Source: Pedinophyceae sp. YPF-701
Taxonomy: Eukaryota; Chlorophyta; Pedinophyceae
NCBI GenBank assembly: GCA_916048055.1
Contig: CAJZHL010000006.1
Coordinates: forward strand, 372,001-436,000
Reading direction: 5' to 3'
DNA: 64,000 bases
The notes under the pieces are model-generated. The model did no database searches, was not told the origin of the DNA, and saw only the letters and a list, made by a program, of their open reading frames with translations. Of the stretch, positions 1-64,000 are shown in pieces (the stretch's first letter is position 1; each line of letters begins with the position of its first letter). A program made the translations under genes and the position numbers.

Positions 1-572
1 TTGACGATGCGCGACGCAGCCGCCTCCGCCATCGTGGACGACACCTCGCGCGAGTGAGCAGAGGCCAGAAGCTGCGTGCGGTTGCCGGCGGACCGCCTCA
101 GCGGTGCGCGCTGGAGACACGGTGCGGCGCTCACGCGCCCCGTCAGGAGCCGTGGCAGGAGTCCGGGGTCTCGACGGAACAGCGTCGACGCGCTGAGGCG
201 TGCAGCGCGGAGCATGGACGCGCACACGGTCCGAGTTCGCTTCGACGGCCGCTGTGCACGACAGGACGCCGGGAGGACCGCAGCATGCAAGTGGTACGTC
301 TCTCGCCTCCGGTGCCCAACTGTCACACCACGTACAGGACGGTCGGGCAGGCGCAGTCGGGGGTCGTGGGAGGCCTCTCACCAGGGATGTCGCACTGGGG
401 TCCGATCGACGCAGCTCCTTGCGTTGCGGCGGCGCGTGCACGAGCGGGAATTGCGTACCTTCCGTCCCATTAGCGCCACCACGCTTGCGGGATCTGCAGC
501 GTGCGAGGGGAGAGGAGTCCAAGCACCTGAAGTGCAGCTGTCTCTCTTCGGCTGTGTGGCGGCGCTGCGGCG
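1..572. other. Region upstream of the carotenoid isomerase-like gene
   Basis: No gene can be supported here. A frame open from base 1 stops at 55-57 after 18 codons and could be the last residues of a gene lying mostly outside the window, but nothing confirms it. The longer open frames in this stretch overlap each other on both strands, as expected for GC-rich non-coding DNA. It probably holds the 5' flank, and perhaps an upstream untranslated exon, of the next gene. Confidence 0.3.
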
Positions 573-2690
573 ATGCCGTGCATCCACAGCCCTCGGGCGC
601 TGGCCTCCAGGGCCGTGCACTCGGCCACCGTCGCGCACCAGCTCGAGCGCCACCGTCCACCGCGGGCTCTTTGTGTGGTGCCGGAGAGGGGATGCGGCCG
701 GACGCGCTCGAGGGGCAGGAGCGGCGCCGAGGTCCGCTGCCGCGCCCGCACCTCGAATGGAGATGCAGCGTCCGACGCAGTAACGGACGCAGACGTCGTG
801 GTGATCGGTGCGGGCATCGGTGGGCTCACTGCTGCCGCCGTAGCGGCGGTGTACGGGATGGACGTGCAGGTGCTCGAGGCGCACACCAAACCAGGTACAT
901 AGTTGAAGCTTGGCGTCGCCGAGGTCAACCTGTTCCCCGCCGTGAACTCCACAGCGGGGCAACGCGCGCACCGCAGACACGTTGCTGCGCACACCTCGAC
1001 CGCGTTCGTGCAACGCCCGCTCGCAGGAGGCTGCGCGCACTCGTTCATGCGCCGCGCGGGTGAGCACGAGGTCCACTTTGACTGCGGCACGTCGCTCTTC
1101 TTCGGCCTCAAGGTACGCACACGCCTGCACACATGAACTCTCTCACGGCACCCCACGCCAACGCGGACCCGTCAGCACCGCCCCGGCCGCCTGGTGCCCC
1201 GCAGGACCGCCCGAGCGAGGGCGGCGTGGCGTCGGACAACCCGATCGCGGCGGTGCTGGATCTGTTGGGAGAGGACTTGGAGGTGGTGGAGTACGGGGAG
1301 GAGCAGACGCAGCTGGTGTTCCCGGAGGGGTCGGTGCGGACGAACATCGGGAGCCGGGCGTTCGCGGAGCACGTGGAGGGCATGTGGGGCCGGCGCGCGC
1401 GGCTGGAGCTGGAGGCGGTGCAGGGGGAGTGCGCGAGGCTGCAGGCGGGCGCGGTGAGCATCCACCCGATGGCGGTGCGGTACGACAACGGCATCGCGGC
1501 GACGGCGGCGCTGCGGTCGCCGTTGAAGCTGGCGTCGTCGCTGCTGCACGAGCGCGAGGTGGGTTCGCGGCGGTTCGGGGACATTGTGCGGCCGCTGGCG
1601 TCGGACCCGCGGATCGTGGAGTTCATCGACGTGCTGTGCCGCGCGACGTCGGGGATCGGGATGGACGAGGTCAACGCGACGTACATGGTGCGCGCGTTCA
1701 ACCAGCTGTATCAGGAGGGGGTGTCGCTGGAGTACCCCATCGGGGGCGGTCAGGCGATTGTGTCGGCGCTCGTGCGGGGCCTGCGGAGGGCCGGGGGGCG
1801 GCTGTCGCTGCGGTGCACCGTGGATAACGTGGTCGTGGAGGGCGGCAGGGCGGTGGGCGTGCGGCTGCGCGACGGCCGCGTGGTGCGCGCGCGCAAGGCG
1901 GTGGTGTCGAACGCGACCGTCTGGGACACGCGCAAGCTCCTGTCGGACCACGGAGACGAGCACCTCGACGACGACTTCGTCAGCACGCTCGAAGGTGCGC
2001 ACAGACTCCATCCCGCCCGCACCTCCCCACGACGTGATCGAATCGAACGTGTTTCAGGTTGGCATGTCAGTGACGTTGCCGCTCCCCCGCCGCTCCGCAG
2101 ACGTCTCCCCGCACGAGAGCTACGCGCACCTGCACGCGGTGTTCCACGCGGACGACGCACAGCCCCCGCCGGCGCTCCACACCTTCTTCTTCGACCCCGC
2201 CTTCCTCGCCGGGGGCGCCAGCGGGTGGCCCACGGTCTGCGTGCCCAGCGCCGTGGACCCCACCGCCGCCCCGCCGGGCATGCACACGATGCACAGCTAC
2301 CTCAGCGAGCCCTACGAGCCGTGGGAGGGCCTCGACCCCCGCTCGGAGGCCTACAGCGCCCTCAAGCGCGAGCGCTGTGCAGTCACGTGGGACCTCGCGG
2401 AGCAGGCCGTGCCGGGGATGCGCGAGCGGGTCGTGGGCGCGTGGGAGGGCACGCCGCTGACGCACGAGCGGTTCCTGCGGCGCCACCGCGGCACGTACGG
2501 CCCGCGCAACCTGCAGTCGATCCAGTCCATGCCCGAGGCGGTGTGCCCCGTGCCCGGGCTGTTCGTGTGCGGGGACTCGACGTTCCCGGGCATCGGGACG
2601 CCCGCGGCGGCGGCCAGCGGGATGTGGGTGGCCAACACGCTGGGCAGCCTCGGGGCGCACTGGCGCGCCATGGACGCGCTGAAGCTGTGA
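573..2690 (+). CDS. Carotenoid isomerase-like FAD-dependent oxidoreductase (CRTISO/phytoene desaturase superfamily)
   Basis: Model join(573..894,1027..1112,1205..1994,2071..2690), 605 aa; all three introns are GT-AG and keep frame. The first exon encodes a Ser/Arg-rich leader and then the dinucleotide-binding motif VIGAGIGG near base 801. The first splice rebuilds the PGG-x-AHSF motif typical of the family. The C-terminal part contains GTYGP, a GLFVCGDSTFPGIGTPAAA FAD-contact segment and a final helix. CRTISO enzymes isomerise poly-cis lycopene in plastids; related members are retinol saturases and desaturases, so the exact substrate is not settled. The leader looks like a plastid transit peptide (inference). 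The start at 573 is the first ATG in frame with the FAD fold; an upstream exon cannot be excluded. The third acceptor was set at 2070 because the nearer AG at 2057 gives the wrong frame. Confidence 0.85.
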
Positions 2691-3149
2691 TCGCGTCATG
2701 CCAACGCGGGTGTGCGGCGAGGAGGACGCGGCAAGTGCGTCGCTGGGGTGCGAGGGAGACGGGGGCGTGCGCGTGCCGTGGGTGCAGATCGCAGTGCGGA
2801 CGGCCGGGCACCGTGTGCGTGGTGGCGGAGGTGTGGGAGGTGTCCGACCAGCAGCTGCATGACGCAGCATCGCCACTGCCCCAGATCACGGGCCCGGTCT
2901 CTTTGTTAGAAGACAGTGACATCGCGTCCAGTCAATTCGTTCGGGGAGCTGTTCACGTCCTGTTCGGCGGAGGTTTTCCCTTGCCTGCGCTCGAGGGCTC
3001 GTCGAGAGTCACCTACGCGAGCGCAAAGTCAGCAGACACTAACAAGCGCGAGCTCCATCTCCGCTGCAGCCGCATCCTCGATCGTCCGCTGCGTCCTCGT
3101 CGCCCGTGTGCAGCTGCAGTCCCGGCCACGAACAGTCTAGGTTTCGACC
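2691..3149. other. Intergenic region between two co-oriented genes
   Basis: About 460 nt between the stop of the carotenoid isomerase-like gene and the first ATG of the aldo/keto reductase. No supported gene. The part near 2880-3050 is less GC-rich and may contain the polyadenylation region of the first gene and the promoter of the next; no clear TATA box or other motif is visible. Confidence 0.4.
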
Positions 3150-4859
3150 ATGCAGCTCGCGGGGTCCGTCCGGCCCTCCGGCGCCGTGCCGAAGACCTCT
3201 CTGAAGCGCCAGGTCGCGACGAATGCCACGGCGCAGAGCACCAAGCCCGTGATCCCGGCCGGTGAGTGGGTGCCTGCACCGCAAGTGCTCCCACGCGCAC
3301 CGCGGCGCAATCGAGCGACGACGATCACGTCTCGCACCCGGCAGTAGATTCTCACATCGCAACCTTTCAGCGCACATCATCAATCTCGGCGCTGCTTCCC
3401 CGAGACGCGCAGCCGAGACCATGAAGCTGGGCCGGAGCGACCTCGAGGTGTCGCTGATCGGCGTCGGCGGGTGGAGCTGGGGCGACTCCAGGTGAGACTT
3501 CCGCCTGCGGCTGAGATGAGGGCCTACACCGCCCATCTGCGTCGATTCGTTGCCCGACACAAACGGCACGTGTGCTGTTCGCGTGCATCACCCACGACAC
3601 GGACCCTCGTGACCGGCTCACCGCCTCTACGCGCGCGCTGCAACGCAGCGGCTACTGGCAGGACGGCAGCAAGGACAAGACGTACGGCAAGGCGGGCGCG
3701 CGCGAGGCGTGGGACGCCATGCAGGAGTGCGGCATCAACTTCTTGGACACCGCAGAGGCAAGCACACATGCACACATGCGCGCACACACGCACGTACCCA
3801 CGCGCCGGAGACCGCGGCCCGCCTCACTCCGCACCCTCCAACACCCCCCCTCCCCAGGTGTACGGGTTCAACCTGTCGGAGAAGTACATCGGGGAGTTTG
3901 ACACCGACCCCGCGAGCGCGCAGTCCCCGATCATCGCCACCAAGTTCGCGCCGCTGCCGTGGCGGCAGACCTCGGGGTCGCTCGTGGACGCGTGCAAGGC
4001 CTCCCTGGCGCGCCTGCAGACGGACCAGGTCGGGCTGTACATGCAGCACTGGCCCGGGTTCTTCCTCAACGCGTTCGCGAACGACAACTACCTCAAGGGG
4101 CTCGCCGAGTGCCAGCAGCAGGGCCTGTGCAAGGCGGTCGGCGTGTCGAACTTCAACGCCGAGCGCATCCGCAACGCGCGCAAGTTCCTGGACAAGGAGG
4201 GCGTGCCGCTGGCGAGCAACCAGGTGCAGTACAGCCTGATCTACCGGGCGCCGGACGAGAACGGGGTGTTCGAGGCGTGCCGCGAGAACGGCGTCACGCT
4301 GGTGGCGTACAGTCCGCTGGCGCAGGGCCTGCTGACCGGCAAGTACTCGGTGCAGGACCGGCCCCGCGGCCAGCGGTCGATCAACTTCACGGAGGACCGC
4401 ACGCGGCGGTGCGAGGCGCTCGTGAAGATCCTCCGGGAGGTCGGCGAGGAGCACGGCGGGAAGACGCCCGCGCAGGTGACGCCTTTTTTTTGTCTGGGAA
4501 CATGCACGAGTGAAGCTGGATTCTCTGCTCCAACATCTCGTTTACCATCGGCGTGTTCTGTTGTCCTCGTAAACGCAGGTGGCCATCAACTGGGTGATCT
4601 GCAAGGTGCGCCCGAGCCCCGCAGCACGGGGGCGACGGCGCCGCGGGACTGACTGCCAGCGAACGTGCAGACCTCAAGGAACGCCAAGCTGTGTCTTGTT
4701 GTGCAGGGGGCGCTGCCGATCCCCGGCGTGAAGAACGCGAAGCAGGTGCGCGAGGCGGCGGGTGCCTTTGGCTGGCGGCTCACCGAGGGGGAGATCCTCA
4801 CGATGGAGGACGCGGCGCGTGGCATCCAGTCGACGGGCGCGCCGTTCGAGAAGTGGTGA
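3150..4859 (+). CDS. Plastid-type aldo/keto reductase (At1g06690-like)
   Basis: Model join(3150..3261,3413..3491,3649..3757,3858..4475,4579..4605,4707..4859), 365 aa. The leader (MQLAGSVRPSGAVPK and on) is basic and Ser/Thr-rich, as in plastid transit peptides. The mature part begins MKLGRSDLEVSLIGVGGW. The NADPH-dependent AKR tetrad can be read: Asp in NFLDTAE, Tyr in VYGFN, Lys in IIATKF, His in MQHWPG. KAVGVSNF, the coenzyme loop VAYSPLAQGLLTGKY, and IPGVKNAKQ near the C-terminus fit the chloroplast At1g06690 group. Intron 3 (3758-3857) has a GC donor. Exon 5 is only 27 nt (nine codons, VAINWVICK), needed to join PAQ to GALPIPG. It converges on the RIO1 gene with about 120 nt between stops. 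Physiological substrate unknown. Confidence 0.9.
3758..3857 (+). other. GC-AG intron in the aldo/keto reductase gene
   Basis: The exon ends ...GCAGAG and the intron begins GCAAGC; it ends CCCCAG before GTGTACGGG. Only this GC donor joins the catalytic Asp block (NFLDTAE) to the catalytic Tyr block (VYGFN) in phase 0. The interior is rich in CA/CG dinucleotide runs. Confidence 0.85.
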
Positions 4860-4979
4860 CCGGCTCCCACAGCGGGCAGCGATCGCGGACGCGTCACACG
4901 TGCCGCCGTGCCAGCAGTACCAGCCGCGCGGTCGCAGAGGGTCGCACCAGGGCGCGGCGTGTGACATGAGTCCTCGCCC

Positions 4980-7629
4980 TCACCGCTTCTTCTTGCTCTT
5001 CTTCTCCTTCTGCTTCTTCACCTTCTTCGGCATCTTCTCCTTGCGCTTCTCCGCGCGCTCCGCCTTCACCGCCCGCTTGTGCTCCTTCCGCAGCTCCCGC
5101 ACCTCCTCCTTTGTCAGCTTGCGACCCTCCCGCGCCTCCCACTCGCGCGCCATCTCGTCGTCCCCCGACTCCTCCCCGCTCTCCTCCCCGCTCTCGTCTC
5201 CGCTGTCCCCAGACGCGCCCGACCCCTCCGCGGGCGCCGCCCGCGCCTGCGCCGCGACCGCCGCTGCTGAGAGCGCGCCAGCCTCGCCCTCGTCCGCGCT
5301 CTCGTCCTCGTAGTCGGAGTCGTCGTCCGCGCCGCCCCACGCCAGTGCCTTAGCCGCAGCAGCCGCCGCGGCCGCGCCCCCGACCTTTGGCGGCGGCAGG
5401 TGCGCGAAGGGGTCCTGCGCACCGTCATGCTGCTTCCTGCCCTGCTCCACCGTCCGCGCGCCCGCCGCCATCGTCATGCGCACCATGTGCGCCGTCACGT
5501 CGTCCCTGCCAGCCAGGTGCGGGATGGCGCCCCCAGCCTGCACCGCGCGGCTCTCGGCGCGCCCCTGCGGCACCGGCATCGCCTCCTCCCGCGCCTCGCC
5601 GCCCCGCGCCCCCTCCCCCCCCTCCTCCTCGCCCGCCGCCCCCTCTCCCTCCCCGCGCGCGATCTCCTCCCTCGCCCGCCGCACCGCGTCCCGCTCCCGC
5701 TCCCTGGCCTCCGCCAGCAGCCGCGGCTCCTCCTGCGGCCCCGTCAGGTCGTCGCGCATCCCCGTGATCACCTGGTAGAACACCCCCTCGACCTTCTCCC
5801 CGCGCGCCGCCGCCTCGTGGTCCCGCTCGTACCGCGCCACCTCGTCCAGCCGCTTCGGGATGAAGGCCTGCTGGAACACCGCGTCCTCAATCTCGTCCTC
5901 GGCGGTGCGCGCGGCGGGGCGCGCGGCCGCGAGCCGCATCAGCGCGTCGAGGTTCGCGTCGAGGTTCTCCGGCGTGATGCTCGGGTCCACGCAGAAGTTG
6001 AACAGCTCGCGGTTGGTCAGCACCGCAACACCCCCCCCGGAGGACTTCCGGAAGAAGTCGTTCACGTGCTGGCAGTCCTCGCGGAGGAAGGTCAGCGCGT
6101 GCGGGTGGTCGAGGTCGACCGCCTGCGACACGTCGATCACGTACAGGTGTCCGCGGAAGACCAATATGTTGTACTCGCTCAGGTCCCCGTGCACCAGCTT
6201 GCAGTCCTGGTACATCGTGCGCATGTACAGCACCGCCTCCGTGTACAGGTCGCGCAGCTTGCTCTCCGGGAGCCGCGCGTCCTTCAGCCGCGGCGCCGCG
6301 CGCCCCTCCTCGCCGATCAGCTCCATCAGCAGCACGTTGCGCTTCAGGGCCACCGGGCGCGCCGTGCGGATGCCGGCCTTCTGGAGGCGGGACAGGTTGC
6401 GGAACTCCTTCTCCGCCCACACCGACACCATCTTGCGCGGGTTGCTCTTGCAGTACCCCTGCTTGAACCGGTGGTCCCCCGACACGTACCTGCACACAAA
6501 GCAGCAACGCCGTCAGACGCGCAACGTCGTGGGCGAATGGGCGCGCTGGGCGGGGCGCTGCGTGGCTGGGGTGCTGTGCGGTTGGGCAGCACCTGTCGCG
6601 GTCCTTGAAGACCAGGATGGAGGTCTTGTAGATCTTGACGGCAAGGTCGCTGTCGCCGGCCCGCGTGGCCTGGTACACGTTGGCCTCCTTGCCCGTGCTG
6701 ATGCACCCGTGGATGGAGTCGAAGACGCCCTTGTTCAGCCAGCGGAACAGGATCATGCGCGTCCGTGGGTCGAGCGCTTGCTCCACCGTTGCGCGCTGGG
6801 ACTTGTCCGTGATCCTGCGAGGCACCGACGCAGCGACGCCGCAGTGAGCGCACGCGAAGCACCGGGCAGTCCGCGTTGCTTGTAGCTGAAGGATCATTCG
6901 TCGAGCGGCGGCCGTCCTGGCCGCTCACAGGGTCCGAAGGAGCCATCGCAGTCCTTGCTCCTCGCCGGCACTTGCCTGATGGCTTGTGAGAGCTCCTTCT
7001 TGGCTGCGCCTTTGATGACGTTCTGTACCTTCCCGCTGACCGCCATGCCGGGATCCAGCAAGTCGACGACGTGCTTCCCTGCGCCCTTCCCTCCCCCCAC
7101 GCCCTTCAACTGCGCGCCCCGCGCACGTCCCTGGTTGAACGCCCCTCCGTGCGCGTTTGGACGGTGCACATTGTGGTTTAACGCAGCGGACGCCTGCGAG
7201 ACGCGCGAAACAACTCGAATTGCGACTCAGATTCGCAGTTGCCCGCAAGCAAGACACACGCCGCCTGCACAGTCCAACCGCAGCGCAGGACGCCGTGCAC
7301 GCAGGCAGCCCTCTCGCTCGAGACGCCAACAAGCCTGCACGCCCGGCCTGCCGCCGCCCTGGGCTTGCGGCCGGCGCAGGATGCCCTCGCTTCTCAGCAC
7401 AGGAATTTCGGCGTGCGGCGCTCACGTGGTCCTCGCGCATGTCCGCCCACTCCAGCGCCAGGGCCATCTCGTCCTCGTCCCAGCTCTCGTCGCTGTCACT
7501 CGCGCCGTCCGCCCCCGAGTCGAGCTCCGCGGCGTGGGCGGCCGTCACTGCGTCCGCCGGGACCGCCGGGAGCGGCACGGACGGCAGGGCGGGGCTCGCC
7601 GCGGGCGCCGCCTCCGTCGGCCCGCTCAT
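4980..7629 (-). CDS. RIOK1: RIO-type serine/threonine kinase RIO1 (40S ribosome maturation)
   Basis: Model complement(join(4980..6489,6593..6814,6976..7193,7426..7629)), 717 aa. The N-terminus is acidic ([18 protein letters not shown]). The kinase core shows [17 protein letters not shown], the P-loop [11 protein letters not shown], the lysine segment [11 protein letters not shown], the catalytic loop [12 protein letters not shown] and the metal-binding [15 protein letters not shown], all diagnostic of RIO1 rather than RIO2 or RIO3. The C-terminal third is acidic and Ala/Gly-rich and ends in a Lys tail ([15 protein letters not shown]) like that of other RIO1 proteins. RIO1 acts as an ATPase/kinase in final cytoplasmic pre-40S maturation. 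The second intron (6815-6975) uses a GC donor. The start at 7629 is the first ATG of the acidic exon. It lies tail-to-tail with the aldo/keto reductase gene. Confidence 0.93.
6815..6975 (-). other. GC-AG intron in the RIO1 gene
   Basis: Read on the minus strand, the exon ends GCCATCAG and the intron begins GCAAGTGCC, a perfect match to the AG|GCAAGT consensus of GC-AG introns. It ends CTCGCAG before GATCACGGAC. The join gives [15 protein letters not shown], the expected RIO1 sequence, so this is not a misread GT donor. It is the second GC-AG intron within 4 kb. Confidence 0.9.
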
Positions 7630-7929
7630 GACGTCCGAGCCCTCCGCTTGCGCCGCGCTCGGCGCCGTTGGGCCGCTGTGCGTGCGCCCTCGAGCAGCCA
7701 GTAGAGCTCAGGCGCTGTGTGCTCTATTTGCCACCACACAGATTCGCACCCTAGTGAGCCTATCCGGCGCGACACACGTCTGCGCGCCTCCCGCGCCTGC
7801 TGGCGGCAACGAAGCCGCCCAGCACCGCGCGCGTGCCACATAGAGTAGTAATTGACCACCCGCGCACCTGACACAGCAACAACACAGGGCCCATGCTCAC
7901 ATCGCCCCCGCCAACCCGCAGCCCCCGCG
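7630..7929. other. Intergenic region between RIO1 and the pyrophosphorylase gene
   Basis: About 300 nt between the start of RIO1 and the stop of the next minus-strand gene. It should hold the RIO1 promoter and the 3' end of the upstream gene. No clear motif seen. Confidence 0.4.
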
Positions 7930-10900
7930 TCACTTCTCCTGGTGCGTCGGCAGCTGGTCCTTGGGCAGGTTGACGAGCTCCTTGAGCCCGGCCCCGCTGT
8001 CGCGCCGCGAGCCCACCTTGCTGGTGCGCGCGCTCGGGCCGCGGCTCCGCGGCGCGTCGAGCACGTCCATGTTCTTCGACTTGCCGACGCTCGAGCCCTG
8101 CCGCACGAGCCGCATGCTGTCGATGTGCGTCCCCAGCTTGAACTGCTTCCCCTTGCACAGGCGCTCCAGCCCCTCCCCGGCGTACGACAGCGTCGGCGCG
8201 ACCTCCACGCCCGGGAGCTCCGAGAGCGCGCCGTAGAACGCCTCGGGGAGCACCTTGGAGAGCGCCGCGGCGTTGCTCACGACCTGCCCGCCCGCGGCCT
8301 CGACCCACTTCTTGTGCAGCGCCAGCACCGCCGCGCGCGCCGTGTCGGGCGAGTCCACCGCCTCGCCCGGCGCGTTCTTCACGGGCGCGAACTCGGCCTC
8401 GCGGCGCACCTCGAACAGCACGCACTTCCCCGCGGACGGGAACGGGTCGAAGATGAACTGCTCCAGCTTGATGCCGTCCACCTTGTCGCCGCCCACGCAC
8501 GGGATCTTCTTGCGCGCCACGTGGTACGTCGGCGTCGCGCGCATCGCCTTGGCGGTGGACTCGAGGAACTTGAGCGAGAAGTAGTGCATGCAGATGTTGC
8601 CCCAGCGGTAGACCAATTGACCCCCGGGGCCCTTGAGGCCGGCGAGGTCCTGCCCGAGCTCCGAGTACTCCTTCACCGCGATGCCCGACGCGCCGCTCTT
8701 CACGAACACGCCGACCTTCTCGCCGGGCCCGCTCTTCGCCACCACGCGCGCGCCCACGTCGGCCTCGCGCGCCCGGCAGTACCCCAGCCACTCCGGGCTC
8801 GCCACCTGCGCGAGCGCGTTGTCGACGCAGAACGCGTCCACGCACTCCACGCCGCGCGACCGCATGTCCGCGAGCGCGCCGGACGCCGCGAGCGCCTGGT
8901 ACAGCCCCCCGTTCCCGTCGGGCGCCGTCGCCACCCTCCCAGGGGTCTCGAGGATCATGTCCCCCTCCGGCGTCAGGCACGGCATCGTCGCCTGCTGGAA
9001 GAAGTGCACCTGCGACGCGCTCAGCCCGTAGTACGCCGCGCCCTTGAAGTGCTCCCGCGTCGCCCGGTCCGTCGCCGGCGACGTCATGATGTACCAGTGC
9101 ACCAGCTTGTCGGGGAGGCCGCCCGGACCGTTCGGGCCGACCTCGTCCGCGGCCAGGCGCTGCAGCTTCGCGATGCGCTCGGCGTGCAGCTGGAAGAGCG
9201 GCTTGCCCGACGGCAGCCCGATGTCGAAGCACCCCTTGGGCGCTGCGCTGCCCAGGCGCGTGCCCTGCCCGCCCGCGAGGAGGATCACCGCGACCTTGCC
9301 CGTCGAGATGAGCCGGAGACCCTCCAGGCGCCACTGCTCCGCCTCCTGCGGGTCGCGCCCCGCGATCGGCGCCACGTCCGCCACGTCCACCGGCTCTGCA
9401 CACAAACACGCAGACAACCAACCGTTCGTGGGCCGGGGGGACGCACGCGCACGCGCACACGCACACGTGCAATGCGGGCGCGGTATCGTTGCTCACCGGG
9501 CGACATGCCGGACACGACGGCGTCGACGGCCATGGACGACGGGAAGGCGCGCTGCACAAACTCGAGGTCGAACGAACGGAGCTGCTTGTCGAGCTGGTCG
9601 CGCTGGGCCTTGTCGAGGTCCGCCCAGCAGTCGAGGAGGTGCTCCTGGTGGTACTTGGCGAGGTGGTCGAACAGCTTCGCCGCGCGGGAGTCCTTGCCCA
9701 GCGCCACACGCCTGCACGTGGTGGGGGCGCACGCGACGCAGTGGGCGGGTGCGGGACGGAGCGGGACGCGCGAGGTGTGACACGCGCGCGGGGGGCTCGG
9801 GCGGGTGTGCGTCGTCGCGGTGCTGCGAACGGCGCGCGTGCTGTGTGCATGTTGAACCGTCGTTGTAGGACGGTCATGGGGGAGGGAGGTGGCTGGTCCG
9901 GGGGGCGCGCAGAGGGCGACTGGGCGGTGTGCCGCACCTCTCGTCGCGGGACGCCTTGGCCTTGACGGCGCGGCGCTTGCCCCGGCCGGTGACCAGGCGG
10001 GCGATGGCCACGCCAGTGCCGAACGCGAGCGGCACCGCGAACGCCTCGAACGTCGACTGCTTCACGCCCATGACCTGCGAGCACGCGGGGATCCCGTCGG
10101 GGCGCGTTCAGGCCGTGGCTCGACGTGCACAAGGCGGACGGGGCGCGTATGCTGCCTACGCTGGGGAGGACCGCGACGGCGGCGCGCGGAACGTGCGGGC
10201 CGAGATGCGGCGCGCGGACGTGTCTGGTGGCCGCCCAGAAGTGGGTCTGCTCGGAACGATGGGAGAGGCGGTCAACGGGGCCGCGAGGTGGCCAGAGCGG
10301 CATCGGGGCAACGAACGAAGCCAACGCTGTGCTGAGGCACCGCGACGGTCCACGCGGTGGCTCCCCGGCGCGCTATTCAATCGCCACGGCCGCGATGACT
10401 GGAACTGAGGTCGGGCTGCGCGCCTCGTGCGCTGGACGTGCGCGTCCCGCGTGCACGCGCGAATGTTGCCTAGGCAGGAGCACACAAGCGTGGCGGGCGC
10501 GCGCGGTCTCGGACCGCAGCGAGGAGCCGCGCGCGATCGCGCGGCGGGCCGCGGCAGATGCGGACGCCGCGAAGGGCGCGTTGTCGCGGGGCTGTGCGGG
10601 CCGGCGGCGTCGCGCTCGCATCGCGCGCCAGCGGGCCCTTGAGAACTGGGCGGGGCCCCGGGCGTCGGTCACCGCGCCAGCTGCGCATCCGCGGGCGCTT
10701 TCACGGCGGCGTCGCTGGGAAGGAAACGCGAGGCCGCGCGTCCGATCGGTGCGGGCCCTGGTGCGCGCGGTGCCGCGAAAAACCTGGCCCTTGCAGGCCG
10801 TGCGCGCGGGGCGTCGCCGCCGACGAATGTCTCATCGCAGGCCGGATACTGCCTCCGAGCAAGTGGTCGGGGGCGTCGCGGGGCGCGAACCGGCCCGCGC

Positions 10901-11018
10901 GGGTCCATCGGCGCACCTTGGGCGAGGCCTTCTTGGGCGAAGCTCCCTTCACGGGCGGTGGGGTCACGGCGGGGATGGTTCCAGCCGTGGCCTGCATCTT
11001 GTCGTCCGTGGCCGACAT
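7930..11018 (-). CDS. UAP1: UDP-N-acetylhexosamine pyrophosphorylase with N-terminal membrane-anchor extension
   Basis: Model complement(join(7930..9395,9497..9711,9938..10074,10917..11018)), 639 aa; every junction is GT-AG and in frame. The core has LAGGQGTRLG (nucleotide loop), KGCFDIGLPSGKPLFQ, VDNALAQVASPEWLGYC and GNICMHYFS, the signature of eukaryotic UAP/AGX enzymes that make UDP-GlcNAc or UDP-GalNAc from UTP and the sugar 1-phosphate for chitin, N-glycans and GPI anchors. The helical N-domain before the loop (KLFDHLAKYHQEHLLDCW) is also typical. Ahead of it two exons add about 80 residues: a Pro/Lys-rich start and a hydrophobic stretch (FEAFAVPLAFGTGVAIARLV) followed by a basic patch, resembling a signal anchor. 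Soluble UAPs lack this. The first exon (10917-11018), beyond an 842-nt intron, is less certain; translation could start at 10071 instead. It is divergent to midasin, about 500 nt apart. Confidence 0.88.
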
Positions 11019-11524
11019 CGGGCGCGGTCGCGCGAGGTGTCCCGCGTGTCAGCGAAACAGCGACGCCGCGGCCAGCGGACGAGGGTGCGCTACGACGTGT
11101 GTGTGATGCGGCCGGACGGGGCGGGGGGTCGGCCGCGGGCACGTGCGAACTGGCGGGGGCGGGCGGGGGCGCGGACGCACGGCGCGCCGCGGGCTCTGTG
11201 TCGGTCGGGGAGGGCGCGTGGGCTGGTGCTGGTGCTGGCGGGGGATGTGGCGCGGCGACGAGGTGGTGGGGCGGGGTGGGAAGAGGGGGGCGCCAGGTGG
11301 ACGTCTGCGGTACTTTCAGCAAGTCTGAAGTTCGTTGTGCGGCAGGTGTTCGTTCTCAAAGGCAGCCGGCCCTCATACGCGCACAGCAGTGACTCTCATC
11401 GCGCGCGCCGTGCGGACCAGGATCTTTTCCGTGCCGCTCCACGGCCAGGGCTGGCCCTTGCTTCTTGATGCCACAGATTTGAGACGTATCAACCGCAGCG
11501 GATCCGCCCGCAGAGCAGGGCGCC
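11019..11524. promoter_or_regulatory. Bidirectional intergenic region between UAP1 and midasin
   Basis: Two divergently transcribed genes start on either side of this roughly 500-nt stretch, so it should contain both promoters. It has GC-rich runs on the UAP1 side and a less GC-rich part at 11300-11500. No TATA box or named element is identifiable. Inference from gene arrangement only. Confidence 0.4.
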
Positions 11525-14500
11525 ATGCCGGCTGCCCACGCGAGCGCCGACACGGATGGGGCGCTCATGACGTCCCTGTCCGCCGCAGCGACAGCGCTGC
11601 TTGACAAGCACCCGCACCTGCATCAGCTGAGGGACGTCGCGGCAGGAAAGGTGGGTATACCCATCTGAGCCGTCAACAGGACGTGTTCCCCCACGACGTG
11701 CTCCTGCTCACTGTCCACACCCGAGCGCCGGGCCCAGCGCGGGCACGTCGCGACGTGGCCCAGCCCAGCGTTGAGCGACAGCTGCAAGCTCGCCGCCTGG
11801 ACCACCGGCCATCGAAAGTGCTCCCCCAGCGGGCGTGTGCGCCGACACCACACAGCCGCCGGCCAGCCTCTGTCAGCCGGCGTGAAATGCGGCTTCCAGC
11901 GGCGGCCGCCCGGGACCCGCGAGGCGCCCCCGCCTCCCCACATTCATCGCCTCACCAGCCACGTGCCCTCGGCCCTCTTGTTGTGCCCCCCGCAGGCGCC
12001 ATCGGCGCAGGCCGCTCTCCAGTGTGTGCGCACAGCTCTGTACGACGCCCGCGCAGCGCCCCTCGCGGCCACGCTCTTCCGCGCGTCGCTCCCGACGATC
12101 ATCCACGGCGTCTTCGAGGACCACCGGCACCCGGGAACCGCCATCGACCCCGCACAGGTCGCCTGCGCCCTCCTCGTAGCATCCTTCTACGCGCCGCACG
12201 TCACGCCGGACGTGCGCCAATTCTTCCACGCGCACCCGGCGCTCAACCCGTGGCGCTGCGCGGCCGGGCCCTCCGTGGACCGCGAGCGCGCCGTCCTGGT
12301 GTGTCGGTGCGCGCTCCTGATCCGCGACACAGGGCCGGGCGCAGAGCTGGCGCAAACATGGTCGGTGCGGCCCGCGCTGGCGCTCCTGCGCCACGGAGAC
12401 GACGACGTGAAGTGGGCCGCCGCCATGGCGGTGGCGCGGGCGATGGAGATGTCCGACGCAGGTGCGACGCACACAAACAAAACAAGACACCCCCCCCCTT
12501 TGAAGCAGCAACCGCGCCTCGAAACACGCGCGCATTGCCGAAACAATACGTGTCTCTGCCAGCTGCCGCACACTCACGTCGCTGCGGTGCCCGATCTGTG
12601 TGCGCAGGCACGGAGCGTTTCCTGGCGCAGCACCTCCCGAGCGACACGCCAACACAGTGCGCCCTGCGGTACGAGTGGTTCCGCAACGAGCTGGTCGTGA
12701 CCGGCGCGGCGATGTGGATGCAGCCCAGCAGCGCCGCAAACGTGTCCCGCGAGGACGCGAGCGGCGCGGGGCCTCTGGCCGCCACACCCCCCCCAGGCCA
12801 CGTGCGCGTGTGCGGGCTCGACCTGCCCGTGCGGCCGTCGCCGCCCGAGGATCGCGCCGCCGCACTCAGCGACTCGAGCGCGCGGTTCGTGCCCACCGCC
12901 GGGAGCGCGGCCGCGCTGGAGGCCGCCGTGGTCGCACTGATGCAGCGGGCACCGCTGGTGCTGGAGGGGCCGCCCGGCTGCGGCAAGTCGTGCGTGATCG
13001 AGCACCTGGCGCGCGTGACGGGGAACGCGGCGAGCATGGTGCGCATCCACGTCGACGACCAGATGGACTCCAAGTCCCTCCTCGGCACCTACGTGGCGGG
13101 GAGTACCCCGGGGGAGTTCGTGTGGCGCGCCGGGCCCGTGACACAGGCCGTCGAGCAGGGCCGCTGGCTCCTCATCGAGGACGTCAACCTCGCACCGCCC
13201 GAGGTGCTCGCGGCCCTCGTCCCGCTCCTGGAGACGCGCGAACTGCAACTCGCGCAGCGCGCACAGACCGTCACCGCAGCGCCGGGGTTCCAGCTGCTCG
13301 GAACCGTCACGTCGAGCCCGAGCGGGTCCGGCGCCGGCGCGTACGGGTCAGCGCAGGCGCTCCGCGACCTCCTGGGGAGCCTGATTCAGGTTGTGCGGGT
13401 GCCGGAGCCCTCCATGTCTGACGCGCTCGAGGTGCTCGCTACGGCGCACGAGCCGCTGCGGCCGCTGCTGCGGCTCGCGCTGCGGTCGCTCATGATCATG
13501 CGCGCGGCCGCGGAGAGCCCCGCGGGCGGAGCGGGCCAGGACGCGGGCGGCGAGGGCGACGCTGACCGCGCGGTGGTGCTCGCACTGCTCGAGGCGGCGG
13601 GGCTGCGGCCCGGGGACCGCGGACTACACCTCGGCCGGCACTTCTCTGTGCGCGACGTCAGCAAGTGGTGCCGCCGCATGCAGCGGATCCACGCGGCCGT
13701 GCTGCAGCGCAACGCCGCAGCGATGCGCGCGCGCGCGTCGGAGGGCGACGTGACGGTGGACGACGTGCCGCTTGCTGTCCGCGAGGCCGCGTTCACGGAG
13801 TTCGCGGACATCTTCGCGGCCCCCGTCCCGTCCGACGCCGCGCGGCAGGCGCTCCTGCGCTGTCTCGCCGCCGCGTGGGGGCTCGACCCGTCCGCCGCCG
13901 CCGACCACTACCAGGCGCTGCACAAGCCGCAGCTGCGCATCGGTCCGGACCACGTGAACGTCGGCCGCGTCGCGCTGCCCGCGGTCGGCCGCTCCGCGCC
14001 CCGGCAGGCCCCCTTCGCCGAGACCGCGCACGCCATGCGCATGCTCGAGCGCGTCGCGGCGGGCGTCGCCATGAACGAGCCGACGCTCCTCGTGGGCGAG
14101 ACGGGCACGGGGAAGACGACCCTCGCGCAGCGCATCGCGGACGCCGCGGGCGCGCGCCTCGTCGTGCTGAACCTGAGTCAACAGACGGACTCCAGTGACC
14201 TCCTGGGGGGGTTCAAGCCCCTGGAGCCCCGGCAGGCCCTCGCGCCCCTGCTGCAGCGGTTCTGCGAGCTCGTGCCCGCGACGTGGCCCCGCGGCGACAA
14301 CAGCGCGTACCTGTCGAAGGTGACCAAGCTGGCAACGCAGACCAAGTGGGCGGCGCTGGTCAAGGCCTTCCGCGCGGCGGTGAGGAAGGCCGGCGGGAGC
14401 GCGCGCGGGGACGCGCCGCCGCAGAAGCGCGCGAAGACGGAGGCGACGGCGCTGGCGGGGGAGTGGCGGCGGTTCGCGGAGGACGTGGAGGCGGCGGAGC

Positions 14501-17500
14501 GTCTGGTGGCGGCGGCCGAGGGGGGCGTGGCGTTCTCGTTCGTGGAGGGCGCGCTGGTGCAGGCGGTGCGCGAGGGGCACTGGCTACTGCTCGACGAGAT
14601 CAACCTCGCGCCCGCCGAGGCGCTCGAGCGCATCGCGGGCCTGCTGGAGGGCGACGGGGCGGGCAGCTTGACGGTGGCCGAGCGGGGCGACGCGTCGGCG
14701 GTCGCGCGGCACCCGGGGTTCCGCTTGCTCGCCGCGATGAACCCCGCGACGGACGCGGGCAAGCGCGACCTGCCCGCGGCGCTCAAGAGCCGCATGACCG
14801 AGATATGGGTGCCGGAGCCGTCGCAGAAGGGGGATCTGCAATTGGTGGCGGCGTCGTACCTGCAGGGGACGGCCGCGCAGCCGCCGCTGGCGGAGGTGGT
14901 CGAGTTCTACGTCGCCGCGAAGGAGGAGGCCGCGTCGGCGCTGACGGACGGCGCCGGGCACCGCCCCTCGTACTCGCTGCGCACCCTCTGCCGCGCCCTC
15001 GAGTACGTGCGGTGCGCGGTGCCGGTGTACGGGCTGCAGCGCGCGCTGTACGACGGGTTCGCGATGAGCTTCCTCACGCTGCTCTCCGGCGAGAGCGCGC
15101 CGCGGCTCGAGCGCCTCATCTGCCGGCACCTCCTGGGCGGCAACAGCGTGCCCAAGGGGCTGATGCGGGCGCCGCCGGAGCCGAAGCACTCCCCGCACGT
15201 GCTGTTCGATAGCTTCTGGATCGAGCGCGGGCCGCTCGGGCAGTTCGCGGGCGGCGAGGAGGACGACGGCCAGGGCCGGCGGTTCGTGCGCACGCCGTCG
15301 GTGGCGCAGCACCTGCGCAACATCGCCCGCGCGGCGCTCCTGCGCCGCAACCCGATCCTCCTCCAGGGCCCGACCTCGAGCGGGAAGACGTCCCTCGTGG
15401 CGTACCTGGCCGCGCAGACAGGGCACAAGTTCGTCCGTATCAACAACCACGATCAAATCGACCTGCAAGAGTATCTCGGGAGCTACGTGGCGGACGAGAC
15501 GGGCAAGCTGGCCTTCCGCGAGGGCCCGCTCGTCACCGCCCTGCGCGAGGGCCACTGGATCGTGCTCGACGAGCTCAACCTGGCCCCGACGGAGGTGCTG
15601 GAGGCGCTGAACCGGCTGCTGGACGACAACAGGGAGCTGTTTGTGCCGGAGCTGCAGGAGGTGGTCAAGCCGCACGCGCACTTCATGCTGTTTGCGACGC
15701 AGAACCCGCCCGGGCAGTACGCGGGCCGCAAGGTGCTGTCGCGCGCGTTCCGGTCGCGGTTCATGGAGCTGCACATCGGGGACCTGCCGGACGCGGAGCT
15801 GGCGGTGATTCTCGACAAGCGGTGCGGGATCCCGCCGTCGTACGCCGCGAAGATGGTCGAGACGATGAAGGAGCTGTACCGGCGGCGCAGCAGCGGGAAC
15901 GCGCTCGCGGGCAAGCACGGGTTCATCACGCCGCGCGACCTCTTCCGGTGGGCCGAGCGGCGCGCGCAGGGGTACGAGCAGCTGGCCGAGGACGGCTTCT
16001 GCGTGCTGGGCGAGCGCCTCCGCACGCCCGGCGAGCGCGCGGTCATCCTGGAGGTCCTCAAGAAGACCATGAAACAGTCGATTGACCCCTCGCACATTTA
16101 CCGGCGTGACGGCGACGCCCCGCTCGCGCGGCTGGAGCAGTCGCTCGCCGGCGCGGACTCCGACCACGACGACGCTACCGCGCAGCAGCTCGCGGCGCTC
16201 CTCCGCGGCATCGTGTGGACGCCCACGCTGCGGCGGATGTACACGCTCGTCGACCGGTGCCTGCAGCACAGCGAGCCCGTGCTGCTGTGCGGGGAGACCG
16301 GGACGGGCAAGACGACGGTGTGCCAGCTCCTCGCGGCGATGCGCGGGCAGCGGCTCCACATCGTCAACTGCAACCAGTTCACGGAGGCGTCGGACTTCCT
16401 GGGTGGGTATCGTCCGAGCAGGGACCGGGAGGTGGCGCTGGAGCGGCTCGCGGGACACGCCGCCGCGATCCTCGCGCACCCGCTGACCGTGGACGCGGAC
16501 AAGGCGGCGCTCGCGGGCGTGCCCGAGACGATCACGTCGATGCTGGGCCCCGAACTCGCGGCAGCGCTGGCGGCGCTGTCGAAGCTGGTTGCGGGCGCGG
16601 TGCGCGCGGACCCGGACGGCGACGCGAGCCGGGCGCTGCAGGAGCAGCTCGACGGTCTGAAGGACGCCGCCAAGCGGGCGCGCGCGCCGTTCGTGTGGGA
16701 GGACGGTCCGCTGGTCACAGCCATGCGCAACGGAGACATGGTGCTGATCGACGAACTCAACCTGGCCGACGACGCGGTGCTGGAGCGGCTCAATTCGGTG
16801 CTGGAGCCGTCGCGCACGGTCACGCTCGCCGAGAAGGGCGGCGGCGGCGCGGAGGTGGTCGTTGCTGCGGAGACCTTTCGCATTCTCGCAACCATGAACC
16901 CGGGCGGCGACTACGGGAAGAAGGAGCTGTCGCCCGCGCTGTCAAACCGGTTCACGAGCGTCTGGGTGGGCGGCGCGAGCAGCGACGAGGAGCTCCTGCA
17001 GGTCCTGCGCGCGCGCCTGGCGTCCGAGACGGCGCGCGCAGAGGCGGCGCCGCGCATCGTCGCGTTCTGGCGGTTCTACCGGGAACACCCCGCGCTGTGC
17101 CGCACGGGCCTGTCGACGCGGGACCTGCTCGCGTGGGTGGGCTTCATCAACGCCACGGAGCCCGCGCTCGGCACGTTGGCTGCGTACGCGCACGGCGCGC
17201 ACCTGGTGCTGCTGGACGGGATCGGGCTCGGGGTCGGGATGGCGCCGGCCGCTGCGGCGGCGCTGCGGCGGCACTGCCGCGACTTTCTGGCGCGGCAGCT
17301 GCCGGACGACGCGCAGGACGCGGCGGAAGCGGCTGCGGGTGCTGGGAGCGTGAGCCTGGACGCGCCCGACGGGGCGGGCGCTCCGGGCGAGACGTGGGGG
17401 ATCGCGCCCTTCTTCACTCCAGCGGGACCGCACGCGGGGGCGCCGGAGGCCGCGGGGGGGCGGTTCAGCCTCGGCGCGCCGACGACCGCGCGCAACGCCT

Positions 17501-20500
17501 ACCGCGTGCTGCGTGCGCTGCAAGTGCGCAAGCCCGTGCTGCTGGAGGGCTCGCCCGGCGTCGGGAAGACCACGCTGATCGCGGCGATGGCGCGCGCGAG
17601 CGGGAACGAGCTCGTGCGCATCAACCTGTCGGAGCAGACCGACATGATGGACCTCCTGGGCGCCGACCTGCCACGTCAGGGCGGCGCGCCGGGGGAGTTC
17701 GCGTGGAGCGACGGCCCGCTGCTGCGCGCCATCCGCCAGGGCGCGTGGGTGCTCCTCGACGAGCTCAACCTCGCGGGGCAGCCCGTCCTCGAGGGCCTGA
17801 ACGCCGTCCTCGACCACCGCCAGCAGGTGTTCATCCCCGAGCTGGGGCGCACCTTCCACTGCCCGGGGACGTTCCGGCTGTTCGCGGCGCAGAACCCCCT
17901 GCAGGAGGGCGGCGGTCGCAAGGGGCTCCCGAAGTCGTTTTTGAACCGGTTCTCGCGCGTGCACGTGGAGCTGCTGCACGCGGGCGACCTGAGGCTGATC
18001 GTGGGCGCGCTGCACCCGCGCGTGCCGGCGGGCGTCGCGGAGCGCATGGTGGACTTCACATGCGCGCTGCACGCGGCGGTGAACGACGAGCGGCGCTTCG
18101 GCGGCGCGGGCGGCCCCTGGGAGTTCAACCTGCGCGACATTCTGCGGTGGTGCTCGCTGGTGGAGGGCGCGGCGGGGGACGGCGACCTCGAGATGTACGA
18201 ACACGCCGCGCGGCACTTCGTGCGCATGCTGTACGTGCAGCGGCTGCGGACGGACGCCGACCGCGCGGAGGCGCTGCGTCTGTTTGAGAGCGTGTGGGGG
18301 GCGGGGGACGAGGGCGACGCGGGGCGGGTCCCGACGGTCCTGTGCACGCCGGAGGTGCTGCGCATCGGGCGGGCGCGGCTGGCGCGGTCGGCGCCGGAGC
18401 TGGGAGCTGGCACGGAGGGCGGATGGGTCGCGCCGCGGGAGGGTCGGGGCGGGAACGGCCGCGCGGCGCTGAGCCCGGCGCCGGAACAAATGCCGGTGCT
18501 GGAGTCGGCGCTGCACACGCTCGGCATGGGGTGGATGTGCCTGCTCGTCGGGCCCGCGGGGACGGGCAAGACGGCGGCGGCGCGGATGCTTGCGCAGCTA
18601 GCGGGGCAGCATCTCCTGGAGGTGAGTCTGACGTCCGGGTCGGACACGTCGGACCTTCTGGGAGGCTTCGAGCTGCTCGAGCCGGACCGGTGCGTGCAGC
18701 AGCTGCGCAGCCGGGCCCGCCGCCTCGTGCGGTCGTACGCGGCAGCGCTGCTGTGCCACGCACAGGACGACCTGAGCGCCGTCGAGGCGCTGTGCGAGGG
18801 CGTGGAGTCTTTCGAGCAGCGCGATGCCGCTGGCACGGGCGCGCCGGTCGAGGACCTGGCCAGTCTGCATCACCGGGTGTCGCAATTCAGTCTCCACATG
18901 TCGCAGCACCAAGGCCGCGTCCCCTGGGCGGCCAGGGAGGCTGCGCAGCTCGTTCGCGACATCGACGCGCTGCGTGAGTCCCTCGTGGGCGCCGGCAAGG
19001 GCGCCGCGGGGCGGTTCGAGTGGGTGGACGGCGCCCTGCTGCGCGCCATCGAGTCGGGCGGGTGGGTGCTCCTGGACAACGCCAACATGGTCAGTCCGAC
19101 GGTGCTGGACCGTCTGAACCCGCTGCTCGAGCCCGGCGGGCAGCTCTACCTGAACGAGTGCGGCTCGGTCGACGGCCGGCCGCGCCTCATCACGCCGCAC
19201 CGCGCCTTCCGCCTGATCCTCACCGCGGACCCGCGGCACGGCGAGGTGTCCCGCGCCATGCGCAACCGCGGCATCGAGATCTTCATCGCGGCGCCACCCC
19301 CGCGCGCGGCGCACCCCGGCCTGTCCGGCGCGCTGTCGCTGGAGGGCGTGCCTGGCGCAAGGCTGCAGAGCGCGATGTGCGCCGCGCACTGCGCCGCGGT
19401 CGAGGCCGCGGCCGCGCACCACCGGCGCGCCCCCGCGCTGCGTGCCCTGCGGCTGTGGGGCACGACGACGCGAGCGCTCGTGCAGCGTGGGTTCCCAATC
19501 GGTGTTGCGCTGCGGAGGGCGTGGGACCAGGCGTACACGCACGCGGATGGCGACCGCGGGCTGGAGATCAGGCTGCGAGAGGTATTCGACGCCTTGTGTC
19601 GCGACGTCGACGCCGCGGGGGCGCTCGAGGATGGGACGGGGCGGCCTGAGAGCGCGCTGACGCTGCCTGGGTTCTGGCCACGGACGGTGGACGCGAACAT
19701 GCTGATGACGCGGTCCCGCGACGCCGGCACGATGCGCGACGTCGCGGTCGTGGCGCACGCGGCACTGGCCGTCGTGGCCCGCGACGCGCACGTCTCTGGG
19801 GGGGGCATCTTTGCAGCACTGCTTGACAGCAGCGCAAACCTCCGTGCGGCTCTCGCGGTGCCCCAGGCGACCCCGGACGCCGGGCAAGCATCTACGACGA
19901 CACGCGGCGCCGGGCTGGCGGAGTGGACCGGCCTCGAGACCGCGCTCCGGCTGGCTGTCGAGGGTGCGGCTCCGTCGCGGTCCGAGCTGGAGGTGCGTTG
20001 CCGCGCGGTGGCGGAGGACCTCTCTCTGCTGGCCAGCCGGCTCGGTGGCAAGTCTGGCGTCCTGCGCCTCGCCGCGTCCTTCGCGCAGCGGGTCGGGGAC
20101 CTCGAGGCGACTCGGGCGGCGTTGCAGGACCGCAACCACGACGATACGTGCCTGGGTGCGGACGAGCGGCGCCTGGCTGGGCGTCGACGGGGCAGCGACC
20201 GAACGCAGCGCGCGTGGGCGTCGGCGCTCGGGGTTCTGTGGGCGTGGGCGTGTCTGAAGGAGGGGATCGAGGACTGCTGTGCGGCCCTGAGCCAGCCAGG
20301 AAGACACCCCCTGTTGTTGTCGTCGTTCGCCGCGGCGAGCGACCCCACGGCGCACGCGCGCGCCGCGCAGAAGCACGCCGTGATCCCCTGGATCCACCCG
20401 CTGCTGCTCGCCATCGTCGAGTTCGAGGCGGCGGTGGTAGGGGGGGGACTTGTCCCCGAGGGGTCCTGGGTAGAAGCGCTCGAGAGGCTCGGCGCCGAAC

Positions 20501-23500
20501 GCGACGCGCTGGTGCGGCACAGCATCGCGACGTGCGACCTGGACGTGCAGATGCTCAGCCTGCTGTTCCTGAGGCTCCGGAAGCGCTTCCGCGCCGTCCT
20601 GGAGGGCTGCACGGGTCTGTCCAGCGACGTGTGCCAGGGGGCGGCCGCGCAGCGCGCCACCCACGTCGTCGCGGAGACCGCCGCGGCGCTCGGGCTCGGA
20701 CCCGAGGCGCCTTCGAAGCCGCTGCTCTGGCGGCACGGCGGGCACGTTCCCGCGCCGCCCTCCGAGCAGGCAGCAGCAGCGCTCCACGCGCTGCTCAACG
20801 TCAGCGCCGCCGCGCACGTCTCCGGCCAAGCAGGCGCGGACTCGGTCCACCGCGCCGCGGAGGACCTCGCGGAGCTGCAGATGCGTTCCGGCAAGGAAGG
20901 CATCGACATGCAGCTCTTGCTGGCTGAGCGCGAGCAGCGCATCGCCGAGGCAGAAGCGCGCCGGTTCGCGGTCGGGTGCGACCCAGCCCTGCGGCGCGCT
21001 TGCCTGAACGCGCTGTCGATGTTCGGCGCGGCGGCGATGCAGGCCGCCCTCGGCACGACGTCCACGTCGGAGGTGGAGCGCTTCTCCCGCATCGCCGCCG
21101 AGGCCGCCGCCGCGCTGCAGCTCCGCGTGGACGAACTGCGGTCCGCGCCGGCCTCCGCGGACATCTGGCAGTCGCCGGGCACGCAGGACGCCGGCGGCGC
21201 AGCGCTCGCGCTCCCGCCGCGGTTCATGTCGTCGCAGTTTGGCCGGGACGCCCAGGTGGGGCTGCAGGTGCTGCAGGGCGCGCTGTGTGCGCGCCTGCAG
21301 GCCGGCGTGGCTGCCGAGCTGGCTGTCGTTGCGGCGAGGCACAAGACGGGCGACGTCGACGTGGGCGAGGCGGACAAGCGGGCGTTGCTGCGGAAGTCTG
21401 TCGGGGCAGTGGAAGCAGGGCTGTTTGCGACGGGGCTGCCCGTGACGTCGCTCGTCGGGCTGAAGCAGCTGCAGTGGATGCTCTCGGCGGACGGAGCGGC
21501 GAGCTCCGAGGCCGTTGCGACCGTCCTGCACGTCGTGTGCTTCCACTGGGCGTCCAGTATTCTCCAACACACCGCGCAGGTGCCAAAGCTGCACGTGACG
21601 CCCCGTAGCGGCGAGTCAGGGCTGCACATGCTGTCCATTCGCGCGGGCGACAGCAGTCAGCTGTTGCCGGCAACAGGGCACCTCTCCGTGCACGCCTCCG
21701 CCATCGCGCTCGCGGCTGCCCCCGCGGTGGACGTGCAGGCCGTGCGCGCTGCCGAGCTGCGCACCGCCGCGCGGATGATCCGAGCTGCGTGCCGCAGCGA
21801 TGCCCCGCGCGACGCACAGGTGCTGTCGTCGCTGCTGGCGGTGATTCTCGCGGCTCACGCGCCCGCGGCGTCCTCGGACAGCGACCGCGCAGCGCTCGTC
21901 GCAGCAGCGCGCGGTCTCCTGCAGGGCGACGCGGGACCGGCCGCGGCGGTGTGCGACATCGCCAGCCGCAGCAGCCACACCAAGCTACGCGAGGTCAACG
22001 ACAGCGGCCTTCTCCGCAGAGCGCTAGACGCCGTGGCTGCAGCGTCACGCTCGGCGCGCGCGCCGTGTCCGCGCAGTGCGGCGGCGTGGGCCCTGCTCGG
22101 GACGCTCCGTCTGCACCTCGCCGCGCCGCCGCTGGGCATCGACCCCGCGTGCAAGTCCTCCCTGAAGCGCTCCGTCTGTCTGTCGGACCTGCACGGCCGC
22201 GTGCACCCCGAACAGCACGTGCGGCGGGAGTACGCGCGCCTGCCGTTCGGGCCCGCGCAGGACTTCTACCTCGGTGCCCTCCAGACGCGCGGCGACGCGC
22301 TCAAGGCCCGCGCAGACGCGCTCGAGGGCAAGGGAGTGCCCCGCCCGGTGCCGTCCGCCTTCCCGCAACTGCGCGCGGAGATCGGCCGCATCGAGTCCGG
22401 GCCCGCGAAGCCCGAGCGCATCGTGCAGCTCGTGGACGACCTGACGGGCCCGAGCGCGAGCAGCGACGCGGTGGAGGCCGCAGAGGGTCTGACGTCGACC
22501 CTCATCGCTGCTGCGGAGGGGTTGGAGCGACGCTACCCCGCGTACGTCGACATTGTTTCTCCGGTGGTCCAGGCCATGCGGGAGATCAGCTACGGCCTCG
22601 GGGCGCTGACGACGATGCGGCGGCGCCCCGAGGTGAGCCGCGGGGCGTTCGCGATGGACGCCGAGGCTGCGGTGCGGTGCGTGGTGTCCCGGGCCGCGGC
22701 GGGGCTGATGGCGGTGCCGGCGGGCGCGTTCGTGCAACACGACGCTGTTGGACCCCTCGCGGTGTCGGAGCTGTCGCGTAGCGAGGTTCTCGAGGCTGTG
22801 CGCGCGCAGGTCAAGCACGCAGCACTGGCGTCGACCACGCCAGGCAGCGCCGTCCGCCCTGCGGCGGTCGCTGACCGGGAGGCGCACGCAGACGCGCTTG
22901 CATACAATGCACGCGCGGGCGCGCTGCACGTCGCGCTGACCGCGGCTGGACACGAGGCGTCTTTCGCGCTGCACGGTCTGGCGGGGGCGGTGCAGCAACA
23001 CGGGTCGGGGGCTCTCCGGAGGCTGAAGCGGTCGTTCCTGGCGCTGCTGTCGACGTGGGAGGAGCTCAAGGCGCTGCAGGCGCGCAAGGCCGAGGAGGAG
23101 GCCCAGGTGTTCAAGATGAAGCAGAAGACCACGGAAACCAAGGTCAAGTCGGAAGAAGAGGAGGCGGAAGAAGCCTACAACAGGATGTTCGGCAACTTCA
23201 GCGCCATGTTCGCGGACCTCGAGACCCTCACGCCGGAGCAGCTCCCCGAGGACGCCGCGGCCCCCGACGCGCCCGCCACCGACGACAAGGAGGCGTCGGC
23301 AACCGAGGCGGCAACGGCAGCGGCGGCGCACCTCCTGGGCGGCCGCATCCTCGAGGACGCCGTGGCGATCCACCGCGCGGTGTTCGACGGCGCGCACAGG
23401 GACGCGCCTGCGCTCGAGCCCGAGGAGGCGTTCCACCACAGGTACAACTTGGGGGTGTCTTTGATGCGCACGCTGGACTGCGTCATGCCCACGTGGACGG

Positions 23501-26500
23501 ACGAGGCGACGGCGGGCGGGCACCTCGCGCGCGTCCTGCAGCAGTGGCGGCGCATCGCGACGCGGCGCTCCGCCGTGCTGGCCGCGGACGGCGGTCTGAA
23601 CGAGCTGACGCGGCTGGGGGGCCGCAACGTCGTGAAAGCGACGCAGCGGCGGGCGGGCGACGAGGTCGACGTGCAGGGCCCGGTGCTCGAGGAGATGACG
23701 CTGCTGCAGGACCCCGTCGCGGGCGTGAAGGCGCGCATCGGCGCGCTGCTCGCGGAGTGGCCGGAGAATCCGATCCTCATGCAGCTGGACGCCATCTGCG
23801 ACCGCTTGCTGGCGATGGCGGTGACGGTGCCGCTGAAGCAGGGCATGACGGGCGTGGAGCTGCTCCTCGCGCGCGCGCAGCTGTGGGAGGACACGGCGGC
23901 GAAGCACGTGTCGATGCAGGCGGAGCTGTCCAAGGTGCAGCAGCTGGCCACGCGCTGGCGGAGGATCGAGCTCGAGTCGTGGCGGTTCCTGCTGGCGCGC
24001 ACGCGCGACGTGCACGCCGCGGGGGCGCACCGGACGTGGTTCTTCCTCCTGCGGCTCGTGTCCGGGCACGCCGACGGCAGCGACGCGTCCCCGACCGCGA
24101 CCATTGAGACGCTGGAGCACTATCTGCAAACCTCGACTGTCGGTGAGTTCCGCCGGCGCCTGGAGCTGCTCTGGGCGTTCTACGGGCAAGTCCGGATCGG
24201 CGTGGCTGCGGCGGGCGAGGCCGAGGGCGCGGACTCGCTGTCACACTCGATCTACAACCTGTGTCGGCACTACGGGCAGTTCTTGCCTGCGATCGAGAAG
24301 GAGATCGACGACGGGCTGCGGCCGATCGAGAAGGCGCTGGTCGACTTCGTCAAGCTCGCGAAGTGGGAGGACCGCGGGTACTACGCGCTGAAGTCGTCGG
24401 TGGAGAAGAGCCAGCGCCACCTGCACAAGATGTGCGCGCGGGCCGAGGCGGTGCTCAAGGAGCCCGTCGCGGCCTCGATCGCGCGCTGCTCGCTCGCCGT
24501 CGGCGTCGCCGACCTGCGCGCCGCGGACGCGGCCGAGGCGCCGTTCGGTGCCGACGGCATCGGAACGACGGCGGGCGAGAAGCCTGGCGCCAAGAAGTCG
24601 AAGACGAAGGCGAAGGCCAGCAAGCAGGACGTGGCCTCGCAGGTGGTACCCTCGCTCACGCGCGTGCAGGCCGCGCTCGAGGCGTGTCGGCGCGCTGCGG
24701 GGCCGGCCAGCGGCGCTCCTCAGCCGCAGGCGGGCACCAGCCTGCGCGAACGGCTGCCGGCGCTCGCGCGACGGTTCGCGTCGATCGCGACGGCGGCGTG
24801 CGCCGGCGACGGCGCGGCGGCCGTGCACGACGCGGTCCCCGCGGAGCTCGAGGACCTGTCCGCGGCGGCAATCGAGCAGGCTCTGGAGCTCAAGGATCTG
24901 TCAGACAAGTCTGCGAGGATGCGCAAGAAGAAGGCGCTGACCGACTTGTTCCGAACGCTCGCGGCCGTCGGCGTGTCGCACCACCGCGCGTCCGTGCCCG
25001 CGGACGACCGCACGCCCTCGGCGTGGTTCCTCCGCCCGGGCCCGCAGCTGGGCAGCACACTTATGGTGCAGGAGGCGGCGCCGGGGACGCGTGCGGACTG
25101 GCAGCGCGCCGACGCGTACCACTACACGTGCATCGCGCGCATCCAGCGGCTGTGGGAGGCCAGCAAGACCCCGAGCAGGGACCTGAGCGGCCGGGAGGTG
25201 GAAATCGCGGGAAGGATGTCGGCACACATGCTGCGGATGATGCGTGAGCAGCGCGCCGGGCTCGCGGACGTGTGCGCGCAGTACGACGCGCTCCGGCGGC
25301 ACATCCAGCTGCTCGAGCGGGCGAACGCCGGCGGTGCGCTGCGCGCGTCGGAAGAGGGCGCGCACTGTCTGGAAGCTGCAATGTGCGAGCTCGATGCGGC
25401 TAGTCTGGCGCTCCCGGACTGCGTGCGGCTGCTCGCGCTCGCTGCCGAGGCCGAGGACGACACGCGGCTGCGCAAGTCGCTCTCGGCGGGCGCGGACATG
25501 CTCCGGCGCCACGTGGACTGCGTTCGCGATGCACGCAAGGCCGTTTGTCGGGTCGCATCGTCCAAGGCTCCGGGATCGACCGCTGTGCTCGCTTCCGAGA
25601 CGGATGTCAGAGCGCTGCGGGACAGCGCGCGTGCCGTTCGTGCCGCGTGCGAGGAGGCGGGCGCGTTCGAACACAGTGCCCTTGCGAACCTGCCGGACGA
25701 GGTGCCTGACGTGCTGGCCAGCGTGCCGACGCTCGCGGACGCACAGAAGTGCCTGGCTCGAGCCAGCGGTGTGCTCGAGCAGGCGGTCGAGAGTCTATGC
25801 GCATCCAGGCAGGGAAGCGATGCGGTGTGCAAGGACGCAGGCGCGGCGGTCGAGGGTGCGGTGGGCGCGATCCTCGTCTGGGCGCAGAAGCTCAAGCGCA
25901 CGTGCGACGACCTCGACCGTAAGTACGAGGAGGCGCAGAAGGCGGACGAGCCGGAGCCCGAGGGATCGCCGCACGCCGATGGCGACGGCGTGGGTGAGGG
26001 CGAGGCCGGCGAGGACGGCTCGGGGAAGTCGGAGGCAGCCGTTCCCGCTCGCGACGCGCTCGGCGCCATGCTGAGCGTCTCTGACGCCGTCGCCGCCCTC
26101 CAGCACATCGCGACCGGCGAGGACGGGCTCGCGAAGGTCGGGGCGGCGCTGGGCCAGGTCGCTCACACCGTGCACGCCCGCGGGCCCGATGAGAGCAGCG
26201 GCCTGAAGGAGCAGGTGGCGTGCATGCTCAGCATGGCGCGCGGGCTGCTCGCCGTCGCGGAGCGCAGCTTCGCTTCGGTGCTGCGGCTGCACAGGGCGCA
26301 CGGCAAGCTTGCGCACGTGGTGATCGGTATTCTGACTTCGCTGGTCAAGGACGGGTTCTGCGTGGCCGCGGAGGAGCAGGAGGGCGACGGCGAGGGCGAC
26401 GGCGAGGGCGACGGGCGGTTCGTTGAGGCGGAGGGCACGGGTCTGGGTGACGGCGAAGGGCGCAAGGACGTGTCGGAGCAGATACAGGACGAGGACCAGA

Positions 26501-29430
26501 TCATGGGGGCGCAGCAGAAGGACCAGGAGAAGAAGGAGGAGCAGGGGGAGAAGAAGCCGTTGGAGGAGGAGTCGAAGGGTGTGGAGATGGAGCAGGACTT
26601 CGAGGGGGAGCTGCATGACGTCAGCAGCGACGAGGAGGAGGACGACGGAGGGGAGAAGGACGAGGGCGATGACGAGCAGCGCCTGGACCAGGAGATGGGC
26701 GACGCGGGCGACGACGCCGAGGACGTGGACGAGAAGCTGTGGGACGGCAACGAGGAGGACGAGGAGGACGGGCCGCGGAAGGACGCGGGGTACGACCGGG
26801 ACAACGCGGTGGGGAAGCGGGAGGGCGCGGACACGGAGATGGTCGCGGGGGAGGACGACGGCGGGAACGAGGGCGGCGGGCCGGAGGAGGAGGGTCCGGA
26901 GGGCGACGGCAAGGACGAGGAGCAAGGCGGGGGGGCTGAGGAGGTGGGCGGGGACGAGGAGGGCGAGGAGGGGGAGGAGGGGGAGGGGGTGGTGAACGAG
27001 GAGGTGGCGGGGGGCGAGGAGGACGAGGGGAACCGCGTGAGGCCGGAGGAGCCGGAGCAGGAGATGGAGCTGCCGGACGACATGGAGCTGGACGCGGACG
27101 AGGCGGGGGAGGCGGCGGTGGACGAGGGGGGCGACGGTGGCGAGGAGGAGGGCGACGGGGGGGTCAAGGATGAGGGGGGTGGGTTCCCAGAGGGGGAGGA
27201 GGAGGAGGAGGAGGAGGGGGGGGGTTGGAGGTGGCGCAGGAGGGGGGTGAGGGACAGGAGGAGGAAGAGAGGGATGGGGAGGATGGAGGTGGGCAGGGGC
27301 CTCAGGGGATGGAGGTGGACGGGGCGGAGGAGGAGGAGGAGCCGGACGTGGGTGAGGACGAGGGGGCGGATGCCGCGGCGCAGGCGGCGGCGGGGGAGGA
27401 GCCGGGCGAGGAGGACGCGGTGCAGGCGGGGCCGGCGGGGCAGGCGTCGGCGGCGGCGCAGGCGTCGGCGCGGCCGGCGGGGGCGGCGGACGGCGGCAAG
27501 GGGGAGCAGGCGGAGGACGCCAACGGCACCGAGGCCGGGGTGGACGCGGGGGCGGTGGCGCAGCAGAGCGCGGCGATGGAGGCGGCGGAGATGGCGCAGC
27601 AGTCGGCGCAGGGGGCGGCGGAGTCCGGGGCGCGCGGCGCGAAGGCGCGGGCGGCGGGCGGCGGGGAGCAGCAGCGGCAGCGGCAGGAGCCGTCGCAGGG
27701 CATGGGCGAGGCGAACCCGTTCCGGTCGCTCGGCGACGCGATGGAGCGCTGGCGGGCGGACCTGAACATCACGGGCGACGCGGAGGAGAAGGGGGCGGGC
27801 GGCGAGGAGGAGCTGGAGGAGAGGGGAGGGGGAGTGAAGGACGTGGTGGCGGGGGAGTACGAGTTCGCGGACCAGGGGGAGCGCGGGGACGCGCAGGCGC
27901 TCGCTCCGGCGACGGAGGAGCAGGCGGGGCAGATGGAGGCGCTGAACCGCGACGAGGGCGACGACGCTGGCGAGGAGGAGGGCGGCGGCGACGAGGACGC
28001 CGTCGCTGCGCCGGGCGCGGAGGAGGAGCCGATGGACGAGGACGACCCTGGGGAGGTCAGGACCGGGCACGCACCGAGCCGTCTGGCGGGACAGAAGACG
28101 GGCGTGGAGCCGCGCGGCGCGGACGGTGACGAGAAGAAGGACAGGGACGGGGACGTGGCGATGGACGGCGACGACGAACAGGGGGACGAGGAGCTGGCCG
28201 GCGAGGACGGCGCTGGGGATGAGGAGAGGCTCGAGTCCCTGGTGGAGGTGCGCGCGGGCGAGCTGGCGGGCGGCGCTGCGGACGGTCGCGACGAGGAGCG
28301 CGCGGTGTCCGAGGCGGTGCGCGGCGCGCTGACGCCCGAGGAGGCCGAGGCGCTGCGGGCTGGCCTGGAGCGCAAGCTCCAAGACGCGGCCGCGGGCGCC
28401 GCGGCCGCGGGCGACCTGGGAGCGGCGCGCGAGATGTGGGCGCGGTGCGAGGCGCTGACGTCCGCGCTGTCGGGCGAGCTCGCGGAGCAGCTGCGGCTGA
28501 TCCTGGAGCCGACGCAGGCGACGAAGCTCGCGGGGGACTACCGCACGGGCAAGCGGCTCAACATGCGGCGCGTCATCGCGTACATTGCGTCGCGGTTCCG
28601 CAAGGACAAGATCTGGATGCGGCGTACGCGGCCGGACAAGCGGCGGTACCAGGTGGTGCTGGCGGTGGACGACTCGCGCTCGATGGCGGAGCACGGGTGC
28701 GGCGGGTTCGCGATGGAGGCGCTGGCGCTGATCTCGCGCGCGCTGATGCGGCTCGAGGTGGGGGAGTTCGGGGTGGTGTCGTTCGGGGGGTCCGGGGCGG
28801 TGGAGCCGCTGCACCCGCTGGACCGGCCGTTCACGGACGCGGCGGGCGTGGACGTCATGTCGCGGCTGCGGTTCGACCAGGACAACACCATCGACGACAA
28901 GCCCATGGTGTCGCTGATGACGTGCCTGATGGACATGCTCGACGCGGCCCGGGAGCGCGTGGCGACAGGTGAGCGCGTTAGATGAGCATTGATCGAGCGC
29001 CTGAGGAGCATGATACTCGCGTTTCTAGCTCGTTTGACCACGTGCTGTATGTTTGACAAGGCTGAACGGTTGGAGATCACCAGCGAGCTTTGTTTGGTGT
29101 TTTACTTGGCGCGCAGGTGGAGCGGAGACGCTGCAGCAGCTCGTGCTGATCCTCGCGGACGGGCGGCTGCACGAGAAGGAGGCCCTGCGTCGCGTCGTGC
29201 GCGAGGCCGCCGAGCGTCCCGGCGTGGTGTACGCGTTCATCATCCTCGACAGCTCCGAGTCCTCGCTGCTCGACCTGCAGACGGTGGCGTTCCGGGGAGG
29301 GAAGCCGGAGTTCACGCGGTACCTCGACAGCTTCCCGTTCTCGCTGTACGTGGTGCTGCGGGACATCGCCGCGCTGCCCGCGACGCTCGCCGACCTGCTG
29401 CGGCAGTGGTTCGACCTGACGTCGCGCTGA
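11525..29430 (+). CDS. MDN1: Midasin, giant six-AAA ATPase of 60S ribosome biogenesis (one frameshift in a G run)
   Basis: Model join(11525..11650,11996..12461,12608..28968,29117..29430), about 5,755 aa if one base is restored at 27216-27224. Six AAA modules show Walker A motifs: GPPGCGKS (about residue 318), GETGTGKTT (694), GPTSSGKTS (1117), GETGTGKTT (1425), GSPGVGKTT (1844) and GPAGTGKTA (2178). Walker B motifs such as WIVLDELNLAP and WVLLDELNLAG follow; in AAA6 it reads WVLLDNANM, a degeneration I recall from yeast Rea1 too. Then come a long helical linker, a highly acidic D/E-rich region (about 26370-28400) and a C-terminal MIDAS domain with the DxSxS metal site in AVDDSRSM (about residue 5552). 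Midasin strips assembly factors (Ytm1, Rsa4) from pre-60S particles. The last intron (28969-29116) lies within the MIDAS domain. A partial copy of the 3' end lies 12 kb downstream. Confidence 0.95.
27216..27224 (+). other. MDN1: Frame break at a run of nine G in the midasin acidic region
   Basis: Upstream coding is in one frame up to the Glu run and Gly codons. The stretch after the G run turns into an Arg/Trp-rich read-through unlike midasin, while a shifted frame resumes an acidic sequence (LEVAQEGGEGQEEEE) and runs on to the MIDAS domain. One missing G, or two extra, would heal the gene. A homopolymer error is the simplest explanation. A 12-nt GT...AG segment just upstream is far too short to be an intron. 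Confidence 0.8.
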
Positions 29431-29564
29431 GCGATCATGCCAGCGATTTATTTCGATGATTTTACAAAGAATTCGTCACAAGGACCTGTCCCTTGAACTG
29501 TGACAGTTCCAGCAGGGCATGCGGCTGCCCGATCCGGTCATGTCCCTCCGATGATACATTCAGT
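29431..29564. other. Short gap between the midasin stop and the X1 stop
   Basis: About 130 nt separating two convergent genes. Composition drops abruptly from very GC-rich to roughly balanced here, marking the left edge of the accessory region. Confidence 0.5.
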
Positions 29565-31563
29565 TCATGAGGAATACTCTGCTTCGAACATGCCCCACGC
29601 TTTGAAGAGCCGTGCACAAGTCCCAACAGCAATGCACAGCATCGAACACTCATAGTTCAAGCCATGTCGCGCGGACATCACGTGTGGCGCGCGCTGCCAC
29701 GCAAAGCAATGCACGCACTTCACTTCGCCCTTGTACTTGCTCAGCCTCTTGTTCACGCGTGATTCTTCTAGGTATTCGGACACTGCCCGCTCATCCTGGA
29801 GGTTGGGATTGAAGATGCACGCCGCGTCGTCTTCGCGGTAAGCCTTGCCCCACCTCAATTTTGTCGCATGCAGCACGTCGTAAGAGTGCATTTTTCGGCG
29901 TTCCGGTGCATCCGACATCTGCAATAACAAGACATGATTTTTTTATGGAATCTAGAGCGCAGGCAGAAACCTGGCCGCATCTGTGCTCTATGGAGAAGAA
30001 AATCATTTGATATCCGCAAGCCAGAAGAAGCGGCCGTGCGGCCAGCCCGTGCACGAAGGAGTGAAAATGACGTACCGCAGCAAGGAGAATGGTCAAGGCG
30101 TGCTCGGTTGCCGCATTGACCTGGAAATCAATCATGGAACAGTCGAGGATCCAAGGCTTCCCAGTCGCTGCGCATCCCTGCAGCTTCTTCTCCTCCTTCT
30201 CTCCAGCCAAGATCACTTTAACATGGGGCATCCGTGTGTGCTCGTGGAGATGGCAAGACTCCGAAGAGTGTTCCGAGCCGCAGACCTTAAACCACTTGAC
30301 AGTATCTCCTGATTTCGCTTCGTTGCTCGTTTCAGCGTTCATCTCGGCTGCTGGAGTACTCGTCTTCTGCCTTTTATGAGCCCCAGGCGTCGTGCCACCC
30401 GTCTCCTTTTGGCTCGTTTTCAGCTTCGCCTGCAGCACATCCCGCGGTGAGCAACTATCGGGCGGACTTCGTCCCAAGCCTCGATTCGGGATGCGATGTT
30501 GCATCGCGATCGGCGCCTACATACAGCACTGCGCAAGCCCCAACCGTACCCTCTGCTTCGCGCTGAGCAACATGCTTATGTTTCCCGACTGATCTGAGTC
30601 GCACCGGCAGCTGACAGCTGCTGCGGCTCACGGTGCAAGCGTTCTGTGGGCGCAAAGTGACTTCTTGCCAGCATGTGTGTTGCCTCGCGGGAACCAACCT
30701 TGTTGAACCAGGCGTGGATGACCCGATAGGCGTAAAGGGTGCCCTGGGGGAATAAATTGAGCACGTCTTCCCTCGAAGGCATAGCAGGAAATGACGCCTT
30801 TCTTGCCCTGATCCACCCGCCGGGCCCGCTTGGACCACATCGTTGTTTGCTATCCCCCAAGACATAGACCAGCTTTTTGCACACCTTGATGACGCTGTTC
30901 CTGTCGTCGGGGGCGAAGGGCTGTTCGTCCTTTCCGTGAACCAGCAGCTCGCGCAGCGGCGTGAAATCGTGCCCTGGAATCGCAGACAGGAACGTGTCGA
31001 CGGGACATGGGCAGCTGCTGAGCTCCAGATCGTCGATGATCAAGTCAGGCGTAGCGGTCTTCGTATGGGGCAGCTGGTCATCTAGTGCATGCTGGAAAGT
31101 CTGTTCCTTGTCAAGTTGTTGCACAAATCAAGCATGGCACGTGGGCGGGGACGCAGCGGTGTCTTCTGCAGCCGTCATGCGATTCAGGTCGGGGCCACGC
31201 ACGTATCACGTTGCTCCAGACTTGAGCTGCGCAATATCGAGGTGGCGATGTCGCGCCAGGATGTCCCGCCTCGCGGGCGATCAGATCGGGGTCATCTGTT
31301 CCCAAAAGCTTCTTCAGTTCCGCCACAGCTTCTCTTTCGCATGGCTTGAAGCCATCGTGGTCCGATGGTAGCCAAGCCAGGAGACTCGGATGCGGAGCGC
31401 AGGGTTCGCCTTCCAGGGGCTGAGCTTGTCCGCTTGAAGCGTTCGGGACACTATTGCCCCCAGTCTCCTCGGGGCTGCGCGGTGCGTTGTGAGCGAGCAG
31501 AGTATCCAGCGACACGCGGACATCGCGAGCGCGCAACCCACTGCCAAACTCGTCGCCGCTCAT
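29565..31563 (-). CDS. Unrecognised multi-exon protein X1 (paired with X2), CxxC...CSMLC motif
   Basis: Family not recognised. Exons (minus strand): about 31190-31563 (acidic start MSGDEFGSG), about 30600-31090, about 30440-30076, and 29918-29565. The last intron is firm: donor GTACGT after 30076, acceptor TTGCAG before 29918, phase 0. X2 has the same intron at the same place in the alignment. Blocks shared with X2: HDFTPLRELL, then GTLYAYRVIHAWF, then WILDCSMIDF, then a C-terminal CVHCFAW...CSMLCIAVG with spaced cysteines that could bind metal. No reverse transcriptase, transposase or kinase motif is visible. GC content is much lower than in midasin. It is head-to-head with ARM1, about 1.2 kb apart. 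Inner exon ends are approximate; a broken copy is possible. Confidence 0.55.
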
Positions 31564-32764
31564 GTCGTGCGAAGCGAGTCACTTCAAACGCGCCTGCGCA
31601 GATTGAAATGACCGGTAGTGAGCTGCATGTGGACGCGACAAGATGTTCCGTCCACGCGCCCACGAGGAGGTGGAAGGGTCAGAGCACTGAGGGCACGCTG
31701 ACAAGCACACGCGTCCGGAGTCGCTCGTCTTTCGATGACGGACAAAACATACGAGTGATGCGGGTCGCACATGCTAGGCTCGTCTCTGCCGCGCCAGCTC
31801 ACTGGCGAGGTGGACAACCGCCAGCAGTCGATCAGTGGCTGGAGCGAAATGGCGCCAATATTCTTACTGCGTCCCCTGAATCGACAGCTCCATGTGCGCA
31901 TCTGTCAGTCCTGTTCCTCGTCGCCGGAACAAGGCCGCCTTACAAGGCCGCCGGCTCTGAGGCGCAGCGCGGCCGCTGACGCGAGTGTGTGACCATGGTC
32001 AAGGACAGTCTGTCTGCAGCGCAGTCCGGCACGGTGCCGCGCTGCTTGGGACGCCTACGGCATTTCGTGCCCGGTCGACGTATCTGCATTCACTTAGGGC
32101 CTCGCTTGCAGACAGCAGCGAGGTGCACTCGGGTCCAACTTGGCAGCTGCAAGAGAAGAGGCTGGTAGACAAGCGTTGTGGCCTGACCGAGGTTGCTGAG
32201 CTCCTGGGGCGATGCGATGAACTATCTCCCTTCGATCCGCACCGGTGGGTCTCACGACCGCCGACGAGGGGAGATTTCAGGGCCCTGCATTGAGGAAGGT
32301 GCATAAATTAGCGCCTTTTGCAGGATGCAAGCATGCTGAAGGAGCTGTTTTAGTCCTGTACTCACGCATATTCTATCGATTTCCTGTGATGTTCGATTTG
32401 AGTGCCTTGGACGCGTTCACACCTAATGCCGGGGAACTGAGTGCTGAGCTACGCCAGCCCCTGCCGTGAACGATGCAGATAAGGCGGGAGCGGCGTGTTA
32501 GCCCGTCAGAGGTTTTGACCGGATCTCGTCCTGCTTGCGATGTTGAACCTTCTCATCGACGGGCACTGCTCGCGCTGAGATCACCCCAGGTGAGGACGAG
32601 AACATGCATCACGACAGCCAGGACTTGGGGACGTGGTCGCTCGACTGTATGACATGCCTTGTCAGCCTCCACCAACAGCAGAGCCGTATCGTCAGGAATC
32701 GACGACCCCGTTGATTCGCAGGGTCTCTGTTTTCAAGATTGAGTAGGGCGGCAGGCAAACGTCG
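31564..32764. promoter_or_regulatory. Divergent intergenic region X1 / ARM1
   Basis: About 1.2 kb between two genes that start outward, so it should carry both promoters. Only short overlapping open frames occur. The part near 32290-32480 is comparatively AT-rich. No named element identified. Confidence 0.35.
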
Positions 32765-35700
32765 ATGGCGCAGGTCGACGGGGCCACAAAAGAGCCCGTG
32801 GGCTCACGATCGGCAGACTATATTTATGCGCTGGCCGCCGCGGGCGACGACGACAGCGCCCGTGCAGCGAGCCAGGCCCTTGCCCAGCAGCTGCATGCGG
32901 CCCGCACCCAGGAGCGTTGGTGGGCCGCGGCGGCAGGCGGCAGCGACAAGCACTTGCGGGGCTTGTACAAGGCGACTGCGGTAGCGCTGCAAGCGGCGCG
33001 GCGCGACGACACTCGGGCCGGGCTCGGCGAGCTGGTGGCGGAGCTGCTGCTGCAAGTGGATGTGGCGGAGGTGGCGGACGATGGCGAGCGGCGCGATGCG
33101 GCGTGCGCGGCGGGCGTCATGCGGGGGCTGACGGTGGCGCTGCGGAGCGCTGCGGAGTCGGAGGCGTGGGCGGCGCTGGCGCGTGCGGTGCGGCGGTTGC
33201 TAGGCCCGGGAGGCGAAGAAGCCGCGCGGCTGCAGAAGGCGGGGGTGATTAGCCTCGAGGCGGCGCTTTTGAAAGCGCTTGGCAGCGGGCGTGCGTCGGA
33301 GGTGGCTGCGGAGGAGCTCGGCGCAGCGCTGGTGATGTGCTTGCGGCGTGCGCAGGACGAGGACTGGGCGGCTGTGGGGGAGCGGCGCGACGAGGCGACG
33401 ATGTCGGGGGCGGCGTTCGTGGTCGCGGAGGCGCTGCGGGACGTGCGGGGGAACAAGGCGCGAGCGGAGCTGGGTGCAGCGGCTTGGCTGCTGCTTGGCG
33501 AGGGGGGCGATTATCGGTGGCGGAGGGAGCAGGCGGGGCGGACGGGGATGGAGGTGGCGCTGGCGCGGGCGCTGGAGGCGGCAGCTGGGAGCGCCGAGGC
33601 AGCGGTGGGGGGGTCGGGGGAAGCGGAATCAGCCGAGGATGCGATGCACACTCTTGCGCTTGCGACGGAGCTGCTGCTGGCGAAGGAACCGGACGAGGAC
33701 GAAGGTGGGGAACAACGCAGACAGCTGAGGCGGCCGTGCTCTCGGCGGATCGGGGAGGCGGTGCGGCGGGCGAGGGACGCGGCGAGCGCAAGGGGGCAGG
33801 CGAGGGATGTGCTGGAACGGCTGGCACAAGGCCTGACAGGCGTCGGAGGGTTTAGCCCCGTATCACAGACCGGGCAGGATGACGAGCGAAACCATGAGCT
33901 CGCAAGGGCGCTCGATTCTGAGGCAGCTCTCCGCCGCGCACAAGGTCAGCTGGTAACACTTCTGGATAGCCTTCCTACAGAGCTATCATCACTTGTGGGC
34001 TGCATCCGTGCGCTGGCCGCCGCGGGCGACGACGACAGCGCCCGTGCAGCGAGCCAGGCCCTTGCCCAGCAGCTGCAAGCGGCCCGCACCCAGGAGCGTT
34101 GGTGGACCGCGGTGGCGGCAGGCGGCTGCGACAAGCACTTGCTGGGCTTGTACAAGGAGACCGCGGAAGCGTTGCAAGCGGCGCGGCGCGACGCCACTCG
34201 GGCCGGGCTCGGCGAGCTGGTGGCGGAGCTGCTGCTGCAAGTGGATGTGGCGGAGGTGGCGGACGATGGCGAGCGGCGCGATGCGGCGTGCGCGGCGGGC
34301 GTCATGCGGGGGCTGACGGTGGCGCTGCGGAGCGCTGCGGAGTCGGAGGCGTGGGCGGCGCTGGCGCGTGCGGTGCGGCGGTTGCTCGGCCCGGGAGGCG
34401 AAGAAGCCGCGCGGCTGCAGAGGGCGGGGGTGATTAGCCTCGAGGCGGCGCTTTTGAAAGCGCTGGGCAGCGGCCGTGCGTCGGAGGTGGCTGTGGAGGA
34501 GCTCGGCGCAGCGCTGGTGATGTGCTTGCGGCGTGCGCAGGACGAGGACTGGGCGGCTGTGGGGGAGCGGCGCGACGAGGCGACGATGTCGGGGGCGGCG
34601 TTCGTGGTCGCGGAGGCGCTGCGGGACGTGCGGGGGAACAAGGCGCGAGCGGAGCTGGGTGCAGCGGCTTGGCTGCTGCTTGGCGAGGGGGGCGATTATC
34701 GGTGGCGGAGGGAGCAGGCGGGGCGGACGGGGATGGAGGTGGCGCTGGCGCGGGCGCTGGAGGCGGCAGCTGGGAGCGCCGAGGCAGCGGTGGGGGGGTC
34801 GGGGGAAGCGGAATCAGCCGAGGATGCGATGCACACTCTTGCGCTTGCGACGGAGCTGCTGCTGGCGAAGGAACCGGACGAGGACGAAGGTGGGGAACAA
34901 CGCAGACAGCTGAGGCGGCCGTGCTCTCGGCGGATCGGGGAGGCGGTGCGGCGGGCGAGGGACGCGGCGAGCGCAAGGGGGCAGGCGAGGGATGTGCTGG
35001 AGCGCATCATGTGGGCGATGGCATCTAACATCACACCTGGAGTGTCGCTCGTCGAGCATGCTGCAAGGACGGGCACCACTGAAGTTCTTCGCATGTTGTT
35101 TGCGGCTCTCGTCGCGGCGCTTGTAGAAGATACGCCTGCGGACACGGAGGTCAGCCTCGGATGCAGCACGGTGACAGGGATAGCAGGGGCAGTGTGGAGA
35201 GCCTGGGCTCAAGGTTATCAGGGCGCCGCTGCTAAAGCACTTTGCCTTGCAGGATTCGAAGTGCTGCTGGCGGAAGGTCCTGTCGAAGGCCGAGGAAGCG
35301 ATGCAAGGGTGCGCGCGCTTGCGGCGGCGATCGCCAAAGCCCTCCAGGTCGCTTCAATTCAGGATTCCACCACGATCGTTCTGGGCCTCGCGATCAGTCA
35401 CCTGATCACCAGCGCGGAGACGACAGGGGCGAAGCGGACAGTCATCGGCGCAGCGCGTGACGCGGGTGTGGAGACCTTGCTCGCGGGAGCACTCAAGCGG
35501 GCGCGGAACGATGAGAGCAGAGCAGTGCTTGCCGGAGCTGTGTGTGCTGTGCTCACGGACGACGGAGTGTTGGCGAGCGAGCGGCTGGCCGCAGCGCACA
35601 AGGCGGGTATGGAGGTAGCGCTGGCAGGGGCACTGCGAGAGGCTCGGAGCGACGACAGCAGGGCAGCGCTTGGGCTTGCAGTGAGGAACCTGCTCGGCGG

Positions 35701-38415
35701 GCCGGCAACGGAAGACGCGCGGCGGGACGCGGCGCACGAGGCGGGCATGGAGGCAGCGCTGGCGGGCGCGCTGCGGGCGGCGGCGAGCGACGACAGCAGG
35801 CGGGCGCTGGGAGAGGCAGTGGGCAACCTGCTCGGCGGCGGCGGGGCGACGGAAGACGTGCGGCGGGACGCGGCGCACGACACGGACATGGCGGCAGCGC
35901 TGGCGGCCGCTGCGGGCGGCGGCGAGCGACGACAGCAGGGCGGCACTTGGCGCGGCAGTGACAACCTGCTCAGGCGGGGGAGACGGAACACGCGGCGGGA
36001 CGCGGCGCACGAGGCGGGCATGGAGGCAGCGCTGGCGGGCGCGCTGCGGGCGGCGGCGAGCGACGACAGCAGGCGGGCGCTGGGAGAGGCAGTGGCCGGT
36101 CTGCTCGCTGCCGGCGGGGCGACGACGGGTGCGCGGCGGGACGCGGCGCACGAGGCGGGCATGGCGGCAGCGCTGGCGGGCGCGCTGCGGGCGGCGGCGA
36201 GCGACGACAGCAGGCGGGCACTTGGCACGGCAGTGAGGAACCTGCTCGGCGGCGGCGGGGCGTGGGCGGTGCTGCGGCGGGACGCGGCGCACGAGGCGGG
36301 CATGGAGGCAGCGCTGGCGGGCGCGTGGGGCGGCAGCGACGACAGCAGGCGGCGCTGGAGAGGCAGTGGCCGGTCTGCTCGCTGCCGGCGGGGCGACGAC
36401 GGGTGCGCGGCGGGACGCGGCGCACGACGCGGGCATGGCGGCAGCGCTGGCGGGCGCGCTGCGGGCGGCGGCGAGCGACGGCACGAGGCTGGTGCTGGGA
36501 GAGGCAGTGAGCAACCTGTTCCCTGTACGCCGCTGGGCGTGTGCGCGGCGGGCGGCGGCGAGCGGCCACAGCAGGCGGGCGCTGGCAAAGGCAGTGGGCA
36601 ACCTTCGTAGAAGCGGCGGGGCGGCGACAGACGACGCGCGGCGGGACGCGGCGCACGACACGGACATGGCGGCAGCGCTGGCGGGCGCGCTGCGGGCGGC
36701 GGCGAGCGACGACAGCAGGCGGGCACTTGGCACGGCAGTGGGCAACCTGCTCAGAAGCGGCGGGGCGTCGATGGAAGACGCGCGGCGGGACGCGGCGCAC
36801 GAGGCGGGCATGGAGGCAGCGCTGGCGGGCGCGCTGCGGGCGGCGGCGAGCGACGACAGCAGGCGGGCGCTGGGAGAGGCAGGGAGATGCTTGTTGTTCG
36901 GCGGCGGGGCGACGGCGGGTGCGCGGCGGGACGCTGCGCACGAGGCGGGCATGGAGGCAGCGCTGCGGGCGGCGGCGAGCGACGGCAGCAGGCGGGCGCT
37001 GGGAGAGGCAGTGGCCGGTCTGCTCGCTGCCGGCGGGGCGACGACGGGTGCGCGGCGGGACGCGGCGCACGAGGCGGGCATGGCGGCAGCGCTGGCGGGC
37101 GCGCTGCGGGCGGCGGCGAGCGACGACAGCAGGCGGGCGCTGGGAGAGGCAGTGGGCAACCTGCTCAGAAGCGGCGGGGCGACGGAACACGCGCGGCGGG
37201 ACGCGGCGCGCGAGGCGGGCATGGAGGCAGCGCTGGCGGGCGCGCTGCGGGCGGCGGCGAGCGACGACAGCAGGCGGGCGCTGGGAGAGGCAGGGAGATG
37301 CTTGTTGTTCGGCGGCGGGGCGACGACGGGTGCGCGGCGGGACGCGGCGCACGAGGCGGGCATGGAGGCAGCGCTGCGGGCGGCGGCGAGCGACGACAGC
37401 AGGCTTGTTGTTGGCTGGGCAGTGAGCAGCTGGTTATCTGGCGACGGGGCGACGGCGAGTGCGCGGCGGGACGCGGCGCACGAGGCGGGCATGGAGGCAG
37501 CGCTGGCGGGCGCGCTGCGGGCGGCGGCGAGCGACGACAGCAGGCGGGCACTTGGCACGGCAGTGGGCAACCTGCTCAGAAGCGGCGGGGCGACGGAACA
37601 CGCGCGGCGGGACGCGGCGCGCGAGGCGGGCATGGAGGCAGCGAGCAGGTTGCTCACTGCCCGGCCCAGCGCCCGCTTGCTGTCATCGCTCGCTGCCGCC
37701 CGCATCGCGCCCCCCAGCGCTGCCGGCGGGGCGACGGAAGACGCGCGGCGGGCCGCGACGCACGGGGCGGGCATGGAGGCAGCGCTGGCGGGCGCGCTGC
37801 GGGCGGCGGCGAGCGACGACAGCAGGCGGGCGCTGAGAGCGGCGAGGAGCAACCTGCTCAGGTCAGGCGGGGCTGCGGCGGACGAGTGGGGGGCCGCGGC
37901 GCACGAGGCGGGCAAGGAGGCAGCGTTTGCGGACGATTGGGTGGCCGCGGCGCACGACACGGGCATAAAGGCAGCGCTCGCGGACGGCGGGGAGCGACAA
38001 CAGCAGGAGGGCGCTGGTCCTGACAGTGAGGAGCCTGTTCGTTTGCCGCGGGGCGACGGCGGGCGCGCGGCGGGACGCGGTGCACGAGACAAGCATTGAT
38101 GCAGCGCTGGTGGGCGCGCTGCGGGCGGCAGATATCGACGACAGCAGGGAGGCATTGAGACGGGCAGTGAGCAACCTGCTCGTAGGCCACGGGCCGGCGG
38201 CGGACGCGCGGCGGGACGCGGCGCACGAGGCGGGTATGGAGGCAGCGCTGGCAGGCGCGCTGCGGGCGGCGGCGAGCGATGGCACCGCCGGGGAGTGGCT
38301 TTGGGACATTTCGTTCAGGAGTGCAAACCATTTCGCCTACAGGTTTTGCGCTCTGTCTCGTACTCGAAGTACATGCTACGCTCTACGGCGACGGATTTAC
38401 AGTGTTCGGTCGTGA
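32765..38415 (+). CDS. Alpha-helical tandem-repeat (ARM/HEAT-like) protein ARM1, frame broken in the repeat array
   Basis: Open from 32765 to 36610 (1,281 codons); the coding signal then continues in a second frame (36366-38099) and a third (to 38415). The N-terminal half is built of degenerate helical units (AALGxAVxxLL-type pairs with DARRDAA linkers) and contains an internal direct duplication of about 1 kb. From about 35600 on it is a run of near-identical units of about 47 aa (141 nt), core GMEAALAGALRAAASDDSRR then ALGEAVGNLL, as in armadillo or HEAT solenoids, usually protein-binding surfaces. Related along its length to ARM2 (45086-48727). The frame breaks sit in units with small deletions (about 35905-35985, 36316-36360, 37920-38040). 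They are either consensus errors in a repeat or true decay. No catalytic motif, signal peptide or membrane segment seen. Confidence 0.6.
32831..33816 (+). repeat. Internal direct duplication in ARM1, first copy
   Basis: This block of about 986 nt recurs at 34013-35001 with very few differences, including one 3-nt insertion (GCGGTGGCGGCAGG against GCGGCGGCAGG). Both copies keep the reading frame. After the first copy the sequence diverges into about 200 nt of unrelated sequence. After the second it continues into the part that matches ARM2, so the first copy is the inserted one. Confidence 0.9.
34013..35001 (+). repeat. Internal direct duplication in ARM1, second copy
   Basis: Partner of the block at 32831. 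It runs from the CTGGCCGCCGCGGGCG start to GATGTGCTGGAGCG, then joins the segment (HVxxGVSLVEHA-like) that is collinear with ARM2. Confidence 0.9.
35600..38280 (+). repeat. Tandem array of about 19 near-identical 141-nt units
   Basis: Successive units begin at about 35717, 35858, 35994, 36135, 36276, 36408 and so on, mostly 141 nt apart, with some 129-nt units that lack the LAGA codons. Units are more alike than is usual for protein solenoids, which points to recent expansion or homogenisation. Several units carry 1-2 nt deletions that change the frame. Confidence 0.92.
37643..37720 (-). repeat. 78-nt inverted half-unit inside the ARM1 array
   Basis: The reverse complement of 37643-37720 reads as the missing part of a unit (ALGGAMRAAASDDSKRALGR then AVSNLL). 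The left and right borders are normal unit sequence and the length equals that of the segment it replaces. Because 78 is a multiple of three, the plus-strand frame stays open through it, but the helix pair is replaced by an unrelated Ser/Leu/Ala sequence. Confidence 0.9.
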
Positions 38416-38791
38416 GGCGACAACGTCGCGCTTTTGTCGGCGTTTGAGCTGTGATGTTGCAGGCAGCGCGTCACGGGTAGCACAACCCCCACTGTGAACA
38501 TCAAAGGCAGTTGAAAGGGGCTGGGAAATGGGTCACACCACCACACTGGTGCGCACCGGTCCCGACCGGCGGCAGGGTGACTGGGGGGGTTATCATCAAA
38601 CGCCCGATGTCCACGTGGGGATGAAAGCGCGAGGTAGCGCCCAGGTCTCCAAGCACGCGACCGGGGACTCGAGGGCGCACGGGCGCCAAAGCGAGAGTCG
38701 CGCGAACGGGGCGGCGCGGTGCGAGGGAGCGGGGTCGGCACGTCCTCAACCCGACCTGCTATGTTATCGTGGAGCCATCCACATCAACGGC
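38416..38791. other. Intergenic region ARM1 / Y1
   Basis: About 375 nt between convergent genes. No supported gene; the overlapping open frames here have no recognisable features. Confidence 0.4.
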
Positions 38792-39691
38792 TCACGGGCG
38801 ACCCTCCACACGCCTCGAGCCGTCCCTGTTATACTTCACCAGGAGCATCCCGATCGCCTCCCGCGACAGCACCATCCCCGGCCACCGCGCCCCCGACCGC
38901 ACCACGAAGTCGCGGAACCCCTCGTTCAGCTCGTACCCGAGGTGCGCCGTAGACGCCCGGTTCCGCCCCCGGAAAAAGACCTCCATTACGTACTCGAATC
39001 GCTCCTCGACGCTCCCGCCCTCCGCCAGCCGCTCCATGGCATCCTGTAGCGGGACGTCATAGTTGGGCCCCACCCGGTGGCCCGCCCACAGAACCGAGTG
39101 CACGCCCCTCACGACCTCCTCGACCAGGCGGGGCACGAAAATGCTGGGCGCCGCCCCCAGCAACGCCGGCGGCATCCCGGCAGGCAGCACCTCCCAAAAG
39201 ATGATGTTGTCCTCCTTCGCGAGGCAGTTCACGCTAGGCCTGCGATCGAAATGCACCGTCTGCCCCGCCGAGACCACGGGGCACGGCTGGTCGTCGGGGT
39301 CGCAGCCGCACAACATGAACGCCGCGTTGGTCTTCGCATGGACTTGCAAGTGCCCCGCAGCCCTCTTCTGCGCCTCGCTCATACCCGCAACAGCCCCCGG
39401 ACGCAGCGCAGGCCGCTCTGGAGCGACCATGCCAACAGCGGGCGTACCCACGCTGTTCACGTCGCTGCCCACGTCGAGTGGACTCCCTCTGTCCCACGCC
39501 ATCTGCTCGCAGACATCCAGGTGCCGTGCACTTCCGTCATCGAAGGCCCAGGGGCCGCTGGCGCTGTCGCTGGGCCTGGAACGCAATGCCAATGGCAGTT
39601 GGTCGTTGACCAGGACTCCGTCGATGTCCACCAGGATCTCAAACTGGTGCTCACCACCGGGCAGGTCCATCAGCAGCCCGTCGTCACTCAT
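38792..39691 (-). CDS. Unrecognised 299-residue protein Y1
   Basis: Single-exon frame read from the ATG at 39691, chosen because Y2 begins the same way (MSDD) and has the same length, although the frame stays open further upstream. Both proteins have 299 residues. The N-terminal third is acidic and diverged; from GMSEAQKRAAG on, Y1 and Y2 are almost the same, with a C-G-C-D-P-D segment, QTVHFDRRPSVNCLA, NIIFWEVLPAGMPPALLGAA, FVPRLVEEVVRGVHSVLWAG and EVFFRGRNRASTAHLGYELN. No known family, signal peptide or membrane helix recognised. It is convergent with ARM1. The strong protein-level conservation against a diverged N-terminus suggests a real gene. Confidence 0.65.
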   Translation of the reverse strand: MSDDGLLMDLPGGEHQFEILVDIDGVLVNDQLPLALRSRPSDSASGPWAFDDGSARHLDVCEQMAWDRGSPLDVGSDVNSVGTPAVGMVAPERPALRPGAVAGMSEAQKRAAGHLQVHAKTNAAFMLCGCDPDDQPCPVVSAGQTVHFDRRPSVNCLAKEDNIIFWEVLPAGMPPALLGAAPSIFVPRLVEEVVRGVHSVLWAGHRVGPNYDVPLQDAMERLAEGGSVEERFEYVMEVFFRGRNRASTAHLGYELNEGFRDFVVRSGARWPGMVLSREAIGMLLVKYNRDGSRRVEGRP

Positions 39692-40717
39692 CGCGGCCGA
39701 CTTCCGGTCACCTGGCGCTCCGAGGATCGTCAGGCTGGAGCCTGCGCAGCGCACCGCCTCGAGCGTGCCGAATTTCCTGCAAGAGTCGACACGTGCAAAC
39801 AGGCCAGCTCGGCTGTGGTCCGGCGTGGGCCAGCTGGGATCGAGCTCGGCTGGAGTCAAGGCGCACAGGGGCTGCTCACCGTGGGTTGGGGATTTGTTGC
39901 TTGCCGTCGAATGCCGGTGTTGGCAGTGACCGCGGAGTGCGGCCCGCGGAGGCAATGAAGACCCGCGGCGGCGTGCTCGCGCGTTAGGCACTAGTTTGCG
40001 CGGACTAGTGCCTAGCACTCCGTTGCGACGTCGCTGAGCCTCGACACGCGCCTTGGGTCCCCCGCAGACGCACCTGCCGCTCGACCACGCCGCCTTGACG
40101 CCCTGTACCGACCGGAACCGCGCCACGCCGCCTCGAACTGCCCCATTCGCGCCCCGTCGGGCCCGCCTGCGCAACCACCGACGCAGCGGCGACCCGAGGG
40201 CGACCCGGCGCCGGCCGAGCCCCGCGATCTGGCTCCGCACGGCCGCCCGGAAAGCCCGCGGCCACCGTCTACCGGCAAATGGCCCCTGCTACCGCCAACA
40301 TGGGGCCAAACAGCCCCTCCCAGCGCCCAACCGAGCTCGTGGAGTCGAGCGACCGCGACCCGCCCGCGCCTCCGCGCACCTCGTGACACCTCTCGCACGC
40401 TCCGCGCCACGCTCGCCGCTCACACCGCGCCGCGCCGCCTGCCACGCCCCATCCCACCTGCAGGAGCGCCCCGTCCCTCGGCCCCGGGCCGAGGTTGGGC
40501 CAACCGGCCTCCTGCGCCCCCCTGCACGCGTGCCACTCCCCGCGCCTCGCATGCACCACCAGCGCCCAGCCTCCGCTCGCTCCCCACCACCAGCCAATCT
40601 CCCAGCACCTCGCGCACTCCCAGCCGGGCCCAGCACACCGCTGCGCCGTACGAGATGACGGGCTTCTCTGCGCGGCTCCGCACTGAGCCCCGCCGACTGG
40701 GGCCAGAAGAGCCGCTA
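39692..40717. other. GC-rich intergenic region with one strong hairpin
   Basis: About 1 kb without a supportable gene. It is C-rich on the plus strand from 40100 on, giving long overlapping open frames of low-complexity Pro/Arg/Ala that look like composition artefacts. It contains an 11-nt perfect inverted repeat at 39985-40014. Confidence 0.4.
39985..40014. repeat. Perfect 11-nt inverted repeat (hairpin)
   Basis: Arms TAGGCACTAGT (39985-39995) and ACTAGTGCCTA (40004-40014) with an 8-nt GC-rich loop. It lies about 300 nt upstream of Y1. No run of T follows, and eukaryotic genes do not use such terminators; it could be a protein-binding palindrome, a footprint of a mobile element, or chance. 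Confidence 0.7.
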
Positions 40718-41900
40718 CTGGACCGGCCGTTCACGGACGCGGCGGGCGTGGACGTCAGGTCGCGGCTGCGGTTCGACTGGTCGCCGTGCGCGGGAGAGAC
40801 CTGTGCCACGCGCGCCGGCACGAGCGTCCCGCCGCGCGTCGTGCAGCAGACTGGCCCCTGCCACCGCGCGTGGACCCAGGTGCAGCCGGCTGGCGTGGAC
40901 GACGCAAGACACCCCCGGGAGACACTTTGTGACCCCCCGGCTCACTGTCTGACAGTGTCAGCCGGCTCAGGCGGACCGAGGGGCCGCGCATCCCCGCCTG
41001 GGCCTGGCTGACACTCTCGACGCTCGCGTCGTCGTCTGCCTGGAGGGCAACGGTGGACGGACTTCTCGCGGAGTACGCTATCGTCAACACTCGCACCTCG
41101 GTCTCCTGTGTGGCGCGCGGCTCGGACGAGCGCTCGACCTCGACCCGCGGACCACCGGATGCGACCCAGCGTGCTCGCGAACGCCCTCAAGTCGGAGATG
41201 GCCGCAGGCGCGCTCGCGAGCGCCACGAAGACATGGAGATCACTGAGCTGCGAGCGCCGGCGCGCTCCCAAGCGGAGCCCGGCATCATGTCGCGCCGCGG
41301 CTCACGCTGCGCCCCGGGCCGCCGACTCAAGTCTTCCTCCGTGCGCCCTCCCGGGCCCGGAGTCGCATCCACGAAATGAAGCTGCACGTGCGGCGCCTAC
41401 GGGGCGCGCTCGGCTCTGCGCCGCGTAGCTGCCGGCCGAAGTGCATGTCCATGCTGTCGACGCGGCCCGGGAGCGCGTGGCGACAGGTGAGCGCGTGGGC
41501 TGATCTTGATTGAGCGCCTGAGGAGGATCATGCTCGCGTTTCCAGCTCGTTCGACCACTTGCGTTGTTTGGTGTTTTCCTTGGTGCGCAGGTGGAGCGGA
41601 GACGCTGCAGCAGCTCGTGCTGATCCTCGCGGACGGGCGGCTGCACGAGAAGGAGGCCCTGCGTCGCATCGTGCGCGAGGCCGCCGAGCGTCCCGGCGTG
41701 GTGTACGCGTTCATCATCCTCGACAGCTCCGAGTCCTCGCTGCTCGACCTGCAGACGGTGGCGTTCCGGGGAGGGAAGCCGGAGTTCACGCGGTACCTCG
41801 ACAGCTTCCCGTTCTCGCTGTACGTGGTGCTGCGGGACATCGCCGCGCTGCGACGCTCGCCGACCTGCTGCGGCAGTGGTTCGACCTGACGTCGCGCTGA
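40718..41900 (+). pseudogene. Broken partial copy of the midasin 3' end
   Basis: Bases 40718-40778 match the midasin MIDAS region at about 28816-28876 (GGACCGGCCGTTCACGGACG and on; the Met codon of GTCATG is now AGG). About 670 nt of unrelated sequence replaces the next 50 nt. From about 41452 the copy resumes at the end of exon 3, keeps the GT donor and the AG acceptor of the last intron, and repeats the last exon nearly exactly. A 4-nt deletion (CCCG of CTGCCCGCGACG) near 41851 shifts the frame and truncates the protein. With no AAA part and a frameshift it cannot make midasin. Confidence 0.92.
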
Positions 41901-42179
41901 GCGAGTGTTCGGGATGTCCGTTTCGGATGCGATGATTCAAGCTGTTGCCTGTGCGAGTCCGTTGATAACCCTGGCGAAGGCGACCGCATGTCTGTGAAAT
42001 ATAATCACAGGAGGCGCTTGCGCGTCACTCACTATGGCTCTCGTACCAGCCTCGAAGAGTGAGAGCTCTGCGATGTGGCAGCAAGCCGCTGCCGCGTCAG
42101 ATCTCTGCGAACGCCCTGTTCAACGGCGATGAGCGAGGCGCAGAGGCTGTGCACTCCTAAACTTGACTAAGAGCAGCAT
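41901..42179. other. Gap between the midasin fragment and X2
   Basis: About 280 nt of moderate GC content. The similarity to the sequence after the true midasin stop fades within a few tens of bases. No gene seen. Confidence 0.4.
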
Positions 42180-43951
42180 TCAGCGCCCGATTTTTTCCGC
42201 TCTCTGAGCCGGCCGATCTTGGACCATTTTCCACGCTCTGTGCAGCCGGCAGCAAAGCCCGACGGCGACGCACAGCATCGAGCAACGGTGATGTAGCGGG
42301 TCCTCTTTCATCCTCAGAGCATAGTCCTCCCACGCGTGACAGTGAACGCATTCGACCTTGCTTTTTGGCGCCCTCACCACTCGAGCAGCATCCGCCGCTT
42401 CGTTTGATCTAGCCAACTGCTCGGCCCACTCATCGATGGTGTTGCTGAGATTTTCATATGTGCCGATCTCTGCGCGATCCTTAGCGCCCGACATCTGCAC
42501 GACAAAGACCTCGCTTCATCGACATCGCGCTTCGCAATGGCGCTGAACACCGGGTGCTGCTGATACGTGGTTCGACCGATAGTGCGCTATCATGTTGCTC
42601 GATCGTCCTTGCGCCCCTTAACGCCAGACCGCGCGCGGTAAGAACAGAAACCAGCAAACGACGTATGGGAGCCATCTGGACAGGTATCGCATGCGAGGGT
42701 GCATGTGTCATACTTGGACAGTCGACTCACCACAGAGAGGAGGATCTTGTGCAGGTGTCCCTTCGCCGCCGTTTTCGAAAAATGGACCATCGAACAGTCG
42801 TATATCCACGTCTGATCCTCACCAGGGTTCCCCGAAACGTCAACGCGACTGTCCGAATTAGATGACGGTACCTTGCGCGTGAACTCCTGACGTTCCTTGC
42901 TGACTGCCTGACCTGAACACAGCTTGAACGTCCCGCCACGTGATGTGTTCTGCTCCAGAAAGACGGAGGGGGAAAACGCGTTTCGGATTCTAAATTCGAA
43001 GACAGCTCGCGGCAGTACTTCGTTTGATCATGAGACTTGCGCATCCGCGAACGCACGCCGTCATCGGCCTGGGAACGTACTGGGCTGTTAGCTCTCGACC
43101 ACTCCTTGACAACGTGGTAGGCGAAGTCGGTTCCGCGGGGAAACGTTGCCAACAATGCTTTTCTGTCGGGGGGTTTGTTGTCGTGGTTGTCATACCACAC
43201 GTCGAGCCATACGGTGAGCCCCGCTCCGCGTCCACTTTCATCGCCTAGTACTCGCTCCCGGATCGTCAACGTCGTTTTCTTTTTCTTGCGTTCACGACGT
43301 TCGCCCATCAGCAGCTTGCGCAGATTTGTAAAGTCGTGGTTCCCTGCACACATTCACATTGGGAAGCGACATGACTCGCCGATCAGAGCTTGTAGACTCC
43401 GCACCATCGTAACGCACGACCACGGAAGCAGAATACGGGCGTAGAGCGCTTGAAACAACATCAGCACACAACAAACAACTGTGTCACGTGTTACGTGAAA
43501 CTCAATGTTCCTGTTTAACCAGCCGCACTTCCGCAAGCAACCGCCATCGCTGAATGTATCGATAGTTCGCGATCGCACCTAGAGTGTCGGCCCAGATGGA
43601 GCGGGCATCACGATGCGGTGGTTCTCCCTTCCTCAAGAACTCCAGCAGCTGTGCAGCCGCGGAATTATCTTCTTCCCGGTCGAACCCCTGTTCAGGGGGG
43701 AGCCCGAAACGTGCAAGCGCATCTACGAGCGGCTCCGGCTCGCCATCCCCGTTCTGAGGCGCAGTGTTGTGCCCGCCAGAATCATCAAAGCTTGCGTCAG
43801 ATGCGGCGCCCCCCTCGATTCGCTCATCCAGAGCTCCATCCAGGTCCATGTCAACGTAGGAAATCTCGCTGAATATGTCACCTCCGAAGACACTATCTTG
43901 TGCGCTCATCGCTGGTGACCCGGACGGGGGCGAGTGCTCGGATTCTGACAT
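42180..43951 (-). CDS. Unrecognised multi-exon protein X2 (diverged paralogue of X1)
   Basis: Family not recognised. Exons (minus): about 43535-43951 (acidic, MSESEHSPPSG), from 43343 down to about 43070 (NHDFTNLRKLLMGERRERKK and on), about 42920 to 42731, and 42494-42180. The final intron (42495-42730) has a GTGAGT donor and GTGCAG acceptor, phase 0, exactly where X1 has one (ILLSV|MSGAK against ILLAA|MSDAP). Shared blocks with X1 are (N/G)HDFT-LR-LL, then WIYDCSMVHF, then a C-terminal CVHCHAW...CSMLCVAVG. The proteins are otherwise strongly diverged. Lower GC than neighbouring housekeeping genes. The start was set at 43951 by analogy with X1; an in-frame ATG at 44026 also exists. It is head-to-head with ARM2. 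Confidence 0.55.
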
Positions 43952-45085
43952 TTCCAATCGATTTTCAGGACACCCAGCGGGGCGGGTTTCACTTCGAATG
44001 CCTGCAGAAGCGGGTTGATGCAGCATGTGGGAGCCGGACGCAGAGACAGTGTCACGCGGGCTGAAGATGTTGAATGCCTTTCGTGTCCTTCTCGCAGGTT
44101 GGCGAGCATGATGAGCTGCGACAAATGCGTGTACATCTGGATGTTTACCGTGTGGGGCTGCCTTCGCTGCTGCGCGACGCGGATAACGCTGGTGCGGTGC
44201 GTGAGATGGTGCACCGAAGTGGACTGCAGCTGCCTCTTCAAGCTTGCTGCGATGTCGCAGAATTCCGGCTCATACGATTGTCAGCGCATACCCGCATCGC
44301 AGCGGGAGGCGCCAGAAAATCACGGTGTTTTTCGGGGGGCGCCAAATCGGGGCGCCATAGCAACAGAGGAAACCGCCACTTCAGTGCAAGCTGGCGTCAC
44401 CTGACCGCTTCTGCGATGCGCGTGCTGGACTGTATCATTCGCAAGCTGTTCGCGATGCCCTGCGAGCTCGAGCCCTTGGCGCACGGAGCACACGATTAGG
44501 TCAGACCGGTGAGACTCAGGCTCGGGTCTGGCCCCGCGCGGCATCAGGGCGGCCAAGGGACGACTGGCGCTTGCACTATGCAGCGCAGAGCTCGTTGCAT
44601 GCGCTTACTCAAGGTTTCGAGCGCAGGAGGGCGCAGCGCGAAGAGGTGCCTCGGCAGTATCGGCGCTGTTGGCCCAGCATAACGCATGCAGCGAACCAGC
44701 TAGCTCCGGTCTGCCAAATCGAATCTCTCACCAAAGTCGTCCTCTCAAGGACGATGCGGGACGAAAGCGCACGTCCACCCGGTGGGAACGACTAGTGCTG
44801 GTGTACACCCTGCGCTGAGCAAGCTCTCGAGGTACGGACGCTGCCTCCCGAGGCGTGGTTTGCATCTCAATGGCTGGATGACAATCACGTGTATCACCAT
44901 GCCTTCAGCAAGCATGTCCCTCAAAGCCTGAAGTACAGCGTCTCTCGTGGAAGTGTCCGGCAACATTAATGTTCCACGCAACCGTCACCCTTCGTGCATG
45001 TGTGTGTGCGTACGCAGTCGTTGTGGGCGAATGAGAACTTGGCGATTGAGCCGAAGCGTCTGATCAAGCACGCGGGGTGGGCAGC
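43952..45085. promoter_or_regulatory. Divergent intergenic region X2 / ARM2
   Basis: About 1.1 kb between two outward-facing starts, the same arrangement as X1/ARM1. No gene supported; only short overlapping frames. No clear sequence similarity to the X1/ARM1 spacer was seen by eye. Confidence 0.35.
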
Positions 45086-48000
45086 ATGTCTGTCAACTCT
45101 AGTGCTGGAGAGGCACGCTTAGAGCGCTCGCCCCTCAGGGAGTGCATGCGCGACCTGGCTGATCCCGGAGACGACGACGCGGCTCGTCGTGCTCTCGCAG
45201 CCTTCGAGCGGCAGCACCAGGCGGTCCGCGGCGACCGGCGTTGGTGGGAGGAGGTGTCGCGCACCGACAACAAGTTGCGGGGGGCGTTCGACGCCGCCGT
45301 GGAAGCGCTGCGGGCAACACGGCGCGACGATGCTCGGGCAGGTCTGGGCGCGCTGGTTGCGGACCTGTTGCGGCCGGTGTATGTGCCGGGCATTGCACCA
45401 GTGGGGGAGAGGCGCGACGCAGCGAGCGAGGCGGGCATGCTCAGGGCGTTGGCGGTGGCGCTGCGCAGAGCGGAGACATCACGAGCGCAGGCTGCACTGG
45501 CGCATGCGGCGCGGCGGATGCTGGCACCGGGGGGGAGGGAGACGGCGCGTTTGCAGGTGGCTGGGCTGGTGAACCTGCAGGTCGGGCTGCTGGAAGCTCT
45601 GGAAGCCGGCACAGCTTCGGACGAGGAGATGACGGAGCTTGCCGGGGCGATGGTGCAGTGCTTGCGGCGGGCTGACGGGGAGGATCTCGAGGCTGTCGGG
45701 GTGCGGCGCGACGAGGCAGCGATGTCAAATGGGGCGCTTGTGCTGGGGGAGGCGCTGCGGGACGCCCGGAGCGACGCGGCGCGGACGGAGCTTGCGGCTG
45801 CGATTGGTCTGCTGCTGGGGCCGGGGGGCGACGTGGGGGCGCGGCGGGAAGATGCGAGAGATACTGGGCTGGAGATGGCGCTGGCGCGGGGGCTGGAGGC
45901 GGTGGTTGCGGGGGCGGCGGGGCGTGTGGAGGGATCGGCGGAAGCGGAGACGGCAGAGGGGGCGATGAAGGCGCTGGGCGTGGCGATGGAACGGCTGCTG
46001 ACAGAGCCGGGTGGGGGGGGAGGCGGGCGACGCCGCAGGAAGACGCTGCGACCCATCTCGTGGCGTGTCGGGGAGGCGGTGCTGCGGGCGAGGGACATGG
46101 CGCGTGGGGGAGGCCACGCGCGGACGGTGCTGCATCGCCTCGTGTGGGCGATGGCACTCGACGTCGCACCTGGTGTTGCCCTCGTCGAGCACGCTTGGAT
46201 GACGGGCACCATTGAAGTCGTCGGCATGCTGGTCACGGTCATCGCAAGGGCGGTTCGGGAGGATTCGTCGGTGGGCAGTGGAGCCAGTCTTTGGGAAGGT
46301 GCTGTGGCGGAAATTGCCGAGGCGGTGAGGAGGGCCTGGGCCCGCGGCCATGAGCAGGGCGAGGCTGCCAAAGCGCTGTGTCGTGCGGGCTTTGAAGTAC
46401 TGCTGGCGGGCGGCCCCGTCGAAGGCCCGGAAAGCGATGCAAGGGTGCACGCGCTCGGGGCAGCTCTAGGTCAGGCGCTCAAGGTCGCTGGGGTTCAGGA
46501 TGCCACGACGGCCACGCTGGGCCTGGCGATCAGTCACCTGGTGAACAGCGCGGAGACGACAGGGGCGAAGCGGGCAGTCATCAGCGCAGCGCGTTTCGCC
46601 GACCTGGGGGCTGTGTGCCAAGTGCTAGCAAGCGCCCTGGTGGAGGCCGGATGCGACAAGGACAGGGCAGCACTTGCCGATGCTGTCCGTACTCTTCTGG
46701 CGGATGGTGAAGTGGACATCGGCGAAAGCCATATGTTGGCAACGGCGCTGCATCACGCGCTGCAGAGGGCGGACAGCGATGAGAGCGTGAGGGCCATAGG
46801 CAATGCTATCGACTCGTCGTTCGGTCGCGGCGGATCGACAGGAGGCGTGCGGGGCGACGCGGCACGTGCGGCGGGCATGGAGGTGGCGCTCGCTGGCGCA
46901 GCCAGAGAGGGTGGGGTCATGAACGATGCTGAGATGCCAGGACCGTCGACATACAGCGATCTCCGGGGAACGGATCAAGCGATATCGCAGAAGGCATCGG
47001 CGGAGCTTTTCAGCTACAAGCCACGCCCAGCTCCGCAGCTCGGACGACGGGAAGACAATTTCTCGGCGGATGCAACCAGTGTGTTCTCCGAAGGGTCGAC
47101 TCTCAGACCTCAAAGGTCCAGCCCGATCCTCAAAATACTTGCGGCAGGGTTCGTGCAGGCCCTGACGCTCGATTTGTCGGATGACATGAGGGCGGACGTC
47201 AGCGAGAAGACCGTGGCAGAGGTCGCCACGGAACTACAACTTGTCTCCAAAAATCACTCTTCGCGCGGGGCAATATCAGTCGCACTGTGTATGTCAGTGT
47301 GGAACATGCTGGACGCCGAAGGGCCGGCCTACGAATCGAAGGAGTATGCACTCGCTGCGTTGATGATTTGTGCACTTGAAATCGCGCAAGTCGGGGAACG
47401 AATCGAGATCCTTGGCTCGGCGATTGACACGCTCATCATTCTTGCTGAGCACTTCGGATGCTCACGAGGAGCCGTGAACGACGCGTTGCACAGGGCGGGC
47501 ATGGAGGCAGCGCTGGCGGAAGCACTGCGGGAGGCGAAGAGCGACAGCACCAGGGAGGCGCTCGGGGGCGCAGTACGGGACCTGCTGCTCAGCGGCGGCG
47601 AGACAGATGACGCGCGGCGGGATGCTGCGCACGAGGCCGGCATGGAGGCAGCGTTGGCGGCCGCACTGCGGGAGGCGTCAAGCGACGACAGCATGGAGGC
47701 TCTCGGAGGTGCAGTGAGCAACCTGCTGGGGGCAGGTGGGGCAAAGTACGACGCGCGCCTCGACGCGGCGCACAAGGCTGGCATGGAGGCGGCGCTGGCG
47801 GAAGCACTGCGGGAGGCGAAGAGCGACAGCACCCGCTCGGTGCTGGCTTGGGCAGTGAGCAGCCTCCTGACGTGCGCTGGAGAGACTGAGGCAGCGCGGC
47901 TTGATGCTGCGCACGAGGTCGGCATGGAGGCGGCGCTGGCGGCAGCACTGCGGGAGGCGTCAAGCGACGACAGCATTGAGGCTCTCGGAGTAGCGGTGAG

Positions 48001-48727
48001 CAACCTCCTCACGTGGCGTCAAGGGCGGCCCTCGGGGGCGACGTACGACGCGCGGCTTGACGCGGCGCACGAGGCCGGTATGGAGGCAGCGCTGGCGGAA
48101 GCACTACGGGAGGCGGAGAGCGACAGCACCAGGGAGGCGCTCGGAGGGGCAGTGAGCAACCTGCTGCAGAGAGGTGGGAAGACTGAGGATGCGCGCCTTG
48201 ACGCGGCGCACGAGGCCGGCATGGAGGCGGCGCTGGCGGCAGCACTGCGGGAGGCGGCCAGTGACAGTAGCCGGGAGGCGCTTGGAGGTGCAGTAAACAA
48301 CCTGCTCGGGGAATTAAACGGGGCGAAATTTGACGCGCGGCGGGATGCGGCGCACGCGGCAGGTCTGGCAGATGTACTGGCAGAAGCTTTGCGGGAGGCG
48401 GGGAGCGACGACAGCAGGCATGCGTTGGCAGGTGCGCTATGCAACTTTTTGCATGGTGATGGCCCCACTTCTGGCGCAAGGCTTGACGCAGCGCACGCGG
48501 CAGGCGTGATGGCAAGGGTGGTAGAAGCGCTGCGGAAGGTTGCGAGACAGGGCGACGCCAAATGGGCGCTGGCCGGGGCAGCTGGCTTACTGCTTGGTCA
48601 CGGTGGGGCGACCGAGGACGCACGGAATGAAGCCGCGAACGAGTTGGGCCTGAACGAGGCGCTGGAGATCTTGAATTCGTCGGAAAGCGACGCCAGCGTC
48701 GGCGAGTCGCTGGAAGCAAGTGCGTGA
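45086..48727 (+). CDS. Alpha-helical tandem-repeat (ARM/HEAT-like) protein ARM2, intact
   Basis: Uninterrupted frame of 1,213 aa from the ATG at 45086 (MSVNSSAGEARLERS). It is collinear with ARM1: the RRWWEEVSRTDNKLRG segment, the DARAGLGALVADLL helices, a Gly-rich patch (PGGGGGGRRRR), WAMALDVAPGVALVEHA, and ALGLAISHLVNSAETTGAKR-type sequence. A unique, less helical insert follows (about 46915-47460, MPGPSTYSDLRGTDQ and on), then about eight units of about 47 aa (GMEAALAEALREAKSDSTRE, LGGAVxxLL), each differing from the next. This is a normal aged solenoid, unlike the near-identical array in ARM1. A protein-interaction role is inferred from the fold; no catalytic motif is visible. Confidence 0.8.
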   Translation: MSVNSSAGEARLERSPLRECMRDLADPGDDDAARRALAAFERQHQAVRGDRRWWEEVSRTDNKLRGAFDAAVEALRATRRDDARAGLGALVADLLRPVYVPGIAPVGERRDAASEAGMLRALAVALRRAETSRAQAALAHAARRMLAPGGRETARLQVAGLVNLQVGLLEALEAGTASDEEMTELAGAMVQCLRRADGEDLEAVGVRRDEAAMSNGALVLGEALRDARSDAARTELAAAIGLLLGPGGDVGARREDARDTGLEMALARGLEAVVAGAAGRVEGSAEAETAEGAMKALGVAMERLLTEPGGGGGGRRRRKTLRPISWRVGEAVLRARDMARGGGHARTVLHRLVWAMALDVAPGVALVEHAWMTGTIEVVGMLVTVIARAVREDSSVGSGASLWEGAVAEIAEAVRRAWARGHEQGEAAKALCRAGFEVLLAGGPVEGPESDARVHALGAALGQALKVAGVQDATTATLGLAISHLVNSAETTGAKRAVISAARFADLGAVCQVLASALVEAGCDKDRAALADAVRTLLADGEVDIGESHMLATALHHALQRADSDESVRAIGNAIDSSFGRGGSTGGVRGDAARAAGMEVALAGAAREGGVMNDAEMPGPSTYSDLRGTDQAISQKASAELFSYKPRPAPQLGRREDNFSADATSVFSEGSTLRPQRSSPILKILAAGFVQALTLDLSDDMRADVSEKTVAEVATELQLVSKNHSSRGAISVALCMSVWNMLDAEGPAYESKEYALAALMICALEIAQVGERIEILGSAIDTLIILAEHFGCSRGAVNDALHRAGMEAALAEALREAKSDSTREALGGAVRDLLLSGGETDDARRDAAHEAGMEAALAAALREASSDDSMEALGGAVSNLLGAGGAKYDARLDAAHKAGMEAALAEALREAKSDSTRSVLAWAVSSLLTCAGETEAARLDAAHEVGMEAALAAALREASSDDSIEALGVAVSNLLTWRQGRPSGATYDARLDAAHEAGMEAALAEALREAESDSTREALGGAVSNLLQRGGKTEDARLDAAHEAGMEAALAAALREAASDSSREALGGAVNNLLGELNGAKFDARRDAAHAAGLADVLAEALREAGSDDSRHALAGALCNFLHGDGPTSGARLDAAHAAGVMARVVEALRKVARQGDAKWALAGAAGLLLGHGGATEDARNEAANELGLNEALEILNSSESDASVGESLEASA
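47490..48630 (+). repeat. About eight diverged 47-aa helical units in ARM2
   Basis: Units of about 141 nt with core G-M-E-A-A-L-A-x-A-L-R-E-A-x-S-D. They have diverged in sequence, and two units have small insertions (a WRQGRPSG segment and an LNGAK segment). They keep one frame throughout. Confidence 0.88.
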
Positions 48728-49022
48728 CCGTCTTGAGCCACCTGCGTAGGTGGCTGACACGCAGTGGCAACGGTGATCTGCGGCTTTGCCGCAAGGGCAG
48801 CCGCAAAGCTGTAACCTCGAATGCGATCAGTTCCGGGCTACGGAGTTGACGGAGACGACACGCCGGGGTGGTATCACACGATGTTGCAATAGACGCACAT
48901 CCTGCATATTCAGCGTGCTATATGACGTGTGCGAAATTGTGTTCTCTGTTCACGTCAATCGAATCTGTCACATGATTCGGCTTTCGCCTAGCGTGGCTTT
49001 CCACGCTTCCTGTGTCGTTGCC
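48728..49022. other. Intergenic region ARM2 / Y2
   Basis: About 295 nt between convergent genes, moderately AT-rich (48880-48980). No gene seen; it likely holds both 3' ends. Confidence 0.4.
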
Positions 49023-49922
49023 CTATTCCTGTTCCTCCACATGCCTGATCCTGGCGCCTTTCCGCCCGTATCTCTGAAGCAGCTCCCCGATCGCCTCCCG
49101 CGACAGCACCATCCCCGGCCACCGCGCCCCCGACCGCACCACGAAGTCCCGGAACCCCTCGTTCAGCTCGTACCCGAGGTGCGCCGTAGACGCCCGGTTG
49201 CGCCCCCGGAAAAAGACCTCCATTACGTACACGTACCGGTTCCTCGCGCTCCTGCACCCCGCCAGCCGCTCCATGGCATCCTGTAGCGGGACGTCATAGT
49301 TGGGCCCCACCCGGTGGCCCGCCCACAGAACCGAGTGCACGCCCCTCACGACCTCCTCGACCAGGCGGGGCACGAAAATATTCGCAGCCGCCCCAAGCAA
49401 CGCCGGCGGCATCCCGGCAGGCAGCACCTCCCAAAAGATGATGTTGTCCTCCATCGCGAGGCAGTTCACGCTGGGCCGGCGGTCGAAATGCACCGTCTGT
49501 CCCACGGAGGCCACGGGGCACGGCTGGTTGTCGGGGTCGCAGCCGCACAACATGAACGCCGCGTTGGTCTTGGCGTGTACCTGCTTGAACCCCGCAGCCC
49601 TCTTCTGCGCCTCGCTCATACCCGCAGCGTTCCCCGGACGCCACTGAGGCCGCGGAGCAACGCCAAGGTCGTATATAGCCACGCTGCCCACGTCGCCGTG
49701 TTCCTCCAGAGGACTTCCGCTGTCCCACGCTATCAGTTCATCGATGCCAAGGTCGGCGTGTTGTGCGTCCTGGACAGCCCAGAGGTCGCTGAAACTGTCG
49801 ACTTCGAGGTGCAGCGTCAATGGCATGTCGTACAGCTCGTCGCCGACCAGGCGTCCGTCAATGTCCATCATGAACTCGTCCCCGCGTGACAACGGGAGGT
49901 GCCCGCGCCTATCGTCACTCAT
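49023..49922 (-). CDS. Unrecognised 299-residue protein Y2 (paralogue of Y1)
   Basis: Single exon, 299 aa, starting MSDDRRGHLPLSRGDEF. The C-terminal two thirds nearly equal Y1 at both DNA and protein level (about 49080-49620 against about 38850-39390). The N-terminal third aligns only loosely (DIDGRLVGDEL against DIDGVLVNDQL). Contains HAKTNAAFMLCGCDPDNQPC, VHFDRRPSVNC and EVFFRGRNRASTAHLGYE. Family not recognised. It is convergent with ARM2, as Y1 is with ARM1. Confidence 0.68.
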   Translation of the reverse strand: MSDDRRGHLPLSRGDEFMMDIDGRLVGDELYDMPLTLHLEVDSFSDLWAVQDAQHADLGIDELIAWDSGSPLEEHGDVGSVAIYDLGVAPRPQWRPGNAAGMSEAQKRAAGFKQVHAKTNAAFMLCGCDPDNQPCPVASVGQTVHFDRRPSVNCLAMEDNIIFWEVLPAGMPPALLGAAANIFVPRLVEEVVRGVHSVLWAGHRVGPNYDVPLQDAMERLAGCRSARNRYVYVMEVFFRGRNRASTAHLGYELNEGFRDFVVRSGARWPGMVLSREAIGELLQRYGRKGARIRHVEEQE

Positions 49923-50076
49923 CGCAGCCGGCTTTCGCGCTCAGCTGACGCAACGAGGCTCGCCGGGCGTGCCGCAACGCGCGGAAGACGCGCCGACTGC
50001 CCGGATCGCTCTGCACCAGCCGCCAGGCCAGCTGGTTGCGGCCGGTGCTGCTGGCCAGCTGTGCTGCACTCCCTCG

Positions 50077-50960
50077 TGTTGGGCGCTCGCGGGAGTGGTG
50101 GTGCGGGCAAGCCTTGCCTTCAGCTAGCTGCTCCCGCCGCCCTTGATGGTCGTCGGTGAAAGTGGCCAGACTGCCGCGGAGAGTGAGTACTTGAGCCCCC
50201 GCGCGCCGGGGCTGCAAAACTGGTTCCCAGTTAGCAGGCTGGGGCGCCGCGGACAGACGCCGTCAGGCCTCGACGCGACGTCAGGCCCCCCCGGGTCGAC
50301 CCGCCTGCGCCGTTCCCCGTCTAAGCGACCCGTCATGCCGAGCGCAACGCCGCCCTGCGGCCCACAGCGGGCCGAGAGGCTGCCGTTGCCCCAAGCGCTG
50401 CCCCGCGCGGCCAGGACGGGTCGCCCCGTAGCGTGGGGGCGACGTTGGCGCATGAACCCGTGTCTGCTGCAGCTGTCGCTGCCGTCTCCGGACCTTGAGC
50501 CCAGCAGCGCGCCCGCGACCCAGCCGTGAACGCCTCTCAAGAGGGAGCACGTCCTGCCCCGCAACCGAGCCGCGGGACTGCCCGCCGCCCTGTACCCTGA
50601 CGATCAGACTCCTCTGACTCATGCCATCGTGCTGCCGTCGCTCACAGCGCTGTGCCGCCAGCGACGCTCACTACCTGCAGCTGTGCTACCTTCATGAAAG
50701 CGAGCCCCGCTCCCGGTCCCAGAGGCCCCGTCAGCGCTCCGCCCACACAGCTGTGCACTTTGCAGAAGGTGCGCCCCTGCCTTCAAAGTATCTTTTAGCC
50801 GCGCCCTACCCCGGGAACGAGCCAGGAAGCATGTCGTTGACACAGCAAGCTCGCGGCTGAACTGTCACGCGCCGCCGTGGGCAGCGGTAGCCGCCCGCAA
50901 GGCGTGACGGTGCCTGATGCGCGGCGCGGGCACTGAGCGCCGACGAGTGCGGCCGGCGCG
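50077..50960. repeat. Direct repeat, copy A
   Basis: Bases 50077-50434 match 52680-53036 almost exactly (start TGTTGGGCGCTCGCGGGAGT; one 1-nt deletion in copy B). A second matching block begins at 50661 (partner 53268, GCGACGCTCACTACCTGCAG), and a third, weaker one at about 50867 (partner about 53475). Spacing between blocks is conserved (584 against 588 nt), so the whole roughly 0.9 kb is one duplicated unit with a diverged middle. Confidence 0.88.
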
Positions 50961-50979
50961 ACGGCAGTGTCTGACTCGG

Positions 50980-51019
50980 ACATCGTCGGACGATGTGCGG
51001 GGGAGTCCCCCGGGGACTC
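50980..51019. repeat. Two adjacent short palindromes
   Basis: ACATCGTC-G-GACGATGT (50980-50996) is followed at once by GAGTCCCC-C-GGGGACTC (51003-51019). Each has perfect 8-nt arms and a 1-nt centre. Near the end of repeat copy A. Confidence 0.6.
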
Positions 51020-51551
51020 TCGGAAACGTCCCCCTTGCTGCAACCCGACAACTTGTTGGCGGCATGGGAGCTGGATGTGAGGTGACTGCTTCGAATCAGA
51101 CATGCGATTCAGGGAAGCTGTGTGATCGTACAAGGTCACTAGTACTGGTTCAATTCAGCACAAGCAGTGGCTGGAACAGGTTTCGAGCTTGCATGAATTC
51201 TCGCCTCGACGAGCGGAAGCGACCCCGAGATCATGCGCGCCGACCGTTCAGTGCAGCATGCGGTCGCCCGCCGGGCGCCCAGCGTGGGTTGATGTGGGAA
51301 GCCAGCAGACAAGCAGTTGCAACGCGACGCGTGTGTGCACTTGGTCCGCGTGTTTGTTGAGCTCACACGCCCGCCGCCTGGCTTGTTGTCGGTACTGGCT
51401 CGGAGCGCCGCCGGCCTCTACGTAGCGCGGCGGGGCTTGTTAACAACAGTGCTAGCGTGTGGTGTGATCTCTCAGGGCATCCCTCACCAGTTTGCCGGTA
51501 GAGCTACTGCTCCTCACGGCACAGCAGCTGACGATCACCTTGGCCCTGCCC

Positions 51552-52628
51552 TCACGCGGGGCTCGCGCCAAACGCGTTGCCGTTGCCACCCGGCCCCGCG
51601 CCACCCGGCTGCGCAGCGCTGTTGTCCGCCCCCGCCGGTGCGGCTTGCACCGGGCCGATGTGCATGGGAACGAGCCCGCCCATGTTGTACGGCGGGCTGA
51701 ACGGGGCCAGAAAGCGGATGGCGCTCAGGTGCTCAGCGGGCGCGCCTTGGGCATTGCCGATTGCTGACGGCGTGGCCCCACCCGCAGGAGCTGCCGCCCC
51801 CGGCATGACCGGCGACAACCCGAGAGCCTGTTGCGGTGCCATCAATAAGACCCATGCCGGCACCTGGACCCATGCCTGCGGTTGAGGAAACACCGCCTGT
51901 GGCGTTCCCGCAGGCGCCCCTGCGTGCTGCTGCTGCTCCTGCTGCTGCTCCTGCCCCTGCTGCTCCTGCCCCTGCTGCTGCTGCTCCTGCCCCTGCTCTT
52001 GTTGCGGCGGCGATGGTTCAGCAACCGACACGGGAGGGCCTGAAGGTTCTCCGGGCGGCCACACGTCAGCAAGCTCCTCCCAAGCTCGCCGTATCTCAGG
52101 CGACTTGCTCTCCATCTGACTCTCGAGATTGCGCCCCTTGTTCTGCAACTGCTCCCTAACGTAGCCCGCCAGGAGCGCACCGTCGGGGTGGTCGCGGTCG
52201 CTGCGCAAGATGCGCGTCCACCGCATCCTGCCGTTCTGAGCGTTCACGCGCATGAGCTGCAGCAGCCGCAGTTCCTGGGCGTCGGTCCACTTCGCCCTGC
52301 GCTTCCCATCCAGCGAGCAGTCGTCATCGTCGCTCTCCCAAGCGTCGCTCTCGGAAGCGTCGCTCTCCGAAGCGTCGCTCTCGGAAGAGTCGCCAGGCGC
52401 CTGGCCCCCGCGCGGCCCAGCCAGCGGCACTGCGACCCCCACAGCGGGCCGCTGCCGCGCCGGTGCGCCCTGCACCTGGACGTGGCGCTTGCCCCTGCCT
52501 GCGCCACCCGCGTCATGTCCGTCCCGCTTCCGACGGGGAGCGCCGCTCCCCCGCTCAGCGGGCCTCACTACCGGGGAGTTCATCGTCACCCTTCCGTCTG
52601 CACGCGCAACAGCAGGAGCTGGCGTCAT
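51552..52628 (-). CDS. Myb/SANT-like Q-rich protein (putative DNA-binding)
   Basis: About 358 aa if begun at the ATG at 52628 (MTPAPAVARADG). The frame is open to 52772, but those extra codons lie in the flanking direct repeat and read the same in copy A, where no gene follows, so they are probably not coding. An acidic S-E-S-D repeat (three 15-nt units, about 52340-52395) precedes a Myb/SANT-like domain: KRRAKWTDAQELRLLQLM, then RMRWTRILRS, then LQNKGRNL. A Gln/Glu run follows, then a Pro/Gly/Ala-rich C-terminus. The layout suits a transcription factor or chromatin protein; targets unknown. It lies exactly between the two copies of the direct repeat, as if inserted or retained by the duplication. 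Confidence 0.62.
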   Translation of the reverse strand: MTPAPAVARADGRVTMNSPVVRPAERGSGAPRRKRDGHDAGGAGRGKRHVQVQGAPARQRPAVGVAVPLAGPRGGQAPGDSSESDASESDASESDAWESDDDDCSLDGKRRAKWTDAQELRLLQLMRVNAQNGRMRWTRILRSDRDHPDGALLAGYVREQLQNKGRNLESQMESKSPEIRRAWEELADVWPPGEPSGPPVSVAEPSPPQQEQGQEQQQQGQEQQGQEQQQEQQQHAGAPAGTPQAVFPQPQAWVQVPAWVLLMAPQQALGLSPVMPGAAAPAGGATPSAIGNAQGAPAEHLSAIRFLAPFSPPYNMGGLVPMHIGPVQAAPAGADNSAAQPGGAGPGGNGNAFGASPA

Positions 52629-52679
52629 GTTGAGGTGGTCATGCTGTTGTGCCAGTGGCGGGTGGCAGTTCGTTCGCAG

Positions 52680-53590
52680 TGTTGGGCGCTCGCGGGAGTG
52701 GTGGTGCGGACAAGCCTTGCCTTCAGCTAGCTGCTCCCGCCGCCCTTGATGGTCGTCGGTGAAAGTGGCCAAACTGCCGCGGAGAGTGAGTACTTGAGCC
52801 CCCGCGCGCCGGGCTGCAAAACTGGTTCCCAGTTAGCAGGCTGGGGCGCCGCGGACAGACGCCGTCAGGCCTCGACGCGACGTCAGGCCCCCCCGGGTCG
52901 ACCCGCCTGCGCCGTTCCCCGTCTAAGCGACCCGTCATGCCGAGCGCAACGCCGCCCTGCCGCCCACAGCGGGCCGAGAGGCTGCCGCTGCCCCAAGCGC
53001 TGCCCCGCGCGGCCAGGACGGGTCGCCCCGTAGCGGAGATGGCACATTCGTTCACGCGCCGAGTGCACTGCAGCTGCATCTGCCGCGGCCACGCTCGCGA
53101 CGAACGGTTCGATGCCGTATCGCGCACAGCACCGCGTTTGAGAGCCACGCCCTCAGCTGTGCTCGCCGGGCCATCACCACGCCGCGGGCCACCACCCGCC
53201 CGCGGCTCCGTGCTATCAGGGCACGACTTCGCTCACTCATACCAGCTCGCCGCCCTCACAACCGCAAGCGACGCTCACTACCTGCAGCTGTACTACCTAT
53301 ATGAAAGAGAGCCCCGCTCCCGGTCCCAGAGGCCCGCCCCCGTCAACGTTCCGCCCACACCGTACAACCCTCCTCACTGTTCGCGCCTTCACGGCACTCC
53401 TACGTCGCCCGCCCCCCCCCTGAACCAACAGCTGCCAGGAGACCACCATCATCGCAGACGATGGTGACGTTGCGACTGTGCTGCGCCGCCGACAGCCGTG
53501 GCAATCGCCTGCAAGGCGACTGTATCTGGTGTGCGGCGCGGACCCCGAGCGCCGATGAGCACGGCCGGCGCGAGGGTGGTTGACGTGACG
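52680..53590. repeat. Direct repeat, copy B
   Basis: Partner of 50077-50960. The first 357 nt are almost identical to copy A. Downstream blocks at 53268 (GCGACGCTCACTACCTGCAG) and about 53475 are more diverged. No gene is supported inside it. Confidence 0.86.
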
Positions 53591-55407
53591 GGGTAGTGTC
53601 GGGGGGTCTCCTGCTGCCGCGTCGGTTCCGCCGGCACGGGATGAGGTCCGGTGCGTGTTGGCTGGGCCTTGCAGCGGTGCGCTTCCCGCCCTGCCGATCC
53701 CGCACAAATCGAACCCGCGCGGCGGCCCTCATCGCATGTCATGTGCAGCGCGTGCCGCCCTCCCGCCGCGTGCAGAGCCCCAAGGGGAGCGGTGGCCGCG
53801 ACAGCACCGACGATCACGGGGGAAGAGCAAGCGCAAGCGCCAGGCGGGGCTTGTCTAGCTCCCGCGGGCGCTCTGCACCACTCAGTGTCTCTTCCCTGTA
53901 ACTTGCGCCTGCCTGGTAGCTCGCAGGCTGCAGGGGGCGGCATCGTGCCCACGCTGCACCCGCACTCGTCTCTTCCAGTGAGGTGGTGCGCTCGCGCCTG
54001 TCGACGCAAGTGCCTCGCATCAAGGACGCTGTTGCTCTACGTTCGCTCGATCGGCAGCTCCGGGCCAGAGGCAGCGACGCCAGCGGCCTTCCTGATCGAC
54101 TCGTCGCGCACGACGCACTGCGCGACGTTCAAGGGCGTCACGCGCGTGCAGCGCATCATGCGCACGCTGGCAGCTGCCTGCCGAGACATCCGCAGATGCG
54201 CGAAACGCACGAGCCCCCTGAGTCGTGGCACGAGCTGCGCCGGGCGTGACATCGCGCGCCCCGCGGCCCCGCGTTCCCTCACCCAACACACTGGCCCCCA
54301 CATACTCTCTACACACTCCGCGTCGTTCCCGCGCCTCGCACGCGGTTGCTGCGCAGCCTTGAGCAGGCCGACCCACGACTGTGACGCTGGGGAGGCTGGG
54401 GGTGTGCCATGAGTCACCAGTGGTCGCGCGGCAACCTGTGTCGCGACACGCAAAGGGCCAGGGCGGCACCCCACCCCACGTGACGGAGACGAAGCGATAG
54501 CAGGCCTCGTTCGCCGCAGAAGCCCGCCTGCTTCTCGAGAACAGTTCCAGCCATCTCGATCGGCGCTCCTCGGGAGGCGGGAGCGGCTTCTCTGTGCGTC
54601 GCGACGTTTCCGCCCCCTGAGGGGGCGCAGGGCAGGGAACACCTCCCCCCGGGCCCGTGCGGCGGGACGCACGTCTGTCCGCGCCGGCGTGCGACGACGG
54701 AACACCAGAAGGCGCCGGAACGTGCACGGTCGGAGGGGTTCGTGCACCTATTCTCCCTCCCGCCTATCGATTCTTCTAGGCACCTTCTTCCCCCCGCAGC
54801 GCGCCGTCGGGCCTGCCAGCGCACCCCGAACGCGCTCAACTGCGAGATCCAGGGCATCAGTGCCCGCGGCGTCGACGAAGCGACGATCAGGTGCGCGGCG
54901 ACGTCGAATCTGCGGTCACGAGCCTGCAACCAACGCACGCAGCCTCGGCCGTCGCGCCGGGCTGCACCGGGCCGCTTCCTGTCGGCGCCGGGAGCCCACC
55001 CCCCCTAGACCTTCATCTGACAAGCCCGAAATCGGCAGTTTGAGAAAGATTCGCGTCCTTTTGTGCCAGCGCGGCACTGCGACGATTCCCCTTGCGTAGA
55101 GACACACGCCGTGAGCGGCTGCCGCCACGCCTGCGCCGCGACACTCGCGTTGTGGCAACGGGACCACGTGCGCCTGCCCGCGGCAGCCCCATCCGCCGCG
55201 GGACCGTGTCGCCGCTCGCGGTCGTGCGCCGCGCCACGATAGATTGTATCATGCTGGACGCCTGCGCTGGGCAACAGAACCGACACCCCGCCCTCCGTGC
55301 AACTGCAGCCCCTCGGGAAGGCGTTTCGGGACCGTCACACCCGCCCGCGCGTCCTCCGTCGTCCCCGGCCGGCCGTCCGACCCCGCCCGCTACCTCGTTG
55401 CACCGCA
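53591..55407. other. Intergenic region upstream of the vWA gene
   Basis: About 1.8 kb of GC-rich sequence with no intact gene. It contains a decayed copy of the first vWA exon (54080-54200). The remaining open frames overlap on both strands and show no recognisable features. Confidence 0.45.
54080..54200 (+). pseudogene. Decayed copy of the first exon of the vWA gene
   Basis: The frame AAFLIDSSRTTHCATFKGVT, then RVQRIMRTLAAACRDIRR, aligns along its length with VAFLIDTSYSMHGVIKGMT, then RMQRVMQTVAACHADLHR of the gene 1.35 kb downstream. The metal-site DTSYS has become DSSRT, so its last Ser is lost. The exon border CACAG|GTGCG is now CGCAG|ATGCG, so the splice donor is gone. No matching second exon is apparent after it. 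Confidence 0.8.
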
Positions 55408-56464
55408 ATGGCCAACAAGACCAAGCACTGGCCGCAGGTGGCCTTCCTGATCGACACGTCGTACTCCATGCACGGCGTCATCAAGGGCATGACGCGCATG
55501 CAGCGCGTGATGCAGACCGTCGCGGCCTGCCACGCAGACCTCCACAGGTGCGCCACACACACACAATCACACAGTCCTTGCAAGCGAAGCCAGCCCTCGC
55601 GGCTCCCCGCGTCCTCACGCACGCCGTCCCCCGCTGCACCGCACGAGCAGGTCCGCGCTCTCCATCCACACGTTCAGCAAGGTCTTGAAGGAGGAGCTGC
55701 CGCGCACCAACAAAGCCCAGGTCTCGAATCAGATGCTGCAGCAACTGACGGGGCGCCTGTCGCGCGCCACGGAGACGGGCGAGAGCACCGCCCTGTACGA
55801 CAGCGTCGCCAACCTGATCGGCTACTTGCGCCGCGCGGCGGGCCCGGGCAGCAACGGGCGAAGCAGGGTACTGCTCGCGGTCGTGACCGACGGGACCGAC
55901 AACTGCTCGCGGCTCGGCGAGAAGGACATGCTGCGGGCGCTGAGCGCCCCCGGGATCGATCTGGACGTGCTGTTCGTGAACGTGTTCTGCGAGGCGCTGC
56001 CGGTGGGCCTGCGGGGCGTGCCGGGCCTCATGCTGTCGTCGTCCAGCGACACGCCGGGCTTCCTCATGGCGATGGACGAGATCCGCGACTGCGTGCTGGC
56101 CTGGGTCCGGAACGTCGCGCCCCCGCCGTCGTCGCAGCTGCGCGCACCGCCCCGCAGTGCGCGTACGCGCCCGCGGCGCAGCGCCGCGACGGCCGCGGAG
56201 CCGCGGCAGCAGGCGCAGCAACCGAAGCCGACGACGTGGCGGGCCTTTTACAAGCACCTGCGCGACGCGTCCTGGCAGGAGCGGCCGTGCAAGGACCACC
56301 GCTTGTTCCAGCGCACGCTGCCCGACGGCACGCAGCAGAAGCTGACGGTGGCGGCGACGCCGTCGGACGTCCGGGCGCTCGAGAACACGCTGGCGAACGT
56401 TCGGAAGCTGGACCGGGAAGCCGAGGCCCGCGAGGCCAAGTCCAAGAGCGATGCGACCGGCTGA
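55408..56464 (+). CDS. von Willebrand factor A (vWA/MIDAS) domain protein
   Basis: Model join(55408..55547,55651..56464), 317 aa. It starts MANKTKHWPQVAFLIDTSYSM: a vWA fold beginning almost at the N-terminus, with the DxSxS metal site (DTSYS) and a later MIDAS-type TDGTDN (in VLLAVVTDGTDNCSR). The intron (55548-55650, GT-AG) rejoins HR-SALSIHTFSKVLKEEL in frame. The domain is followed by an Arg/Ala/Gln-rich linker and a C-terminal part (WRAFYKHLRDASWQERP and on, ending in a charged helix) that I do not recognise. No signal peptide is seen, so it is probably intracellular. vWA domains bind protein partners through Mg2+; the partner is unknown. A decayed copy of exon 1 lies upstream. Confidence 0.82.
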
Positions 56465-56738
56465 CTCCAACATGGCACGGCCGGGGGTTGGGGGTGTTGG
56501 ACGACGCCCTTGCAGCGCACCAAGGCCGCCACCGCCCGACAGCGCAGTCCCACATGCACGCACTTCGCGCCGCATTGTTTCGTACGCTCGCGCGCCCGCG
56601 TTCCGCACCATTGCGAGGAAGTTCGATTGTTGATCGCAAACAACATATACATACATACATATGTTTCAGTGACGACAATGCAATGCCACGGCGTTGCGAC
56701 CTGTGAGGCCGCCGCACAGCGCCGCCGCGCGAGCTGCG
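56465..56738. other. Intergenic region with a short CATA microsatellite
   Basis: About 270 nt between convergent genes. It holds an AT-rich patch with CATA repeats near 56643-56662 that stands out in this GC-rich DNA and may serve 3'-end formation of either gene. Confidence 0.5.
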
Positions 56739-57619
56739 TCACACCTGCTTGGCCATCTGCGCCACCGCTGCGAGGAACATAGTCATAAGCGTGACGATGA
56801 CGGTCGCGCCAAACACCCCCGGCCCCCTGTAGTCCGCGAACAGCTTCTCCGACCGCACGTTGCGCGCCATGGCCTGGTCGCGCAGGAAGAACATGCGCGC
56901 GGCGTACATGATGATGACGATCGACACCCCCAGCGTCGCCAGCGACACCCCCCGCGCCCACACGTTCTTGCGGGTGATGTCCGACGCCTTGTGGTGGCTG
57001 TACGCCGCGTACCCGACGAGCCCCGCGGATATCGAGCCGAGGTAGACGGCCTGCGGCGCGGGGGCGCGGCGTTCGCGGTGAGCACCGGCGCGGTACGTGC
57101 GCAGATCCGGGCACGCCGGGGCGTTGCGCGGCGGGGGCGCGGCGTCACCTGCGCTATCCATCGCAGGAAGGTCCGCTCGTTCGCGAAGTACTGCTTCGGC
57201 GCGCCCTTGCTGAACGCCGGCTCCCGGTCCGCGTCGAACTCGCCGGCGGGGGGGCGCATCAGTTGCACGCTCTGGCGCGGCTCCACCGCCTGGTTCTCCG
57301 GCGGCAGGAGCGGCTCCCTGAGGTCCGAAGGACCCGCTGCACGAGGACGGAGCGGCGGCGGGGCGTCGTGGGGCGTGTGAGGCGTGCGGGGCGGGCAATC
57401 TGCCCCAACTGTAATGCTCGCGTTCGTGCGGCGCGCGATCCGCGCAGCGCAGGGCGTTCCTGACCGCCTTCGTGGGACTGGGAGCATCTGGGGCGCAGGG
57501 TCGAGGGACCCATGTGATGCTGGTGCGCCGCGAACGTCCGCGCGAGGGCGGAAACACGCACGCACGGAGGGGCAGCCGGCGGCGGCGGAGCGCTCACCTG
57601 CGGTGACTTCGCTGGCCAT
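56739..57619 (-). CDS. VTC1/DUF202-like small membrane protein
   Basis: Model complement(join(56739..57050,57149..57336,57598..57619)), 173 aa; the first coding exon is only 22 nt (MASEVTA plus one base). The central sequence PKQYFANERTFLRW is the signature preceding the membrane domain of VTC1 and the VTC4 C-terminus. Three hydrophobic helices follow: AVYLGSISAGLVGYAAY, GVSLATLGVSIVIIMYAA and GVFGATVIVTLMTMFLAAVA. The yeast VTC complex makes polyphosphate at the vacuole and moves it inside; in algae it feeds acidocalcisomes. Without an SPX or catalytic tunnel domain this would be the accessory subunit. All junctions are GT-AG and in frame. It is convergent with the vWA gene and divergent from the beta-helix gene. 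Confidence 0.85.
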
Positions 57620-58639
57620 CTTCCTATGCGTCTGACTGAGTGGCCCTGCTCGGACGGTGCCCCCGCGGCCTGGCCTGCCCAGGAACGCCCGGGCCACCCA
57701 ACCTGATGCTCCTCCTTGGTTGCGCTACCTGGCCTTCTGACGCAGTACACACGGGATCTCGCTGCTCGCACGGATCAGGTTTGTCGCGAGGAGGCAGGTC
57801 CGGGCCCTCATGGCTCCCGTCCGACCTCTGCAGGCCCTGACGCGGCACTTGGGGGTCTCTTGTGGCACCCCACCGGCGGTGGACGACGTGGGGTCCCCGC
57901 CCCGACCGCGCCGACAGTTGCCCTGAGAACGGCGAGCTCGCCCGGGCCGTTGGTACATGCGAGCAGGTGCCACGACAGAGCAGGTAGCGGCAACACCACG
58001 CACGTAGGGAACCGCGCCGACTGAGCGGCGTGCCGGCGCCGTGGAGCCGAGATCTGCTGTCAGGGCGTCGATAGAGCGATGGGGGAGAGCCTCGCCGGCG
58101 CTGTCGCGTCGATGCGCCTCGGAAGCTCCGGTGCGGTGCTCTGCCCCCTTGCAGCTACACGCCGCTGTGCGCTCGCGTTCCGGCCATGGACCGCGGAAAG
58201 GCTTAGCGGGTGTTCGGTCCGAATAGCGTTCGTGGCTGCTGTATGCGCCGTGCGCGGAGATTCCGCTTCAGGAGCGAGGCCACGAGCGCTGGGCGAGCAC
58301 GCCCTCCACCACCAGCCCACCTGCTGCTCGCCGTGCCTCGCCGTCGCCGGTCGAGCGGCGCGGTCGGCGCAGACGGTTGCGTGCTTCTCATCTGCGCGAC
58401 GAGGATCACCCCGAAAGGTCACGCCAACACACAGACGCCACCCTTGCACCCTGTGCGCAGGCCACGGCCCCGCCAGCCCGCAGGCGCATCCCATCTCGAG
58501 CCCGAGCAGCCTGGGCACCGCCTCGCCCTCGCACAGCCTCCACAGCCCCAGCCGCGGCGCCTCGCGCCACCGCCTGCTCGGCGCGAGCATCTCCATCCCG
58601 CGCCCCAACCTCCGCCGCACGACGTCCTCCCGCAAGGAC
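57620..58639. promoter_or_regulatory. Divergent region between the VTC1-like and beta-helix genes
   Basis: About 1 kb between two outward-facing starts. A frame in phase with the next gene is open from 58079, but its translation (Ser/Arg/Pro-rich) shows no domain and starts well upstream of the first likely ATG. It could be untranslated leader or an N-terminal targeting extension. Confidence 0.35.
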
Positions 58640-59861
58640 ATGGTCGTCCGCATCACCCCGCCGCTCCTCCTACAAGCCGCAATGGCCACCATCGCCTCGG
58701 AAGAGTTCCACGACCGCGCCACGGGCGACGACGGCCGCGACCACCACTCCTCAGAGGGCGCAACGGTCCTAGCGCTGCTGCGCCGGGCCCCCGTCGACCT
58801 CCTCGAAGTCATGGTCCGCGAGGCCGTGCGCGTCGCGGAGCTCCCGGACGGCGGCACGCTCGCGGAGCTGCAGGACCTGTTGGACTGTCCCGGCGTCGAG
58901 GTGGTGGACCTGTGCGGGCAGGAGGTGGCGGGGCCGCAGGGCAAGTCGCTGCGGATGTCGCGACCGGGGCAGCGGCTGCGGAACGGGCGGCTCACGCTGC
59001 GCGGCGGGCACCAGCGGGTGTGGTTCAGCAACGGGGGGAGTGAGGACCAGTGGGTCGGACTGCTGGTGACGGTGCGCTCCCTGCTGCGTGGGGGCCTTGC
59101 TGCGCGTCGCAGGCGTGCAGCCGCGGGGCTCCTGTGCGACGGGGCGCGCCCCCTGACACGTCGATCTCGTTTCATCGACCTAGGACCGCTAGCGCGCACG
59201 CACGCACGCAATCGTCCGCCACCGTCGCGAACGGGCCCGGCTTGGTTTTGTGTGGTGCGTGCAGGGCAAGAACTGCGCGCTCGAGGACCTGGAGGTGACG
59301 GGGATGAACGAGCCGGGCAACTGCGTGTTTGCGCACGGTGCGCAGGGGCTGGTGATAGAGCGCGTGCACCTGGGGGGCTGCCGGGCGGACCACGCGGTGT
59401 GGGTGACGGGCGCGAAGTGCGTGATGCGCGACTGCAGCGTGATCGCGCTGGAGGGCAAGGGGTGCTACTGCAGCGACGGCGGCACGCTGCGGATGGAGGG
59501 GTGCCGGATCGAGGACAACCGGTCCATGGGCGTGATGGTGAGCGGCGCGCACTCGGTGGTGGAGCTGGTCGGCGGGCGGGTGTGCGGGAACGGGAAGCAC
59601 GGGGTGTACGTGCACGCGGGGGGGACTGCCAGCCTGTCGGGCGGGGTCGAGGTGCGGGACAACGACGGGAACGGGGTGCTGGCGTGCTTCGAGTGGTCCC
59701 TCGCGGACCTCTGCGACGCGAGCGTCGTGAACAACGGCGAGTACGGCGCCGTCGCGGAGGGCCTCGCCGCGGTGCGCCTCGAGGGGGAGCGCGTCGACCT
59801 CAGCGGGAACAAACTGGGCACGCACCTCGCTGTCGAAGACGGCGAGGTCGACGTGCTGTAG
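58640..59861 (+). CDS. Right-handed parallel beta-helix repeat protein
   Basis: Model join(58640..59065,59265..59861), 340 aa. The N-terminal part (LLRRAPVDLLEVMVREAVR...) is helical. The rest has turns of about 22-24 residues typical of parallel beta-helices (for example DLEVTGMNEPGNCVFA; CSVIALEGKGCYCSDGGTLR; CRIEDNRSMGVMVSG; VCGNGKHGVYVHAGG; ASVVNNGEYGAVAEGL). This fold serves carbohydrate-active enzymes, but also many non-enzymatic proteins such as FBXO11-type F-box proteins. No catalytic residue set or signal peptide is evident, so the function is not assigned. The acceptor at 59264 is firm. The donor is uncertain: GTGACG at 59066 and GTGCGC at 59072 are both in phase. An ATG at 58682 is an alternative start. 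Convergent with DBP10, 75 nt apart. Confidence 0.75.
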
Positions 59862-59936
59862 CGCCAACAGCGCACAGCGCAGCGCGATGTTATATATATC
59901 GAGGCTCGAAGGCTGGCGTCACAACCACTGCGTGCT

Positions 59937-62900
59937 CTACCGGCGGCCCTTCTTCCCGCCGCCCCCGCCTCCCCGCCCGCCCTTCCCTCCCTTCTTCACG
60001 CCGCCCGACCGCACCGGCACCTTGCCCTGCGCCTTGCCCTTCCCGCGCATGCCCTTCTTCGCCGCCTTGGACCGCACCTTGCCCTTCGCCGTCCTCTTCT
60101 TCGCCACGTGCTCCTCCATGCGCTTCTTCGCGGCCTTCTCCTTCCGGATCACCGCCGCGCTCTTCACCCCCCCGCGCTCCCGGTTCCTCCCGTACTGCCC
60201 CTTGTCCTCGTCCAGGTCCGGCCGTGGCGGCGCATACCGCGCACGCTCGCGCCCGAACCGCTGCCGCGCGCCCGCGGCCGTCCCCACCTCCTCGGCCCGC
60301 TGCTGCGCCGTCTCCGTCTCGATCTCGCCCGTCGCCATCACGCGGCGGTGCGTCTTCTTCGCCCACAGCTTGTACATGGAGCCCGCGTCGCCGTCCTTCA
60401 CGCGGACCTTCGCGCCGGCCTCGTTCTTGATCACGCGCTTCCCGGACGCCGTGACCTTCTCGTTGTACTGCAGCCGGACGTACTTTCGCTTCTTCTTGTC
60501 CCACGTGTAGCCGCCCTTGCCCTTTGGGCCAACGCGCTGCGGGGCGCCGTCCGCGCCCGAGGCGTCGCGGTCGCCGTAGGCCACGCTGAGGACCGCGTCG
60601 TTCAGCGCGTCCGCGCGCGCGTCGCGCAGGCTGTAGCCCTCCTCGACCGCGCGGTCCGTGCGCTGCAACGCGCACACAGTATGTCTGCGTTTGTGAGAGC
60701 AGATGCGGCGAGACATGCGGCGTCGCAGCAGGTCGCGAGTGTGAAAGGTGTCTGCTACGCGCCCGGTCCTCTGTGTTGCTGCTTCCGAGTACCAAAAGGA
60801 TAGCGTTGGGCCCAAGGCCCTGGTGTAGACAGTCTGAGCTTCCAAGCGAAAGGAACCTCCTCCTGCGCCACGCAAACGCACAGCGCAGCACGCCGCACCC
60901 CTCCGCACCTGGTTCGGAATGAAGAACTCCTCGTCGCGGTACCTCGACGTCGCCAGCTCCTCGCCCACCGTCAACGCCAGCTCCGCCTGCCGCTTCGCCT
61001 GCTCCTTCCGGCCCCCCTTCCCGCCCTCCTCCACCTCCCCGCCCTCCGCAGCCCCCGCCCCGAGCTTCTCCACCGCGCCCCGGTTCTCCCGCCGCCGCCG
61101 CGCGTCCTCAATCACCGGCGCGTGCTGCGCCCGCTTGCGGCGCAGCATCTCCAGGGCCGCCTTGTCGCCCCGCACGCCCTTCACCGCCGCAAACTGCTGC
61201 CCCGCGCCCGCGTGCCCCGCGCCCTGCCGCGCCGGCGCCACCTCCGCCTCCAGCACCGTCGCCGCCGGCCGGAACGCCTTCAGCTTCTCCGCGTACGTTT
61301 GGAGCTCTATCTCCGCCGCGAGGTTGACCGTGCCGGAGCCCGGGATGTCCCGCGCGAGCAGCGGGTGCGGGCCCTCGCGGTCGAGCTCCTTGCACCGCGC
61401 CGCGCTCTCCGCGGACGCCACGGGGCGTGTTTTCTTGTACAGCTTGAACGCGTTGCCGAGCGTGCGCTGCATGCCCTCGAGGAGCCCGGCCTCCTGCGAC
61501 ACCTCCATCAGCGAGCGCACGCGCTCCGTGACGGCGTCGAGGACGACCTGCGGGAAGCACCCCACCAGGGAGGGGGTGTCGTCCTGCACCGACACCAGCC
61601 CCGCGCCGGAGTCGATCATGGCGCGGTCCGGGACGACCGGCGCGGGCTGCATGCGGATGCCGAGGAAGAGGTGCAGGTCCATCACGTACGGCAGCTCGTC
61701 GCGCGTCGCGAGCGAGTAGGCCACGCCCGAGCGCCCTGCGCGCGCGGCGCGCCCCACACGGTGCACGAAGAGCTTCGGTTTCGGCGGGAAGTCGAAGTTC
61801 ACGACGTTGTCGAGCAGCGGGATGTCGATCCCGCGCGCCGCGACGTCCGTCACGAGCATCACGGGCACTTTCCGCGCGCGGAACTTTGCCACGTGGATCA
61901 TCCGCGCGGCCTGGTCCATCGCGCCGTACACGCACGCGGTCTCCATGCCGTCCGCCTTGAGCAGCGTGTGCAGGAACTCGACGTGGTGCCGCGTCGCGAC
62001 GAACACCACCGTCTGCTGGTCGGGCGGGACCACCTCGCGCAGGAGGTGCAACAGCGCGGCGACCTTCTCCTCCGCGCGCACCGTGAAGAACGCGAGGCGG
62101 AGGTCCGGCGACACCTTGGTCTCCGCGTCGAGCCGCACGAGCTCGGGCGCCTTCAGCCCCGCGCGCGCGAACTCCGCGAGCTGTTTCGGCAGCGTGGCGG
62201 AGAACAGCAGGGTCTGACGCGTGGGGGGGAGTTTCGACATGATCTCGCGGAGCTGCTCCGCGAAGCCCATTTCGAACAGCCGGTCCGCCTCGTCGAACAC
62301 GACGTAGCTCGTCGTCACCAGCGTGAACCCCGCGACCTCCGCGAGGAGGTGCATCAGGCGGCCTGGCGTGGCGACGAGGACGTCGGGGTTGGTCGCGAGC
62401 TGCTCGAACTGCGCCTCGAGGGAGTCGCCGCCGACGAGGCACGCGGCGCGCAGATCCGTCGCCCTGCACAGCACAGCGCAAGCACGTCAGCAGCTCCCGC
62501 GCGGCCGACGGCGTGTTGCAGGCGGGTGCGTGCGTGTGCGAAGGGGATGCGGGGGGCGGGAACTCACTTGCCGAGCTCCTTCACCACCTTGTACGTCTGC
62601 AGGACCAGCTCGCGTGTTGGTGCGAGCAGGAGAGCACGGGCGCCCGCGCGCGGGGAGTGCGCGCGCAGCCTGTCGAGCATCGGAATGACGAAGGCCGCCG
62701 TCTTGCCGGAACCGGTGCCTGCGAGCGGGCGCGCGGTGGACGCCGGAAGGGGTTGAGAGGAAGCTGGTGGTTGGAGTTGGGCGGTGTTCATATTGTGGGC
62801 GTGGAGGGTATGGGCGACTCACGTGCCATGCCGACGACGTCGATGCCGAGCCTGATCAAGGGGATCGTGCGGCGCTGGATGGGAGTCGGGAGGCGGTATC

Positions 62901-63256
62901 CTTTCCGCTTGATTCCCTGTGGAGAGAAAACAAGGCCCGCCGCGGCGTGAGGAAGCGCTCCGGAGGCAGCGGGCGCGTCGCACGCGGTGCCTGTCATCAA
63001 GAATCACCTGCATGACCTCCTCGCACAGCCCCATGCTCTCGAACGTGCCCCCCCCGGCCTTCTTGCTTCTCTTGGACTTGCGTTTCGCCCCGGGGCGGAA
63101 GGCCTCGGCCATTCCGCCGTCGGACTCGTATCCCTCATGCTCGCTCTCCGCGACCTTGAACCCCTCGAAGTACTCCTGCAGCCGGGACAGCGGACACGCC
63201 GCACGACGGTTCACCAGGGTGCAGTTGCGCCTCCGCAGCGCGCCCCCGTCCGCCAT
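59937..63256 (-). CDS. DDX54: DEAD-box RNA helicase DBP10/DDX54 (60S ribosome biogenesis)
   Basis: Model complement(join(59937..60662,60909..62463,62568..62718,62823..62916,63008..63256)), about 924 aa; four GT-AG introns all in frame. The helicase motifs read in order: GTFESMGL (Q-motif side), RLPTPIQ, ARTGSGKT (I, rebuilt by splicing), APTREL (Ia), TPGRL (Ib), DEAD (II, in [10 protein letters not shown]), SAT (III), VVFVATR (IV), [12 protein letters not shown] (V) and [11 protein letters not shown] (VI). The C-terminal region has [20 protein letters not shown], the DBP10CT signature, and a very basic Lys/Arg/Gly tail. DBP10 acts in the nucleolus on pre-60S rRNA. The start at 63256 ([11 protein letters not shown]) is the least certain part: an AG near 63177 could instead join an unseen upstream exon to [15 protein letters not shown]. 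Confidence 0.92.
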
Positions 63257-63818
63257 CTGGTCGCCCAGACCAGACGCCTGGACGGCACGAGCGGCTCTCT
63301 TTCAAGTCACGCATCCCAAACATCCCATCTCACCGGCTTGTCCTCCTCCACGGCCGCTCTGCTGCGCTTGGCAGCAGCCGGCATCGCGCCCCGCCTCGGC
63401 CCGGGGGCCACGACTCCCAAAACGCACGCGCAACCTCGCCGCTACGTCTGGCTGATCGGCCCGGACAGCAGCAGGCTGCTGACGCAGTCCGCGTCCCCCC
63501 CGCGAGCCCACAGACCTCAGCACGCTCCGTCGCCGCTTGCCGCTCTGTGTGCGCGGGACGCAACCGGCAGCTGGTCTCCCTCGCACAACTGGCCCAGCGT
63601 GTACCTCGCGCGGCGCCCCCCGGAGCGTATCAGCGCCCGGGGCTGCGTCGCGGGGCGGAGTCAGGCCGACCCCCTCCGCGCTTGCGGCGGGCACGTCGCC
63701 ACGCCCCGTCCGGCGCGAACCCATGCGCCCGCGCTGCTCGCCCGCCTGCGCATACGCGAGGATGTTCAGGGCCGCGGCGGAGACCGTGAAACGACGGAAG
63801 CTTTCTCCCCACCGCACG
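63257..63818. promoter_or_regulatory. Region upstream of DBP10
   Basis: About 560 nt of GC-rich sequence between the DBP10 start and a possible plus-strand start at 63819. Probably a shared promoter. No gene or element recognised. Confidence 0.35.
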
Positions 63819-63862
63819 ATGTCTAGTTACGCGCAAGTGCAGGCCGCCGCCGGGGTGTTCAA
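63819..63862 (+). CDS. Possible first coding exon of a gene running off the window
   Basis: An ATG begins a short frame (MSSYAQVQAAAGVF plus two bases) that meets a good donor, AA|GTGAGC. Its length (44 nt) and position facing away from DBP10 fit the short first exons seen elsewhere in the window. The protein cannot be identified from so little. Confidence 0.3.
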
Positions 63863-64000
63863 GTGAGCGCCGCCCGCCCCGAAGTGCATGCACCGCGACC
63901 ATGCCGCTGCGCAGAGCCGGCGCCGCCCGCCGGGGACGGATCCCGGAGGCGCGAGGCGGCGGGCAGCGCGCGTGGCGCCGTCCCGGGGCCCTCCAGCGGG

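Follow-up and report, generated by a model that had tools for sequence, protein, structure and literature searches.

Two unevenly diverged tandem copies of a midasin 3' end-X-ARM-Y unit in a pedinophyte green alga

In yeast, the HML, MAT and HMR cassettes have similar flanks and diverged interiors. The GOT1 paralogs of Tigriopus are reported to show interlocus gene conversion with islands of divergence (PMC3728101), and in Ostreococcus tauri a low-GC region, proposed as the mating type, is reported to exist as two haplotypes that are highly divergent (PMC7016971). Here we describe a locus of Pedinophyceae sp. YPF-701 in which the 3' end of the midasin gene and three further genes, X, ARM and Y, are present twice, with strongly unequal divergence along the two copies. 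The locus lies in a stretch of 64,000 nucleotides (the window, whose positions are used below) on contig C6 (1,082,935 bp) of a 27.9-Mb, 32-contig assembly, and its neighbours are of the housekeeping type according to Pfam: a RIO-domain protein, a UDP-glucose pyrophosphorylase-type protein, midasin, and a DBP10-type helicase. An LHC protein encoded by this genome has its best matches among CP26 chains, the top one from Chlamydomonas, which points to a green alga of the chlorophyte type.

Two copies on one contig

The order and orientation claimed in the first-pass annotation, namely midasin 3' end, X (minus), ARM (plus) and Y (minus), are confirmed for both copies, which lie on one contig and whose gene starts and stops were checked on the sequence. 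The features of copy A and then of copy B are:

29117..29430, plus strand: last exon of midasin (MDN1), copy A, the end of the long midasin gene (sequence)
29565..31563, minus strand: X1, predicted four-exon gene of low GC (splice sites predicted from the DNA, without RNA)
32765..35577, plus strand: ARM1 N-terminal domain, duplicated internally (sequence)
32827..33819, plus strand: first arm of the internal tandem duplication of ARM1, 98.2% to 34009-35004 over 996 bp (self-BLAST)
34009..35004, plus strand: second arm of the same duplication (self-BLAST)
35578..38300, plus strand: ARM1 repeat array of 141-bp units with several frame changes (sequence)
37644..37724, minus strand: 81-bp segment in the ARM1 array, inverted relative to the ARM2 units (minus-strand matches in self-BLAST)
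38792..39691, minus strand: Y1, intact frame of 299 aa (sequence)
40718..40777, plus strand: midasin fragment of 60 bp, 98% to 28818-28877
40776..41449, plus strand: dispersed-repeat piece that occupies a 56-bp gap of the midasin fragment (sequence comparison)
41450..41904, plus strand: midasin 3' fragment of copy B, frameshifted (self-BLAST, alignment)
42180..43951, minus strand: X2, predicted four-exon gene of low GC (splice sites predicted as for X1)
45086..48727, plus strand: ARM2, intact frame of 1213 aa with the N domain and 47-aa repeats (sequence)
49023..49922, minus strand: Y2, intact 299-aa frame starting at its ATG (sequence)

In a self-BLAST of the window, 28934-29434 pairs with 41450-41904 (midasin tail), 32887-33822 and 34161-35458 (both arms of ARM1) each pair with 45211-46594 (ARM2), and 38841-39735 pairs with 49078-49968 (Y). 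X1 and X2 have no match at all in this DNA comparison and pair at the protein level only, where a permissive blastp aligns three blocks at 30-31% amino-acid identity (best E 7e-16); they are homologous and as strongly diverged as had been claimed. As read from the sequence, each gene has four exons, arranged alike; the first exons are weakly homologous (0/7 codons identical in a weak alignment), and the last exon keeps paired cysteines, C-x2-C and C-x3-C, in both copies.

The tool used for searches of the whole assembly scores the best candidates only. Among the matches listed, Y has two, namely Y1 and Y2; the X1 and X2 queries have five exon matches each, all at the X1 and X2 loci; and ARM2 has 29, of which the 19 outside C6 all fall within query residues numbered at least 790, in the repeats. 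Also among the matches listed, the midasin 3' end (query 28700-29434) is found at three places (the gene itself, 41450-41904 and 40718-40777), and X, Y and the ARM N-terminal domain have no match outside the two copies. The assembly holds two homologous copies in tandem. Directly upstream of Y2 there is a second local duplication, 50076-50964 with 52679-53576 (82% over 50076-50748/52679-53360), which overlaps the beginning of an open frame on the minus strand (51552-52832) and may be 5' DNA shared by both genes. On contig C3, three weak LHC-family matches with equal scores lie close together (2163957, 2167104 and 2169455), perhaps as a recent tandem triplication.

The long midasin gene, whose lid domains have Pfam matches in 12007-17000, marks the left edge of the unit. 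In copy B its tail has a 4-bp deletion that shifts the reading frame, an intron shorter by 46 alignment positions, in several pieces, and a stretch of 56 bp swapped for a 672-bp piece of a dispersed repeat, with a few bases in common at the joins. Of four other copies compared with the repeat seen at 40776-41449, three extend past both ends of this piece; members occur on C8, C3, C32, C6, C12 and other contigs, and those on C8 and C3 agree at 95% across some 2.5 kb. As for ARM, three frames read by eye place frame changes in the ARM1 array at about 35.9, 36.0, 36.3 and 38.0 kb, so that ARM1 is not clearly intact. The small clustered deletions in single ARM1 units could be consensus errors of the assembly, which would account less easily for the 81-bp inversion.

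Uneven divergence and base composition

Because unequal protein constraint could by itself make nucleotide identity uneven, codons were compared only at positions with identical amino acids, with correction for codon usage and with bootstrap 95% intervals; X exon 1, with its weak alignment, and the last Y stretch (7/11 identical) were left out, and three X exons were used. Retained silent identity is 1.00 in the last midasin exon (83/83 codons identical), 0.81 (0.71-0.90) in Y 120-282, the Y core (127/140), 0.49 (0.27-0.70) in the N-terminus, Y 1-120 (40/55), 0.38 (0.28-0.48) in the ARM domain (171/270), and 0.05 (-0.15-0.24) in X (26/65). The five segments differ strongly (chi2 101.5, 4 df, p 5e-21), and this bears out the expectation of the first-pass annotation that one simple duplication would have left uniform divergence. 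Since the divergence is uneven at silent sites, protein constraint alone is insufficient to explain it. ARM differs from the Y core (p 6e-10) but not from Y 1-120 (p 0.22). X differs from ARM on the full alignment (p 0.0007), whereas the firmly aligned X blocks, with 18/36 codons identical, do not (p 0.14); a greater age of X relative to ARM is therefore not secure and is not claimed here.

Within genes, identical codons are clustered both in Y (permutation sum-of-squares p 0.003, longest run p 0.02) and in ARM (p 0.006 and p 0.01, respectively). Change-point analysis of Y1 versus Y2 finds two change points (LRT 126 versus a maximum of 33 in 60 codon shuffles); DNA identity in three successive stretches of Y is 65%, 93% and 54%, and an exact run of 121 nt lies between diverged stretches. 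The last midasin exon is identical at 311/312 sites (99.7%) apart from the 4-bp deletion, and the adjoining intron at 92/105 aligned sites with 46 gap positions in addition; silent differences in the exon (0/68) and differences in the intron (13/105) are unequal (p 0.002). The claim of nearly identical flanks thus stands for the midasin exon and for tracts in Y, but is too strong for the central Y stretch as a whole, at 93%. Outside these parts, the DNA beyond the midasin stop codon is unalignable between the copies, the midasin-X, X-ARM and ARM-Y gaps are no more similar than shuffles, and the DNA upstream of Y1 and Y2 is at most slightly similar (4/200 shuffles score as high). Along the unit, stretches of low silent divergence alternate with highly diverged ones, the pattern that gene conversion would leave. 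In ARM1's own 1-kb duplicate, the silent changes between the arms are 5/64 and then 5/210 (p 0.057), an uneven split that is only suggestive.

Base composition also varies along the unit. Five of the 64 non-overlapping kilobases of the window have less than 60% GC, compared with 0/138 distinct ones from 41 other loci, which were picked via gene searches and not at random; all five are at 29-31 kb or 42-45 kb, where they lie within X1 or X2 or immediately adjoin them. Overlapping windows give 10/127 here and 0/303 elsewhere, and at the 500-bp scale ARM2 also has low-GC stretches (47.0 kb, 57%; 48.5 kb, 59%). GC3 is 0.60-0.69 in the X exons, 0.73-0.77 in ARM and 0.83-0.84 in Y, compared with 0.904 in midasin and 0.93-0.97 in three neighbouring genes that have Pfam domains. 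The low GC of a green-algal mating-type locus is therefore seen here, relative to those 41 non-random loci.

Origin of the two copies

Silent divergence differs so strongly along the unit that later exchange is the likeliest account, and the locus is probably an old tandem duplication of midasin 3' end-X-ARM-Y whose edges were later homogenised by ectopic recombination between the copies. The unit would have been duplicated in tandem long ago, the copies would have drifted until their intergenic DNA could no longer be aligned, and ectopic recombination between them (interlocus gene conversion or unequal exchange) would then have homogenised patches, mainly at the edges, in the midasin tail and the Y core. 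X would have escaped homogenisation, and ARM and the Y N-terminus would be left at intermediate divergence, a state that calls for either an extensive early exchange or a rate difference. Among the three explanations offered in the first-pass annotation, gene conversion at the edges fits best, given the silent-site divergence. Because the data are one assembly of a single strain, it is from one pair of copies that we infer conversion as the origin of the tracts, and its direction. The near-identical midasin exon beside a more diverged intron fits recent copying of the exon; it fits also a copy B tail that was functional until recently, with silent constraint, and died recently. The slight residual similarity of the flanks upstream of Y1 and Y2 counts against the duplication with later homogenisation.

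One may argue that a single duplication is enough and that selection and mutation-rate differences along the unit made the divergence unequal, since the Y core could be more constrained, silent sites included, and X, with its lower GC3 (0.60-0.69), may mutate differently. This is very unlikely in view of silent identities that, after correction for codon usage, rise from 0.38 (ARM) through 0.81 (Y core) to 1.00 (midasin exon), and it is not evident why a frameshifted midasin exon would keep its identity next to an intron that has diverged more. A single duplication survives only with strong silent-site constraint in the Y core and midasin, and the silent-codon and change-point tests speak against it. 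It is also quite unlikely that alleles A and B of one locus were chained together by the assembly, the misassembly of two haplotypes that had been offered as another explanation. The truncated midasin with which copy B opens would be expected of a false duplication, but this midasin tail is frameshifted and carries a repeat patch in place of 56 bp, and is therefore no functional allele; X and Y are each at two places, with no third or allelic contig among the matches listed. The 4-bp deletion, the intron shorter by 46 positions, the 672-bp repeat piece and the at most slightly similar DNA beyond Y1 and Y2 all disfavour an artefact.

The third explanation holds that unequal exchange placed in tandem two anciently diverged haplotypes of a balanced locus, be it mating-type-like or other, with X as the selected core and recombination keeping the flanks similar. 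It would account for full-alignment divergence that peaks at X and declines towards midasin and the Y core, and for the restriction of kilobases below 60% GC to X and its borders (5/64 in the window versus 0/138 from the 41 loci), and it has a parallel in the low-GC O. tauri region reported to have two divergent haplotypes (PMC7016971). However, both copies are present in one assembly, the greater age of X relative to ARM is not secure, and the low-GC islands span a few kb and form no large region. Moreover, RWP-RK (MID-type) genes, a mark of green-algal mating-type loci, have 10 listed matches in the assembly, 0 of them on contig C6. Joined haplotypes are thus unlikely. The duplication with later homogenisation remains our preferred account.

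Putative protein roles and comparison with known systems

Profile searches with X, ARM and Y, a check that had been proposed, gave nothing above cut-off or convincing in Pfam, PHROGs, NCBIfam or solved structures. In Pfam, where none of the three has a family above cut-off, ARM2 matches 0 families and the first 1192 aa of ARM1 match three, among them ARM_ARMC5 (11.5 bits), of which none reaches its cut-off. An ARM-like repeat relative on C11 scores 29.9 bits (E 5e-7) with PF25598, the family of the plant U-box ARM repeat region, for which the curated cut-off is 33, whereas ARM2 itself shows no such match; ARM repeats above the curated cut-off were found in none of ARM1 (first 1192 aa), ARM2 and the C11 relative. 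The label ARM is accordingly a putative one, taken from the repeat pattern and the sub-threshold PF25598 match of this relative. On C11, a 1638-aa open frame (L047, C11:250001-258000, frame 1404-6320 minus) consists mostly of similar ARM-like repeats; on C31, another frame (L048, C31:1106001-1112000, frame 2131-4113 plus) has hydrophobic stretches, membrane-like by eye, followed by ARM-like repeats, and is unlike the window ARM genes. Scans with short peptide patterns confirmed no relatives of Y, ARM or X in a viral contig collection (2 to 6 patterns per scan), nor of Y in a genome contig collection (2 to 6 patterns). As a working guess, ARM may be an Armadillo-like binding solenoid that would act with X and Y as a lineage-specific set, the copies diverging in specificity.

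The first-pass annotation had also likened the unit to recognition loci, an idea for which no positive evidence emerged: X, ARM and Y have no Pfam family above cut-off, C6 has no RWP-RK match, and Pfam scans of Y1, Y2, the X1 and X2 models, ARM2, ARM1 (first 1192 aa) and two ARM relatives revealed no NLR-type domain, whether NACHT, NB-ARC or TIR. A literature search on midasin with a mating-type locus or a green alga gave no paper naming midasin among the 8 of 60 listed. It is highly improbable that X1-ARM1 and X2-ARM2 descend from balanced, idiomorph-like haplotypes belonging to a mating or self/non-self system that is still undescribed, now on one chromosome, with flanks kept alike by recombination and X in an AT-rich, recombination-poor island. 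Orphan genes in AT-rich islands beside housekeeping genes make the locus a concrete place to test balanced or sex-linked variation.

In this compact green-algal genome, silent-site patterns separate old divergence from later homogenisation inside one 20-kb locus. The likeness to the yeast HML, MAT and HMR cassettes lies in similar flanks and diverged interiors; in contrast to yeast, the interiors here are homologous and collinear, and there are two copies. With the low-GC mating-type region of Mamiellales (PMC7016971), the window shares low GC and two strongly diverged versions, but it has both versions in tandem in one assembly, its islands are about 2-3 kb, and its contig has no RWP-RK match. 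Compared with GOT1 of Tigriopus (PMC3728101), the green-algal unit comprises three orphan genes and, in addition, the tail of the gene next to them.
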